Assembly (NCBI GenBank): GCA_017506865.1
Contig: JAFCMP010000550.1
Span: forward strand, 1-64,000
Length of the DNA stretch: 64,000 nucleotides
Source: Tribonema minus
Taxonomy: Eukaryota > Sar > Xanthophyceae > Tribonematales > Tribonemataceae
Reading direction: 5' to 3'
Position 1 is the first letter of the stretch. Every line of letters starts with the position of its first letter. Made by a program: the position numbers and the translations under genes. Positions 1 to 64,000 of the stretch are shown one piece after another. The notes beneath the pieces are model-generated. The model made no database searches and was not told the DNA's origin. It was given only the letters and a program-made list of their open reading frames with translations.

Positions 1-58
1 CGTCGCACACGGGCACATGTGACCAACATGAAGCCTTTTACATTAAGGGCCAAGTGGC

Positions 59-955
59 ATGGAACTTGACAAGCCCTACGCGGTGCTTAATGAGGAAGAC
101 ATTAAGCAACTGCCCAAGGATGGCTGGCTAGAGAGGCTGGTAGACCGCGGTACAACCCAATGGTTCCGTGGGACTACCGTTGGGCTGCTCAGAGATGGTA
201 CGTTGAGCACATGGAAGACAGAGGACGATGCACTCGAGGTTGCCATGCCTTGGACGCTCGATACTTTTTCACGCGCCTCTACGAGTTGAAGCATGTGAAT
301 GACATGCCTGACTACGCCACGAGGATACCACGGGAGGACCGGCGCGTATCCACGAAAGAGGCTGCGCTGGCCCTATTCCCGAGGAGGACTAAGGTGGTGC
401 GTGAGGAGCGCGGCGCGCTTAAGCAACAAGTCAAGTACCTATGGGGAACCATCACTGGTTACCTCGCCACCGTACTGGCGCGTGCGCTATGAAGATGGTG
501 ACTGGGAGGACTTCACAAAGCGGCAGTTGCAATGCGCAATTGCGTTGGCTGAAGCCACTCAGCAGCGCGCAAAGGATCTGGGCGTCACGGTTTCTAGCCC
601 CAAGGTGGTGCAGGAAATGTGCCCTGGGATCCCACCAGACTTTGGTGCGACTTACCATGGTCAGACCGTGAGAGTCAAAAGTGCAACTGGTTGGAGCCGT
701 GCAGTGCTCAAGGAATACTTGCCCCGGGCCGGCAAGTACACATTTCGCGTGCATTACAACGGGCACCCAGTCACGCGTTTAATCACCGTGCGGCTGAGGC
801 CTGACTACTACAGCACCGCAGTTACAAGCGAGCAGGCTGAGGCAGACCCTATGTCCAGTTGGCAACCTACTGCTGACCACGGTCGCAGAAGAGGTCCCCT
901 TGGGCCAGGAGTCTGGTCAGGGAGGTTCAGATTCATACAGTGGCGATGACATGGA
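59..955 (+). pseudogene. Frameshifted transposon-like ORF remnant
   Basis: Coding-like text runs through three frames in succession. It begins with ATG at 59 (MELDKPYAVLNEEDIKQ...), moves to the frame covering about 130-480 (a segment with NPMVPWDYRWAAQRW and YFFTRLYELKHV), and then to the frame covering about 475-948. The last part contains WRVRYEDGDWEDF, which resembles the Tudor/chromo-like 'VRYEDGD-E-D' segments common in algal and protist retroelement polyproteins, followed by a second small beta-rich stretch (TVRVKSATGWSRAVLKEY). The frame changes mean it cannot make one protein as written unless introns or programmed shifts are involved. The assignment to a mobile element rests on the motif style and on the LTR-like signals just downstream. 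I recognised no catalytic domain (RT, integrase, transposase). Confidence 0.4.
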
Positions 956-1223
956 TTTGAGCGATGGTGATGTGAGGTAGCTACACCACGCATGTGCTCA
1001 GTGGCTGGCCGGCGCTGTGACATGAAGCTATCCTCGAGCTGTGCAGCGCGCCTTAAACGAATATTGCGCTGCGCTGCACAGTACCTATGTGGATACTCTA
1101 TACGAGGGTCTGTAAAGGTTGGGTGTGGAGGTGAAGCAATTGAATTACACATACGCTAACGTAGAACTGTAGCAACGTTGATCCCTGTGGTGCTATGCGT
1201 TTCTCTGGGGACAGAGAAATCAT

Positions 1224-1500
1224 GAGAAGGGGGAGTGACACGGGCAGCTGTATGTAAAGTAAACTATTTATGTAGCCTTCTGAGCTTATGATGTTTCAAC
1301 TCTATATATTCGGCCGTTATTAGGGCCCAGGGCAATTGGTTTCGAACTAGGGGAACATTGCAGGAAAACCCCTTAACGGTGAGACCCTTGAGTCTCCCCA
1401 GATGAAGGGTTGTGCTTGCAAGGCCTCGGTTCTTGTCAGTCAGCTAGGATACCACGGCTCCAGGATAGAGACAACTGAAGCCAACAACCATCAACCATCA
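1224..1500 (+). mobile_element. Possible LTR junction (polypurine tract, short LTR, primer site, leader)
   Basis: A purine run, gagaagggggag, at 1224-1235 is followed at once by TGACAC... . A TATA-like tatatatt lies near 1303. A segment ending ...CCAGGGCA at 1334 is followed two bases later by TGGTTTCGAACTAGGG, which starts with TGG as tRNA primer-binding sites do. This fits a 99-bp TG...CA LTR with PPT on one side and PBS on the other. The next ATG, at 1500, opens MDPSKSAQANAAPSTS, which could be the start of a gag-like ORF that breaks off. No second LTR copy is visible, so the boundaries are inferred. Alternative: chance resemblance in an ordinary intergenic stretch. Confidence 0.3.
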
Positions 1501-1622
1501 TGGACCCTTCTAAATCAGCCCAAGCCAACGCTGCCCCATCTACAAGTAAGACAGGCTTAACATAAACAAATATAACCCCAACCTTGTTTCACATCTGCTG
1601 CTGAGGCTACGGCTCAGCGTCG

Positions 1623-2410
1623 AGTCTTGCAGGGGCTGGCACGACGGCGACGGCGGCAGCGCGCAGCAGAGCGCGAAGCGCAGCGCGGCCTCCGAGTCAC
1701 GCGGCGACTGCGTCTCCACGAGCCCGTGATCTTGGAGGCGGTGCTGACGTTCGTCGGCCGCGGCCACTGGGCGTTCATCGCGCCCACGAGCAAGATGGTG
1801 CGCGCCGTGTACATGAGGGTGCTGGCCGCGCAGGATTCTGCGCACTTGTGGCACGAGCGCGCACGCGGCTGCTGCTCTCGACGGCCTCGTTCCAGCTGTC
1901 GGTCAAGGGCGGACTGGCGCTGAGTCCAGACGTTCAGCACCAGGTCGGTGCCACGGGCTCGATCGAGATGGTCAAGATCGCCGCGACGGCAGGGTGCCTC
2001 TAGGGGTGAGGGTATTAGTTGGCCGCCGCAGAAGCCAAAAGGTTGGGCTTCTGCAGTACCTCCGCGCGCGCAGCGACGCAGAAGTCTTTAACGGTCAGTG
2101 GGTGCTGATGTGCTGCAAGGCGGCCTATAATGGCGACAATGGAGTTGTCCTCTCGTGGCTGTCGCAGCAGTTCGACCCCTGTGGGGCGTGGCCCTCGTGG
2201 ATGCTCAAAGCGTTGTGTCAAAAGGCTATCCTGGGTCTTGGAGTTGGCGCTATCCACACTCTCAGATGGCTCTTATCCGATGGCGCAGAGCTCTTCGCGG
2301 CGCCGGAAGATGAAGATCCCGTCAACCATGACGGTGATTATGAGATCCTCCGAGCCGAGTGTTGTGATGACGCATACACGTCACTGCTGGACACGGCCGC
2401 TCGATTGTGA
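1623..2410 (+). pseudogene. Broken ankyrin-family-like coding relic, part 1
   Basis: Reading from about 1623, the conceptual protein contains HEPVILEAVLTFVGRGHW followed by AFIAPTSKMVRAVYM. This matches the start of the large 'VL-x-YVG-x-G-x-(F)-A-x-V-x-W' ankyrin-associated family expanded in stramenopile and haptophyte-type algae. A one-base frame change near 1860 is needed to continue into LLLSTASFQLSVKGG ... IEMVKIAATAGCL and a stop near 2000. Another frame (1994-2410) carries a plausible ankyrin-like tail with WLSQQFDPCGAWPSWML and TLRWLLSDGAE, ending in a stop. Successive frame changes and stops indicate a decayed copy, although unrecognised introns could rescue part of it. Base composition is GC-rich, like real exons in this window. 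Confidence 0.4.
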
Positions 2411-2599
2411 GAGCCCTCGACATTGCCGGTTTTCTGCTAGTCTAAGACGAGGGCCCGCGACCGCAGAGGATGCGCATGCAAGCTGGGAGTCGGCGACTCG
2501 ATGCGGTGTCCGGGCTCTCGAGTTGCTCTGCAGCAACGACGTGCTCATCAATTCATCGGTGTAAAGGAAGGCTGAAGGCGTGCGTGAGCGTTGAAGTAA

Positions 2600-3006
2600 G
2601 TGAAGTGGGTAGTGGAGGTGAGGGGGTCTGGGACTGGTCGTCGCGCCGCGCAGCGCGCGCAGCGCCTCTTGTACGTCGTCAGGGCGCGGACCGCTGAGGA
2701 TGCAGTCGTAGACAGCGCCATCCGATGGATGCTGTCGCACGGCGCGCAGTGGCCGAGGGAGATCAGCGACCTGCTGCGGCACGGCACTCTCGACGGCCGT
2801 GCAGTGTTGAGGGCGCTGCGGCTCGGCTGTCCATTCGGCGCCAAATGGGACGTCCGACGCGTGCCGACTGCTGCGCGACGGCCCTGGTGCGCCAGAGCGC
2901 ATCAAGGGATCCACGAGTTGGGTAGCCCGTGCGCTTGCGGCAGGGGCCAAAGTAGTAGGACATGTAGTCTAGCGGCAGGCCGCACGAGGCTGACAGAACA
3001 GTAGAA
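2600..3006 (+). pseudogene. Broken ankyrin-family-like coding relic, part 2
   Basis: The frame from about 2690 reads DSAIRWMLSHGAQWPREI, then SDLLRHGTLDGRAVLRALRL and GCPFGAKWD. These are helix pairs with 'ML-HGA' and 'LG-C-FG' turns typical of ankyrin-type repeats of the family seen just upstream. After about 2850 the coding text moves to another frame (LLRDGPGAPERIKGSTSWVAR, then ALAAGAKVVGHVV and a stop). It is probably the 3' part of the same degenerate locus as 1623-2410. No splice sites joining the two in frame were obvious. No function can be assigned beyond a protein-interaction repeat. Confidence 0.35.
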
Positions 3007-3009
3007 CAA

Positions 3010-4460
3010 GATTTACACACTGTCAGAATGTCAATTTCAAATTGTTAGCGCAGCTCAATGTCATTATACTCTTCAGGTCCAGTTGTGCCTGGAGTCATGT
3101 GCTTTGGAAAGGTTGATGCTTGCCACCGCACTTTGTGCTCAGTTTGCGTGAGATTTGTGGCAGTGTTGGCTACTATCATGACTGCCTGCAAAAGCGGCGG
3201 CGGCAGCGGCGGCGCCTCATAAGCGCAGGTCTGCTTCGCTAAAAAAGGTGAGGAAGCTGCCTTGAGTACCATGTATGCTTGCTTAGGAAGTTGAATGTGT
3301 GCCTGCGTACATGCACTCCAGGGGCTAGCGCTAGCTTGTATCGTTCTCATGAGGTAACCCGTGCCTCGTCGATTGTTTCGAGAAGACTTGGGTAAAAACG
3401 CGACAGTTACCACTTGTCTGCTTGAACATGCAGCAGCGTCACGCATATATGCCTACTATTATGCTCTTGCATCACAAGAGCCAATGTGAGTGAAACGCAA
3501 TTCCCACTAGCACCGGATCAAATATGGCATTGAACTGAGTTTGTGTCATAAATGTTTTGCGCTGCCTGGTGTATATCTCGGCTGCTGCAGTGCTTCTAGT
3601 CATTGCGCTGCATCCCGCATCGTTTCACTGTGTTGCTTACATGCGTTGCAGAATCTGATGGTTGGCAGAGTTTTGCGCGAGCTCGATGCGTTGGTTTTGC
3701 TCGGCCCTAAGTTGTGCTAGTCTAAGAGGCGATCACCAATTGAAAGATTGGTGGGTTGCATATGCCCAAACAGAATGTGCTCATGTGGCTGCTACAGCAC
3801 CTGTGCAGTGAAAAAATATCAAAAAGACTATTTTTGGCTGTAGTGTATTCTAATTAGAATAGCTGTGATGGGATCAGGCAGCTGCAGCCTAGGCTGATGC
3901 TACAATATCTATGCTTCGCACATTTACTAGTTGCCATCAACAGTCTCAGACTGCTTCACCGTCGCTGTTTATAATGTAGTTGCACAGTGATTCAGCCTGA
4001 TGATTTGGTGACTGGGCCAGCCGTCTAGACGTGAATGCCATGCCTGCTGTATGATTTCTAGGTTTCCAGAGGGCCTCAATTTTGCTTTCAAGATTACAAC
4101 TCGACCAGCACAGCTAGAGTGTGTGTCAGGGTTGCTGAGGTTAGTGCGTCCAATGCTCCAGCACTGCTCCATTACCTGCAGTGAAAGACAGCACGCCAAT
4201 CCTTGACAAAGAGCGTCAAAATGTTGTTGTTGAAAGAGGTGTTACCATTTTTGTTGTTGAAGATATATTACGTATCACCAAGTGAAACATGATAATGCTT
4301 GAACTTTGACCAAAATAATGCTTGAACTTTGACCAAAACTTGAAAGGGCGCTGCCGGAGTGCTGGGTCGTAGACCAGACCCAACCCGGGTTTGTGTGCGG
4401 CTGAGCAACGCGCTGCTATACATCAGCACTTGACTTTTTGAAAAGGCGTGTGTTAGAAAG
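3010..4460. other. Intergenic stretch without supported gene
   Basis: I see no exon-like blocks with bounded splice sites and no recognisable protein in any frame. Composition is more AT-rich than the genes. The only local structure is a 23-24 bp direct duplication at 4292-4339 (unit beginning ataatgcttgaactttgacc). Confidence 0.6.
4292..4339 (+). repeat. Two-copy 24-bp direct repeat
   Basis: The unit ataatgcttgaactttgacc plus 'aaa' occurs twice back to back with no mismatch in the first 23 bases. It contains the CTTGAACTT word related to the ACTTCAA/TTGAAGT words that recur in introns across the window. Confidence 0.85.
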
Positions 4461-4729
4461 TGTGTCATGCAGAGCATATTGCATATAGACACAATATCAT
4501 TAGCGACGGCTCCCATGGCAGAGCATCCCATTCCCACCCAACTACAGCTACCACTACGACGACTGCATACCCTCCCCCTGCAGTTGCGGAAGTCCCAGCA
4601 ACTGCTGCACTGTAATCACACTCCAGCACACATGTCCCCTCAGCTCGCGGGCGATACTTCAGTGCCATGGTGGTTGCAGCAAGCCCCACAATATGGTGCC
4701 GTCACAATTAGGTCCGGCAAAGCTGCTGC

Positions 4730-5500
4730 TGCCGCTGCTGCTGGCAAGCGCGCAGGCTTAACGCACTCCAGGCCCCCCTTGCATCCTGATATGGGCAACA
4801 CAGTGACTCCAAAGGAGTGGTAGCAATCATGGGCGCCATTAATCTATAGGCGCCTCTGCTGCAGGTGCGGAACGAAGGTCCTGCTGCTGCTGGTGCTGCT
4901 GCTGCCAACGAGTCCACAAGCGCACTCCAATCCCTAGCGCTGCCCTGCGCGATGCTGTTGCTAGCAGCATCCCACAAGGCTTAGCGCGCACCGGCCCCTG
5001 TCTCTGTCCTCCACATCCGGGCAACACTCCAGGGGAGTGGATGTATGTAGCAATCCTGGGCGCCAACGGGATAGTGCCTCTGCATGCCGCTGCCGACACT
5101 CCAAACGCGCTCTACTTCATAGGTCCATCCTGAGCTGCCAGCGCAGCTGCAGCTGCTGTCGTCGATCCCACAACCGCAACCCAAACAGCCACAAGCTCCG
5201 TCGTCTGCATGTGAGCAACGAAGTTACGGGTGTGCTGCTGCTGGTGCTGCTGCTGCTATTGGTGGTGCTGTCGGTGCTGGTGCTGCTGATGCTGCTCCAG
5301 ACGTGCTGGTATTGCTGCTGCGGCTTCTGGCATGGCTAATGCTCCAGCAACACCCAGTCCGCGCGCCAACCTTCAGCACCGTCCTGAGCCTGCATTGCTG
5401 CTTTCCACAAACGCGCTCCAGCCCCGAGCTGCGGCCTCCGCATGCACTGCAGCAGAGTAGCCATGGCCATCCTGGGCGCCAACAGGCGCCTGCACGGAGG
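4730..5500 (+). repeat. CTG/GCTGCT-rich imperfect tandem repeats
   Basis: At least three related blocks recur at about 4790-4870, 5015-5075 and 5450-5500. Each carries a core like 'gcaac-ctcca-ggagtgg ... gtagcaatcctgggcgcc' followed by 'gcctctgc', spaced by roughly 220 to 430 bp. Between them are CTG runs (4720-4745, 4880-4905, 5230-5330). CTG runs give long leucine- or serine-rich ORFs on both strands, which I treat as repeat artefacts. Confidence 0.65.
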
Positions 5501-5521
5501 TCGGTCACAGGTACCGTGCTG

Positions 5522-5731
5522 TCCTCTTCTAAAGTGCAGGTGCGGGCCATCGCTGTGGCCACCTCGCTTAGCCTGCTTGTGCTTCCTGCTCTACTGCACA
5601 CCGTGGCCCTGCATGACGGTGACCGCAAGGCCTGCGAGGCACTGCCGGCGAGCCTCCAAGATGAGCACACTGCGATTACAACCGCGGCCGACCGTGTGAC
5701 ACGTGTCAAAACGACACGCGTCACCCAGTGA
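5522..5731 (+). CDS. Doubtful terminal exon or ORF with one membrane segment
   Basis: The frame that ends at the TGA at 5729-5731 holds a hydrophobic stretch (AIAVATSLSLLVLPALLHTV) followed by a charged tail ending VTRVKTTRVTQ. An acceptor-like 'gtgcag|GTGCGG' precedes the hydrophobic segment near 5541. It could be the last exon of an unrecognised + strand membrane-protein gene lying in the CTG-rich region, or a chance ORF. No homology was recognised and no upstream exons could be chained to it. Confidence 0.2.
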   Translation, partial: SSSKVQVRAIAVATSLSLLVLPALLHTVALHDGDRKACEALPASLQDEHTAITTAADRVTRVKTTRVTQ

Positions 5732-5734
5732 ATC

Positions 5735-6090
5735 TGTCTAGTGAAAGCTCTCTGAGCCCATCCACGTGTCAATGAAAAAGCCACGTGGCCCGCTTCACCG
5801 CCTAAGAAATCCGGCTTTTTTCCCTCGTGCCGAGGCACGCGGTGGCCGCAGACGGCGGCGACCCCAGAATAAATTCGCCAGTCCCCTAAGCTTTCGCCCA
5901 AGCCTCATCCGCCAGCGCCTCTCGGCCTGCGTCGCTAAATTCTGCACACCACACCACCGTAACCAAACTCGACGGAAGCCTGGGTCTACGACCCAGGAAC
6001 TTGAAGATTCACATGAAGTTGAAGTGTGTTCGTGACCGAGGAGGGAAGCTGTAGTGGTCGTAGTGGAGCTGGCGCTGGTGCAGCAGCGGC
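5735..6090 (+). promoter_or_regulatory. Upstream region of the P5A ATPase gene
   Basis: This stretch lies between the preceding ORF and the ATPase ATG at 6091. An in-frame TAG at 6061 precedes the ATG, so the coding sequence does not extend upstream within this exon. No clear TATA box is seen. The segment 6010-6080 is GA/TG-rich. An additional 5' non-coding exon cannot be excluded. Confidence 0.35.
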
Positions 6091-9000
6091 ATGCACGTAA
6101 CGGATAAGAGCATCAGGGCGTGCTCCCTGTACAGGCGCAGGCCCTGGTTTTCCAGGCCCGATACGCTTCCCTTCGCAGCTTTATATCTGTGCTTGTGGTA
6201 CTATGCGCTATCCTCTGATGACACAGTAGCTGGGAAGGCGGCCTACCTCAAAGTTTTGATTGCCATCCCTCTGGTAAGTCATGAAGTCATGAAGTATGGA
6301 CCTGGTGACTTGAAATCCAGCATGTCATGCGTAGATGGTGACCCCGGCTCGTCTGTCGTCTGTCATGTGCAGGCGCTGCTGGTGCATGTCACGCTCTTCC
6401 TGAGCTGCCAGTGGTCTGTGGGCTGCAGGTGAGCTTGCACACCTGTGTTAGCCATGTGCTCGCGGTGCGCGAATTGGTAGCAATCGTAGCATTAGCGTCT
6501 CAGGCTGTCGCAAGACGTCGACGTGCTGCTCAAAGCCATGTGCACCAGCATAAATCTGGCTATGATCGAGAAATTCCGCGTAAAAACATTCTGCTCTGCA
6601 GCTCGCTCGTGGGCACGTGTGGTATCCACACACGAGCGGTGCATTTTCGCAGCTGCGCAACGGTCGCGTCGTGACTTGCTGCAAGTACTGAGCGATGGCA
6701 GCAAATATTCATAGCAGCAATTCTTGCAGAAGCATCGCCATAAGGTTGTGGCGAATTTTGATCCATGACTTGATCATGGCATATTTTATGGCGCCAAATC
6801 AACCGCTGTCACGACGCAACCACGCCTGAAACATGCGCAGGGATTGCCGGAACAACATTTGTACTCCATTCCAAAGCCTGCATTCATTGGGTATGCCTGC
6901 TGAGGGCGCTGCTGTCCGCAAACAACGTGGCATGTACGTGCATGTGTACACGTACGAGAATTGTTCAAACCAGGGTGCTTTTTGTGGGTGCTCAAAGCCC
7001 GCTCTCTGTCTGCCTACCGATCCCGAACAACATGCGCGCTGCTTTGCTTCCACAACTTCCAGATGCTGGGTGGGGTTTATGAGGGTGCTGTCGGTGGACG
7101 CGGCTGAGGCGGTGAGGGTCGTCCCCGCGCCGCACTGCGGAAGGGAGGAGGTGGTGCCACTGCAGGTATCGCACTGTACACGGCATACGCGTCGAATATG
7201 TCGTTGTTGCTGGAAATGTATGTATTACTTTGCGGTACTTTGAGGTGCCTTAAGAGTGCATGGCTATCACATCATATTCCAAATGATTCTGTGTGGTTTG
7301 GGGACGACGCTGTGAGCGCGATGCGCGCTGCGTGTGTGCGTACCATCGCGATGTCCTGGCGAGGTGGTGACACTGCAGGTATCACAGTTTACACGGCATG
7401 CACGTAGAATCTGTCATTGTTGCTGGAAACGTATACTTTGGCAAGGCTTCGGAGGGGCCGCAGTATTTCTGACCCATAAACAGATCAACACGGCGTCCAC
7501 GCTGCCGTGTGCAGTTTGAAGGGGAGCACTGTTGCAGGTATAGCCGCTGGGTTCTGGTGTGCTGGCACAGTCTCAGCATACGAATCCTGTGAACCTCTCG
7601 AAAGCATACACGACATAGAGTGCCATGTGCTCATAGTGTCCAGAAACACATAAAACGATTTCATGGCGAGACACCGCCTCAGGCACATCAAGTCAACATG
7701 CTGTGCATCAAGGCTAGGGTCAGGGTTGAGATTTGGGTTAGGGCCAGGGTAAGGATCTGATTTCAACCACCTGTGCATGCTCAACTCGCACGCCGATTTG
7801 CCGTCGCGTGCTGCACCCTCCACTTCCGTCGTGACCAAGGCACTGTTGTTGCGAGGCATGGAGATTGCGCTGCGAGCGTGACGCGCGCTGCATGCGTACC
7901 ATATTATGTCCTGGCGTTCTTGTGAGGCCACGCGAGTGCGCAGGCGTCGTCAAGGGCCCTAACCCTAACCCTAGCGCACCTCTCACCCGTGCGCATGCCA
8001 GCATATATACACCTGAGTCTGCGTACCTGGCACACGCGCACACGCAAACACCATCAACGGTACCTTGAAGCCCGCATGCTGAACCGCAGAGTCATGCAAA
8101 TCTACCTTTCGCGCATGAGTATACCGTAGGTGTTAGATATCCCCATGGTTGTTACGAAACCAACCTTCTCCTCCTAGTGACCCTTCTTGCTCATTTTTAA
8201 TGTTCTCATCTGACGTCGACACCCGTTGTTGCTGCAGCGCAAAGCGGCTCTGGCAGGCAACGATGGCGACATCCTGCTTGCAGGGGAGAAGTACAGGTGC
8301 ACCCCCGCTTCTCGTATCTTTTAGCCACTTGCGGAGTGTAGACTAGCGTGCGACAGTGTGACGAAAGGCTTGATGTGGCGTGCAGCTCTGTGAGTTTGTC
8401 CACTGCAAGCAGGTTGAAGTTTGCAGTTCACGTGCCAGGAGAGAGTGCTCCGCATGCACATGCTCTCGACGCCAGGTGCGAGCTCCACGTCTCGTGTAGC
8501 GTTCAAGTACAGCTGCAAATGACGACACCGTTTGCACAAAGCGAGTGTGTGTTTATCCTAAGCATTTGTCATCTCAGTGCTGGCTGTGCTGAGCCGTGCT
8601 GCATGTGGTTCCAAGTCCGGCTGCCACTCGCTGCATTACCTCAGGGAACACTGTGCGGCAAGTGACAGGAAGGTCGGAGTACAAGAAGGGTTAGGGCAAG
8701 GGTTAGGGTTATGGCTATGTAGGTCCTGCAGCGCACTGGCATGCTTCTTCGAGTTCAGCATCAGACAGCTTCAAGGGTGGTCCTAAATAATACTGTTTTG
8801 TTGTGACTTCATGCAGTACCTCTACATATTATATATAAATGTCAACTACACCAGCAATGACGCGGATATGCGGTTCAACCTTGGTTCACCTTGATGTGAT
8901 GCGCGCTCATGCACTTTCAAGTATCATGCACGAAGTTGATTGTTTGAATGTGTTCAGCGTTCAGACATTGCAGAGCCGCTCTGAACTCAAACAAGTGTAT

Positions 9001-12000
9001 TCACAACCAACTGTAGCGCAACTTGTCACTGCAAATCAATTTAGAAAAACTGATTGAGCGAAGTGAAGTTCTGAGACTTATGCTCTGTGCCTGCCACTTG
9101 TGCAGCCTGCCCACCGTGTGGTTCGACTACCAGAAGACCCTGTTCATCTATGACACTGCAAAGCCGTGCTTTGAAAGGTACGCACGCCATTCTCCATCAG
9201 GCCACTGCCGTAAAGCAATCATTACTGTACTCTAGCTTCTTCATCAAAAATCATTCTTGCTGGTTTACGCTTCCTCTTGTCGATACCACCTTGCAGAAGT
9301 GATCAGGCTGAGGGTCACCGTGACTTCACCTTGCATGTCGGGAGGGTCAGCATTAATCTAGATTAGCCGCAAACTTGGGTAAGGGGGGGGGGGGGGGGGC
9401 TGTGGCTTGCTCGCGACACGTGCTACATGTTTGTATGCTAGACGGGGTGGGGCGCCACTAATATTTGGAGAAGAAAGGGTGGGGTGCATTTGTGTTTGAG
9501 CCACTTCAGCTCATCTATCACCATCATGAGGTGCCAGCATGCTTCTATGCCGCTCCTGAAACCGGTTCATCTGTCGGAAAGCCAGCTGCTGCTGCCGGGA
9601 GCCTTTTTATGAGTTTGGCTACTTTGTGAGCTGTCTTTCTGTCTGCTCTGCACGTTGCTGATAGTGCATGCATGCGCACACATAATGTGGTGGTGTAGCA
9701 TGAGTCACTGAGTGTGCAGACTACACGTACGCAGAGGATACATGCGGCGTATGCATGTGAGAAAAAGGGGAGGGGGGGGGGGGCACATTTTTATGAGCGA
9801 AAAATAAGGGCAGAGCGACATTTTGTGAGGGCTCTGAAACTCATACTCGCCCCATGGGCTTCATTATAGACAATACATATTAAGGTAGTCATTTTTCCAG
9901 TCAAGTGTGCACTTTGAAGTATGTCCGTTGGTATGGATCGATGTCTACATGGCTGCTGATCATCGCCGTGCTTTGCTCTCGCAGGCTGCGCTACCCAACA
10001 GCGTGTCCATTTGCGGACTACGCCTGCAGCAACGCTGTCAATGTCTTGCACGTACTTGAAGTATTGCAGAGTAGTCGTACTCCAAGTCAAGTGTGCACTT
10101 TAATATCTGAATGGCTGCTGATCAGCGCTGTGCTTTGTGCCCGCAGGCTGCGCTCCCTGACAGCGTCTCCCTTTGCGGACTACGCTCGCAGCAGCGCTGT
10201 CAATATCTTTCACGTCCCTGAAGTATCGTAGAGTAGCTGTACTTCAAGTCTAGTGTGCGCTGCAACATCTGAATGGCTGCTGATCATCACCATGCTTTGT
10301 GCCCACAGGCTGCGCTACCCAACAGCGTGTCCCTTCGCGGACTACGCCCGCAGCACTGTCAATATTTTGCACGCACTCTTGGTATTGTAGAGAATAGTCA
10401 CACTGCAAGTCGAATGTGTAATTTGAAGCATGTTATCGGTGCAGACACATTGGCTGCATGGCTGGTGCTCATCATCGCCGTGCTTTGTGGCCACAGGCTG
10501 CGCTACCCGACAGCGTGCCCTTTCGCAGGTTACGCCGCAGCAGCACTGTCAATACCTTGCACGTTGTTGAAGTATTGCAGAGTAGTCATACTTCAAGTCA
10601 AGTGTGCACCTTGATGTTTGAATGGCTGCTGATAATCACCGTGCTTTGCTCTCGCAGGCTGCGCTACCCAACAGCGTGTCCCTTCGCAGACTACGCCCGC
10701 AGCGCTGGTTACGCCACCGACGCGCAACTGGCAACGGCATCCGTAAGTGCTTTACAGCGCTGTACTGTCATTACCGTCGCAAATTTGTTGTTCTTCACCA
10801 AGATTTTTTTTCTTAGAGGTTGATCAGTTCACACTACCTAAGAGCGTATGACTCACCGTTCATGTTGCAGCAGCGCTCAGCCTGTATCGAATCATGGCGC
10901 ACGTCACCACCAGAGTCTTTCTCCAGTGCTGCGCTGCATCGGCACCGGGTTGTCTTGTTTTCACAAAGATGAACAGTATTGCCATTGACACAGCAGTTTT
11001 TTTTCCTAATTTTCACATTCTCGTTCAGATCATTTCTCATCGTTACAAAAGTTGTATTATTTTTTTCAATTATTTTAAGTCTTGTCTCAACATATTTGAA
11101 ATTAGAATATTTCAAACGGCTTCTCTGCGGTACCGTCGTGTGCGTAGCACTCTGTCCCGCCAGAACTGTGGTGCATTGCACACGGCACAGTCGGCACCCA
11201 GAAAAGTACCACCGACAGAGCTTTTGCAGATGCAGAAGTCGCACGCACATACTGATTACGCCGGGGGCGCTCGGCTGGCAACGCCCTCCGCAAGTGCTGC
11301 ACGGATGCTTTATTTGACTCTTTTTAGCTCGTCAATCGTGGTGCAAATGGTATCGGGCTGTTTTGTGTCGCCAGCGCTGTGATGCATATCCAGGCGGGAC
11401 GATTGCAGTGCCTAGAGAACGAGAGCTAATTTACTACTTTGAATTCGATAGTCGAGAAGTACTCTGTTGGGAGTGGCCATTTTATGCAAATGACTCTTGT
11501 TGGAAGCTTCACAGAGAGAGATTGATTCCACAGACAAAGAGTGCGAAGCACTCTTTCTCGCCCCCCTTCTACCTGAAAGTAATTTCTCCCTTGGCTGATG
11601 CCGTGTGGTGCTGGAATGTAGAACTGGATGGCAATGCGGGTGGAGAACCAGCGGAAAGCGTGCCATCTGCTCCTAGAGCGCTTCAACCGTGCCTGCACAA
11701 CGCAGCAGCAGGCGGCGGCGACTGCTCTGAACCTGCTGCGATGCACGCCTCACCGTGCCTGCACAACGCAGCAGCAGGCGGCGGCGACTGCTCTGAACCT
11801 GCTGCGATGCACTTCTCACCAAATCGAGGGACGGAACGAGAACCTCACCAGTCTGCTGTGCAAATATGGTGCCGCAGTCGGTGCGCGGTGCCGGGTATGG
11901 CAACGGCTTGCAGTCGAGCACAGCTGCGCGGAGCACGCAGTGCGTGTCCTGAACTACGCAGACGGGGAAGTGGCACTGCGGCTGCTCTCGGAGGTCATGG

Positions 12001-15000
12001 CGAGGGCGCTTGAGATGTACAAATGGGACGCGGCCATGTTGTGGCAGGAAGCAAACCGGCTTCCCTTATCGGCCTGCTCCGGCTTGCTTCGGTGCACGCA
12101 CACATTTCAAACCAAACTGCCCCCCCCTTGATTCCTAGCCAGAGCAAGCTTTGTATTCTCATGATCTGACACCAAACCTTACCTGCCACAATATGGCCAC
12201 GTGCCATTTATACACCTCAATCGCCCTTGCCGTGGCCTCCGGGAGCAGACGCAGTGCCACCTCCCCGCCTCGCTTGCCCAAAACGCGCACTGCGTGCTCC
12301 GCGCAGCTGCGCTCCACCGCCAGCCTTTGCCCCACGCTGCGCACCCACTGCAGCATCAAACTCGCGCAGCAGACTACAGCAGTGAGGTATTCCTTGCGAT
12401 GTTCGACTTGGTGAGGAGTGCGCCTCAGCAGAATCAGAGCAGCCGCCGCCGCCATCTGCTGCGTTGCGCAGGCACGGTTGAAGCGCGCCAGGACGCGTTC
12501 CGCTGGTTCTCCATCTGCGGGATGGAGTATGAGGGGTCATTTTAATCTTAGCTGAATTCTTCGCTGCATTTTCGAGGGAGTGGCGACTGAGCGCTGGGTT
12601 TTTGAGGGCGTGGCGAGTGAGCACTTATTCACGCTCAGAAAGTTTGAGTAAACCACGAGTAATCCACTCGTTTTTCCTCACTCTACTACTCTACTCTAGC
12701 AACTCTTTTGCAGCGTACTCGTCCCGTCAGCGGATGCATCCAACGTTCGGCACCCAGTTCCGCTTCAGGGCGGAGAGGTCTAGCTGCAGAACTGGCGCTC
12801 TCAGTCCCTCCTGTGGCCACCAAACGTGGTGATCCTCAGCCGCCTCTCAAATCTGCCATAGCACTATTTTAGATTATCGACACTATTATTATCTCAAGCA
12901 GTAGTCACGAGTTCTAAGATGGCTGCATCCCTTTTAGCTTGATGCAAATGTGCGTTCCTGAAGTTGACACGGGTCCCAGAAGCGCAGAAAACAATTGGTA
13001 CACTCTGAAGGTACCCGAGACAAACTGAGTTAAATGTGAACCGCTACCTGCATTGTCATACTTTATTGCCATCTGCCATCAAGGTCTTTCAGCGCTGCTT
13101 TCTCACGCGCTTGCGCCGGGTGTTGCCTGTGGCTGCAACAAACGCAACACCTTTTGAATGACCTCATGAATGATTTAAATGCGGAAACAGATGCTTCTGC
13201 ATCCTTCACCAGAAAAGAACTTTTGATAAATGCCATGCAGCGACTGGCGGCCTCCTGCCCCCCAATATCAATATTTTAGTAATGTTTTCTTCTTTGCAGT
13301 GACTCACCTTCGGCTCTGCCCCGCTGCTCGCTGTTTGAAACAGGAGCGATGGGGCCTGAACGTTCTCGACCTTCCGTCGCCGACGTTCGGGGAGCTGTTC
13401 CACGAGCACGTCACGGCGCCCTTCTTTGCATTCCAGGCGAGTGCTTGACAGTTATGCAGCGCGAGACCCTGGTGCGCTCTGCGTCAGTCCACACCTGAGA
13501 ACACGTCATTGAGCGTTTGAAGCAAGTACTTTTGGGAGCATTGCCAGCACATGTGGAGTGTGAGTGATATGACATGAGTTACATCAAGGAGTATGCAAGT
13601 GAATGCGCCATCAGCGGTGTTTCACAATGCCAACAGTGGCCTGTATGCCAACACTGGCTGGCGCGTCCCTAACCCCAACTCTGCTGCTGACCTCACTTTG
13701 GCGCTGAGCAAATATGACAGCTTGTTTGCATTCCGGCCCTTGGTGCAGTGATACCCACCCATCATTTTGACTTCCACAGGCTGTGGTTTGACTTGCCTGT
13801 TGACGCCAGCATACTGAGCAGGGCGTTGTCCCCACTGGCTTTCAGCAACTGAGCTGTTCATACTCACGTTCTCATGCAACAGGCAGCTGTTGCCGCTCAT
13901 TGTATTTTTATTGCCTTCACTTGTGCACACATGTAATCTCAACGGCGGTGCAACTGTGATGTGCATGCTGCAGGTGCTTTGCGTGATACTGTGGAGCTTG
14001 GACGAGTACTGGTACTACAGGTAAGCGAGTTGAGGTACTGTGGCGATATCATATTTCATTCACGTACCGAACGTAATTCCGTATCCCTCTGCTGGGCACT
14101 TGCAGTGCGGCGGCACGCCCCCTGTGCTGGGGGCCTGCACGCTTAGGGTTAAGGTAAGCATTAGAGTTAGGGCTAGGGTAAAGCTAGGGTTAGAGTTAGG
14201 GTTAGGGCAGCACAGTTGGTTCTGGAGGCCTGCACGCGACAGCGGCAAGTCACATTACTTTCAGATGCCACGGAGATTCTTGTTCAACAACAACAACAGT
14301 GGTGGTGATGCATCGTGCTCCGGCAGTGCTGCGCAGCCGTCTTTGCGTCACACCGGAACACGCGAAGTGCAAAATGACCCTTGCATGACACGGTGTGGCG
14401 CTTGGTGCCGCAAGCGCCACGACCACTGCACGATCGTGCTTCTGTCACAGCACAGAGACTGGAGAGGGCAGACTGCATCGGTCGCCTGCGTCTGTCGCGA
14501 CGGCACAGCTCCCTGCCACCGCACGACATGCCACGACTTTCTCTTGCCCGTGGCGTGCACTGCCCGCCCACATAGGCGTTGTGTGACCGGGAGGTAGCTA
14601 TAGTACCGGCGATGTGTCGTACGCGTCTTGTTGGTGGCTTCAAAATTTTCTGCGTGACCGTAATGGGAGCATCTGCTGTTGTGATATACATGATGCACTT
14701 CGAAGTATATGATGCGGGTGATGTGATGCACATAGATGTGCATGCATTGCCGTGACTGTGATGGCTGCCGCAGCGATCGCTTGCGCACAGTGATTCGCAT
14801 ACTCTGCAAAAAACTACAAAATACTCAAAAGTAGTGGTTGCATGCAAATTGTCTGTACAACTTGAAACCTGTCTGTTCAATCGCGTGGCCGCTTCATACA
14901 TATTGTGATGCTGCCCAATGCCTGCCCATACACTGCCTGCTTCACGTTAGCAAAACTGTTCCCATGACGGTGTCTTTTCTTATTCCTGCGCCTGTGCTAC

Positions 15001-18000
15001 CGCAGCCTCTTCACCCTTATCATGCTGGTGATCTTCGAGAGCACGGTGTGCTTGCAGAGGTGAGGCGACCTGTTCTCTCATCCTTTTTGCCCGAGTGAGC
15101 GCCCTTGACCCGCCGTCGGGCGAACCACTTGCTTGCCCATGAGGCAAACCACTCGCATACTTCAGCTTGGCATGTCATGCCCTCTCATTGCATCATTCAG
15201 CCAATTCAGCCAATTCTTAGTTTAATTCTTCACCACCAGACGAACACCTTGCATCGGTTCTTCATAAATATCTTTGTTGCTTGCTGTAAGACCGGGCTCC
15301 TTGAAAGTACCGGGTGCACAGCTCGCAGAGCAGATGGGAGCAGAGCAGTAGAGTAGAGGCGCAGAGCACTTGACAGGCGGATTTAGAGGCAAGCAAACAG
15401 GCAGCACTCTTGTGTGAAACGCAGCAATTGAGTCTGTGGTGGGTGTCAGGCTTTTCCTGCAACGTGAGCAAGCTTTAATTTTACCAGCCACTCAGCTAAT
15501 TCTGCTGATGCCCCTTCCATCTCGTGCAATCCCCGCCCGTGCAGGCTGAGCAACCTGGACTTCTTGCGTAGCATGCGACGGCCCGCGCACTACGTGTACG
15601 CCTACAGGTGAGCTTCAGTGCGCGCATCCATGCGACCGCGAGGCATACTTGAGCAATCGAAGGTCTTAGACTATAGGGTTTCACAGACTTCAGTATCTCT
15701 GTCCTGTATCAGTATCACTGATGCCAACAATGCCAGTAATTGATGGAGCGGCAGAGTATGGCGATGCTAGAAGTACACCCGCAGGCGAGTTGAAGTACAC
15801 CCGCAGGCGAGCTGATGATGCGCGCATCTACACGACCGACTGCAAGGCAGCCTGACTCGCTCAACGTGTACTGTTGTGTTCTGATGTGCACTACGTGTAC
15901 CGTTGCGTACTGCTGTGCACTGTCGCCCACGTTTCCACCCCACGAGTGGTGCGTCAAGCGCCAATGGGCTATGATTAGGGTTAGGCTTCTGTTGGGTTCA
16001 GGGTTTGAATGAAGGTTAGGGTCTGGCCCTGAAGTTGAAGTTGATGAACAGCTCAGGGGCGGCGCCACCGGTTGCACGCTGGATCTCCAGTACGAAACCG
16101 TTGCAGCCTAGGAGCTTCAGTACAACCCCGTTGCGTTGTGTTTTATTGGAGCCATGGCCTTGTGGCGATGTTTGATGTGTGTGACTGCTGCGGAGAAGCG
16201 TGCGCCGTGCAGAGCTGCAATGACGCCCCGCGCAGCTGCGAGTGCGTGTGGCAGACCAATGGAGCGCTGAGCAGAGAACGCGGTACGACACCTCCGGGCC
16301 GTGTCGGTAGGCGGCTGTGCTCTTCGGTTGCTATCTTGTCTAGGCGATGCTGCAGGCCGCTTGCGGAAGCGCGTATGAGCCGTGCCACATCCGGCGTCAG
16401 CCGTAGTAGGTAGGTGCGCATTTGTCACAGCACTTGAACGTCGTTCAAGCACTGGTACTTCAAGTCTGTGTTGGCTTGATGTGTCGCACAGAGGTGGGTG
16501 ACACGCAGCGCCATCCCGCGCTTTCACGCACAGTCGCCGACACCTGCTTTTGGTCTGTTCCTGAGGCTTGTGTGTCTGCGTAAACTCGCTTTGCATCGCA
16601 GGTGGGGCGGGTGGTATAAGGTCAGCTCGGAGGAGCTGCTGCCGGGGGATCTGGTGAGATTCCATCGCTCTTATGCTAATAAATTTCAGCAAGTACTGCA
16701 GGGCGTGTGCACACCTAAAGTGCTATTTCTACTTTGCCCCCAGCACGCACACATCACTTTGGCAGTTTCAGCCCACATTCGCATGCCTGCTGCCTTGACA
16801 AAGTTCGTCAGCCCTGCTGATTTTATCCTGGGGCGTTGTCGATGCAAGCGCCACGCACGCACCTCGTCATGCCAGTGGTGACACGCCCGAATGCACACCA
16901 GCCATGTCATAAAAATTTGGTCGTGATTTGAGTATACTTGGAACTTGGAATCCTTTAAAGTGTGTATGGACTTGTATTTATAAAGGCCCAAGGGAGGCCG
17001 GGTTGCCTATGCAATCGAAAAGCTTGCGTCAACGCAGCAGCCTAGTCTGCGCTATGCCCTAGGAGCTTGAATACCGGCGCTGCAACACAGCCCAGCATTC
17101 GCGCTCCGCGTGTGTACGCCATGACGCGCTCCGCCAACTCCCGCGCCAGCGATATGCTCAGCTCAATGAGGATCTGACGCTTAGCTAACCCGGCCTTGCG
17201 TAACTTATCTGCCTTCCCCCCCCCTGAGCACAGTGCTGAGTGCATTGCCAACTCCTTAACAAAAAGGCTTGTCTGCTTGCCCAGCCGTCCGTACGACTCC
17301 TGCACGAATGGCACAAAAGCCCAAGATGACGTCAAGGTGCCGGTATGGTGCTTGACCTTCGCGTCCTCCCCCACCCCAGCAGCATAGCCGTCCGTGTTCG
17401 AGGCATTTGTTTTGCCTGTCAGGTACGAGCTCGCTGTGGGCGCGCGCACACTTGTGTCTAGCACTATTCCCTTGTTACGGTATGCACTGCTAAAGTGCAG
17501 ACACCCTGGGTCAATGACTGTGTCCGCCCGATACCCCGGTACCTTGAAGACGCCTTCAAAGTATTACTTCCTTTCTGGCGAGTACGGTTTCAATCACAGC
17601 ATGGTTAGAACATGACAATCTTCCTACGCCTAAACTTCAGCAAGACAAAGGCAAATGCTCAGCTTTCACCCGCATCCGCCGCTGCCCCGCGACGCACGCG
17701 CAGGTGAGCCTGACGTCATGAATCATGGCATATTTGAAGCATGACGGTTCTATGGATTACTCATTATCAGAACGACAAAAACTGACCTTCAAACCGCGTC
17801 CGCGATACGCGCAGGTGGGCATGACGGCGCGGCCGCTGGGCGCTGCCGCCACGAAGCAAAATATACAATTTCATCAATAAATTGCTCATTTCCAAAAGAC
17901 AAATGTAACCCTCACACACCGTGTCTGCTGCTGCCCGGCGAACGCGCGCAGGTGAGCTTGACGGCGCGACCGTTGGGCGCTGCCGCCGCGGTGCAAAATT

Positions 18001-21000
18001 ACGGTTTTATCAATAATTTGCTCATTTTCAAGAAGACAAATTTAACTTCACATCGCGTCTGCTGCTGCCCGGCGATCGCGCGCAGGTGAGGCTCACGGCG
18101 CGGCTGCTGGGCGCCGCTATCACGGTTTTAGGCATCATGGCATACATATTACGCTTCTACGATTTGCGCATTTTTATGAAAACAAAATTTAACCTTTAAA
18201 CGCATCCGCGATGCGCGCAGGTGAGCCTGACGGCGCGGCCGCTGGGCGCTGCTGCCGCTGTGGAAAAATCATGGTTTTATCAATAAATTGCTCATTTTCA
18301 AAAACGGTGAAACCGCGTCCGCGATACGCGCAGGTGAGCCTGACGGCGCGGCCGCTGGGCGCGGCCGCCGTGGTGCGCCGCGCGCAGGCGGCGGAGCTGC
18401 AGCGGCGCGCGAGCGCGGGAGGCATCGCCGGCGTGTCGCCGCTCGTGTCTGCGCCTGGCGTCGACGGGCCCGATGAAGAGGTGGGGCCAGGACTGTTGCA
18501 TAATTGCTCAATCAATTTATTCAGTTTTCAACAAGGTACTTCTACTTCTTTGGGGTACTGTTTTAAAAGTCTTGTAAGAAAAATGGGCAAAGAACCACAA
18601 ACAAGATTTCTTACTCATGACTCTGTCACTTGCAACTCTGCTCAGGCGAGTGAGGTGTACACTTGGTGGCAGGCGAGTTTGAGTTCTCTGGCGCCTCAGC
18701 CATGAGTGAATCCGGCAAATGTTGTGCGAATGGTAGTAGTGGTGAGCTGAACAATATTGACGGTCAGAGGCTTGCGTGTAGTGTTGCCGCCTGGTGTCAA
18801 TGGGCCCGACGAAGAGTTGCACTCTGGACTTTTGCTTTCACCCGTGACTCTGTTGTTTGCAAGTCTCTAAGAGTGGGGAGGGGAGGGGGTGACAGGTCCT
18901 GTTTTCCTGGTGATGCAGGCTGGTGTCAACGGGCACAATGAAGATGATGCTTGAGACTCAAGACTGCAGAAATATTTGCTGTTGGTGCCCTGTGATTTAC
19001 AGCTGCTGCACAGCCGCTGTCTCAAAATGATAACTTTCGTCTTTATAGGTCAGCTCTGTGCCAAGTCCCCTGTTCGCTGTCTATACCTGTAAAGCAATCA
19101 TGGCTAGCGCTTCCCTGGTGCTCACATTGTGAATAGACGATAGTGATGGCAAGTGAAAGCCTCGGCGGGACTTGTCTTGATACTTCTTTACCTCTACATG
19201 TATCTTTGGAAATGCTGCACGACGATGACGTGGGGATGTGCTGCCGTGTTGTGCCACGGTCCCATATTTCGGGACACCGTTTAGGCTACTGGCCGAACTG
19301 TACACTGAACTGCTGATATTTGCCATAGTCACACGCCTGCTGCAGCTACTCAATCCCTGCGGCTTGGCACTTAAACACCAACAATACCAATGCACATGAA
19401 AAATGCCACACGACCAACAACACGTTACAGCAACAATGCACATGTGCTGCGGTGCCGTATCAGCTGCTGCTGCTGCTGGTGCCATGCGACTTGACACATC
19501 ATTGTCAAGAATGTTAATGCCCAGTAATGCAGCCCTATCTTAATAACAACAACAATGCACGTTTGACATGATTGCATGTTTGCTGCAGCTGCTGGTGCCG
19601 TGCGACCTGCTGCTGCTGCGCGGCGCATGCGTGGTCAACGAGGCCATGCTGACGGGCGAGAGCATGCCGCAGGTCAAGGAGGCAAGTACACGCAGAGTAC
19701 AGATCAAGTACATGTGTATCGTGGCTGTACTGCGGATTGCCATGCTGCACATGCGTTGAATAGCTGCCTTGAAATTCATGCGCAGGTGGGGAATGCCTAG
19801 CATTCGGCCGTTCACGTCAGCAGATTTGACTGAGGGCCTTGGGTGAGCGTTAGGGTTAGGGTGGCGCAGATTTGACTGAGGGCCACGGTTGAGGGGTTAG
19901 GGTCAGGGCTACAATTGGGATTAGGGTGGTGCGTGCACCACCTACAACTCAGGAGACAGCTGCACCACCTGCACCAAACGCGACAAGCGTACGCCAACAG
20001 GAGCCCTCAATACCCTCCCCGCCCCCCTCCCCCCCCCCTTCAATTATACTGCTGCGCGCATGCACTCACTCAGCGCTCGCAAATACCTCAAAGTACACTT
20101 GGTTGGGCTACCTTTTACATGGAGCACCGGCAGTGCGGTGTTCAGCGTTGTGGTTGTTAGTGGAGTCTGTTTCGCATGACTAGCACACCTAAAGCACGCC
20201 CTCAAAAAGCGCTAATTTGCTGTCATGTTCTCACGACGCGACTGCAGCGCTGATGTCGTCACACCATCACTCAAGCCCACCCCCCACGGATCCGCTCACA
20301 AAAGGTGCTGATTTCTTGTGATGCACAGAGCGCTGCTGCGGCGGCGGGCACGCTGGAGCTGACCGACGGCACCGACGCGCTTCACCGCAGGCACGTGGTT
20401 CTTAGCGGCACGAAGGTAAGCTCAATGCTGTAGTACGTGACATTTGAAACGTGATTCTCAGCGGCACTAAGGTGAGCTAGCTGCATACTGTAGTACGTGA
20501 AATTGACAGAGTGTATGTGCTCAAGTGTGTAATGCAAGCATGTGGTTCTCAGCGGCACCAAGGCGAGCTCCTCAGTATACTTCGAAGTATATGTTTGTGT
20601 ACAGTGCATGTCCGAGGAAGGTATTCAGGGCTAAATTACGTCACACTTGTCAAGTAATCTGTACGAGGAGCAACAGGAGTATTATCAAACGGGAACGGAG
20701 CTTTGTGTGCCGTACCTGTCACTATGGTCAGCGCAATGCACCCAAATGGCACGGGCCGATCAGGATGGCACATTCGCCGCTGCGCTTGCCATCAAGTGCT
20801 GCGTGACAGTGTAATGCTTGATTGCGATGACAATTGTACGATGACAATTGAAATGCTTGATTGCGATGATAAATTTTCCGTCACAACGTGCCTGAGGGCG
20901 GCCGCCGTCTCTTGGCGTGTTTCCTGATGGATGTTCTATTGCTCAATCGGAACACCTTTTTATGACTGCTAATCCTGCATGCCTTGCTGTGTTTTTCTGC

Positions 21001-24000
21001 CTTGCTGTGTTTCTCTGCACATTGTGCAGCTCGTGCAGCACAGCCAAGGGGAGACTTCCGCGGCAGCTCAAGGTCAGCACTTGCTACATCGCATGTGTAC
21101 TTGCGTGCCTTGCTGACAGGATTCTGTTTGAGCGTACCACTGCTGTGTCGCCTCCTTGTACAGTGCGATTGAGTGACTGCTTCGCCCCAAGGCAACAAGG
21201 CCTCCATGATGGCAGCGCATTTCTCTTGCTATGCAGGTGGAACCATCACAGGCCCTCCGGGGCTGTGCAACTACAATCGCCAAGCGCGTTACGCCTCGGC
21301 AGCAGCATGACGCATATCGAGTGCACTGACAACCAGCACCAATTTGTCAACCAGACAAGGCCTCCATCATCGCAGCGCAGTTTACTTGCTGTACGGGGGG
21401 AACCAGTATATGTAGGGCCTCAGAAGCTGTGAAACCGCAATCATTGTTGTGCGCAGTACGCTTCGGCAGCAAGTTGTATGTTGAGTTCACTGACAACCAG
21501 CACCAATTAGTCAACTGTATGGTACCACTGCCACTCAGGCGTGAGCTCATCCAGTCCTGCAGGCGTGGCTTCTGCCATTGCAGCGCTCGGCGATCATGCC
21601 CGCGTTTGCAAACTGCAGGTTCTAGCACCAAATCAGATGCCATATTCTTCCTTTGTGGGCAGTGTCGGTGGGCGCTTGCGTGCTGCAACACCGGGAGATG
21701 TAATCACTCATCACTACTTCCTAATTGAAAAAGCCCCTCGCCCCCCCCCCCCGTGTAATGCCCCTCAGGCGTGCCGGCGACGCCCGACCAGGGGTGCCTC
21801 TGCTTTGTGTTGCGTACAGGTGAGACATGCAGAATGCAGATGTAACCATCGCTGTTTTGTTTGCGTGAGGAGGCGGGTGAAAGCTGTGCGTACCTACCAA
21901 TACACATGAATCAGTGACATTCGCAGCATTGCTGCACCTCCCTTTTTACGCGCTCGTGTAGAACTTGCCGTATGTATGTGCTCGACAATAAATAATATGG
22001 GACAAAACAAACAGCAGCACCAATTTTAACAGAGCTACTTTCTTTGGAAGTAGGCTCTTTGCAACTGTCAACCAACAGAATTGCTATATGGAACCAACAA
22101 AAAAATACATCACTTCCAACAACGCACCTCGCTTGCTGTAATTTTAAAGCTTGGTGCTGCATTACCAAATGCACAATGATGCGGATTTCAAATCAATTGT
22201 GCGATAGGTGGTTGTAACTGAATTGCCATCTCAGAGAACTCATATCGTCTGAATTTCCTCCTCAGAGAACCATCTTGTGAATGCCCTAACGCACGCATCT
22301 GTGCCATTGTGAATGTACAAGCCCAACCTGTTTGCGCACTTCACTTGGCTGCAGGCTTCGAGACCAGCCAGGGGCGCCTGATGAAGACCATCCTCTTTGC
22401 CAGCGACCGCATCACCGCCGGGAGCGGAAGGTACGGACGTCCACTAGCTCTTGTACCTCTGTTTTTAAGTACACCACATGTATTTTGTACATGAACTTGC
22501 AAAGTGCATCCCAATGGGGACATTTGCGATCATTGCTAGCCACTGGTGCTCCGCGCATGGCCAAGGGACGGCCGTCATTCATCCTTGGAGTTTTATTGCA
22601 GTCAAGTGTGTGTTGCGTGTTGTGAAGTATACAACCCCTTGGTACTCTATCGGCCATTGACGTTCTGTGATGACCGGCGCGCGCGTGCAGCCCCGTGCGC
22701 ATGTGACGTGGTGCAGAACTCGCTTTGAGGTGCTGCCTGGCAGGCTCTGAGTTTATGATTTGGTGACGGGCTGTACGAAGGGTGTGCCAATCAGGGATGC
22801 ATGTTGCGCAATGCCAGTTTGTACACTGTAGGGCCACATTGGTGCCACAATCAGTCTCAATATATCCAGACTCTTCCTGACACACATGAGCAGGCCCTGG
22901 TCCCGCTGTAGAACTGGGATTTGCAAGGTCAATGCTTCAGAATAGGATATACTTAAGTAGGATACATGCGTTTGCTACCTGAACTTGCCGCCACAGTTCG
23001 TCGGGGATCATTTACTGGCAGGGGGCTGGCGTGCTCACTTTTCCGGCCATTCTGCCATGCGTGCAAACTGCGCAGAGGGGACAGCGGTGTTCACAACGAA
23101 AATGTGTACTTCGAAGTACGTATGGACTTGTATTTATAAAGGCCCAAGGGAGGCCGACGAAGTACATGAGTCCGTATATCTCTACACAGGCAACCTTCAT
23201 CTGCCGACTCTGCTCGAATCTCAGGTTAATCCGTCAGGGCTTGCGCCCTCATTCACTGACATTCGGCTTGTTGCTCTGCCGAGTGCTGTGAAAATGTGCG
23301 CAGGGAGACGGCCGTTTTCATAGGCATCTTGTTGCTGCTGGCGCTGGCTGCAGCCACCTACGTGCTTCATCAGGGCATGCAGGTATGTAGGTATGCAAAG
23401 TCAACTGCTGCCCCTGTTGACCACTTCCAGAGCACTCCGCAAACGGAAAAAAAAGAAGAAAAAAAATTGCATTGCAGGAACGGCATCGGGTGAGTTGACG
23501 ACACGTGCAATGCAGTGCTCATGTACTCCATCAATGTGCTCACGGACAAGTGCGCAGGACCCTGTCTAAAGCTTTGGATAACCCTTTACTTCTGACCGGG
23601 CGGTTCACTCCGTGCAGCGTATGGTGCCAACCGCAGCAGCGTTGAGCGGTGCCATGAGTCACGGCTCAACCACAGCGCGCTGCGCCATGCCTCCTCATGA
23701 ACCACCATGGCGTTTATCCATGAATTCATTGTCAATGATGCATACATGTCGTCGTGGTTCTTGTGCCGCAGGATCCCGTGCGCAATTGCTTCAAGTCACG
23801 TCTCAACGAAGGTGCATGCCCCCCACCCATGAATTGCCATGGCATTCACTCGTGAATTCACGATGAATGATGAATGCGGGTTGCCATGTTTCGCGCTGCG
23901 CCATGCCCCCTCATGAATCGCCATGGCGTCTGCTCATGAATTCACCATCGACGATGAATGCGTGCTGCCATTTTTTGACTGCCCCAGGATCCCGTGCGCA

Positions 24001-27000
24001 ACCGCTTCAAGCTCGTGCTGCACTGCATCATGATCGTCACCAGCGTCGTTCCGCCAGAGCTGCCCATGGAGCTGAGCCTCGCTGTGACAAACAGGTGCTT
24101 ATTGGCATGCACTCATTGCACTAGACAACCCAAGTAGAAGAGTGCGGTGCACTTGCAGAAGGAAAATTTTCGTCCGCAGTAAGTGGTAGCTGTGACAAAC
24201 AGGTGCTTGATGAAATACCGCAAGTCCTCGCCCGCAGTCAGTGCTAGCGCTTGCTGGTCCAGGTGGTAGTGTGCTTCTCTATTGCAGCGGAAACCTTGAA
24301 CCGTCACCCATTCCATATGTACAGTGTTGTTTCTTTGTGTGGGACAATGTGTTGCGGGCATTAAACAATGATTTTGCATGCACTTGGGGAGGTATGCTGA
24401 TGCTGAAATGCATATGACCGGACACGTGTCTTTGGAGCCAGATATGCGCTTGTGTCGCAGCAGCAACTTGTACATAATCCAGCGCATTGGTGCGAACGTC
24501 TGTCTGCTGCTGGCTGTACAGCAACTGACACGGCTTCATCGCTGATGCGTTGCGCATGACAGATTCTCACGACTACTGCGCCTGCTTGTGACGTGAGTTG
24601 CGCAATGCTGCGGTTGCCGCAGCTCACCACGCTTGTGCTTGAACCTCTTTTGCGACCACTCTGCTCCGCGCAACAGCCTGGCGGCTCTGCAGCAGGTCTC
24701 CGTCTTCTGCACGGAGCCGTTCCGCATACCCCTGGCTGGCAAGGTGAGCTAACCCTGTTCTGGCCACACTAGCACCCTCATATTTAATCTCATTCTAGCT
24801 CTGGTTGCTCTTCATTCAAAAATCTAAACCTTAACATTTCCTTGAATGACTGGGAAACAAAAAATATTAAATACTTCGAAGTCCTTTGAGAAACAGTTTA
24901 TGGTGCATAAACTTGCACACCCGGCAAAGCGACCGTTGCACCTTTTTTTACCTGACCTGACAGTAGTGCCTCTGCAGCTTGTTTTGGTTCCGTCAGTCAG
25001 TCTCGTGCGCAAGGCCCTTACATACATACCCTTATATGCCCCTGGCGCGCAAGGCGGCCATCACCCGGAGACCCCTAACTACACCCCTGCAATTGCTTAC
25101 ACCAGAGCCCTCCAAATCAACAACCTTAGGCAACGCGTCCTTGTCTAGCTGCGTGGAGCCGTTCTTTGCCCCCGTTTGCAAGGCACCCCCCCAGGCCTGT
25201 GCATAGTTGAGGAATGAATCGGCAGTGGACCTCTGTCTGTGTCACAGTTGTCGGAAAGTGTAGGTCACTCGCTTTGAGAACCAGTTCCGCACTGGTCTTT
25301 GAAAACCAGTTCCACACAGTTCTGTCAGTCAGACGGTGCCTCATGCACGTGCGTTTGTTAACCCGGTGTGGCGTGGTCTAACAGTGAATAGGGTCAGAGT
25401 CAGGTTTAGGATATGCCTTACGTCAACGACAATGTGACTGAACTAACTGTAATGTGAATGAGGGGACTGCATTTCTGCTCGGCACGCACCTGGTGCTGAC
25501 CCCCTTGTCATACATGCATACACTGCGTAACTGCCTGCCGCTACAGGTCGACACGTGCTGCTTTGACAAGACGGGTACCCTCACCAGCGACAGCCTGGTG
25601 TTGAAGGGCGTGGTAAGTGCGGGGAGAGTGTGAGCAATGGGGCATTGTGTAAGTTGGTGTCCTATGTCTCACGCGTAGTTTTAGGCGTATGCATCGCTAT
25701 ACTTGATAGCGGGGGGTAGAAAGAGGCTGAGCTTGGCTGAAGAGCTGTTGGTCTTTTATGTTGCTAACTCTAGCAAGCCGACATGACAGTGGAATTGCAA
25801 GCAGTCTGAAATTTCTTGTACCAGTGTGATTTTTTGTGCTTTCAAATTCTCTTTGTCTTCGCCAACGGCATGAGAAGGCAAAAAACGCTGGTGCCAAGTC
25901 ATGACGGCCACATTTCTTGCTGTGTGCTTGATGTCGGTGCATATACCATTTGAAACACGACAGCACGTGCATACGACAGTCAGCTGTTGCCTGTGTGGTA
26001 TCAAGAATACCGCCAGATAGCAAGTGTGAAGGCACTAGTACACTTTGGGGCACACGCAGATGTATGTTCGACTCGGCTCCTGACGCTTTGCCAAGTATGG
26101 TGCTGCAGCCGGCACATGTATATAACTGACCTTGTTCATGCTCAGCCAGGTGTGCCAGGTGTCAAGCACGTTGAACGCAATTTGTGGTCAATAGGAGAAC
26201 CTGCCATGCCACAATCTGTGATCCACCCGGCAATCGTGTGAGGTGCTGTGGCTAACATGGGTGCATGTTTGTGGCCACTTCAGCCGTCTATACTGCAGTA
26301 ATACACAAGCCACTGCAGTCGTCCCACTCAATCAGCAGATACTGGCATGTACCTCCCCCTTGATTAGGTTTATCCAGGCTGTTCAAACCTTGAAATTTTC
26401 GGTGACCCCTGAAGGCATCCATGTTCTGTGTCCTATGTCGGGCTTCCTCGAAGTATGCATCCCTGATGTACGTCGTTGTCACTTTCAGTGCCTTCACACG
26501 TTCCAACCACTTGCACGTTCCTCCCAGGCCGGTGCCCCTGCCGCACTGCTGCTTCCCCCCGCGAGGGAGCGGGGGGCGGGGGACAAGGGGGCAACTGAGG
26601 GCGGGGGAAAGGGCCCCCATGCCATACGCAAGGTGCTGCCGCTATTAATTTGATTGCTGAATGACGCACCGCACGCATGAGTGAAATGCACGAGTACGAT
26701 GTGTTTTGTGAGTTGCTGCGCATAGAGAGGTCAGGGTCCCCTTGGCGTTCTCTGCGAGGTCTGCGACATTGCGCGCAATTGGCGATACACCTTCCGAGGA
26801 GAGTCACATCTGCGACGCTGGATTTTTGTCAAGTTTGGTGTTCTGCACGCCCGCCAACTGCGCCCGTAATCAGTGCGCGCATGCTTTGTCCCATTGTGTC
26901 TTGTACCGTCCGGTAGTGCTATACGATGTAAGTTGAAGCATGATGCCCGCACTGAGCCCTTATCACAGATGCAGAAACAGCAACGGTCCTCATCACAATG

Positions 27001-30000
27001 GCAGAAACAGCAACTCTGTGGCCACGAGGAGGGGGGGGGGGGGGCTTGTTGTGCGGTTGGCTGGCGCTGGATGTCGAGTCCGCTGGTTTGTGAGCAGAGA
27101 AACTTCATTTGTGTGTGCATATGTATGTATGGTTGGTTGGTTGGCCAGCAATGCGCACGCCCCTGTGCAGCGGTATGCTGGCATTGTCTCCTGAACAAGC
27201 AGGCTTAACTGTGCTACAGGCCAGTAAGCAGGTGCAGCTTGCCTCTCTTGAGATTTTTGTGCCAGCACCCAGCCCGCCACTGCAATACCATTTTCACTGC
27301 CCATGTGGTCAGCATGCCTTGCAGGCAAAGGAAGCCGCAGCACAGCTGAAGCTTTACACCCGCGTGAAAGCGACATCGTGGCGTTGCCCCTTAAGACAGG
27401 TGGCGGCATCGATGCCTGATATCATAATAGACTGCGTTGTGGTATTGACAGCTCTGTCTGTGTGGTTCATGCTCTCCTCTATGCGGGTTCCCTGTGCAGG
27501 CGCTGAAAGTGGACCGTATGGGGCCAGAAGTGCTCAGGTAATGTATACATACTGCATGCATACAGCAATGAAGCGGCGCTGCGACTGTGCCTGAGAATGG
27601 GGGCAAAAATTGCACTTGCTTAGGGTTAGGGTTAGGGTTAGGGTTAGGGTTAGGGTTAGGATGTGGACGTCAAGCTCGCTACCAAGACTGACATAAAACT
27701 TTTGGTAAGCTGAAAGTGTCTCTATAACCACTCCCTAAACAACACTGCCAAATCGCTTCTCCCCCCCTACTCAAGTCCTCATCCATCTGTCCGCCCCTTG
27801 TGGAACTCCGAAGTCCTTTCAAGTACAAGTGTTGGAAGTGGTCCACCGAGGCCCCGAGAAAGCTACCGCGAATAATTACTCACAGACAGCTACTGCGAAG
27901 TGGTACTCCAAGATGTGCTTCAATTCGCGCAGCCATAGATAGGCAGCTGCTGCAGCTGCCCCTGCCATGCTGGCGAAGGGCGTGCTGAATGTCACTCTGT
28001 ATAATGCAGAGTACGAGACCTGGTGGTGGGCTGCGGGCTGGTGCGCAGGTATACAACTAGGGTGAATGCAAGGGCTAGGGTAAGGGTCAGTGTTTGTGGG
28101 TGCGCATTCGAACAGCAGCGGCCTGCTAAGCTGCTGCTAATTTTTTTTTTCATCGATGTCAATGTCGTAGTTGGAAGTACATCAATGCGGGGAGGATCCC
28201 GAGATGCCATTTGGCGGCGGCGGCATTTGAGTGGTTGTCGTTGAGACACTTTCAGACTGTCACACGACATGTAGATTCCGTACAGCAAGCTTCAAGTTAG
28301 ATGCCATTCATCTGGGCTTTCTCGCGCCCTGAGCGAGAATTAATAAAAAGTACATTCAGATCTGCATGGCGTGACGACGTGTCACAAAGTTGCTGTCACT
28401 GGTCAGCACAGCACTGTAACTGTTCAGCACACCAGAGTATCTGAGGAGTAGCCATGAACAGCTCACTTATTCTGCTGGAGTGCCATAAATCCTAACTTTT
28501 AGGTAGAATGGTCAGCTTCGGTCATAAACAGCTGCCAGCATTCCTGGCCCTTCATTTATTGCGTCCGTGCACGGGCTGCATCGCATCATGCAGAGGTCTG
28601 TACCTCTTACGGTGTCCTCAAACCCAGGGGTGTGCTCAACATCACGCTGTATGCACGACTGTGATGAGGCAGCGCTCACTGCATGTCGCTGTGTGTCAGG
28701 GGGCTGCCATTCGTCCATCGTTTTTCTTTCGCAGGCCACAGCGTTGCATCGATGTGTCACCATGCAGATGACCTGAAGCTTTCACCGTATTGCATTTAAT
28801 ATGCTCAGCGCCAAGCTACATGCATGAATATGATGAAGCAGCGTTCACCACACCTGCTGTGTTTTGCTGCGTGTCAGGATCCTCGGGGGCTGCCATTCGC
28901 TGGTGGCGCTGCAGGGCAGCATTGCGGGCGACCCGCTGGAAGCAGCAACGCTCGAAGGCATTCGCTGGAAGTGCGGGACACCAGGATACGTGAGTTTCCT
29001 GTGTGGCATTATTGAAGTTCTATTTGAAGTGCCAATAATGCCTGAGATTGGCGACCCGCTCGAAGCAGCGACGCTCGAAGGCATTCGCTGGAAGTGCGGC
29101 AGCAGGACACGTGAGTTCCTGTGTTGCATTGCCAATGATGTCGTACTTTTACGACGCTGAGGGGCGAGCGGGCAGGGTGCCAACAATCGATGGTCCTACG
29201 CCGCAGCTTTCGAGGCATCTCTGCAAAAGCTTCATGGCCTGTTCCACATGCCTATTCCTTGTTCATAGCGCAGCGGAAGGAGTGAACCATCATTTGATCC
29301 CCTGCCTCTTGCAATTTTCACGACAAGCAGTGGGAAAAAAAAATCCCTTAGATCTCCACACACGAAGCTTCTTGGCCTAGTCTCCACACACTAGCTGCTC
29401 GGCTACCACTTGCATACAGACGCCAGTGCCAACTGGCGGACTGCCGTTTCGAGAAAGCGCGGCCGTTTCAAGAATGCCAATTATGTACACTACTCACCAG
29501 CAAATTACGGTCGCTGAAGAATTCGTCATCAAATGAAAGGAGACCACAATGATCAGTCCCCAACAAGGGGATCTGGTAGTTTGTCGACGTGGTGCAAAAC
29601 TGCTCCAGCTTGGCATGCTTTTCACAGGCGCGTCAAATTCGTACCGAATTGAGACTGTTTTTGACTGTGCAAAGTGGTCAGTTTCTAGCGTCAAGCTGAT
29701 GCGCCTTTGACCAATGCCATCATGTTGTGCGCTGCTCTGTTGTACCCTTTGGCCAACTGCGGTGGTCTGTCGCCACCTCATTTTGACCTCATCTCTGTGT
29801 TTTTTTTACATGATTCGCAATGTACCTGCGCCAGGTGATACTATCCGGCTGCGACGGCGGGCAGCTGTTTTTGCCGCAACCTCTGGTAATTTTGGTCATG
29901 ATTCTGTCCTTTGTCACGTTTTGATCTTGTTTCTGTTCATTTTCTGCTCCATTCGCAATGTCCCGGCGCCAGGTGCTACCGTCCGAAACGGCTGCGGCGG

Positions 30001-33000
30001 CGGGCAGCGCGCCGCTGCGCATCCACCACACCTTTGCGTTCGACGCGACGCTGCGGCGCATGAGCACTGTGGTAGGGCACGCCCCCGCGCGTGTCAATAT
30101 CACGCAGGTAGGAAGGGCACTAGCAGCGTAAGCTTCTCGCTGGGGATGAGTGTGCCCTTGTTGCTGCCGCAGCACGCAGGGACAGTGCTTGAGTGACATG
30201 TGGAGATGATAATGAAATTAACTTTACGGGCCACACCTGCGCGATTGACTTCTGCACAGAAGCAGGCGCCGCGGCTTTGCGTTCGACGCAACGCTGCGCC
30301 CAATGAGCACAGTGGTGGGGCACGCCCCCGCGCGTGTCAATATCACACCGGTAGGTAGGGCGGGCACTAGCAGCGTAAGCTCATTGTTGGTGCTATTTAG
30401 TTTGCGAACTGTTCAGGTGCAATGTACGCAAGCCAAAATTATGCAAGTGATGGTTGCCATGAACGACATTGCCCGCACCGCCACCTGCCTAGTGGCAGCT
30501 TGTTGCTGCTGCAGTACACAGGAACTGTGCTTCAGTGAGGATCGTCTGGAGGAGATGACGATGACAAAGATCTTTACGGGCGACACCTGCGCGAAAGAAA
30601 TTCTGCACAGAAACAGCCGCCTCATCTATAGCAGTCTCGTTTCGATGCACCGCTGCCTTGGCACGCATCAGCATGCATACAAGTTAGCTGGACGACTTCG
30701 AGTCCTGATCAGCACAACATGATTGCTATTGTGTAAGTCCTGCTTGACGACAGTTGTGCACGTGTATATTGGTACGAGCACTGTCACTTTGAATTTTAGC
30801 TGCTTTACCAGTCGAATGAACTGCCATTGCTCACGAGCCAACAGTGCATTAAAAACATCGGCGACCTCACATTCATTTGTGTCGTGTGTTTTAGCCCAGC
30901 ATGAAGCAACCCCACCTGACCATCAGCTGAATGCCAGCACACTGCAGGAGCCCATAGTCTATAACCGCCATTTTCATCAATATGTTCTCATTGTTGTCAC
31001 CGGTCACGAACATAGCCACGCCACACCTGACCTTGTGCTTTTCACTGCCACACATACAGGGGGGCACGATCGCCGGGGGCGCGTCAGACAAGCGCCTGTG
31101 GGTGGTGTGCAAGGGAGCGCCGGAGGAAATGGAGGTAAACGCACGCAGCCGACCTCCGCTTTGCCTGCACCTGTGCAGGTTTCACGAGCTTCCAAAGTCT
31201 GATGATGCATGTCACGCATGTTGCGGCGCGTGGTAGTTGGAATCACGGAACGGACCATAGGTCAAACGGCTGGTGATGTTGCCAGGGAGCATGGCTGTTT
31301 TTTTTCCTTTCTGTTTTTTGTTGTTTCAGCACTGTACGCAATCGGCGGTCACAATGGGGACAGGTGTTGCATAGAGGGCATACGGGCGCTGCCTGCGGCC
31401 TGTCCTGTTGCCTCGCTATCAATTCTGTTTGTGGCACAGAGTCAGGGTCAGAGTCAGGGTGAGTGTTAGAAACACAGACGCACTGTGACCCTCGCACTGA
31501 CCCTTCCCTTCCACGCTGCGATCGTTCGTTCGCCAAGCCCATTTGTGCGATGGCACAAACGCGTGTGCCCCAACACCCAGTTCTTTCACCCCCACAGAGG
31601 CGCCGTGCACTGCTGGCATGTGTCTGTCACGCACCAGCTGAGCCGATTATGTATGTACGTATGTATGCATGTGTAACTGTCGTCACATGACTTGAGGTGT
31701 CACTGCCGCATCTGATGCTGGCATGTGTTCATCCTTGCGTCGTCTTTTGAATCCTGCCCTGCATCGCAATTGAGTGTCGTTCTAGAGAAGTATTGTCATC
31801 ATTTTTCTAGTGGCACGCCTCCCTGTGCAGTACGAGGCTGATACATGCTCGTGTTTTTGCTGCCGCGCCTGTTTTTATTTTGCCTGTTTTTTTTTTTCAG
31901 CCCCTCTTTGTGGATGCACCAGAGGACTACCGTGCAGGGTACTTGCATCACATGGGCAGGTACGTCCAAGGGAGAATCTCTCGTTGCAGTATGTCATGAA
32001 GGATAGGTCTGTCAGGCGCTGAGGATTGCTGTTTAGTTGCGGCGTGGAGGCCCTTGAAGTTTTTGGGCAGGTACCTGAAGTTTCAAACGTTGTGTTGAGG
32101 CGACTACCCATCAGAGTATTCATATACGGGAAAGGGTAGACCAGTAACATGTAAGTTTCATGGGTGTATACTGCGCACCGCCAGGCTGTGTTTCTAGTGT
32201 GGGAGGTGGCCTAGCCTCTGCCCCCTGTGAATCGCAAATCCTTGGGAGCACAAGTGGATAGCCTGGCACAACGTGCTGAGAACCAGTCAAGACAGCAGCA
32301 CAATGTGCTGGGAAGCGGTCCAGACTATAGCGTGGTGCAAAGCAGTTACCATGGTACGCTTTGAAACTTGCAACAAAGGAGCCTGCATCCGGATGACCTC
32401 AAAGTGGGCTCGCGCTTTTGAGCCGTACTTTGCAAGCTTCATTTGAACGGAGCACGTGGTGCTAGGGAGTACTGCAGAGTACACACACGCGCTCCGCATA
32501 CGTTGCAGCACTGTCGAAACGCGCACTGCAGGCCGTGTTGCGCTGTTGACGACATGTGCCTCCAGCGTAATTTTACACGCATCTGGCTACAAACTATCTG
32601 ACGGAAGCAGACGCTCGCCCTGCTGCGTCCACATCCTTCTGACGCCAAAAACGCGCCCTCCCATCACTGTTCTTGATCACCGACAAGTTGACCACAACGA
32701 TTTTGTATGGCTGCTCCACTCTGTCTGCTTGAACTTGAATTGCAGGGGACGGCGCGTGCTGGCATTGGGGTACAGGTGAGCGCTGCCGCTCATTTGCAGT
32801 AGTGACCTCTGTTGAACGCTGCAACCACACTGCTTGTGTCGTGTCATGCGTAGAAAAGCTTGCTGCAGCGGCAGGCTGCGCATGCAGCAGGCGCCACCCG
32901 GCTGCTGCTGTCCAGGCCCTCTAGTGCTTGGTTGCAGTTCCCGAGAGGCGCGTTGAGGTGCCACCACAAGTGCTACTCGAGCAAATAATGTGGTATTCGA

Positions 33001-36000
33001 GCACTGCAGCAGTATTCATCTGTATCAGAAGTACCCGGTCCTGCTCCTATCCCATTCCAGCAAGTGCTCTTGATACTCGCCAGGTACTTGATTGCCAGGA
33101 TCATACTCTCAGTACTCGGTGCAGCCAATGGAACTATGCTCGAGTACTTGAGTACTATTTGCGTACTCCTGGCGGATGCCAACGTTTGCCCGAGTAATAG
33201 AGAAGTACTGCTTTAATGCCACTGAGAAGTGCTCTTGCTCGGTCGCCACCTCCCCAAGACCCCGTACTTGTGCTGGCTGTGCACAGCTGCCATTTATGTG
33301 ACGTTATACTTCAACAACTACTTCACCACCACCCGTACCTACATGTATACATGCACACATACGCTAGAATCCACGGCCTCGCTTCACACCTGCAAGTCGC
33401 TCCGCACCCATGCCAGAGCCACCCCTTGGTTGATCTCTGTGTCTGAATGGCCACAATAAGTGAGACCCGGGCATTCACGCAGGCCAATCGCGCACCGGCT
33501 GAAGCTGTTTGCAGGCCACTCATTCACCTCATGTCTGAGCGCTGACTCGCTCTGTGCGCTGCTGAGCATGAGTGCTTGTACTTAGGGTTAGAGTCAGGGC
33601 TAGGGTTACGGTCTGCGTGGCCACACCACGCGTCACCAACACGTACCCTCAAGGTTTCGGCTACAGCGCGGTGCAGGCCACTCTGTCGCCTTGTATCTGA
33701 CCGCTGTTAGTCCTTCTACATGCACGCTGCTGAGCACTGCTGCAACAGGGAGTTGCCGGCGGGGGTGACGCCTGAGGCAGCGAGCAAGTGGGCGCGCAGC
33801 AAGGCGGAGTCCGGTGGGTGCAGGGCGGAGCACTGCTTGCGTCTGTGCAGTTGCATGTGCGCGCTGTTGCAGCTGCCGTCAAGCATCTACTGAACACTCA
33901 TAGCTTTGATGTACTTGGTCATATGCGCGTCAACAATTCTGCACGGACTTTGAAGAAAACGTTTGTACGTGTATGCGGGTGTTCTTCCATTGCCATCACT
34001 GCCTGCGGTCCAGAGGGCCATACATCTGGTCCACACATATGGAGCGGCGATCTGCTTTCTTGGTGTTCGCCTCGTTGTTTTCACATCACATGCGCTCTCA
34101 ATGGAGATGAACAGTGTTCTCTGCATTTCACTGTGCATCCGTCATCATTGATACACCCATCACAGTTCGCACAGCAAGGGCGCACGTAGTTGTCTCTGAG
34201 GTCAAATCCGCTTGCAATGTGACCAATATTTCCTGCGCTTCGGCCGCTCTATGTCTCATCAGAGCTGCACTTTGCGGGCCTGCTGGTGCTTTATGTACAC
34301 CACCTTGCTCTTAGATCACATGCGCTCTCTCAGAGACGCACATCGTTTTCTGCAGTCTGCTACGCATCTGTCATCAGGTCTTCGATACGCCCATCACTGC
34401 ACGCGCATCAAGAGTTGCACGTACCATCAGGATTCAATTTCCCGTCTACTAACGTAACCTACCATTTCCTGCGCTTGGGCTGCTCTGTGTGTCTCGTCAG
34501 ATCTGCACTTTGGGGGCCTGCTGGTGCTCAACTGCCCCCTCAAGCCGCACTCCGCCTACGTGCTCAGGGAGCTCCAAGGTAGGCGGCAGCGACGTGTTAA
34601 TGTACAGCACTTTTATTTCCCAACGTACGCCTGAATCGCTTGGCGGCAGCGATGTCTTCATTTCACAGCACATGAGTTTCCGCTCGTACATCTGGACAAT
34701 CATTGCATTCTCAATCGCAATTGCCATGGTGTCTGCGGGAAATATTGGTTCAACGAACCCTAAGTAGTACAGGGCTGTTTGCTTTTTAGAGACTGGCACT
34801 TTGCACCTTACGATGTCCGCTGGGCGCTCACAAGTTGAGCCATGCAGAGGCGATGAACCCAGGCAACAGTGCGCAAACACTCAATTTTTGCTTGCGCGCA
34901 TCACAAAATCTGCAAGCTCTGCCTGTGCTCTTGACATTACTTTGGTCTCGGAAGTTCACGAACACCAGACGGTGGGAAATTCTGAAATCGCTACAGTCAT
35001 GCTTGACGATGTACTGCCGGCCTAGGCCTTCTGCTGCTGTCCACAAACCATGACAACTTACTTAGTAGTCATCTGAGATGGCTCATCAAAGTTGCTGAAT
35101 GCGCAATGAGTGCGCTGTGCACTCCAGGCTCGGCAGCACTGCTCAACGGGGTGCATTGTGATCATGTCAACGGCGGCGTACACCGCGCGCACTGGAGCCG
35201 CCGCTGCTCACGCGCGTTCGCGCATCACTGCGGAGCTCTACCTTCAGACGCAGCACGGCTATTTAGTGTCTGTTGGCGCCCACTGCGTAGCATTCCAAGA
35301 GAAACTACGTGCTCAGAGCAATTTGCGTGCGACGCGCCCCCTCTGCTTCCATGAGAGTCTGCTTGGCGTACAGCTTGCCTCCCTCTCCAGCTGAGCGAGT
35401 CTGCTTGTGTCACCACACAAATACTCTATGAGAGCGCTGGTGACTACTTTCTATTAGTGTGCATGTGCCTTGATCGCTGGTGTGCGCTTGTTGGTAGTAC
35501 TTGCTGATCGCTGCTGCTGCTTGTGCCCGCACTTGCGCCCGCTGCAGAGTCGAGCCACGCGACGGTGATGATTACAGGCGACAGCGCTCTCACCGCCGCC
35601 GACGTGGGCAGACAGGTGACGTGCCTTTCCTGTTGAACTTTTAAGGCTGGTGGTGAGACTAGGGTTTGAGTCATCTGTTGAACTTCAGGTGCCTTTCTGT
35701 TGGACCTTGATGAGGGCTGGCGGTGAGGCTAGGGTTTGCGTCACCTGTTGAAGTTTAGGCTGAGGATCGGGCAAGGTGTTTGCTGGTCACGGGTACGCAG
35801 CAGTGCCACTGATGTCGACAGACTTGTTGTTTGCTCCTACAGACTTGTTATTTGCTCCTACAGTTGTTCACCTGTTTGCTTAAGTTGAAGTTGAGCACTG
35901 AGGCAAGAGGCGTTGTCAGCTGGGGTAGGTGAGGGGCGTAGGCGACATTATACTTCGACGTACGGCAATGCCCTCACCGTCACCAATGTGCGTAGTCAGA

Positions 36001-39000
36001 AGTGCCGCATTGAAGTCTGCGCACGTATTGAATTCCGAGTCACGGTGAGCATCGCGGTAGACTTCAACATCATGTGCCGGCCTTCAAGCAAGGGCCCGGG
36101 GCGAAGCTCAGGCGGATGACGCGTCTGAAGCATTATTGACTCATTTGAACTGTGCAATCGCAGGGGCGCAATGAAAGCTTTCATAGCCGAAAGATCGCAA
36201 AGCTGCAGCTGATCAGATCGCACCTTGGAGCCACGGCTGTGCGCTAGATCCCTGCAGGGGGTCCACCGCCATGTTATGGGGTGTGTAGATCACGTTGCAT
36301 AGTACCGCACCCGGTTTACAATAAAGTACACCATGACAGTGCAGGTTTGCATCATGTCTTGCTAGTGCGGACTGCACCGCCGCAACACCAGACTGCAACC
36401 GCACTTGAAGTGTGACGCAACACAGGCATGAATATCATACATACCTGCGCTGTCCTGCGCACACGGCCCTGGCGTGGCAGGTGGGCATGGTCACTTTGAA
36501 GTGTGACGCACCACACGCATCAATACCCATGCATACCCCACACCTGTTGCCTACCTACACCTGTGCTGCACACAGCCCTGGCGTGGCATGTTCGCCCAGC
36601 AGTGTGACTCACCACAGATGCATTTGCATCAATACTATACGTGCCTACCCCGTACTGCGTGGCAGGTGGGCATGTTTGCCTTCCCGCTGGACCGGACACT
36701 GGCGCTGGCGCTGGTGCGCAGCGGCGGCGGCGAGGGCGGAGCTGTGTGGCGAAGACTGGTAAGCTGGTGCAAATCATGTTGTATTGATGGCCCTCTGTAC
36801 AGATGAACAGCTGCTCGTCATCACATCAGGCGTGCAATGCCCGATATTTGGTGAGGGCAATGTCAGTCGTCAAGGTCTCAGCTGCAACGCTCTGCGCCAC
36901 GCTGTGCTACTCCTACTTCAAGTTATACTCATGCTTCAAATTGCAAATATGATGCCTGCACCTTGACGTGTTGTATGAGTGTCTGATCTCTCGCTCGCGC
37001 TCAATGTGCGCGCAGGGGTCCGAGAGCGATGGCAGCGGCGCAGAGGAGCCCCTGCCACTCGACACGCGCGCGCTGGCGGGCCTCGCCGAGGTGAGATGCT
37101 CCTGCAACGATGGTCATGATCATCACTAGCGCTTGCACTGTGCGAGACAAAGGCCGTGTGTCAAACGGACGCTCACGTGCAAGGTGGAGGCCCTTGCAGC
37201 GTGCCGCTGCGATTGCCTCATGCATCCCTACTGTTATGTGCGATGATGATGATCACCGCTGTGCAGCGCCGCTATTGAATCGCGTGCTTGCGCCACTGGT
37301 GAAGTTACGGGCAGCACGCATTCGCCTTGGCCTAGCAGGCTGCGGATTCGCCCACAGGAGCTGGTGGTCTGTTCGATCAAGCCGCGACACCGCCGTGTGC
37401 GGCCGAGCGGCACGCCTGCAGCGCATCGCTCAAGCCAGCATGTCGACAACAACGGCATGCGGCTGTTTCCTGCTGAGATGTGAAGCAGCTTTTGACGTGC
37501 TGTGCTGGATGCGTGTGTAGCCGAGGCTGAACGTCACAGTGACAGCTGGTGAGGGCCAGCTCGAGCAGGGACTGGGCTTGCTCAACCGAATCGTCTGTTG
37601 CCGGCATTTAGTGAGGCGCGTTTGCACGCTAAAAATGGCGCAGCTGCGCGGCACAGGCGGATCGTTGATACTGAGCACACTCGGGGTCCCCCTCCCTTTG
37701 AAGATCAAATCTGAAGCGTGGTGTTGAGACAATGCAGCTGTTGCCCTGTGCACTTGCGGTTGAGGTTAGGGTTTGGATTAGGGTTTGGATTAGGGTTTGG
37801 ATTAGGTACTGCTTGCATATGCGCTCGACAGGTGTGCGCTTGCAGTCATCCCATCTGCCGCCTCTCGCGTCTCATGCAACCGCAGGAGCATGCGCTGTGC
37901 GTCACGGGCGACGTCCTTGCCGCGCTGGTGCGCAGCGTTGGTGGCACCGGAGCTGGCGGCAGTGACCCCGCTGCGGTAAGTGAGTCCTGATGGGGGCATA
38001 GTATAGACAACGCGCCGTGACATGTCACTCGAGCACAAGTTGCAGGGGTCACCTCAGACGATTTATCACGCTCACTTGCACCGTGTGTACTGGCTGCTGC
38101 TGCCTGGAAAAAAATACCAAATCCTACTGACATGATTTAATCAAGAGCATTGAGGCAGGTGTTCTTGTCCTTCGCAAAGGATTCTTCACAAGCCCAACCC
38201 GTGCCAAACTCATCGCAACAGTACACCACAACTGCAAGCCCCTGTTTTCAGCAGCGGGCACGCACACTTGCTGGAGCCGTCCTGCTGGCAGTGTCACCCT
38301 TGCTCTCCTGTGCCGCGGCGGCGTATAGCAGTGAGCGGCGCCGATGACGCCATTGAGGCATCCAAACCAGCAACTCATGCTCTCACTGCAATACCATCAA
38401 TTGGAAAAGCAGGAGAAAAACTTGAATGAAAACCCCCCAAAAATTTAAAGAAGTAACAACATAACATACTTCTACATCTAATAAAAAGACTGATTTGCAT
38501 TTTTGTTCTATGCCGACACTCGCAGGCAGGCGTGGAGCACGACCCTGCCGACGTGGACGCTGCAGCCATGGCGCTGCTGTCAAAGGCAAGTTGAAGTTCT
38601 GAATGCTTGTGCTCTGCACGCTCATGTCGCGTAGACGCAGCATTAGTGCAGGCAAAGCCGCGCAAACTGCTGTAGTGGGGTAGAACTTGCAAGCTGGTGC
38701 CCAAGGCAAGTTCAGAGTTGAGAGATTTGTGGTCTTGCACCTCACCTGTAGGGGTCCTCAAGTACCAGTGATCACCGCTGGCTTTTTGAGCCGCCCTGCC
38801 ACGCGTCTCCCTGCTTCGCATGCCCAATGCATGCGCCTGGTTGTACTGCCGGTACATCCCGTTTTGGGCACAACAAAAGCCCAGATGGCCACCTTCTACG
38901 CTGCTTGTTGCAGAAGGAGTCACTGTCCATGTACTTTGGACCATGAACTCTTATAATCTGAAGTAGGTTTGCACGCATGTTAGTGCCAGTTTGAAGTACG

Positions 39001-42000
39001 CTGTGTGTCCACGCGCCTCCACGCAGTCTTACTGTACATCTCTTGACGTTCGCTTGCCTCGCCTCACACCCTCTGCTCCATGGCTATCCATCCTTGCAGC
39101 TGTGCCGGCACGTGAGCGTCTTCGCGCGCGTCAGCCCCGACCAGAAAGAGCTGGTACGTGCCAACAATTGCTGTCACAGTGTATTGATGTTGCACTCTGA
39201 GCGCTTGTAACCCGTGCACATGCATGTCAAAAGTGTCTTCCTATTGGAGACAGCGCTCTATCTGGTTATTTGCTGAAAGTCGTGCCTGAGTGCATGTTGT
39301 ACTATGCAAGGTGAGGTAGAGTCCGGATCAGAGTCCTTGAATTTCCACATCAGGATCACCTGGAGGATGTGGCTCATCGTGCAGACAGTCGCACTTAGCA
39401 GCAGCCGTTGCTTTGCGCTGCCGCTTCAACAAGTAAGCGGTCGTCGGCACTTCAACAAGTACACTCACCGCCATGGCGACACCTGCAGCAGCTTGCGGGT
39501 GCGTGTTGACGGCGCAGCAAATGCGCACGCCGATGTGTCACGGCTGACATCAGCTTTTTCTCACTGTCAGCTCTAACAACTTTGTTCTTTGTACAGTGTT
39601 TTTTCAACGCTTGATTTTAGTTGTTCTTCAAGGGCATATTCGTTGGGTGCGGGCGCCCGCCTCGTGTGCTGAGGCGCAGCAGCTGCTTCTGTCGAATGCT
39701 CCCCATGTGTGCAGTGATGTGCCCCTCGCACCGACTGCGTATGCGCCTTGATGACGCATCAAGCATGCATGCGTATGCCATGTTGTATTCTTTCTTGCTT
39801 GTCAGCAACGGTCATCTCTTTTACCGCACCTATTACGAGCTGCTTCAGCTCAATGATGCTGATGCGTGCGATGCAGGTGCTGGCGGCGCTCAACGCGGCG
39901 GGGCGCATGACGCTGATGTGCGGCGACGGGTGAGTGAGTCAGTGAGTGAGTGAGTGAGTGAGTCAGCAACGGCGCGCCCTGAACGTTGTATGACTGTCAG
40001 GCTCCGCAACGCAGTGCATCACGGGACTTGAAAGTGCAACACTCAAGCGCGAGTCGCACCAGTGTCGCTCGCCGCAATGAGAAAACTTGCTCAGCCGTGA
40101 AGACGCTCTCTTGCCGGGCGGTCAGCGGGGGTGTGCTACATGAGATTGTGGCGTGCCTTGTCTGCGTTATCGGATGCAACTGTATGCGGCGAGCGCGCGT
40201 CCGCTCGCTTACGCTGTGCCGCGCCGCGCGCCGTTTGGCTGTCCGATCAGTGGTGTTTTTGCTCCTATGGGGTGTAGGGCAAGGATAAGGGGTGGGTTGG
40301 TCACGCGCAGGGTCTAGGGTTAGGGTCAGGGTTAGGGTTCAGGGGGTTGCCATCTGGACGCATGGCAGTGGCCCTGTGGCCCGCGATATGGTCTGTGAAT
40401 GTAGATCGACGTGTCGCACCATGCAACGCTGTGACGAGCGTGGTAGGTGCGTAAAGTTTGCCAACTTCAAGTCCGCGGTGGACGCTCCGCAAGCGCTCAC
40501 GGCCCCAGTGCATGTGTCATGATGTCTTGAGGTATACCACCATCTTCTTGCTCCGTGCAACGACAATAAAATGCAGCTTACCAAATTCAAGTTCCCGGTG
40601 ACCCGCATACTGAGGGTGCGCGCAAGTTGACAAGCGTTGGTGTTGCCCACATTCGTGTGTTCCGGCGCGCAGGACCAACGATGTGGGCGCACTGAAACGC
40701 GCGCACGCCGGCGTGTCCATCATCAACAGCCCGGAGCTCGAGAAGCGCATGCAGGTGCGTGCACGCACACCTCACTACCATGGCATTCCGTGTTGTCCAT
40801 TCTGAGACCGTCTTCATGACTGGGGCGCCGCCTTGCAGGCGCATGTACGACCATGTGCATAGCAGAGGTACTGTCATGTGCCAGATTAGTCCAGTCAGTC
40901 AAGAATTAGGAGCGTACCGGGCACCAATCCTGATTAGGATTGTGTTTTTTTTCTTCATGATCCTCATTCAGGGTCAGAGTGCTTTCTTTGATCATTCCAA
41001 ATGTTTGACCGACCGGCCTGAATTGGCACATGACGGTACGCTCGTAGCCGTGTGCGGTGCACTACTCCTAACTCTAACCGCAATGTATGCAAGACGCCAC
41101 AACACCGAGCGCCGCTGTGTTTGCTGCTAATCGGTGATGTAGGCATGGGCGCGCGTCGGGCGCGGTCGCCACGGAACTCAAAGACAACACTGTCAGCTTC
41201 AACTTTGTCGTGTCACTTGAACTACCAAATTCAGAAGGCAGGCCTGAAGGTGTTCTGTGAAGTCAAAGGCGTGAGCACGTCTGTGTCAGAAGAACATCAG
41301 CACGTACGCTAGAACGCATCTTGTGCGGTGGCACTTCATGGTGGAGCGTTGCTGCAGTGCTCATGGCATATGTGAAAGCCTGCTGTGACTGCTATTTTTT
41401 AAACCTTGTCTTGGGGGTTGGAGAGGAGCAGCATGTGATGCCAGGGCGGCGTAATTGGCAGTTACATCATTGGCAGTTACAGATCACTAACTGCACCTAA
41501 AAGTAGTCCTAGCGGTAAACTGTACTCCTAGTTTGCAAGCATTTTTTGTCGATTCATGTGCTTGTTGAACAGCGTCTTGCTGCGAGCACGCTTTGTTCTT
41601 CTTGCCCTAGCTACCTTACAGCGCTTCTCGATTGGGAGGGGGCACTCGTGCCTCAGACGCTTGGCGCCTCACGCAAAACACCCAGATTATACTTCAACTT
41701 CAACACACCAATGTCATACGCCTTGGCGACGGAAGTGCGGCTCGTGCAGATCGGCGGAGGACGTATACCCGTGTATGCGTTACCTCAACTTTACTGACAC
41801 ATTGCAGTATGTGCACATGACAGACCTCACGTGCAGTGCAGGTGAGAGACTGGAGCGGCGCATTGCCTCAACCTCAAATAATACTTGGAGTATGTGCACC
41901 CAAAATGACTCACACTACATGCATATGACGGCGCCGCAGGTGCGGCTGGAGAAGAGCAGCGGCAGCCGCTCGAGGCGCGGCGCCGGCACTGCCAGCCGGC

Positions 42001-45000
42001 GTCGCGAGACCCACCAGAGCGCAGTAACCGCGGCCATGGCCGAGATGCACGAGCAGCAGGTGCGTCCGCGCACTGCGCGATGTGGCATTATTGACAACCT
42101 ATACTTCAAGTATATAGAAAAACAGAAGGCTTATAAACCTATGCTTCAATGAAGCATGAACTTTACTGAAAGGTATCATATGCGAGCCGGCACAAAATCG
42201 ATGTGGGTGCGCACTGGGCTCCGCACAGGGTTTGAGCCTCTGGGCGGTGCTTGGACGCAGCGGTCAGCAGTCATGCAATGCAGAGCGCTGCTGCAGCAGC
42301 CATGCCTTTTGGGCGTGATGCTCGATAACAGCATGACCAGCAGAGCTGCGACAACTGCATCAGACCGCTCAGAAACTGCAAAAGCTACGGTGTCGTGGTA
42401 ATGTGGACGGCAGCGTCTGTCTCAAAACCCTACCCCTAACCTATTCCTTCTCGTAAGTGTGCGTTTGCAGGAACTTTCATACATACAAAACTTACGCCTT
42501 TGCAAATGACAAAATTTGTGCTGGATGCAATCCTTCGCCGGACTTTCTGCCGCATCGTGCATCGCTCGCTGCACCCAACTGTTGGTTGCGCAAACTTGGT
42601 GCTTGTTGCTTGCGTACGCTTGGCACTTCAGAAGCGTGTGGATCATAAGCAAGCCGTACGGTCATACGCATGTACTTCAAATACTCGAAGTGATCCATTC
42701 TGTCACGATGTGCCTTGAAGCACACATGCACGTATACGCCTATACCATTGCATGTCAGCAGAAGCACACATGCACAGCGCCACGTGTCTTGTCGGGCAAT
42801 GCATGTGATCCTCATGCTGACTTTGGTGCTGACCAGCTATGACAATATGACCATGCTTCGATGCTGTGTGCGCAGCTGGACCCGACACTGGTGCGCATGG
42901 GCGACGCCAGCATAGCATCGCCGTTCACGGCGCGCACCACGAGGTCAGCGAAACCGCCGTGTAACTGACGCACAACTACAAAGTTGAAGTTGTCAAAGGG
43001 GAACAGGCGTTCCATGGAATAGAATGTCAAGTTGAAGAAGTCATGTTTTGGCAGAGAAACTTAGGGAAGCAGCAGCGTAGTGTTCACGGCGCGCACCACG
43101 AGGTCAACGAAACCGCCGTGTAACTGACGCACAACTACAAAGTTGAAGATGTCAAAGGGGAACAGAATGTGAAGTTGAAGAAGTCATGTGTTGGCGGAGA
43201 GACTTAGGGAAGCAGCAGCGTAGTGTTCAAGGCGCGCACCACGAGGTCAACGAAACCGCCGTGTACCTGACGCACAACTACAGAGTTGAAGATGTCAAAG
43301 GGGAACAGCGTATGGAATAGAATATGATGCTGAAGAAGTCATGTTTTGGCGGAGAGACTTAGGGAAGCAGCAGCGTAGTGTTCACTGCACGCACCACGAG
43401 GTCAGCGAATCCGCCGTGTAACTGCTGCACAACTACAAAGTTGAATTTTCAAAAGGACCAGGCGTATGCCCTAACCCTAACCCTTAACCCTAACCCTAAC
43501 CCTAACCCTAACCTTAGAACATAAAGTTTTCGCAGAGAGACTTAGGGAAGCAGCAGCGTAGTGTTCACTGCGCGCGCCACAAGGTGAGCGAAACCGCCGT
43601 GTAACTGCCGCACAACTGCAATGTTAAACTTTCCCAATGGCACAGATCAGGGGTTTCTCTGGCGTCAGCGCCCCAGCACAGCATGTACGCGAACGTTTTG
43701 TGCGTGCACGGTTGTAGCATGCAAATACTGCTAAATATTTAGAGTTCAAAGATGTGAATATTTGCATCCCGCAGCAGGTGCAATCGCGGCAGCATGTCGC
43801 TGCTGCCACTTGCTGCTGCCTGGTTCGACGCATGCTGACAGCCACACAAGAGAGCTTCCTGCAATCCTCTGTTGACATTCCCGTGAGAAGAGCGTCTGCG
43901 TGCGTCCGGCATCAGGAAGAATCAAACCGACCAAACCCCAACATAATGTGCTACACAGCGCGAAAGTGCCATGAAGTTCTGCTGGCGGTATGGCACTATT
44001 CTGCAGTGTACTCACCCAGGTGGTCGGCGCTTTGCTGCCATCAAATAGTCAGCGCACCTGCGGCTGTGCGAGCACCTGTTTGTTGGCATGTGCACTCGCA
44101 TATAACCGCCGTGCAAACTTCAGCTTGAAGAGAGGCACTGCTCAAACGCCTCCTGCAATCCAATCATTAGCTCGAGACATGCCAACCAGATGCCGTAATT
44201 GTGCTTCGAGCAGTCATGTGTGCTGCTTTTCTTATGACTTCACAAAGCCTGAACTTGCTGCGCGGCCTTTGTGTTGTCTGTCTTGCTCGGATGCTGCAGC
44301 ATCGACTGTGTGCTATCCATTGTGCGGCAGGGGCGCTGCACACTGGTGACGACCATGCAGGTGCGTCAACTTCAACCTGTTGCAGTTTTGAGTCACGCTT
44401 TGAAGTCTGTAGTTGAGGATGGTTGCAGCGAATGCAGGTAGATTTGCGGGGAGGGCTTGCTGGCAACAGTTGACAGTGTACAGGTATTGCTCCTGCAGCG
44501 GCAGCAGCGGCGACAGCAGCAGACTCGCAGCTTGAGAACAGCAACAACTTCTGCTGTCGACCACGTAGCTTGGGTTGTACCCTGGGTATTACAATGCTAG
44601 TGTGATGACTTCTACTTGAGGCGGTAGCACCATCACAACTGTGAAAGTAGAGAGCGCGACTGTGAACAGCAGTTGGTGGTGACACAATCAGCAGCTGTAA
44701 TCCACGCGCAGTGATCACGCATTCGAGTGACCTGGGGTCTCAATTTTACTTTTTGGAGCACTCGAGTCTAGCAAAGCAGCGGCTGTAGAATTGATTAAGG
44801 AAGACAGGCTTTTGAGACTGCGTTCCGGCTGAGCATGGAGTTCGTGGTTCTTACGCTGACGCTAGCTCGACGCTATTGCCATTAGGATCTGGGTTGGTGA
44901 GGCAAATCGGCAGTGCACAGAATTTGACTGTCTCGGCTGTATGACCACTCACACCCAGGCAGGCCACATTTTTCATCCGCAGTCGTATTTTCCCAGTCTG

Positions 45001-48000
45001 GCAAACCTGAAACCTGCACATGCTTCATCACCAGCCCGCACCTCACCCATACCGCTCGCGAGCTGCACAGCATGGCTTGCTGTGCACCCAGTTTGGTTTT
45101 TGCCCCCACGCCTTGGTGGAGAAACACTGACGCCTGGCTGTTGATTGCGCTGCTGCCGCTGCGTCCTCCGCAGGTCTACAAGGTACAGAGAGAGCGCTGG
45201 ACTTGTACTGTGGTCGTGGAAACCCTTTCAAACTCACGGGCTCCAAATGAGGAGCTGTGCTTGTGTCGAGCGCTGCTTGATTGAGGCAGCGGCCGCAGCA
45301 TCAGCTTCATGCCGCAGCATCCTCCTGCATGTATTTTTTTAGCATTGTGTCGTGCAGGCTTAAAGGTAGGGTCAGGGGTAGACCACGCGGAGCATCACCC
45401 TGATGGGCAGCATCGGAGTGCTCGCATGTTACATTCGCAAGCACTTGTTAGGTTTAGCGCTGAGGTTGTGTCAGCAGGTGAGTTTCTTGACAGGATCTTT
45501 GGCTGAATCGGGTCGTATTCTTCGCAAGTGCGCTCAGCATACTTCGCGTAGCAGAATGAACAAAGTCGATGATAGGAAAAATGCCGATTACGTGCAAATG
45601 TGCCCCCTTGGAGCACATGCCGCAATTCTGATGCTGGACCGATGCTGCTAAAATGTTTCTTTGCTACTCGCTAGCCAGCAGGCGCAGCGGTGATCATACT
45701 GTCGGAGTGCTCTATAAAACTCGCGGACTTGTGTCTTTGAAGGCCTCAAGGGAGGCCACATGTCCAGTGTGTTCAAAGGGCTTCAACCCTATGCAGTGAC
45801 GTATGTGGTCTGCACTGTTGCCATCCCGCACTGGCCGTACAGTGTGAGTCTCCAGCCGCTCTGGTTTTGTGTAATCAGCAGGTGACTCTTTTCTTTCACA
45901 GTAGATGTGCACTCACCACTGCAGTGTTCCTTCGGACGCCATGACTCTGTTGCCTGAATGCGGACACATATGGCTATCTGCATATTCCCCACCATTTGCA
46001 TTTGCAGCATCTCAATCCACTCCTTCGTATGCCTCTGCTTGCCCTGAATGCACTCATTGCATTGTCACTGCATCCCCGCTGCCAATTTTCATGGCAATGC
46101 ACCAGAGCTCTCATTGACCATTGAGCATGCCATCGCTTCTCACTGCGCCCCCCCTTTTGCCGCCCCCAGATTCTCGCATTGAACTGCCTCACCAGCGCCT
46201 ACATGCTCAGCAGCCTCTACCTGTGGGGCGTCAAGCAGGGCGATACACAGGTGCGTCAACTTCCGATGCCATGCGTACTAAGTATATCATACCTACTTAC
46301 CCCCAAGCAGGGCGTCAACTTCCGATGCCATGCATATACTAACTGTAGTTCATCATGCTTACTTTGCCCCCGAGTAGGGCGACACTCAGGTGCGTAACCT
46401 TCTGATGCCATGCCTGTTTGCGCTGTTACACTAAGTATATCATGCTTACTTACCTCCAAGCAGGGCGATACGCAGGTGTGTCAACTTCCGATGCCATGCA
46501 CGTGTTTTAAATCATGTCATACTTACTTACCCCCAAGCAGCGATACACAGGTGCGCCAGCTTCTGATAGTTTACTTCTTCAAGTACAATGCAGAACACCT
46601 AGACTACCCCTGACTATCGCTGCGAGGCCCCCGGGTCAGTCACCAGATAGTGCAAATAAGGCTGAGCGGCTGTTTACTTTTGCAAAGCGACAATTGATGG
46701 CAGTTGTTTTGGTGCAGGCTGCAAAGTGCAGGCGCAGATGTGGGCGTTCTCTGTACGTCGTGTGCGCAACAGCATGAGGGTTTCAGCACAACTTCAACTT
46801 GAAGTATACTTTGAGAAAATGTGCCACACAACTCACAGGACCGGGTCACACACAGTTGACTCGATTTGCTGCTAGTGCTGGGTGCATCCAACCGGTACCC
46901 ACATACGGCCAGCTGATAGTAATGACGGTGGGACGCTTAGCTATTTTTCAAAGCGCAAGTCTATGCAGTCGTCTCATATAGGCAGCCTGACTGGCACGCG
47001 TTTCTTCTTTGCGCGGCGTGGCCCGAGAACAAACAATGACGCCTCGCTGTCAATCACTGAGCCAGTCCAACGTGTCGGCCAACTGTCACTCTCAATATGC
47101 GTCTTTGTCACCGCACAGGCACGTGCTTTCATCACGCGCATCAAATCGCGTCGTCGGCAGCACACAGCCAAATGCTTTCATCGCGCCTCAGAGCACGGCG
47201 CTGTCACGTGCAGGGTGACGGCGGTGCGTTGCGCATCTTCACGGTCTGACTGTTGTCCGCCCCTGCTTGCCATTACTGCCGCGTTGCTGCTGCCGCTGCG
47301 CTGTTGCAGATGACCGTACTGGGCCTGTTGATCGCGGCGCTGTTCTTCGCCACCAGCCGCGCTCAGCCTCTGGTGAGTGCCCCACTGATTCCTGCAGAAC
47401 GTCATGGGAGGGGGGAGGGGGGGGGGGGGGGTCTGCCGGGGGGGTTGCCGATATGCTGACTCTCTGTTGTGGAGCAGGCTTCACATCACTGAGTTGCAGT
47501 GCGTTGTGACGCTGGTGTTCAGCAGCGCCTTGTGCCTTTGCCGCCTCATCATTGCGGCATACTGAAGTATGTCAGACTGTCCCGTCAGGAATGTAAATAC
47601 TAGTTTAGTTGCAAAGGTGAGTGTGGATAAGTTTCACACCCATGACCCAAGTATATACCAAATACTTTATGCCGGAGCCACGCATTTATGCCGAACCCGA
47701 ACCCTAGCCCTGAACCTTAATCCTAAACCTTCACCCTAACCCTTACCAGGAGTGGATATTGCTGCGATTCTTATAGAAGTGTGAAAACATCATACTTGGA
47801 GTATCAACCTCTTCATGTCAAAGAAGGGCAACCAATGCGCATCATCTTGAACTGTATCGACTGCATCGTCTTGCAATCTCGCATGCTCTTGAGCTTGCGA
47901 TTCGCGCTGACCACCACTGCGCCGCTGACCATTGTAAGGCTTCACATCCGTCATTATTTGAGGTGATCACATGCTGACAACGCGCTGCCGGTACTTGCAT

Positions 48001-51000
48001 ACGCAGACCAAGTTGTCCAAGCGGCGGCCGTCCAGCCGCATTTTCTGCATGCCGGTGAGTCCATGTATATGTACTTCAAGTGTGTACTTGGATTTGTACT
48101 TCAAAAGTATGCATATAGAAGTATAACATACACACATGCGGGGAGTCCATGTACATGTACTTCAAGTATGTACTCAATTAGCACCTCCTGTCTTTGGGCT
48201 ACCAGCTGGAGCTGGCCTACCGAACACGTGAGACCTTTCCATACTGAACACCCATGCCCCTCGAACGCTACAAAGCTCGCACACAGAAGTCTTTTGACCT
48301 GTGGATATGATGACACTGTTTGACTCGTGGCCAATGACTGCAACAGCGGCGACCACAGTTATTGGTGGAAGGCACTTGCGGCTAACCATCCTTCGTCACC
48401 TAGAGCTCTACGATCTTTTGATTCGTTTCCATGTACTTCAAGAGTATATATCCATTTATGCAGCCGCAGGTTCCTGCACACACTGAGTTAAACTTCCATG
48501 GGCTTGTTGAAGTGCAGCGGGTGGCAGTTTCGTCTGCGACTTGTGGTGTTGCAAGTTGTGCATGTGCGACTGTAGCCGCTCAGCAGGATCAGAAGACTGC
48601 ACAGGGGCGCTCTGCATGCCCTCAAATCAGACATCTCGTCTGCACCGGCCCCAAGCTTTGCCCAAAACGCCATCATGCGCAGTCGGTTGTGCCGGGACAG
48701 TCAGTAAGCTCTGCTTTGCCCTTTCATCCGCCCTGACGCATGCCTGTGTCACCTCGCGCATGCTTACGGTTTGGGTTGAGGCTAGGGTCACGATTAGGGT
48801 CAGGGTTTGGGTGAGCGTTCGGCAGCGCACCTTCAGCTTGTGGAGCGATTCCACGCTGGCGGCAAGGCGCAGTAATTGGCCGGCGCAGCCGGTTGCGTGA
48901 AAGTGCTGCGCATGACCTTGCGCCAACTTCAAGGTGCAGCACTGCTCGCCCGTTTGCGAGCGCAGCGGGCAGCGCTGCTCTGCGCGACAACACGTAACAG
49001 CGCCTCAAGTTTAAACGGCAAGATGGATTGTTTCACCACCATTGAAGTTGCATGATGGACTTCCCCGCACCGCGCGTGACAGCATTTTCACGCTTGAAGT
49101 ACAGGTGGCGACAGCATGCAGGTATTTATTCTTCTGCTGGCTTTGGCGTTGCATGCAAGAACCTACACGGGGCTAGTTATGCTGATCTTTTGATCCTGCA
49201 TTGCGGTGCGTGCTTGTGCAGATGATGGCGTCGATTGCGGCGCAGTTTGTCGTGCACCTGACCATGCTGCTGGCGCTCACTCGCAGCTGGTGAGTGCTCA
49301 CCCAATGTAGCCAGTACTCACACATGTGAAGTGAAGCATGAATTCACATGAAGAGGTGTTAGCCTGCACTGTGAACGACCTACCTTGTTCAATGGTGTTT
49401 GATGGTTTAACATCACACACAGACTGCGCGACACACGGCGGTGTGGAAGCACAGCCACGCTGGCCCCGCGTCTGCTGCCATGCTGTGCAAGTAACTGACT
49501 TCAGGGCAGCTGGTGATGCGCACCTGTCATGCGCGTGCTCATTTTATGTAATAAATTTGCTTCGAAAACGATGCACAACATGAGCAGGATTCAATCGGAT
49601 TGCTTCATGAACATGTTTTTGTTTTCAGGCCTGTATATGCCCAGCCTTCAACTCTGAAGTTTTCTCTACCAGATTGGTCGTTCGCCCCTTCTGCTGCCGG
49701 TGACGTTTGCGTGCTTCAACCGGAAGCCCATGCCCAGCGTCTCTGCTCTTGCACCTGAAGCTCTGCTCACGGTGTTCATGTAATGCTTGGTGCATCCGTG
49801 TCCTCATTGCCGACCCGCTGACCGATCTGTGACCCTTCATCAGGCTGAGTGGCACTTTAATATCCATACCACTTTCTCTGGGGCAAGTAGGTAGAGCGTC
49901 CAGACTTCGGGCCATGTCTGCTGACCTCCTAGCAACTCTCTGCATGTAGAGCCTGACAAATGTTCTATGCGCTGGAAAGTTTGTCGTTCTGTGCGCAGGT
50001 CTTGTGATGACCCCTTTCGATGAACCCCAGACTCCAGTTCCAGGCTCCCCTTTTTTCCCATCAGGCACCAAGGCCCCTGACTACTGACTGTTTCACAGCT
50101 CGCCGATGCCCCTGTCTCTCCTCACCAGCACCAATCAAGTGTCGTGACAAGCGCGTCAACTTCAACATTGCCCGCCTCGCAGTAAAGTCTTGACGACACC
50201 GTGGGCTCGTGCGTGACTGTGCTTGTGTGTGGGTACGTGTGTATGCCTAATGCCCCTGTCACTCCCCGCCAGCACCAACCAAGTGTCGTGACAGCGCACC
50301 AACTTCAATATTGCTCGCCTCGAAGTCTTGACGACAGCATGGGCTCGTGCCTGTCCTTGCTTACAAAGACGAAGCATGACGCTGCAGGCACCCAACTTCA
50401 AGAATTTAACGTGTGTCAAGGGGTGCGCATCGCACCATACGGTGCCTGTCACCATCTGGTCAAGGCGACAAACTCGTAGGCAACGCAACTCATTTGTTTT
50501 GCTGGTGGCACGCGTATGTATGTATGCAGCGCGATGCACGTCTCGCCCGATGACCCCTCCATGGCTCCGGACGGCCCCTTCAGGCCCAACGCCTTCAACT
50601 CTGCCGTCTACCTGTTGAGCGGCATCATGCAGGCGAGCCCAGGGCCCCCATTAATTGTTTTATTTGTACTGGTGTGCAGTAGTGCAAGAGACCAGTCGCC
50701 GGTCACAGCTTGCGAAACGTGCTCCTGACCGATGGCACGGTGGGTGTGGTCTGTGCATCTTAGAAAAAACGAGGGTTTCAAAGGGTGTACTGTTTAGCCG
50801 CAGCGTAGAGTACATGTCCATGTACAGTACTCTCTCTCAAGTCTGAAAGAAAATTGGGCGCTAGCTCATCAGACTCGCTAGCAGAGATAGCATTTACTTG
50901 TGACTGTATTCATTTCGTATCAGGCCACAAGGGCACAGATGTACATGCGCACTTGCAGTAATATCGCTTCTGTACATGTATACATCATGACGTCATCTTT

Positions 51001-52884
51001 ATACTTCTGGTATCCTCGTGAAGAAATGGGCCGGAACCATTTCTAATAAAGCCACTTGGTGCTTGTGATTGACTTTGCAGGTCAACACCTTCACAGCAAA
51101 CTACACTGGCCACCCCTTCATGCAGAGTTTATCAGGTAAGCCGGCTTGCACTGCGAGTGGCAAGCTTCCAGCCATCTTAGTGCACAGTTGCCACCCCGCA
51201 AGTATCAGGACATCATTGCTGGATAGCAAGTGCTGACTCTTCGGGACTGCAAACCTGGGGGAACACCCAGGGTGCTACATGCACATAAACCGGCAGCCTG
51301 TCTTTTCAGTATGCTGCGGCATCCCCCCCCCCCAATTGGTCATTGCAGGCGCTGTGTCTGTCAATTGCTGCACTTGTGCACATTGTCGTCCCAATATGGC
51401 AGAGACAGCAGCGGCGATGTCTACCCTCACATTGTGTTCTGACAACAGTGACGATGAGTACATGCCGCAGCAGAACAGCAAAGACTGGCACGCTTCAAGG
51501 TGTCAAGGAAAAACGTGGTGCTATGTGCTGTTCAGCATGCAGGGCTTCATGCTAGAGTGCGAGCACAAAGACCCGTCGCTTCTGCTTGTGAGCAACTGCA
51601 CAAACCCATTATGACTCCGTGTTGTTGGATTTTTGCTTGCCTCTGTTTCCTGCGCTGCAGAGAACACGCTGCTCTACTACATGCTCATGACGGCGTACGC
51701 AGTGTTCTTTGGAGCCGCTGCAGAGGTGGGTGCTCGCATCTTGTCAATTCCTCTTGACGTACATGTTCATGATTTGTGGTTTGCCAGTGCAATGCACATT
51801 ACGCCAATGCGCAACGTGCAATACCTCATTCTCATCTTGGACGCGGCTGAGATGATGGATCAATCGACAGCGCACACGTGTCTGCGCGTTGTACCGGCAT
51901 GTGCACCCGAGCACTCCTTGTTTTCGCACTCGTTGTTCAAGCTCTCGCTTACTGTCGGCACTGCCCATCTCACGTTCCAGCACATTACGCCACCTTTGGC
52001 GTTCCTCAAGCGCACTTGAACAAACCATGCGTGTGCTGGTGTACTTGACGCTGCTGCAGGCTGTCAGGCCGTTGAACAACATGCTGGAGCTTTCGCCATT
52101 GCCAGACCCCACGTTCCGGGCACAGGTGGGGCCGTGTGGTGTATCCGCTCATTACACGTGACTCCAAGTAGTGTATGAGAAGGGTTGACGCATGAACGAG
52201 GACGTAGTGTGGGGAGGAAGATGCCGCTTGGCCATGTTGGGAAGTGGTGGTCATTGCGCACTGACTCATCTGAGACGCTCATCAAGTCTTGGTCTTCATA
52301 ATTACGCAAGTTATTCCGGTAGCAAGCTCCACATCCACCATTCGTTCTTTTTTTGCGCCCCAAGGGAGAGTTTCACAAGAAAGTACCCTAAGTTTTTTCA
52401 AAATTCGCGTAAAATCTGGTAGCAAGAAGCATGTACCACCTGGGCTTTTCACTCCGTAAACGAGAAGTGATAAAAGGGGGATGTGAAGAACCCTACTTAG
52501 GACCACGTGGGATACTTGGCCTCCCTTGGGGCCTGTGTGCCCAATCACTCTGTACGTTTGAACGTGAGCAACTGGTCATTACACACGTCAGTAGATGCGT
52601 GCTGCGAGAGAGGTTGTACATCTCTCTGAGACTGCCACAGCGCGGCACAACAACCCCTCAAGTGAGGGAACCCCTGACTACCACTATGCTCACGCAGCCC
52701 CTGCTGCTTGTTGAATCCGCATGTGCAGCTGATACTGCTCATGGCAGCGGACACAGTGCTCAGCCTCGGAGTCGCGGCTCTAGTTGACGCGTTCGAGGGC
52801 CGCGCAGGGCATGCGCAGGCAGCACCCGCTGCTGCTGCGGTACTGGCAGGGAGCGGTGCGACCCGCGCTACCAAGCAGCAGTGA
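6091..52884 (+). CDS. P5A-type P-type ATPase (Spf1/ATP13A1 family), 50 exons
   Basis: ER-resident P5A ATPases dislocate mis-inserted transmembrane helices using an Asp-phosphoenzyme cycle. Visible motifs are TGES (about residues 360-363), PPELP in M4 (503-507), the phosphorylation site DKTGT (D546), KGAPE (674-678), MITGDS (766-771) and GDGTND (921-926), all in the family's order. I chained 50 exons. Each junction carries AG before the exon and GT (45) or GC (4) after it, and phases agree throughout. The total is 3813 nt, i.e. 1270 aa plus TGA at 52882; family members are about 1200 aa. The N-terminal P5A-specific region ([26 protein letters not shown]) sets it apart from P5B. Exon coordinates are in the following segment entries. 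Oddities: about 8% coding density, a 9-nt exon, an Ala-rich insertion in the A domain, and splice-edge duplications in many introns. The identity is very secure; single exon edges could be off by a few bases. Confidence 0.95.
7145..7430 (+). repeat. Exon 3 donor-edge duplication
   Basis: The end of exon 3 plus donor plus about 50 nt of intron (7147-7220) recurs at 7362-7430: gtggtgcca/acactgcaggtatc, then acacggcat, then tgttgctggaaa. A weaker third copy lies at about 7517-7545 (gcactgttgcaggtatagc). The downstream copies are truncated on the exon side. Confidence 0.75.
9385..9402 (+). repeat. Poly(G) tract
   Basis: About 18 consecutive G occur in intron 5. A second run of about 12 G is at 9771-9783. 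Comparable G or C runs are at 27030-27043, 47410-47432, 56739-56753, 56982-56993 and 62409-62420. Confidence 0.9.
9900..10742 (+). repeat. Five-copy array of exon 6 acceptor edge
   Basis: A roughly 160-185 bp unit repeats five times with acceptor junctions near 9990, 10146, 10309, 10497 and 10657. Each unit has 'aagt-aagtgtgcactt', then 'tggctgctgatcatc-ccgtgctttg-ctcgcag', then the exon text GCTGCGCTACCCAACAGCGT..., then 'caat-tc-tgcacgt-tgaagtattg-agagtagtc'. Only the last copy continues into the full exon 6 ([15 protein letters not shown]) and a gtaagt donor. The first four are decoys with intact acceptors. Confidence 0.9.
11256..11301 (+). repeat. Copy of exon 6 donor edge
   Basis: ttacgccgggggcgctcgg followed by ctggcaacgccctccgcaagtgct matches the 3' end of exon 6 at 10709-10752 (ggttacgccaccgacgcgca / actggcaacggcatccgtaagtgctt). 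The copy has 'gcaagt' where the exon has the 'gtaagt' donor. It lies about 550 nt downstream in the same intron. Confidence 0.7.
11640..12530. repeat. Imperfect inverted repeat with coding-like arms in intron 6
   Basis: The + arm (about 11638-12052) and the - strand of about 12520-12190 read as diverged copies of one sequence. Both translate to LAVE(H/R)[10 protein letters not shown], then GEVALRLL(S/P)E, then AR-(L/I)E(M/V)YKW, ending at 'gtggcagg'. The loop is about 130 bp. The + arm also contains a near-perfect 69-bp internal tandem duplication (11688-11820). The encoded protein family is not recognised. Arms of about 330 aligned bases would form a long hairpin in the pre-mRNA. Confidence 0.8.
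13974..16653 (+). other. P5A exons 8-11: M1-M2 and entry to actuator domain
   Basis: Exons: 13974-14020 ([15 protein letters not shown]), 15006-15059 ([18 protein letters not shown]), 15545-15607 ([20 protein letters not shown]) and 16602-16653 ([17 protein letters not shown]). The DEYWYYS-LFTL text is diagnostic for P5A pumps, and the 'ELLPGDL' strand opens the A domain. All four exons are under 65 nt. Exons 8 and 11 begin with GT directly after the CAG acceptor. Confidence 0.92.
14145..14207 (+). repeat. Degenerate TTAGGG tract
   Basis: Mixed units (ttagggttaagg, ttagagttaggg, ctagggtaaag, ctagggttag) extend for about 60 bp in intron 8. Similar short or degenerate tracts occur at 7712-7752, 7957-7973 (C strand), 8686-8712, 15974-16022, 19845-19927, 28062-28090, 33582-33610, 37762-37806 (gggtttggatta variant), 40308-40340, 47697-47747, 48775-48815, 55254-55268, 56438-56456 and 56551-56590. 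Confidence 0.85.
16964..17000 (+). repeat. 37-bp dispersed repeat, copy in intron 11
   Basis: gtatggacttgtatttataa followed by aggcccaagggaggccg is identical over 37 bp to 23120-23156 in intron 17. A diverged relative lies at 45724-45758 (ggacttgtgtctttgaaggc, ctcaagggaggcc) in intron 41. The tail ggcc-caaggga-ggcc is partly palindromic. Confidence 0.9.
17698..18480 (+). repeat. Array of five decoy acceptors before exon 12
   Basis: The block 'gcg-gcgcag|GTGAGCCTGACGGCGCGG, then CCGCTGGGCGC' occurs near 17702, 17820, 17950, 18082, 18218 and 18333. Between the blocks are conserved AT-rich spacers ('atcatggttttatcaataaattgctcattttc'). The period is about 115-135 bp. Only the last copy is followed by the rest of exon 12. 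Each copy retains a polypyrimidine-poor but intact CAG acceptor, and the exon starts with GTGAGC, itself a perfect donor. Confidence 0.9.
18790..18950 (+). repeat. Two degenerate copies of exon 12 donor edge
   Basis: The end of exon 12 (ctggcgtcgacgggcccga then tgaagag|gtgggg) has relatives at about 18791-18822 (tggtgtcaatgggcccgac then gaagagttg) and 18911-18945 (ctggtgtcaacgggcacaatgaagatg). Neither keeps the GT donor at the matching position. Confidence 0.75.
20449..20566 (+). repeat. Two copies of exon 14 donor edge
   Basis: The exon 14 end (cacgtggttcttagcggcac, gaag|gtaagctc) is repeated at 20449-20478 (cgtgattctcagcggcactaag|gtgagct) and 20537-20568 (catgtggttctcagcggcac, caag|gcgagct). 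Both copies keep an apparent 5' splice site, one GT and one GC, so three donors lie within 160 bp. Confidence 0.85.
21198..21516 (+). repeat. Two-copy 159-bp tandem repeat in intron 15
   Basis: Units begin 'aaggcctccat-at-gcagcgca' at about 21199 and 21357 and end 'gttcactgacaaccagcaccaatt-gtcaac' at about 21350 and 21515. Similarity is high across the unit, with small indels. No exon is involved in this one. Confidence 0.8.
23120..23156 (+). repeat. 37-bp dispersed repeat, copy in intron 17
   Basis: This stretch is identical to 16964-17000. The palindrome gtacttcgaagtac sits immediately upstream (23107-23120). Confidence 0.9.
23690..24010 (+). repeat. Tandem copies of exon 19 acceptor edge
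   Basis: The unit 'ccatgcc-cctcatgaa-c-ccatggcgt-t...catgaattca...gatga-gcgtg' recurs about every 100-130 bp. An extra copy of 'c-caggatcccgtgcgcaa-cgcttcaag' sits at 23770-23798, ahead of the true acceptor of exon 19 at 23987. The decoy copy diverges after about 28 bases of exon text. Confidence 0.8.
27620..27661 (+). repeat. Interstitial telomere-type repeat (TTAGGG)7
   Basis: Seven perfect TTAGGG units lie in intron 22. It is the longest perfect G-strand run in the window and matches the TTAGGG telomere type rather than the plant-type TTTAGGG. Confidence 0.95.
28686..29125 (+). repeat. Duplications on both sides of exon 23
   Basis: Upstream, 'gctgcgtgtcag...ggggctgccattcg' (28862-28905) has a counterpart at 28687-28715 (gtgtgtcagggggctgccattcgtc). 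Downstream, the second half of the exon with its donor (GGCGACCCGCTGGAAGCAGC to gtgagtttcctgtg) is repeated at 29050-29125 with the same gtgagttcctgtg donor. The downstream copy would encode [19 protein letters not shown] in the same frame. Confidence 0.88.
29825..30615 (+). repeat. Duplications on both sides of exon 24
   Basis: The acceptor edge of exon 24 (ggcgccag|gtgctaccgtccg) is copied at 29828-29880 (tgcgccaggtgatactatccg). The donor half (tttgcgttcgacgcgacgc through gtaggaagggcactagcagcg) is copied at 30272-30382 with 'ccg|gtaggtaggg'. The following intron text (gacagtgcttgagtgaca...ctttacgggccacacctgcg) recurs at 30535-30610. The downstream unit is about 300-350 bp long. Confidence 0.88.
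34137..34420 (+). repeat. Copies of exon 29 acceptor edge
   Basis: The acceptor and start of exon 29 (tctcgtcag|atctgcactttgggg then gcctgctggtgct) are matched at 34255-34292 (tctcatcagagctgcactttgcgg then gcctgctggtgct). Upstream intron words 'tc-gtcatca...gatac-cccatcac-g-(t)cgca' recur at about 34138-34168 and 34368-34405. There are two to three decayed copies before the functional one. Confidence 0.8.
36465..36680 (+). repeat. Copies of exon 31 acceptor edge
   Basis: 'ctggcgtggcaggtgggcatg' at 36469-36489 is the same as the true junction at 36656-36674 (tgcgtggcag|gtgggcatgttt). A third, partly deleted copy lies at 36581-36592 (ctggcgtggcatgttcg). The intervening 'cacac-catcaatac-catgcctacc-c' words are also repeated. 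Confidence 0.82.
39929..39964 (+). repeat. GAGT microsatellite at exon 36 donor
   Basis: The exon 36 donor begins a (gtga)/(gagt) run, gtgagtgagtcagtgagtga..., ending near 39964. The run contains several alternative GTGAGT donor hexamers in three registers. Confidence 0.9.
42920..43625 (+). repeat. Five-copy array of exon 39 donor edge
   Basis: A unit of about 140-185 bp opens with the last bases of exon 39 and its donor (gttcacggcgcgcaccacga|ggtcagcgaaaccgccgtgta). It continues 'ctgacgcacaactacaaagttgaa ... gagacttagggaagcagcagcgtagt' and occurs near 42923, 43082, 43223, 43380 and 43565. The first copy is the real exon end. A CCCTAA tract (43469-43515) interrupts the fourth unit. Confidence 0.92.
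43469..43515 (-). repeat. Interstitial telomere-type repeat (CCCTAA)n
   Basis: About seven CCCTAA units with one extra T (aacccttaaccc) lie inside the exon 39 donor-edge array in intron 39. The C strand is on +. Confidence 0.92.
45174..45182 (+). other. 9-nt microexon (Val-Tyr-Lys)
   Basis: The sequence ccgcag|GTCTACAAG|gtacag supplies exactly the three residues missing between exon 40 (...LVTTMQ) and exon 42 (ILALN...), where the family has a conserved '-YK-' (human MFKILALN, yeast-type YKILALN). Both borders are phase 0, and the flanking introns are 813 and 987 nt. The exon begins with GT, so the acceptor AG is directly followed by a donor-like GT. Confidence 0.85.
46233..46575 (+). repeat. 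Five-copy array of exon 42 donor edge
   Basis: The exon 42 end with donor (aagcagggcgatacacag| then gtgcgtcaacttc and gatgccatgc) is followed by copies at about 46304, 46372, 46458 and 46537, each preceded by 'cttacttacc-cc'. Spacing is 68-86 bp. Two of the copies (46458, 46372) retain cag|gtgtgt or cag|gtgcgt donors, one has lost the donor, and the last keeps cag|gtgcgc. Confidence 0.9.
50100..50350 (+). repeat. Two-copy tandem repeat in intron 45
   Basis: Blocks beginning 'tgcccctgtc-ctcc-c-ccagcaccaa-caagtgtcgtgac' at about 50106 and 50250 both continue to 'aacttcaa-attgc-cgcctcg' and 'gtcttgacgaca-c-tgggctcgtgc'. The unit is about 145 bp with scattered mismatches. Confidence 0.82.
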
Positions 52885-54262
52885 CGCGCACTGCAGAGCC
52901 GCACTTGTTGTCAGCGGCAACAGAAGCAGCAACGATAGTGGTGGCGGCAGCAGCAGCAGCAGCAGCGGCAGCGGCTATAGCGGCGGCATCAGGCACCGGG
53001 CCTGCAGCATGGCGGCAGGAGCAGCGATGGCGTCGCGCGATGTATCTGTGGGTGCATCGCCATCATTGCACCAGCATAACACAAAGCTGCAGCCCTAGAA
53101 ACTCAAGCAGTGCGACCTGTGCAGCTGCGCCGCCGCCAAAACCATGTGCAGCGGCAGCGCTCCACAGCTGCGGCTACAAGGGCTGTGAAGACGCCGTTGG
53201 AATCGATTGAAGAGATGCCAGCTGCAGCAGCAGCTTGTGCAGATGATGGCGAGATACTTGAGTACCACGCAACAGCGCTCAAACATCGGGTGTCGCGCTG
53301 TGTGGAAGTGTGCGTGCGGTGTTCAGCTGTTCAAAAAGGGCATCTACGCTGTGTCATGCTGCAGCGACGGAGACGCGTGCATGCGGGCTGCAGCTGCGCT
53401 CAGCACCCCATGGGGATATCAAATGTGCACCATCGGCGACGGCTGCGCCATGTGCTACAAGAATCGCCGCCAAAGCTTACATCCATTCCAATGCCCCCAA
53501 ACAATGGACAATTTTGCATGCATGTGCATCTCGTTGAAGGTGAAGTGCGGGTGACAATTCTTCAATGCCAAAGACGGCAACTGCGATGTACAAGGCAATG
53601 CGACATGACATGTGCCTCATTTCTGCTATGTTATTTGTTGCCATCTCAGTGATGTGTTCAAGGCTTGGTGCTGTTGTGCTGTTCAATGTACCCGGATAGG
53701 CGTGCCACATATTTCCACCACTGTAGGCTCCGAAGGGGTTGCATGTATGCTCGTTGATCGTGATGAATCCTGACAACTGCATACTAATGAAGGCCCCAAG
53801 AAGCTGTGGAATGCAAGCTGCTCAGAGTAGGGCGTACAGTACAGGCTTGGGAGCATGACAGATGCTGGCTGCACCAACTGAGCAAACAGACCCATGCGCG
53901 CAAAGTTGAAAAGAGTCTGCGCTTGCCGCACACAAAATCTGATGAAAGCATGCATTCTGTCATCCGAGTTGAGCTTGCATCAGGTGCAGGTATGAATGCC
54001 GCGGTGATGCCACTTGAGCCGGCAGCATGCAATGAGCCGGGAGTTCAATATTTTTCACATTTGCAGTCGCGCCGGCTCCCATGCAACCCTCCACGCTTTC
54101 GCATTACTCATTACAGATTACAACAAGCATAAACAACGCACATGCTCCGCAGCACAAGCAGGCACTAAGCCGCAGCGCAGCACACCCACCAGCAGGTTTT
54201 TGCTGGCAGATTCAACAAGCTCTCAAGCGTGCGTCCTCAATAGATGTCCTTAGAAGCATCAA
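52885..54262. other. Convergent intergenic region
   Basis: This is the space between the ATPase stop (52884) and the stop of the minus-strand gene (54263). 52930-52990 is a GCAGCA/GCGGCA repeat that gives poly-Ala in one frame and poly-Ser in another. Long open stretches (to 53210 and 53652 on +) have no recognisable domain and no bounded splice sites, so I leave them unassigned. The region presumably holds the 3' UTRs of both genes; no AATAAA signal at a convincing place was found. Confidence 0.5.
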
Positions 54263-55012
54263 CTACAACTTCTGCAGCCCAAGAAAGCCCTGAGCGCGCG
54301 CTGCGCCCTCGTAGCGCACGCTGATCTCGGCGCGCGCCGGCAGCGCCAGGAAGTGAACTTCGCTGGCACTGAGAACTTCCCCCGCGCTGTGCCGATACCG
54401 CGTCGTGGCGCTTGCGTGGAGGTGCGGCGGCGACGGCAACGGCACCTGCATTCAACCAGAAACCAGCGTGTTTTTGAAGTGCTGAATATTTGCTTTGTGC
54501 ATCGGTGTCTAACCCGATTGATTGTGTGGAGCCAGGGCAAATGACGTTTGTGCGCCATCGGCGCCACAGAGTGAGCATGCTGGTGCATCGAAGTTTGCGC
54601 CTGCTGCGATGCCACGTACTAATTCCAAGGTGCAGTGTCACTGGCGCTGTCTGTAACCAGGCGCGAAATGTGTCCAACCTCTTCAATTGTGACATACTGC
54701 TTTGTCCACACATGCTGCAGCAGTTAGCGCATACTTTAACGGCTTCAAGTTGAAGTACACGCAGGCGGCCTCCCTCGTAATCCCGCCTCATGTGCAATCA
54801 CACAATTGACACAGCAGGGTGCCTCAACATGAGCACTCACTGCGACAAGACCACAACGACTGCTGCTGCTGTCTCCTGCACACAAGATACGCCCACCACT
54901 CACAGCATAAACCTCAACTTCAACATCAAAATTCAACAGGTGGTGACGCACCTCGTCCCCATCCTCGCTGCTCAGCCCCTCGCCTTCCTCGTGCATGCGC
55001 TGCGGCAGCAGC

Positions 55013-55043
<31 letters not shown>

Positions 55044-58000
55044 ACGACGCAGCAGGCTGGCGCATCGCAAAGATGGGCTCCCCATTGACGTATACGCTCG
55101 CGGTGAACGGTTGAAGCGTGAAGAAGCCTATGATGAGGCGGTAGAGGCCAGCCGGTGCGGCGACGATGCCGGGCCTGCCGCGCTCCCAGGCGAGGCTTGC
55201 GGGGGCAGTGTTCAGAGCCTGAGCAGTGCGTGCGCACAGAGTTGCGCAGGATCAGGGTTAGGGTTAGCAGCGTGTACGCACACACTTTTTTTTTCCGCTC
55301 GAGCGAGAATGAATGAGTTGCATCATCATCACAGAACAAGGAGATGCGGACACAGAAGAGGAGGCAGAGCGCATTTGCGCGTGCAGATGGACAAGAGCGC
55401 ATGTCACGGGTGACCCTCACATGACCTCCACTGCCTGAACGATGTAGGATGCCTTCAACTGACAAAAAAACACAAGTCTTGCGGACGCAGAACATCATGC
55501 CCCACCCACAGCACATGCGCAGCGTCCGCTAGGGTGTCAGTCGAGCGCGCTCGCAGCTGCCGCCATATCATGCTCATGACCAACTTCACACAAGCGGGGA
55601 GCACAGCCGGTGGAACAGACCACTGCAGGCACTTGAAGATCAGCGTTGTCATGCGGCATAGTTGAAGTTGACGCACCTGCGCCTCCCACGGCACCCACTG
55701 CCCGCGCGAAGTACACCCGCTGCGACACAGCCACAGGCCCTGAGGCAGCAGCGGCGGCGGCGGCGGCATATGCGCCATCCCCACAGACCTAGCGGGGCTC
55801 CCCCCGAGCGGGCTCGCCGCTGCCGCCGCCGCCGCCGCTGCCGCCGCGGCGCTGGCCTTGACTTGAAGTTCATGCTGCTGCAGGGCTGTGGTGGTCGCTG
55901 TGAGGCGTGCAACGCGCGCGCTGAGGTCCTCGAGTTGCGTCGCCAGCGGCCGCACCTGAGGTATACAGCAGTAGGCATGAGCCGACATCACAAGTATCTG
56001 TTGGAATATGAGATGGTCCAATACTCAGTGCATACCCTAGGGGCAGGGCACTCACCAACGCATCACACTTCAAACCCTAGTCCTAGGTCTCACCTCCGCG
56101 CGCGCCACGTCCCGCGCGCCGCGCTCTGACACCAAGTCCCCACCGTCTGCAGCCTTGCGCAGCGCTGCTGCCGCCGCTGCCGCTGCTGCCTCACCGCCGC
56201 TGCCGCCACCACCCTTCTGCTGCTGCCGCACCGCCAGCCGCACCATCGCGGCGACCTCCGCCTGCGTCGCCTTGGCGGCGGGGTTGCCGGCGGCAGCAGC
56301 GCTCAGCGGCAGCAGCTCTTTGCGCAGCGCCGCGAGCTCTTCCGCGTCCGCCTTGCGCCGCAGCCGCTGGCCGAGCCTGGCGAAGGTAGGGGTAGATTGA
56401 CAATAGGGGCGCGCGCTTGCATTCCGTGTTTATTTGGTAACCCTAACCCTAACTCTAAATTGAGCGCCGCAGCCGCTGGCCGAGCCTGACGGGGCAGACA
56501 AGGGCGCACGCGCGCACGTCAGGGCGCGGCGGTAGGCGCTCGTATTGCTTGGTAACGTTAACCCTAACCTTGAACCTAACCCTAACCTGGGAACCCCTCC
56601 GAGGTCCACCTGGTTCCAGGGATGGAAACGTGACTCACCCCGCAACTGCGCGGCAACGCGGACAACATAGACGAGAACAGATGCGGTACTCGTTGAGATG
56701 TGGGTCCAAATACCGAGTCCGCACTGGAGAGCGCCGGGGGGGGGGGGGGGGGGTGTCTCAACCTACCTACCTACCGTACCTCCCCGTTCATCCTACTTAC
56801 ATACCTCTCCATCTCCGAGCGCAGGTCCACACGCGCGCCGCTGACGTCGGCGGACAGCTGCGTCATGGAGGCGCGCACGCGCGAGGACAGCTCCGCGAGT
56901 TCCGCAGCGCCCACGCGCGCCGCAGCATCCGCCGCCACGCGCTCAAGCGCTGCCACGTCCGCTTTCGCCTGCGCAGCGAAGGGGGGGGGGGGGGCAAGCG
57001 CTCATGCACGTTAGCGGTGAAACGCGTATGCTCGTGTGCTTTTTGAGAACAGCTCCGCGAGCTCTGCCGCGCGCACGCGCACTCACAGTGCCTGTTGCGC
57101 ATGCGTGCTCCACTGGCAAGAGAGACCCAGACAGCACAAAACAACTTCAACACTTGAAATGCTTGCAAGTACCACTAGTGCGAGCCACATTGCTGCTCTG
57201 CAAGTCCTGGCGTTCAATAAAGTTTGAAGGACTTGCAAAAACTCGCATGTCACACTGCTCAGAAAAACCTGACAGCATACCTACATACCCGCAGCGCGCG
57301 CGCCACGTCGGAGCGGGCGGCCTTCTCATTAAGCACTTCAGGCAGCTCCGCCTTGGCGGCCTCCAGTGAGCGCCCAGACAGCATAAAAACTTCAACAACT
57401 AAACTTTGAAGTGCTTGCAAGCACGTGCCACGCTGCTGCTCATTAAGATACACACCTGCAGCGCGCGCGCCACGTCGGAGCGGTACGCCTTCTTATTGAG
57501 CACCTCCACTAGCTCCGCCTTGGCGGCCTCCAGTGAGCGCCGCAGCCCGTCCGTGCAGCCCTCCCAACGCGCAAGGCTGTCGCACACCTCTGCACGCAGT
57601 GCCGCAATTGCCGCTGCTGCCGCGCCCTCCGCCTCCGTGCGCGCTGCGGCGGCGGCGGCGATGCGCACGCAGGGTCGACGTGAGGCAAAAGCGGCCGGCT
57701 GCTGTTTTTGAGACAGGTTTGCGGAGTGATCCCACGCCAAAGCTGATTTCGACAAGGGCGTCTGACGGTGCACGTGCCAGTGTGACAATGTGGACCATGA
57801 TGAGGGTACGGGGTTAGGGATAGTACGTATGACTATGACCAGCCTGCTCATACCTGAGTTCAATAGAGCATTACGAACATACTGTGCACCAGACGGCCGC
57901 CTTCAAGCACTTGAAGCTGCAATTTGGAGATACACTTGAAGAAGCACTTGAAGATTGAACACTTCAACAACAACATCAAAACGGACGCACCACACGCAGC

Positions 58001-61000
58001 CGCTGCCTCCGCGCGCCGCGCCATCTCGTCGCGCGCCGCCGCCAGCTGCGCAGGCGTCACCGCCGCTGCTGCCGCCGCCGCACTCGATTCCCTCAGAGCT
58101 TCCGCCGCCGCCGCCGCCGCCAGCATAGGCATCTCCGCACGCAGCGCCGAGGTGGAGGCGGCGGCGCGCGCGGCGGCGGCGTCCGCAGCTGCTTCGGCGC
58201 GCGCCTGCAGGAGACATATGTGGCGGTGCGTCAGTGCTGCAACGTGAAAGCACAATAGGTGTAGCGGTTGACTTTTTTCAAAAAAGACGAGTAAGGTGCA
58301 GCCACACGGCTGCCAATGGCAGCACGCGCGCGGGCCGGCAGATTTGAAGCACTTGAAGTAGCAATTGAAGTGGCAGATGGTCGCATGAGGCGGCTGCCCC
58401 ACGGCCTTAAGGACTCGCTTGAAGATGCACACGAAAACGACCAAGAATTCGTACTAGCTCTCGCGACTCACCAGCGCGGCGCTCGAAGGCGCGATGGCGG
58501 CGCCCGCCTCCGCAGCAGCGCTCAGCTGCGCGTCGAGTGCTGATGCGTCCGCCTTCTGAGCCATTTGACTGCAGCATCAGCAGCTGCTGCAGGACTGATC
58601 AACCGCCAGCCATTCAACGCCATACTAGTGGCTACTACAACAGACGGCTTGGGCGCAGGGGACCGAAACAGGCGACTCGACATTGTACGCCTTCGTCAAC
58701 GATCAGCCCGTCACCCGCAGCTGCTGTCTGAGAGCGGAAATCGCCATCAGCGCGTGCCAGACATTCGCCGACAGCACCAACCCGCGACCTCGGCACGCTG
58801 CCGGTTCCAACTTCATCGGCGCAGGCTTCGAAGACACACTTGAAGATGCACTTGAAGATACGCACACACGGAAACGACAATAATCCGCAGTAGACTAGCT
58901 CTCCCAGCTCACCAGCGCGGCGCGCAGCGGCGTGACGGCGGCGCCCAGCTCGGCAGCAGCGCTCAGCTGCGCGTCGCGCCGCAGCGCGTCGAGCGCTGAC
59001 GCGTCGGCCTTGTCCGCCAGCAGCGGCGGCAGTTCCGCCCACGCGACGCGCGCGCGCAGCGCTGCCTCCGTGTCCGCCGCGTCAGCCCTGCTCAGCAGCT
59101 GCGCCTCGACGTCGGCGAGGTCCTGGCGCGTGGCCGCCTGCATGGGGGGGTGTAGGGGGGTTTCGTGGTGTGTGGGGGGTAGGGGGCGGGGGGAAGGCAC
59201 GGCTGAGATGAGTATATGTGATGGATCTGCATGCGCGAAAGTATAGGAAGGAACAACGCAAGGTACCAGGAGGTGCTTGTACTCCTGTAGGGTAGCGGAA
59301 ATGGCGTGGCAACTCGGTGGGCACACCTGCCACTGTGCGTGTGTAGGGCGGTTTCAGGGGGGTGGGTGGGGACGTCGGGGGGCGGAGTACATGCAAGAGG
59401 TAAAGGTATTGTGCATACGGTCAAGAGGAACAAGTGTAGGTCGGTACAGGTACAACTGCGTGTGTAGGGGGGTTTCGGGGGGGGAGGGGGGGGTAGGTCT
59501 TTGTGTTCCACTTGCTGATAAATCCCAATGAGCCCCATGTCAAAATAAACGTGATAATGTGTTTACAGATGGGGGGAGCACATGCAAGACGTGTAGGTAT
59601 GGTGCATGTGGTCAAGAGATAGAAGCATGGTAAGTATAGAAAGGCCTAGGTATAGGTGCATGCGAATGTGATGCATCCAGATGCGTGAAGGCACCGTTCA
59701 GGACCAGAAAATCGCGAGGTCCCAGGAGGTGCTTGTACTCATGCAGAATGGCGTGGCAACTGGGTGGGCATATCTGCGCTGTGCGTACGGTTTTGGTGAA
59801 CGTTGACTAGCTCAGTGTGATCCATGAAGTTGGCACTGATTCACTGCAGCTGGCCCTGGCGGGAGTGCATTACAACAGTGCACCATACTAAACTGCAGAG
59901 CTTCTGCACTGCTTGGGATGGATTCATGTTCTTCAGGTACTGTATCAGAGTAACCATCGCCACCTGAGAACAAGTACCAGACCGACCCCCATGCACGCCG
60001 GTAGAATCCTTCCCTTTCACCCACTGCGCAGGCATCACTCGCGCCTGCATGCCTACGTAATCTGGGTCTTGCATTTCTGTTGCATAATGCAATGCCATCA
60101 TATGTACTCTACCTACGTATGCTCAGCTCAAGGCAAGTATGTACACAAGCACACAGCAGCTACTGCCGCACGGCTGTGGTGACATGCAAACCCTAACCCT
60201 AACCCTAAACCCTAACCGTAACCCTAACCCTAACGCGCGTGTTTCCGCGCAGACACCACATGCTTATCATACACCTGCGCGCCTCAGCTCTGGGTAAGCA
60301 CATACCCATCCGGACCCGCTTACGGAGCGCAACCCGCAGCATCCGCCCTCACCGCCTGCCACGCTACCACAAACTTCAAACACGAACTTTCAAACATCCA
60401 TGCACACGCGCACACCACACGCTCATCATCATAGCGCGCCTCGGCTCTGTTCTAGTACTCGTCCGCACCCGCTAGCGGTAGCGCGACCCGCAGCATGCGC
60501 CCTCACTGCCTGCCACGCTACTAGTGCCTACCACAAAACTTCAAGCACAAACTTTCAAACATACATGCATACCTCAGTCCTGGGTATGTACCCATCCAGG
60601 TCCGCCAGCGTGGCGCGCCCCGCGACGTCGGCCCTCACTGCATCTCACGCTACCACAAAACTTCAAATGCGAACTTTTGAACATACCTACGTACCTCAGT
60701 CCTGGGTATGTATCCGTCCAGATCCGCCAGCGTCGCGCGCCCCGCGACGTCCGCCCTCACGGCCTGCAGCGCCGCCGCCGCCTCTGCCCTCGCCGCAGCG
60801 CCAGTCGCCTCCAGCGCGCGCGCCCGCTGCTGAGCATCCGCCGCAGCCGCCGCTGCCTCCGCCGCCGCCGCCTCCGCGTCCGCTACGCGCGCCTCCGTCT
60901 GCGCCGCGATGCTGTGGCGCAGGGAGTCTGCGAGGGCGCGGTTCGCGGCGGCGGCGGCGCTGGCGTGCTTGTCCAGTTTCGCGGCCACCTGTTTCAAAGA

Positions 61001-61945
61001 GTGTGCAAGGGTCAGGTGAGGGTTAGAATTTGAGTTGTTGCAGAGGGTGTGCCAGGGGGACGGGGAGGTGGCGCAGTGGCGGTCGATGGTTGGTGTCTGC
61101 GTTTGTTGCAGCAGCGCGCGAACGGGCTTGGGCGGAGAGGGGCGCGGCTGACACACGGCGGCGCTGCCGCTGGCGATTGCAGTAAGCCATCGGCATATCG
61201 GCAAACTCCGCATAGAGTCGTGCCGAGTCGTTCATGCTTCATGCGGCATAAAGCAGCGAGTGCATGCATATGCATGCACCGAAACTGCTGAAATGCCTAG
61301 TTCTGACGAAGAGTGCTCGTGGAGATGCCATAGCTTGCGAGAATCGCACGTGTGCAAACAGTCCTGCTTGTTTGCTGATTTCATGCCCTAGCGGTAGACC
61401 TGCATCAATGACGCCACATCCAGAACTTGCAGCACCGCACTTGAGCGATTACGCATAATGCGCAGGCCACCCACCTCTGTTCTCATGGACTTGAGGGTGC
61501 GTTCCAGCGACTTGACAGTCTGGCGCGTCTCAGCCAGCGCCAACGACTGCTGCCGCATGACTTCTGCAGCAGCCTCAAAGGCGCTTCTCACAGGCGTCTG
61601 CAGCAGTATAACAATGTTGACATCAGCAGTTAGGTGCCATCAGCGGTGGCACTGTTGGCAGGAACTTTGTTTTTGGACGAACATTGCGCTCTGGTTGGGA
61701 TGGCCGTTCAGATATGCTTCTGGCGGACGTATAGGGCTGTCAGCCAGCCCTGGCTCCGAGGCTCTACTACGCATTGCGTTGCACATCACAAGTGCTCGCA
61801 GTCGGCTACGCTCTAAGGCTTGAGGGCTCACCTGTATGTTCTTCCAGCCAGCACCTGCGCCTCCATGATCACCGTCCGTAAGGCACCGTTCCAGAGCCGC
61901 CAGAGCAACATCCACGCCCATGGCTCCGACTGATACTGACCACAC
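54263..61945 (-). CDS. Ala-rich coiled-coil protein with C-terminal beta-sandwich, 11 exons
   Basis: Exons in transcript order: 61945(or 61921)-61832, 61597-61475, 60988-60695, 59137-58913, 58204-57991, 57643-57456, 56968-56805, 56376-56094, 55955-55677, 55218-54952, 54445-54263. Phases agree and the sum is 2334 nt, i.e. 777 aa plus TAG. Residues 39-550 or so are coiled-coil, with a recurring 'K-A-D-x-x-x-L-x-A-L' module (LLADKADASALDAL, VLNKKAYRSDVARAL, KADVAALERV, RRKADAEELAAL). The C-terminus has LAWERGRPGIVAAPAGLYRL then IIGFF...VYVNGEPIF, and VHFLALPARAEISVRYEG then ...QGFLGLQKL. This looks like a C1q/TNF-type jelly-roll. I do not recognise the protein by name; a cytoskeletal or basal-body role is only a guess from the coiled coil. 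The start at 61921 gives MGVDVALAALERCL and the start at 61945 adds eight residues. Confidence 0.8.
57297..57390 (-). pseudogene. Pseudo-exon: copy of exon 6 donor half
   Basis: On the minus strand, cgctcactggaggccgccaa through ggcgcgcgcgctgcg|ggtatg repeats the last part of the exon at 57643-57456. It encodes SLEAAKAELPEVLNEKAARS in place of SLEAAKAELVEVLNKKAYRS. It lacks a clean acceptor, and its donor position reads 'cgggtatg', so I consider it a non-functional downstream duplicate within the intron. Confidence 0.8.
58472..58555 (-). pseudogene. Duplicate exon with intact splice sites (possible cassette exon)
   Basis: On the minus strand, ctcag|AAGGCGGACGCATCAGCACT through GCGCTG|gtgagt is an 84-nt, phase 0, stop-free segment. 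It duplicates the 3' part of the exon at 59137-58913: KADASALDAQLSAAAEAG... versus KADASALDALRRDAQLSAAAELG. An internal deletion of about 15 nt preserves frame. It could be spliced in as 28 extra residues or be a decoy; I left it out of the main model. Confidence 0.6.
59140..59800. repeat. G-rich intronic tandem repeats
   Basis: Two levels of repetition are visible. 'gtgtaggg-ggtttcggggggg' recurs at 59153, 59340 and 59462. A longer unit, 'ccaggaggtgcttgtactc-tg-ag...atggcgtggcaactcggtgg, gcacac', recurs at 59259-59335 and 59721-59785. G-runs of 4-9 clustered over 250 bp suggest G-quadruplex-forming DNA on the non-template strand of the minus gene. Confidence 0.75.
60187..60234 (-). repeat. 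Interstitial telomere-type repeat (CCCTAA)n
   Basis: About eight CCCTAA units with two variants (ccctaaaccc, ccctaaccgtaa) lie in the intron between the third and fourth exons of the minus-strand gene. They are directly adjacent to the duplicated exon-edge array at 60283-60690. Confidence 0.92.
60283..60700 (-). repeat. Four-copy array of exon 3 donor edge (minus gene)
   Basis: The end of the 60988-60695 exon with its donor (on +: acctcagtcctgggtatgta, tccgtccagatccgccagcg) recurs at about 60571 (tacctcagtcctgggtatgt, acccatccaggtccgcc). More decayed copies lie near 60440 (cctcggctctg...actcgtccgcacccgct) and 60285 (ctcagctctgggtaag...cccatccggacccgct). Each block is separated by 'taccacaaacttcaaa-cgaac-tt-aacat'. 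The true exon is the first in transcript order. Confidence 0.85.
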
Positions 61946-62029
61946 TGTTGGTTCACCAAACTTCTCTCACAGTTTCAACTGCCAAGTTGAAGTGTTTGGA
62001 AGTTTGCTGCACGCGCTGAGAAGCTGACT
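61946..62029. promoter_or_regulatory. Compact divergent (bidirectional) promoter
   Basis: Only 84 bp separate the ATG at 61945 (minus gene) and the ATG at 62030 (SGF29-like gene), or 108 bp if the minus gene starts at 61921. The segment includes caactgccaagttgaagtgtttgg and no obvious TATA box. Any core promoter elements must lie here or inside transcribed sequence, so the two genes are likely co-regulated. Confidence 0.65.
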
Positions 62030-64000
62030 ATGAGCAGCTCGAAGAAGCTGCGCGGCCTCAGCGCGCTGGCCACCGACATGCATGTCTGGGACACCAGCAG
62101 CCTGGGGAGGACAGTGTCCGCTCTTCATGATCTGCGTAAGTCCTGCGAATACATGATTTTCATCAACCCAGCGCTTGCTGCTGGTAACCCCTGCACCGCC
62201 GCCCTCTTTGCAGAACCTCCGAATGGCACTCGGCTAGACGCCGCGCGGGCCCTGCGAATGCGAGAGGTGATGCTGCATGGGATTGAGGTGAGCCCCGCCA
62301 CCATGTTGATCTGATTCCGCATCGCGCATTTCTCGAACTCGCGCTCGTCCCGGCAGCACGGACGCTGGTGACACTTCTCGCTGCCGCGCCGCGCGCTCCC
62401 CCCCCTCCCCCCCCCCCCCGCGCGCGCACGCCCCCCCGCAGAGCATCCGCGCGCTGCGGCGGCAGGCCGATGACTGCAAGGACGAGCTCAGCAGGCGCCT
62501 CGAGCAGCGCCTCGCGTACGCCGCCGCGCAGCCCGCGCCGCCGCCGCCGCCGCCGCCCGCAGTCACCTACCCCTCGGCGTACGCGCTGCCGCCGGAGCTG
62601 ACGCACCCGGCGGCGGCGGCGGCAGCGGCGGCGGCGGCGCCCGCTGCGGCGTCGCCGGCGTCGCACGGCAAGTCGCACAAGCGCAGGCGCTCGGACGGCA
62701 GCAGCGGCGGCGGCGGCAAGGCGGGGGGGGGAGGGAAGAAGGGGGGTGGTGCGTCGGCGGGGGGGGGTAGGGTGAGGGCGGTGCCGGCGTGGGTGCACCG
62801 GGTGCCCCAGGCGAACGATCGCTGCGCCGCGCGCGTGGCGGCGAACAACCTGTGGATTCTGACGCTGGTCGTGAGCCGCGACACGGCGACGGACACGTTC
62901 ACCGTCGCGGACGACGACGACGCGGCCGACGTCAGGTACAGTACGCAACGCGTAAATGCCATGTAGTTACTGCCATGTAGTAAGTGCCGAGTGGTGGACT
63001 GAAATGCGCTCGTGTTGGAGGCGCTGCGGACAGAGCGTAACTGCCATGTGGTAACTGCCGGAGTGGTAAACTGAAATGCTGCTCATGTTGGACGCGCTGC
63101 GGACGGTGTCGCGTGCAGCTCGCTGTGGCCACGTGCTGTCATCTACTGCAGGTAGTGGAACGCGCCCTCGCAGGTGGTTGCTGGCCTGTCCGTTTGTATG
63201 CCATGGCTTTCGGCGACTACGGCTCAGTGGCTCATGGCGATGCCGTGGCACTGGCACACGGCAGCATACACAGCAGCGGTCGGTTTGCAGTCAGTTCACA
63301 GGCCTGCTTGGAGTACGTGCAGCTTTCTCTGCCGCCAGATGCGCCATGCACGGCGTGACACAACTGACGCTCCGCACATGGGGTGTATGGCACAATTCAA
63401 GCACTTGCCGCCTGGTCACCAATTAATATCAATGCAGTAATCATCATCCATACTTCAGAAGTATACTGTAGTCTTGGGTACGTCAGCGCCGAAGCTCACG
63501 CGCCCGATCTGCTAGAGCGCGGCACGGCTCGTTCCTGCTTGCCGCCTTCTGCACGTCGCCACGCGACAACCGCAGCGCCGCGGCGCTGGCGTCCACTGGC
63601 AACTCCTGCGGCGATCATCCCCAGTCTCCCTCAACACCCTCGGCGCAGTCTCACTCACCATCCCGACTGAGCACCTGTACCAACCGCATGTGCAGAACAA
63701 GCGGTGCGGCATCGCGTGTTTTCAAGCAACAGGCACGATGCCTCATGATGCCTCACAGGCGCAGTCTGCTGTTGCCGCTGCTCACGAAGCCGCACGTCCT
63801 CCGCTGCGGCCGCCGATCGATGCCTTCCGACTCCCTCCCCCCCCCCCCCCTTCCCGCCCCCCACACCCCCCCTTCTCGGCCAGGTACTACACGGTCACGC
63901 GCGACAACGTCATGGCGCTCGCGCGCGAGGGCGAGGCCAGCGGCGACCAGTTCCCGCTGCACTCGCGCGTGCTCGCCATGTACCCCAACACGACGTCCTT
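62030..64000 (+). CDS. SGF29-like SAGA/ATAC subunit with tandem Tudor domain (partial, 3' end off window)
   Basis: Exons: 62030-62135, 62214-62287, 62442-62935 and 63884-64000+, phase-consistent (about 263 codons so far). SGF29 reads H3K4me2/3 and helps recruit the SAGA acetyltransferase. The N-terminal part is helical (LDAARALRMREVMLHGIESI, RRQADDCKDELSRRLEQR), matching the SGF29 coiled coil. A Pro-, Ala-, Gly/Lys-rich linker follows, with a basic KSHKRRR stretch. The Tudor region begins CAARVAANNLWILTLVVSRD then TFTVADDDDA, and continues after the last intron as YYTVTRDNVMALAREG and VLAMYPNTTS. This is the equivalent of 'VAARV---WILAEVVS--...-Y-V-D-D' and 'VLALYPQTT-F', whose tyrosine lines the histone pocket. 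The linker is longer than in human SGF29 (293 aa in all). Splicing of exon 1 to 2 at ctgc|gtaagt is my choice; reading through 62136-62213 is also open. Confidence 0.85.
62945..63115 (+). repeat. Two-copy tandem repeat in SGF29-like intron 3
   Basis: 'gccatgtagtaagtgccg-agtggtggactgaaatg...cgtgttggaggcgctgcggac' is followed about 80 bp later by 'gccatgtggtaactgccggagtggtaaactgaaatg...catgttggacgcgctgcggac'. The unit is about 80-85 bp with a few substitutions. Confidence 0.85.

Follow-up and report, generated by a model that had tools for sequence, protein, structure and literature searches.

The P5A gene and the copies of its exon edges

The window, a stretch of 64,000 nucleotides from a contig of the xanthophyte Tribonema minus, contains a P5A-type ATPase gene (ATP13A1/Spf1-like), which in a homology-guided spliced alignment has 50 exons and 1232 codons with no internal stops. 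A custom spliced aligner, run with a 12-homolog profile, produced the model, in which exons 11-12 were patched by hand; the closest relative is found in Chrysoparadoxa australica (55.6% identity). A second gene, on the minus strand, is known from an ab initio model only. An Rfam search of the window gave no matches, nor did a comparison of 6 kb of it with a phage collection.

An earlier, sequence-only reading had described extra copies of exon edges in the introns of the P5A gene, and local copies are indeed present at all 15 of the edges that it named (Table 1). They lie upstream of all seven named acceptors (exons 6, 12, 19, 23, 24, 29 and 31), with weak copies at exons 23 (score 85) and 31 (score 93), and downstream of all eight named donors (exons 3, 6, 12, 14, 23, 24, 39 and 42). 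The exon numbers, given there without coordinates, appear from the matching sites to follow the 50-exon numbering. Per-edge copy scores were computed on an earlier 49-exon model, where exon numbers are shifted down by one from 12 onwards; among distant comparisons, 1.7% reach a score of 80 and 0.7% a score of 90. Further copies scoring at least 85 were found at acceptors 13 and 38 and at donors 19, 44 and 33.

In the exon 6 array the unit is about 162 nt long and comprises the intron tail, the AG and at most 50 nt of exon; three copies match the real edge at 90, 83 and 85% identity, and the fourth aligns with gaps. Copies after exon 39 are spaced by 143-183 nt, with a CCCTAA tract inside the array at 43469-43513. 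The donor-type copy of exon 3 has an exon part of 18 nt and keeps its GT. Copies had also been placed at three sites of the minus-strand gene; two of these could be matched, at predicted donors, but the third was not identified. The repeat pair over donor 60695 is absent from the filtered repeat list of the ab initio run.

Table 1. Positions in the window of the P5A gene, exon-edge copies and other duplications
Feature	Position	Strand	Details
P5A-type ATPase gene	6088..52773	+	50 exons; start and stop codons not fixed; alignment to 12 homologs
Donor-type copy, exon 3 edge	7148..7434	+	7148-7221 repeated at 7361-7434; 86.5% identity
Duplication without modelled junction, intron 3	7290..7925	+	
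Acceptor-type array, exon 6 (start 10658)	9885..10707	+	five copies including real edge
Donor-type copy, exon 6 edge	10686..11298	+	copy 11232-11298, 71.6%; GT lost
Acceptor-type array, exon 12 (18334-18480)	17647..18376	+	five copies including real edge
Donor-type copy, exon 12 edge	18445..18835	+	copy 18781-18835, 74.5%; GT lost
Acceptor-type copy before exon 13 (19589)	19337..19609	+	AG lost in aligned copy
Donor-type copy, exon 14 edge	20387..20570	+	copy 20534-20570, 83.8%; GT lost
Duplication without modelled junction	21195..21515	+	
Acceptor-type copy before exon 19 (23988)	23676..24011	+	77.9%
Donor-type copy, exon 23 edge	28927..29130	+	copy 29050-29130, 90.5%; exon part 63 nt
Acceptor-type copy before exon 24 (29973)	29781..30008	+	74.4%
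Donor-type copy, exon 24 edge	30019..30390	+	copy 30262-30390, 82.2%; exon part 89 nt
Duplication without modelled junction	30157..30656	+	
Duplication without modelled junction	33496..33736	+	ends 12 nt before intron end
Acceptor-type copy before exon 29 (34501)	34052..34528	+	
Donor-type array after exon 39 (end 42943)	42923..43655	+	five copies including real edge
Donor-type array after exon 42 (end 46250)	46232..46567	+	four copies including real edge
Donor-type copy, exon 44 edge	48048..48174	+	exon part only 7 nt; GT lost
Duplication without modelled junction	50106..50362	+	
Copy over predicted donor 57456	57282..57541	-	87.1% identity; 7 nt on intron side
122-nt unit repeated over predicted donor 60695	60528..60763	-	87%; donor from ab initio model

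Geometry and divergence of the copies

Junction-spanning copies hold either an intron end with the adjoining exon edge or an exon edge with the adjoining intron start, and the homology-guided P5A model uses the outer splice sites only. The proposal that copies face the intron was borne out at all 15 named edges, but the best copy of donor 33 is found 1186 nt upstream of it, where this geometry would not place it. Truncation on the exon side was likewise seen in P5A and in PRPF8, in neither of which a whole-exon copy was found; among ab initio clusters, however, 14 of 53 cover a whole predicted exon, some of them merged by repetitive coding sequence (the clusters were not inspected singly). Decay with distance is roughly apparent at donor 39 and at donor 21 of PRPF8, but not at exons 6 and 12 or at donor 42. 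Among 72 pairs of at least 78% identity, junction-spanning or not, 8 are contiguous and 61 spaced, so that a purely tandem model would need nested events or later deletions. Short homology at the unit joins was noticed by eye, without a statistic, and is not claimed here.

Repeat arrays are a known problem in genome assembly. The P5A copies, however, differ from one another by about 10-36%, too much for a single locus multiplied during assembly, and similar repeats occur on many contigs. An assembly artefact can accordingly be given almost no credence.

The exon part of the junction-spanning alignments is 87.0% identical to its copy (1417/1628) and the intron part 76.1% (4934/6486). Divergence of the exon-derived part is thus about half that of the intron-derived part (13% versus 24%), as expected if, of each pair of exon parts, one alone can change freely. 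The splice dinucleotide, GT or AG, is kept in 33 of 42 alignments, which are not independent of one another, where about 32 would be predicted from 0.87 squared. The copies thus look like unselected fossils, with GT/AG retention as neutrality predicts. The same retained dinucleotides could be taken to indicate that the arrays are functional, as alternative splice sites, decoys or regulatory repeats under selection, and the multi-pair clusters in P5A and PRPF8 (8 of 38) all span junctions. Such a function is nevertheless highly improbable, given the halved divergence of the exon part, the retention of dinucleotides only at about the neutral rate and the lack of frame periodicity in the lags. 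A frame constraint was considered, as 15 of the 20 smallest cluster spacings in P5A are divisible by three, yet the wider set is flat and the idea was dropped; modal spacings from 26 sources show no excess of multiples of three (71/71/60).

Local duplication and its relation to splice junctions

Local direct duplication is widespread in this genome, as the sequence-only reading had supposed. Twenty arbitrarily chosen loci (192.5 kb) contain 205 direct and 22 inverted repeats less than 1 kb apart, low-complexity repeats being excluded from these lists, as from those behind the lags, divergences and cluster tests; three of the 20 lack any direct repeat within 2 kb. Within 3 kb, 31 of 32 repeats in P5A are direct and one is inverted, and all 31 direct ones lie within 1 kb. 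For 290 segments from 336.9 kb, the distance to the nearest copy peaks at 100-180 nt and drops sharply beyond 200, with 146 falling between 100 and 200 nt. When each P5A exon was compared with its own introns, the 99th percentile of non-adjacent pairs was exceeded on the upstream side in 6 of 47 cases and on the downstream side in 7 of 47, versus 1 of 94 in reverse complement.

Partial exon copies recur in other genes. In a search for the PF00118 family, 3 of 10 gene-like chains proved to contain additional partial exon copies, four in all; one end of each coincides, within 2 model positions, with that of a longer match, and the DNA at these copies shows repeated units. One more overlap (C279, 57-103 versus 24-87), of 31 positions, departs from the pattern of edge copies. 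Among 80 matches to the HSP70 family, no extra copy overlapping by at least 20 positions was seen by eye. The further claim that such arrays are the main mode of intron growth is borne out only in part: the share covered by detectable local copies is 12.5% in P5A, 20% in PRPF8 and 53-65% in four loci belonging to another P5-type ATPase gene (C160). GC-rich DNA was rejected as a cause, duplicated and other intron sequence being nearly equal in GC content (0.527 and 0.524 in P5A, 0.526 and 0.518 in PRPF8).

Introners are families of self-copying elements that spread into many genes, and they share with the present case a large-scale change in introns and the occurrence of repeats inside many of them. 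Insertion of introners or of another intron-inserting mobile element would not, however, account for junction-spanning arrays that carry their own exon-edge sequence, nor for copies that are mostly direct and close. The one array searched (717 nt) had no match in the 158 Mb genome outside itself, and is thus local rather than dispersed. This explanation is next to negligible.

Whether the duplications are centred on splice junctions, as had been proposed, depends on the level at which they are counted. At the level of clusters, in three gene sets found by homology, junctions are spanned more often than in circular shifts: in P5A (15 of 20 versus 7.45), in PRPF8 (13 of 18 versus 6.73) and in C160 exons (6 of 14 versus 2.96). 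The excess holds at all five settings, including copies of at least 75% identity, for which 13 of 29 clusters in PRPF8 and C160 together span a junction (4.6 in shifts). The four C160 exons were found by protein family and their edges taken from the ab initio predictor, and one of the loci (L008) was included because it held a copy. Circular-shift P-values are counts out of 400-2000 shifts, and clusters of at least 2500 nt were excluded from the final tests of these genes and of the ab initio loci. With exons masked, the count is 9 of 14 versus 2.5 in P5A (P 0.0001) and 8 of 13 versus 6.0 in PRPF8 (P 0.19).

At base level, by contrast, coverage at P5A acceptors (14.6%, n=48) and donors (20.8%, n=48) at score 90 is not clearly above that of the intron interior (12.2%, n=1500) or exon interior (15.3%, n=600), and the number of covered P5A junctions did not exceed that in circular shifts significantly in any of three tests (10/96 versus 10.9; 12/98 versus 11.0; 15/98 versus 11.6, P 0.17). 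The ab initio loci give a weak excess, with 16 of 33 clusters spanning junctions versus 10.3 (P 0.023) and, in a second count, 29 of 48 versus 23.6 (P 0.043), which is not significant at wider margins, lower E-value or higher identity. Training and checking of the predictor both used P5A and PRPF8, of which it recovers 81 of 98 junctions (86 predicted) and 44 of 46 (52 predicted), respectively.

It could be argued that local tandem duplication is random, junctions being hit like any other base and edge copies being merely easier to notice. The near-equal coverage of exons (12.3%) and introns (12.5%) in P5A fits this, as do the ab initio loci at margin 15 (24 of 48 versus 21.6). Against it stands the cluster-level excess in all three genes, which also exceeds a model counting only tolerated duplications (3.6 of 20 expected in P5A and 8.3 of 18 in PRPF8, versus 15 and 13 observed). 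A detection bias arising from exon constraint was small in simulation, the junction share being 18% as made and 17-18% as detected for P5A, and 40-42% and 42-44% for PRPF8. Under an assumed two-fold bias, P5A would still be significant (P 0.00004) and PRPF8 would not (P 0.26); the simulation gives no support for a bias of that size. Purely random duplication is thus regarded as unlikely. We read these results as rampant local duplication that probably hits, or survives at, exon edges more often than expected.

A proposed intron growth by duplication across junctions

The orientation, locality, geometry, neutral-like divergence and recurrence in other genes of these copies are matters of observation. 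The reading that we favour, with a probability of roughly 0.6, is that frequent local direct duplication lengthens introns whenever a single junction is spanned, the copies then being unselected and decaying. Short segments would be duplicated often; the spacing of nearest copies is 100-200 nt in half of the cases. Each event would be a tandem duplication at the DNA level, by slippage, template switching or staggered-break fill-in. Where the segment spans one splice junction and not a whole exon, the true outer site would still give the right mRNA, and the new intron tail and exon edge, or exon edge and donor, would come to lie within the intron and lengthen it. Such duplications would be tolerated, since splicing could still proceed from the correct pair of sites on the outside; only the outer sites would be spliced, and whole-exon duplications would be removed by selection. 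Under no selection, the duplicate would decay while the real exon edge stays fixed. A raised chance of one break just inside an exon, which is purely conjectural, would explain the excess of junction-spanning clusters.

A more far-reaching reading is tentative and rather doubtful: exon-intron boundaries would be hotspots for duplications of 100-200 nt, roughly the size of a nucleosome or an Okazaki fragment, and with time most of this lineage's intron sequence would have become stacked, decayed boundary copies. This would make it a mode of intron growth separate both from transposons and from intron birth.

Some elements of the favoured reading have precedents. In the potato RdRp gene a tandem duplication across an intron-exon boundary is described (PMC4974935); like the units of the acceptor-type arrays, the duplicated segment joins the 3' part of an intron to the 5' part of the exon that follows. 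There, however, duplication gave rise to a new exon and a new intron, whereas the copies here remain inside a single intron, at many junctions and in some cases as multi-copy arrays. In the tandem genomic duplication model of intron gain, as set out in the review PMC3443670, an exonic AGGT segment is needed and a new intron results; tandem duplication with re-used splice signals is common to both. Intron birth by this route is suggested in P5A by intron 1 (99 nt), whose donor and acceptor surroundings score 105, above the 99th percentile of mismatched pairs (81). The signature is confined to that intron, 1 of 48 in the 49-exon model, the other 47 lying below the 95th percentile (62; next best 60), and hardly any credence can be given to it as a general explanation.

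Novel intron positions in Drosophila are attributed, in PMC2891723, to sliding or tandem duplication in a few cases. Local duplication of coding sequence is again the source of change, but the outcome is moved or gained introns and not stacked exon-edge copies. Fill-in at induced breaks in mouse and human cells makes small tandem duplications (PMC8355091); such short, local direct duplications from repair offer a possible mechanism here, although the breaks were induced and the passages concerned draw no link to splice junctions. Direct repeats of 4-30 bp near intron splice sites have been read as insertion footprints (PMC11782384); they resemble the present repeats in lying near intron borders but were compared between both borders of one intron. 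Duplication across splice boundaries is already known; the scale seen here is new. No paper presenting arrays of exon-edge copies as a mode of intron growth was found in the literature surveyed, which is no proof of absence.

The lengthening of introns is usually explained by transposons. Extra splice-site copies that decay as junk would form an unusually visible record of this process. Because selection holds one side in place, each duplication could be dated, sized and located, and exon-derived copies would act as a clock for duplications within one genome. Should the exon-edge bias also hold in gene models built on RNA data, a problem of breakage or replication linked to splice junctions or to exon chromatin would be indicated.

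Exon-edge copies in the two window genes

The plus-strand gene of the window, the initial 64,000 bases of contig C547 in an assembly of 158.18 Mb and 554 contigs, encodes a P5A ATPase; the closest relative found was Chrysoparadoxa australica (55.6% identity), which points to a stramenopile. A profile of 12 homologues and our own spliced aligner gave a model of 49 exons, which became 50 exons and 1232 codons with no stops after manual patching at exons 11-12. The copies of its exon edges are genuine. In direct orientation, exons resembled the introns next to them more often than they did other introns: 6 of 47 upstream comparisons and 7 of 47 downstream ones exceeded the 99th percentile, as against 1 of 94 for reverse-complement matches. 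All 15 exon edges named as copied in the sequence-only reading were recovered, two with weak scores and three through copies that no longer have the GT; of three sites named in the convergent minus-strand gene, known from an ab initio model alone, two were seen. Junction-spanning copies keep one exon edge, break off within the exon and are placed towards the intron; for one further hit, donor 33, the copy lies on the opposite side.

The surroundings of the donor and acceptor of P5A intron 1 are alike, and this intron may have been born through tandem duplication. The predicted first exon of the minus-strand gene is doubtful, overlapping a plus-strand SGF29-like frame.

Coordinates of the features discussed (window positions unless a contig is named)
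Feature	Position	Strand	Remarks
P5A ATPase gene	6088-52773	+	50 exons
P5A intron 1	6274-6372	+	99 nt
Telomere-like TTAGGG/CCCTAA tract	27620-27660		inside modelled gene
Telomere-like TTAGGG/CCCTAA tract	43469-43513		inside modelled gene
Telomere-like TTAGGG/CCCTAA tract	60188-60234		inside modelled gene
Ab initio protein, coiled-coil-like, alanine-rich	54263-64000	-	DUF4795 match sub-threshold (21.4 vs 34.8 bits)
Open frame, SGF29 tudor-like match	63516-63998	+	barely at cut-off (23.9 vs 23.8 bits); truncated by window end
PRPF8 gene	C531:381310-402161		24 exons
Second P5-type ATPase gene	C160:62367-83145		loci L003-L006, L008

Placement of copies relative to splice junctions

PRPF8, chosen blind to repeats and found through its Pfam domain, served as a second test gene; modelled on a human sequence, it has 24 exons and 2349 codons with no stops. 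The genes compared vary widely in exon density, the mean exon being ~74 nt in P5A and ~294 nt in PRPF8.

Evidence that duplication is centred on splice junctions, as had been proposed, is mixed. At base level, P5A junction windows carry a local copy at about the same rate (acceptors 14.6%, donors 20.8%; n=48 each) as intron interior (12.2%, n=1500) and exon interior (15.3%, n=600). When repeat positions were circularly shifted against the junctions, the P5A junctions covered stayed near the shift mean (10/96 vs 10.9; 12/98 vs 11.0; 15/98 vs 11.6, P 0.17). In PRPF8 more were covered than under shifts (14/42 vs 8.1, P 0.015; 13/46 vs 8.3, P 0.039), as at four predicted exons of the C160 gene (8/8 vs 4.4, P 0.011).

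Among repeat pairs, those spanning a junction numbered 22/31 against 12.3 in P5A and 17/24 against 8.9 in PRPF8, each reached in 0 of 2000 shifts; with the 49-exon P5A model the count was 17/31 against 12.2 (P 0.07). Clusters gave 15/20 vs 7.45 and 13/18 vs 6.73, respectively (0 of 1000 shifts each), and 6/14 vs 2.96 at the C160 exons (P 0.002). As P5A had been picked out in the sequence-only reading, PRPF8 and C160 weigh more, and their joint excess is kept at 10- and 15-nt margins (19/32 vs 9.0; 18/32 vs 8.4). Ab initio models gave 29/48 vs 23.6 (P 0.043), an excess gone at those margins (25/48 vs 23.1; 24/48 vs 21.6). Counting only tolerated duplications as the expectation enlarges the excess over that from shifts in P5A (3.6 expected) and reduces it in PRPF8 (8.3 expected, P 0.02), with 16/33 vs 10.3 in ab initio models (P 0.023), a set in which 14 of 53 clusters take in an entire predicted exon.

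The 28 junction-spanning clusters of P5A and PRPF8 comprise 19 on the donor and 9 on the acceptor side. In PRPF8, coverage is 42% over the final 10 nt of exons but drops to 2.7% past 80 nt, and aligned exon parts measure 21-81 nt, against a median of ~85 expected from a uniform-break simulation.

Spread across the genome

Local copies extend beyond the window, in keeping with the genome-wide process suggested from sequence alone, though unevenly. Across 20 arbitrarily chosen loci (192.5 kb), repeats less than 1 kb apart were direct in 205 cases and inverted in 22, and three of the loci had no direct repeats within 2 kb. Nearest-copy spacing peaks at 100-180 nt and drops beyond 200 nt, with 146 of 290 segments at 100-200 nt, in a 336.9-kb set that takes in the window, PRPF8 and C160 loci. 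In the second P5-type ATPase gene, local copies occupy 53-65% of four C160 loci and all eight predicted junctions of four exons.

A CCT/Cpn60 family search returned 56 matches in 10 gene-like chains. In three chains there are four additional partial copies, and each has one end in common with the longer match. The DNA of these chains shows units, at most 94% identical, that combine an intron tail with an exon edge or an exon edge with a donor. A 31-position overlap in a fourth chain (on C279) is at odds with the shared-end pattern. CCT copies overlap the longer match by 29-48 positions, thus longer exon-edge copies exist. By eye, no extra partial copies were seen among 80 HSP70 matches, and another P-type ATPase gene, whose exons are long, had no local repeats at the two loci covered.

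Apparently neutral accumulation and possible origin

In 42 alignments from P5A and PRPF8, which are not independent because one array yields several, identity to the copy was 87.0% for exon-derived and 76.1% for intron-derived parts. The resulting exon/intron divergence ratio of 0.54 is what would be expected if in the exon part the copy alone were free to change and in the intron part both sides were. GT/AG was retained in 33 of 42 alignments (neutral expectation ~32), and no frame was found in copy spacing. The copies thus behave as fossils without selection, and their accumulation is apparently neutral.

Because the copies are direct, short-range and unit-structured, they may have arisen by local DNA duplication through slippage, template switching or staggered-break fill-in. 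Of 72 pairs with at least 78% identity, 61 are separated by intervening sequence, which would require nested events or later deletions. More frequent breaks just inside exons, together with loss of whole-exon duplications, would yield the exon-edge pattern. Telomere-like tracts of at least three TTAGGG units (15 in 326.5 kb, one within the exon 39 array) are possibly a sign of break repair.

Tandem duplication across a splice boundary is of a kind already known (PMC4974935), and it is the scale and the multi-copy arrays that are new here. The genome of T. minus has undergone an unusual, genome-wide build-up of apparently neutral exon-edge copies within its introns.
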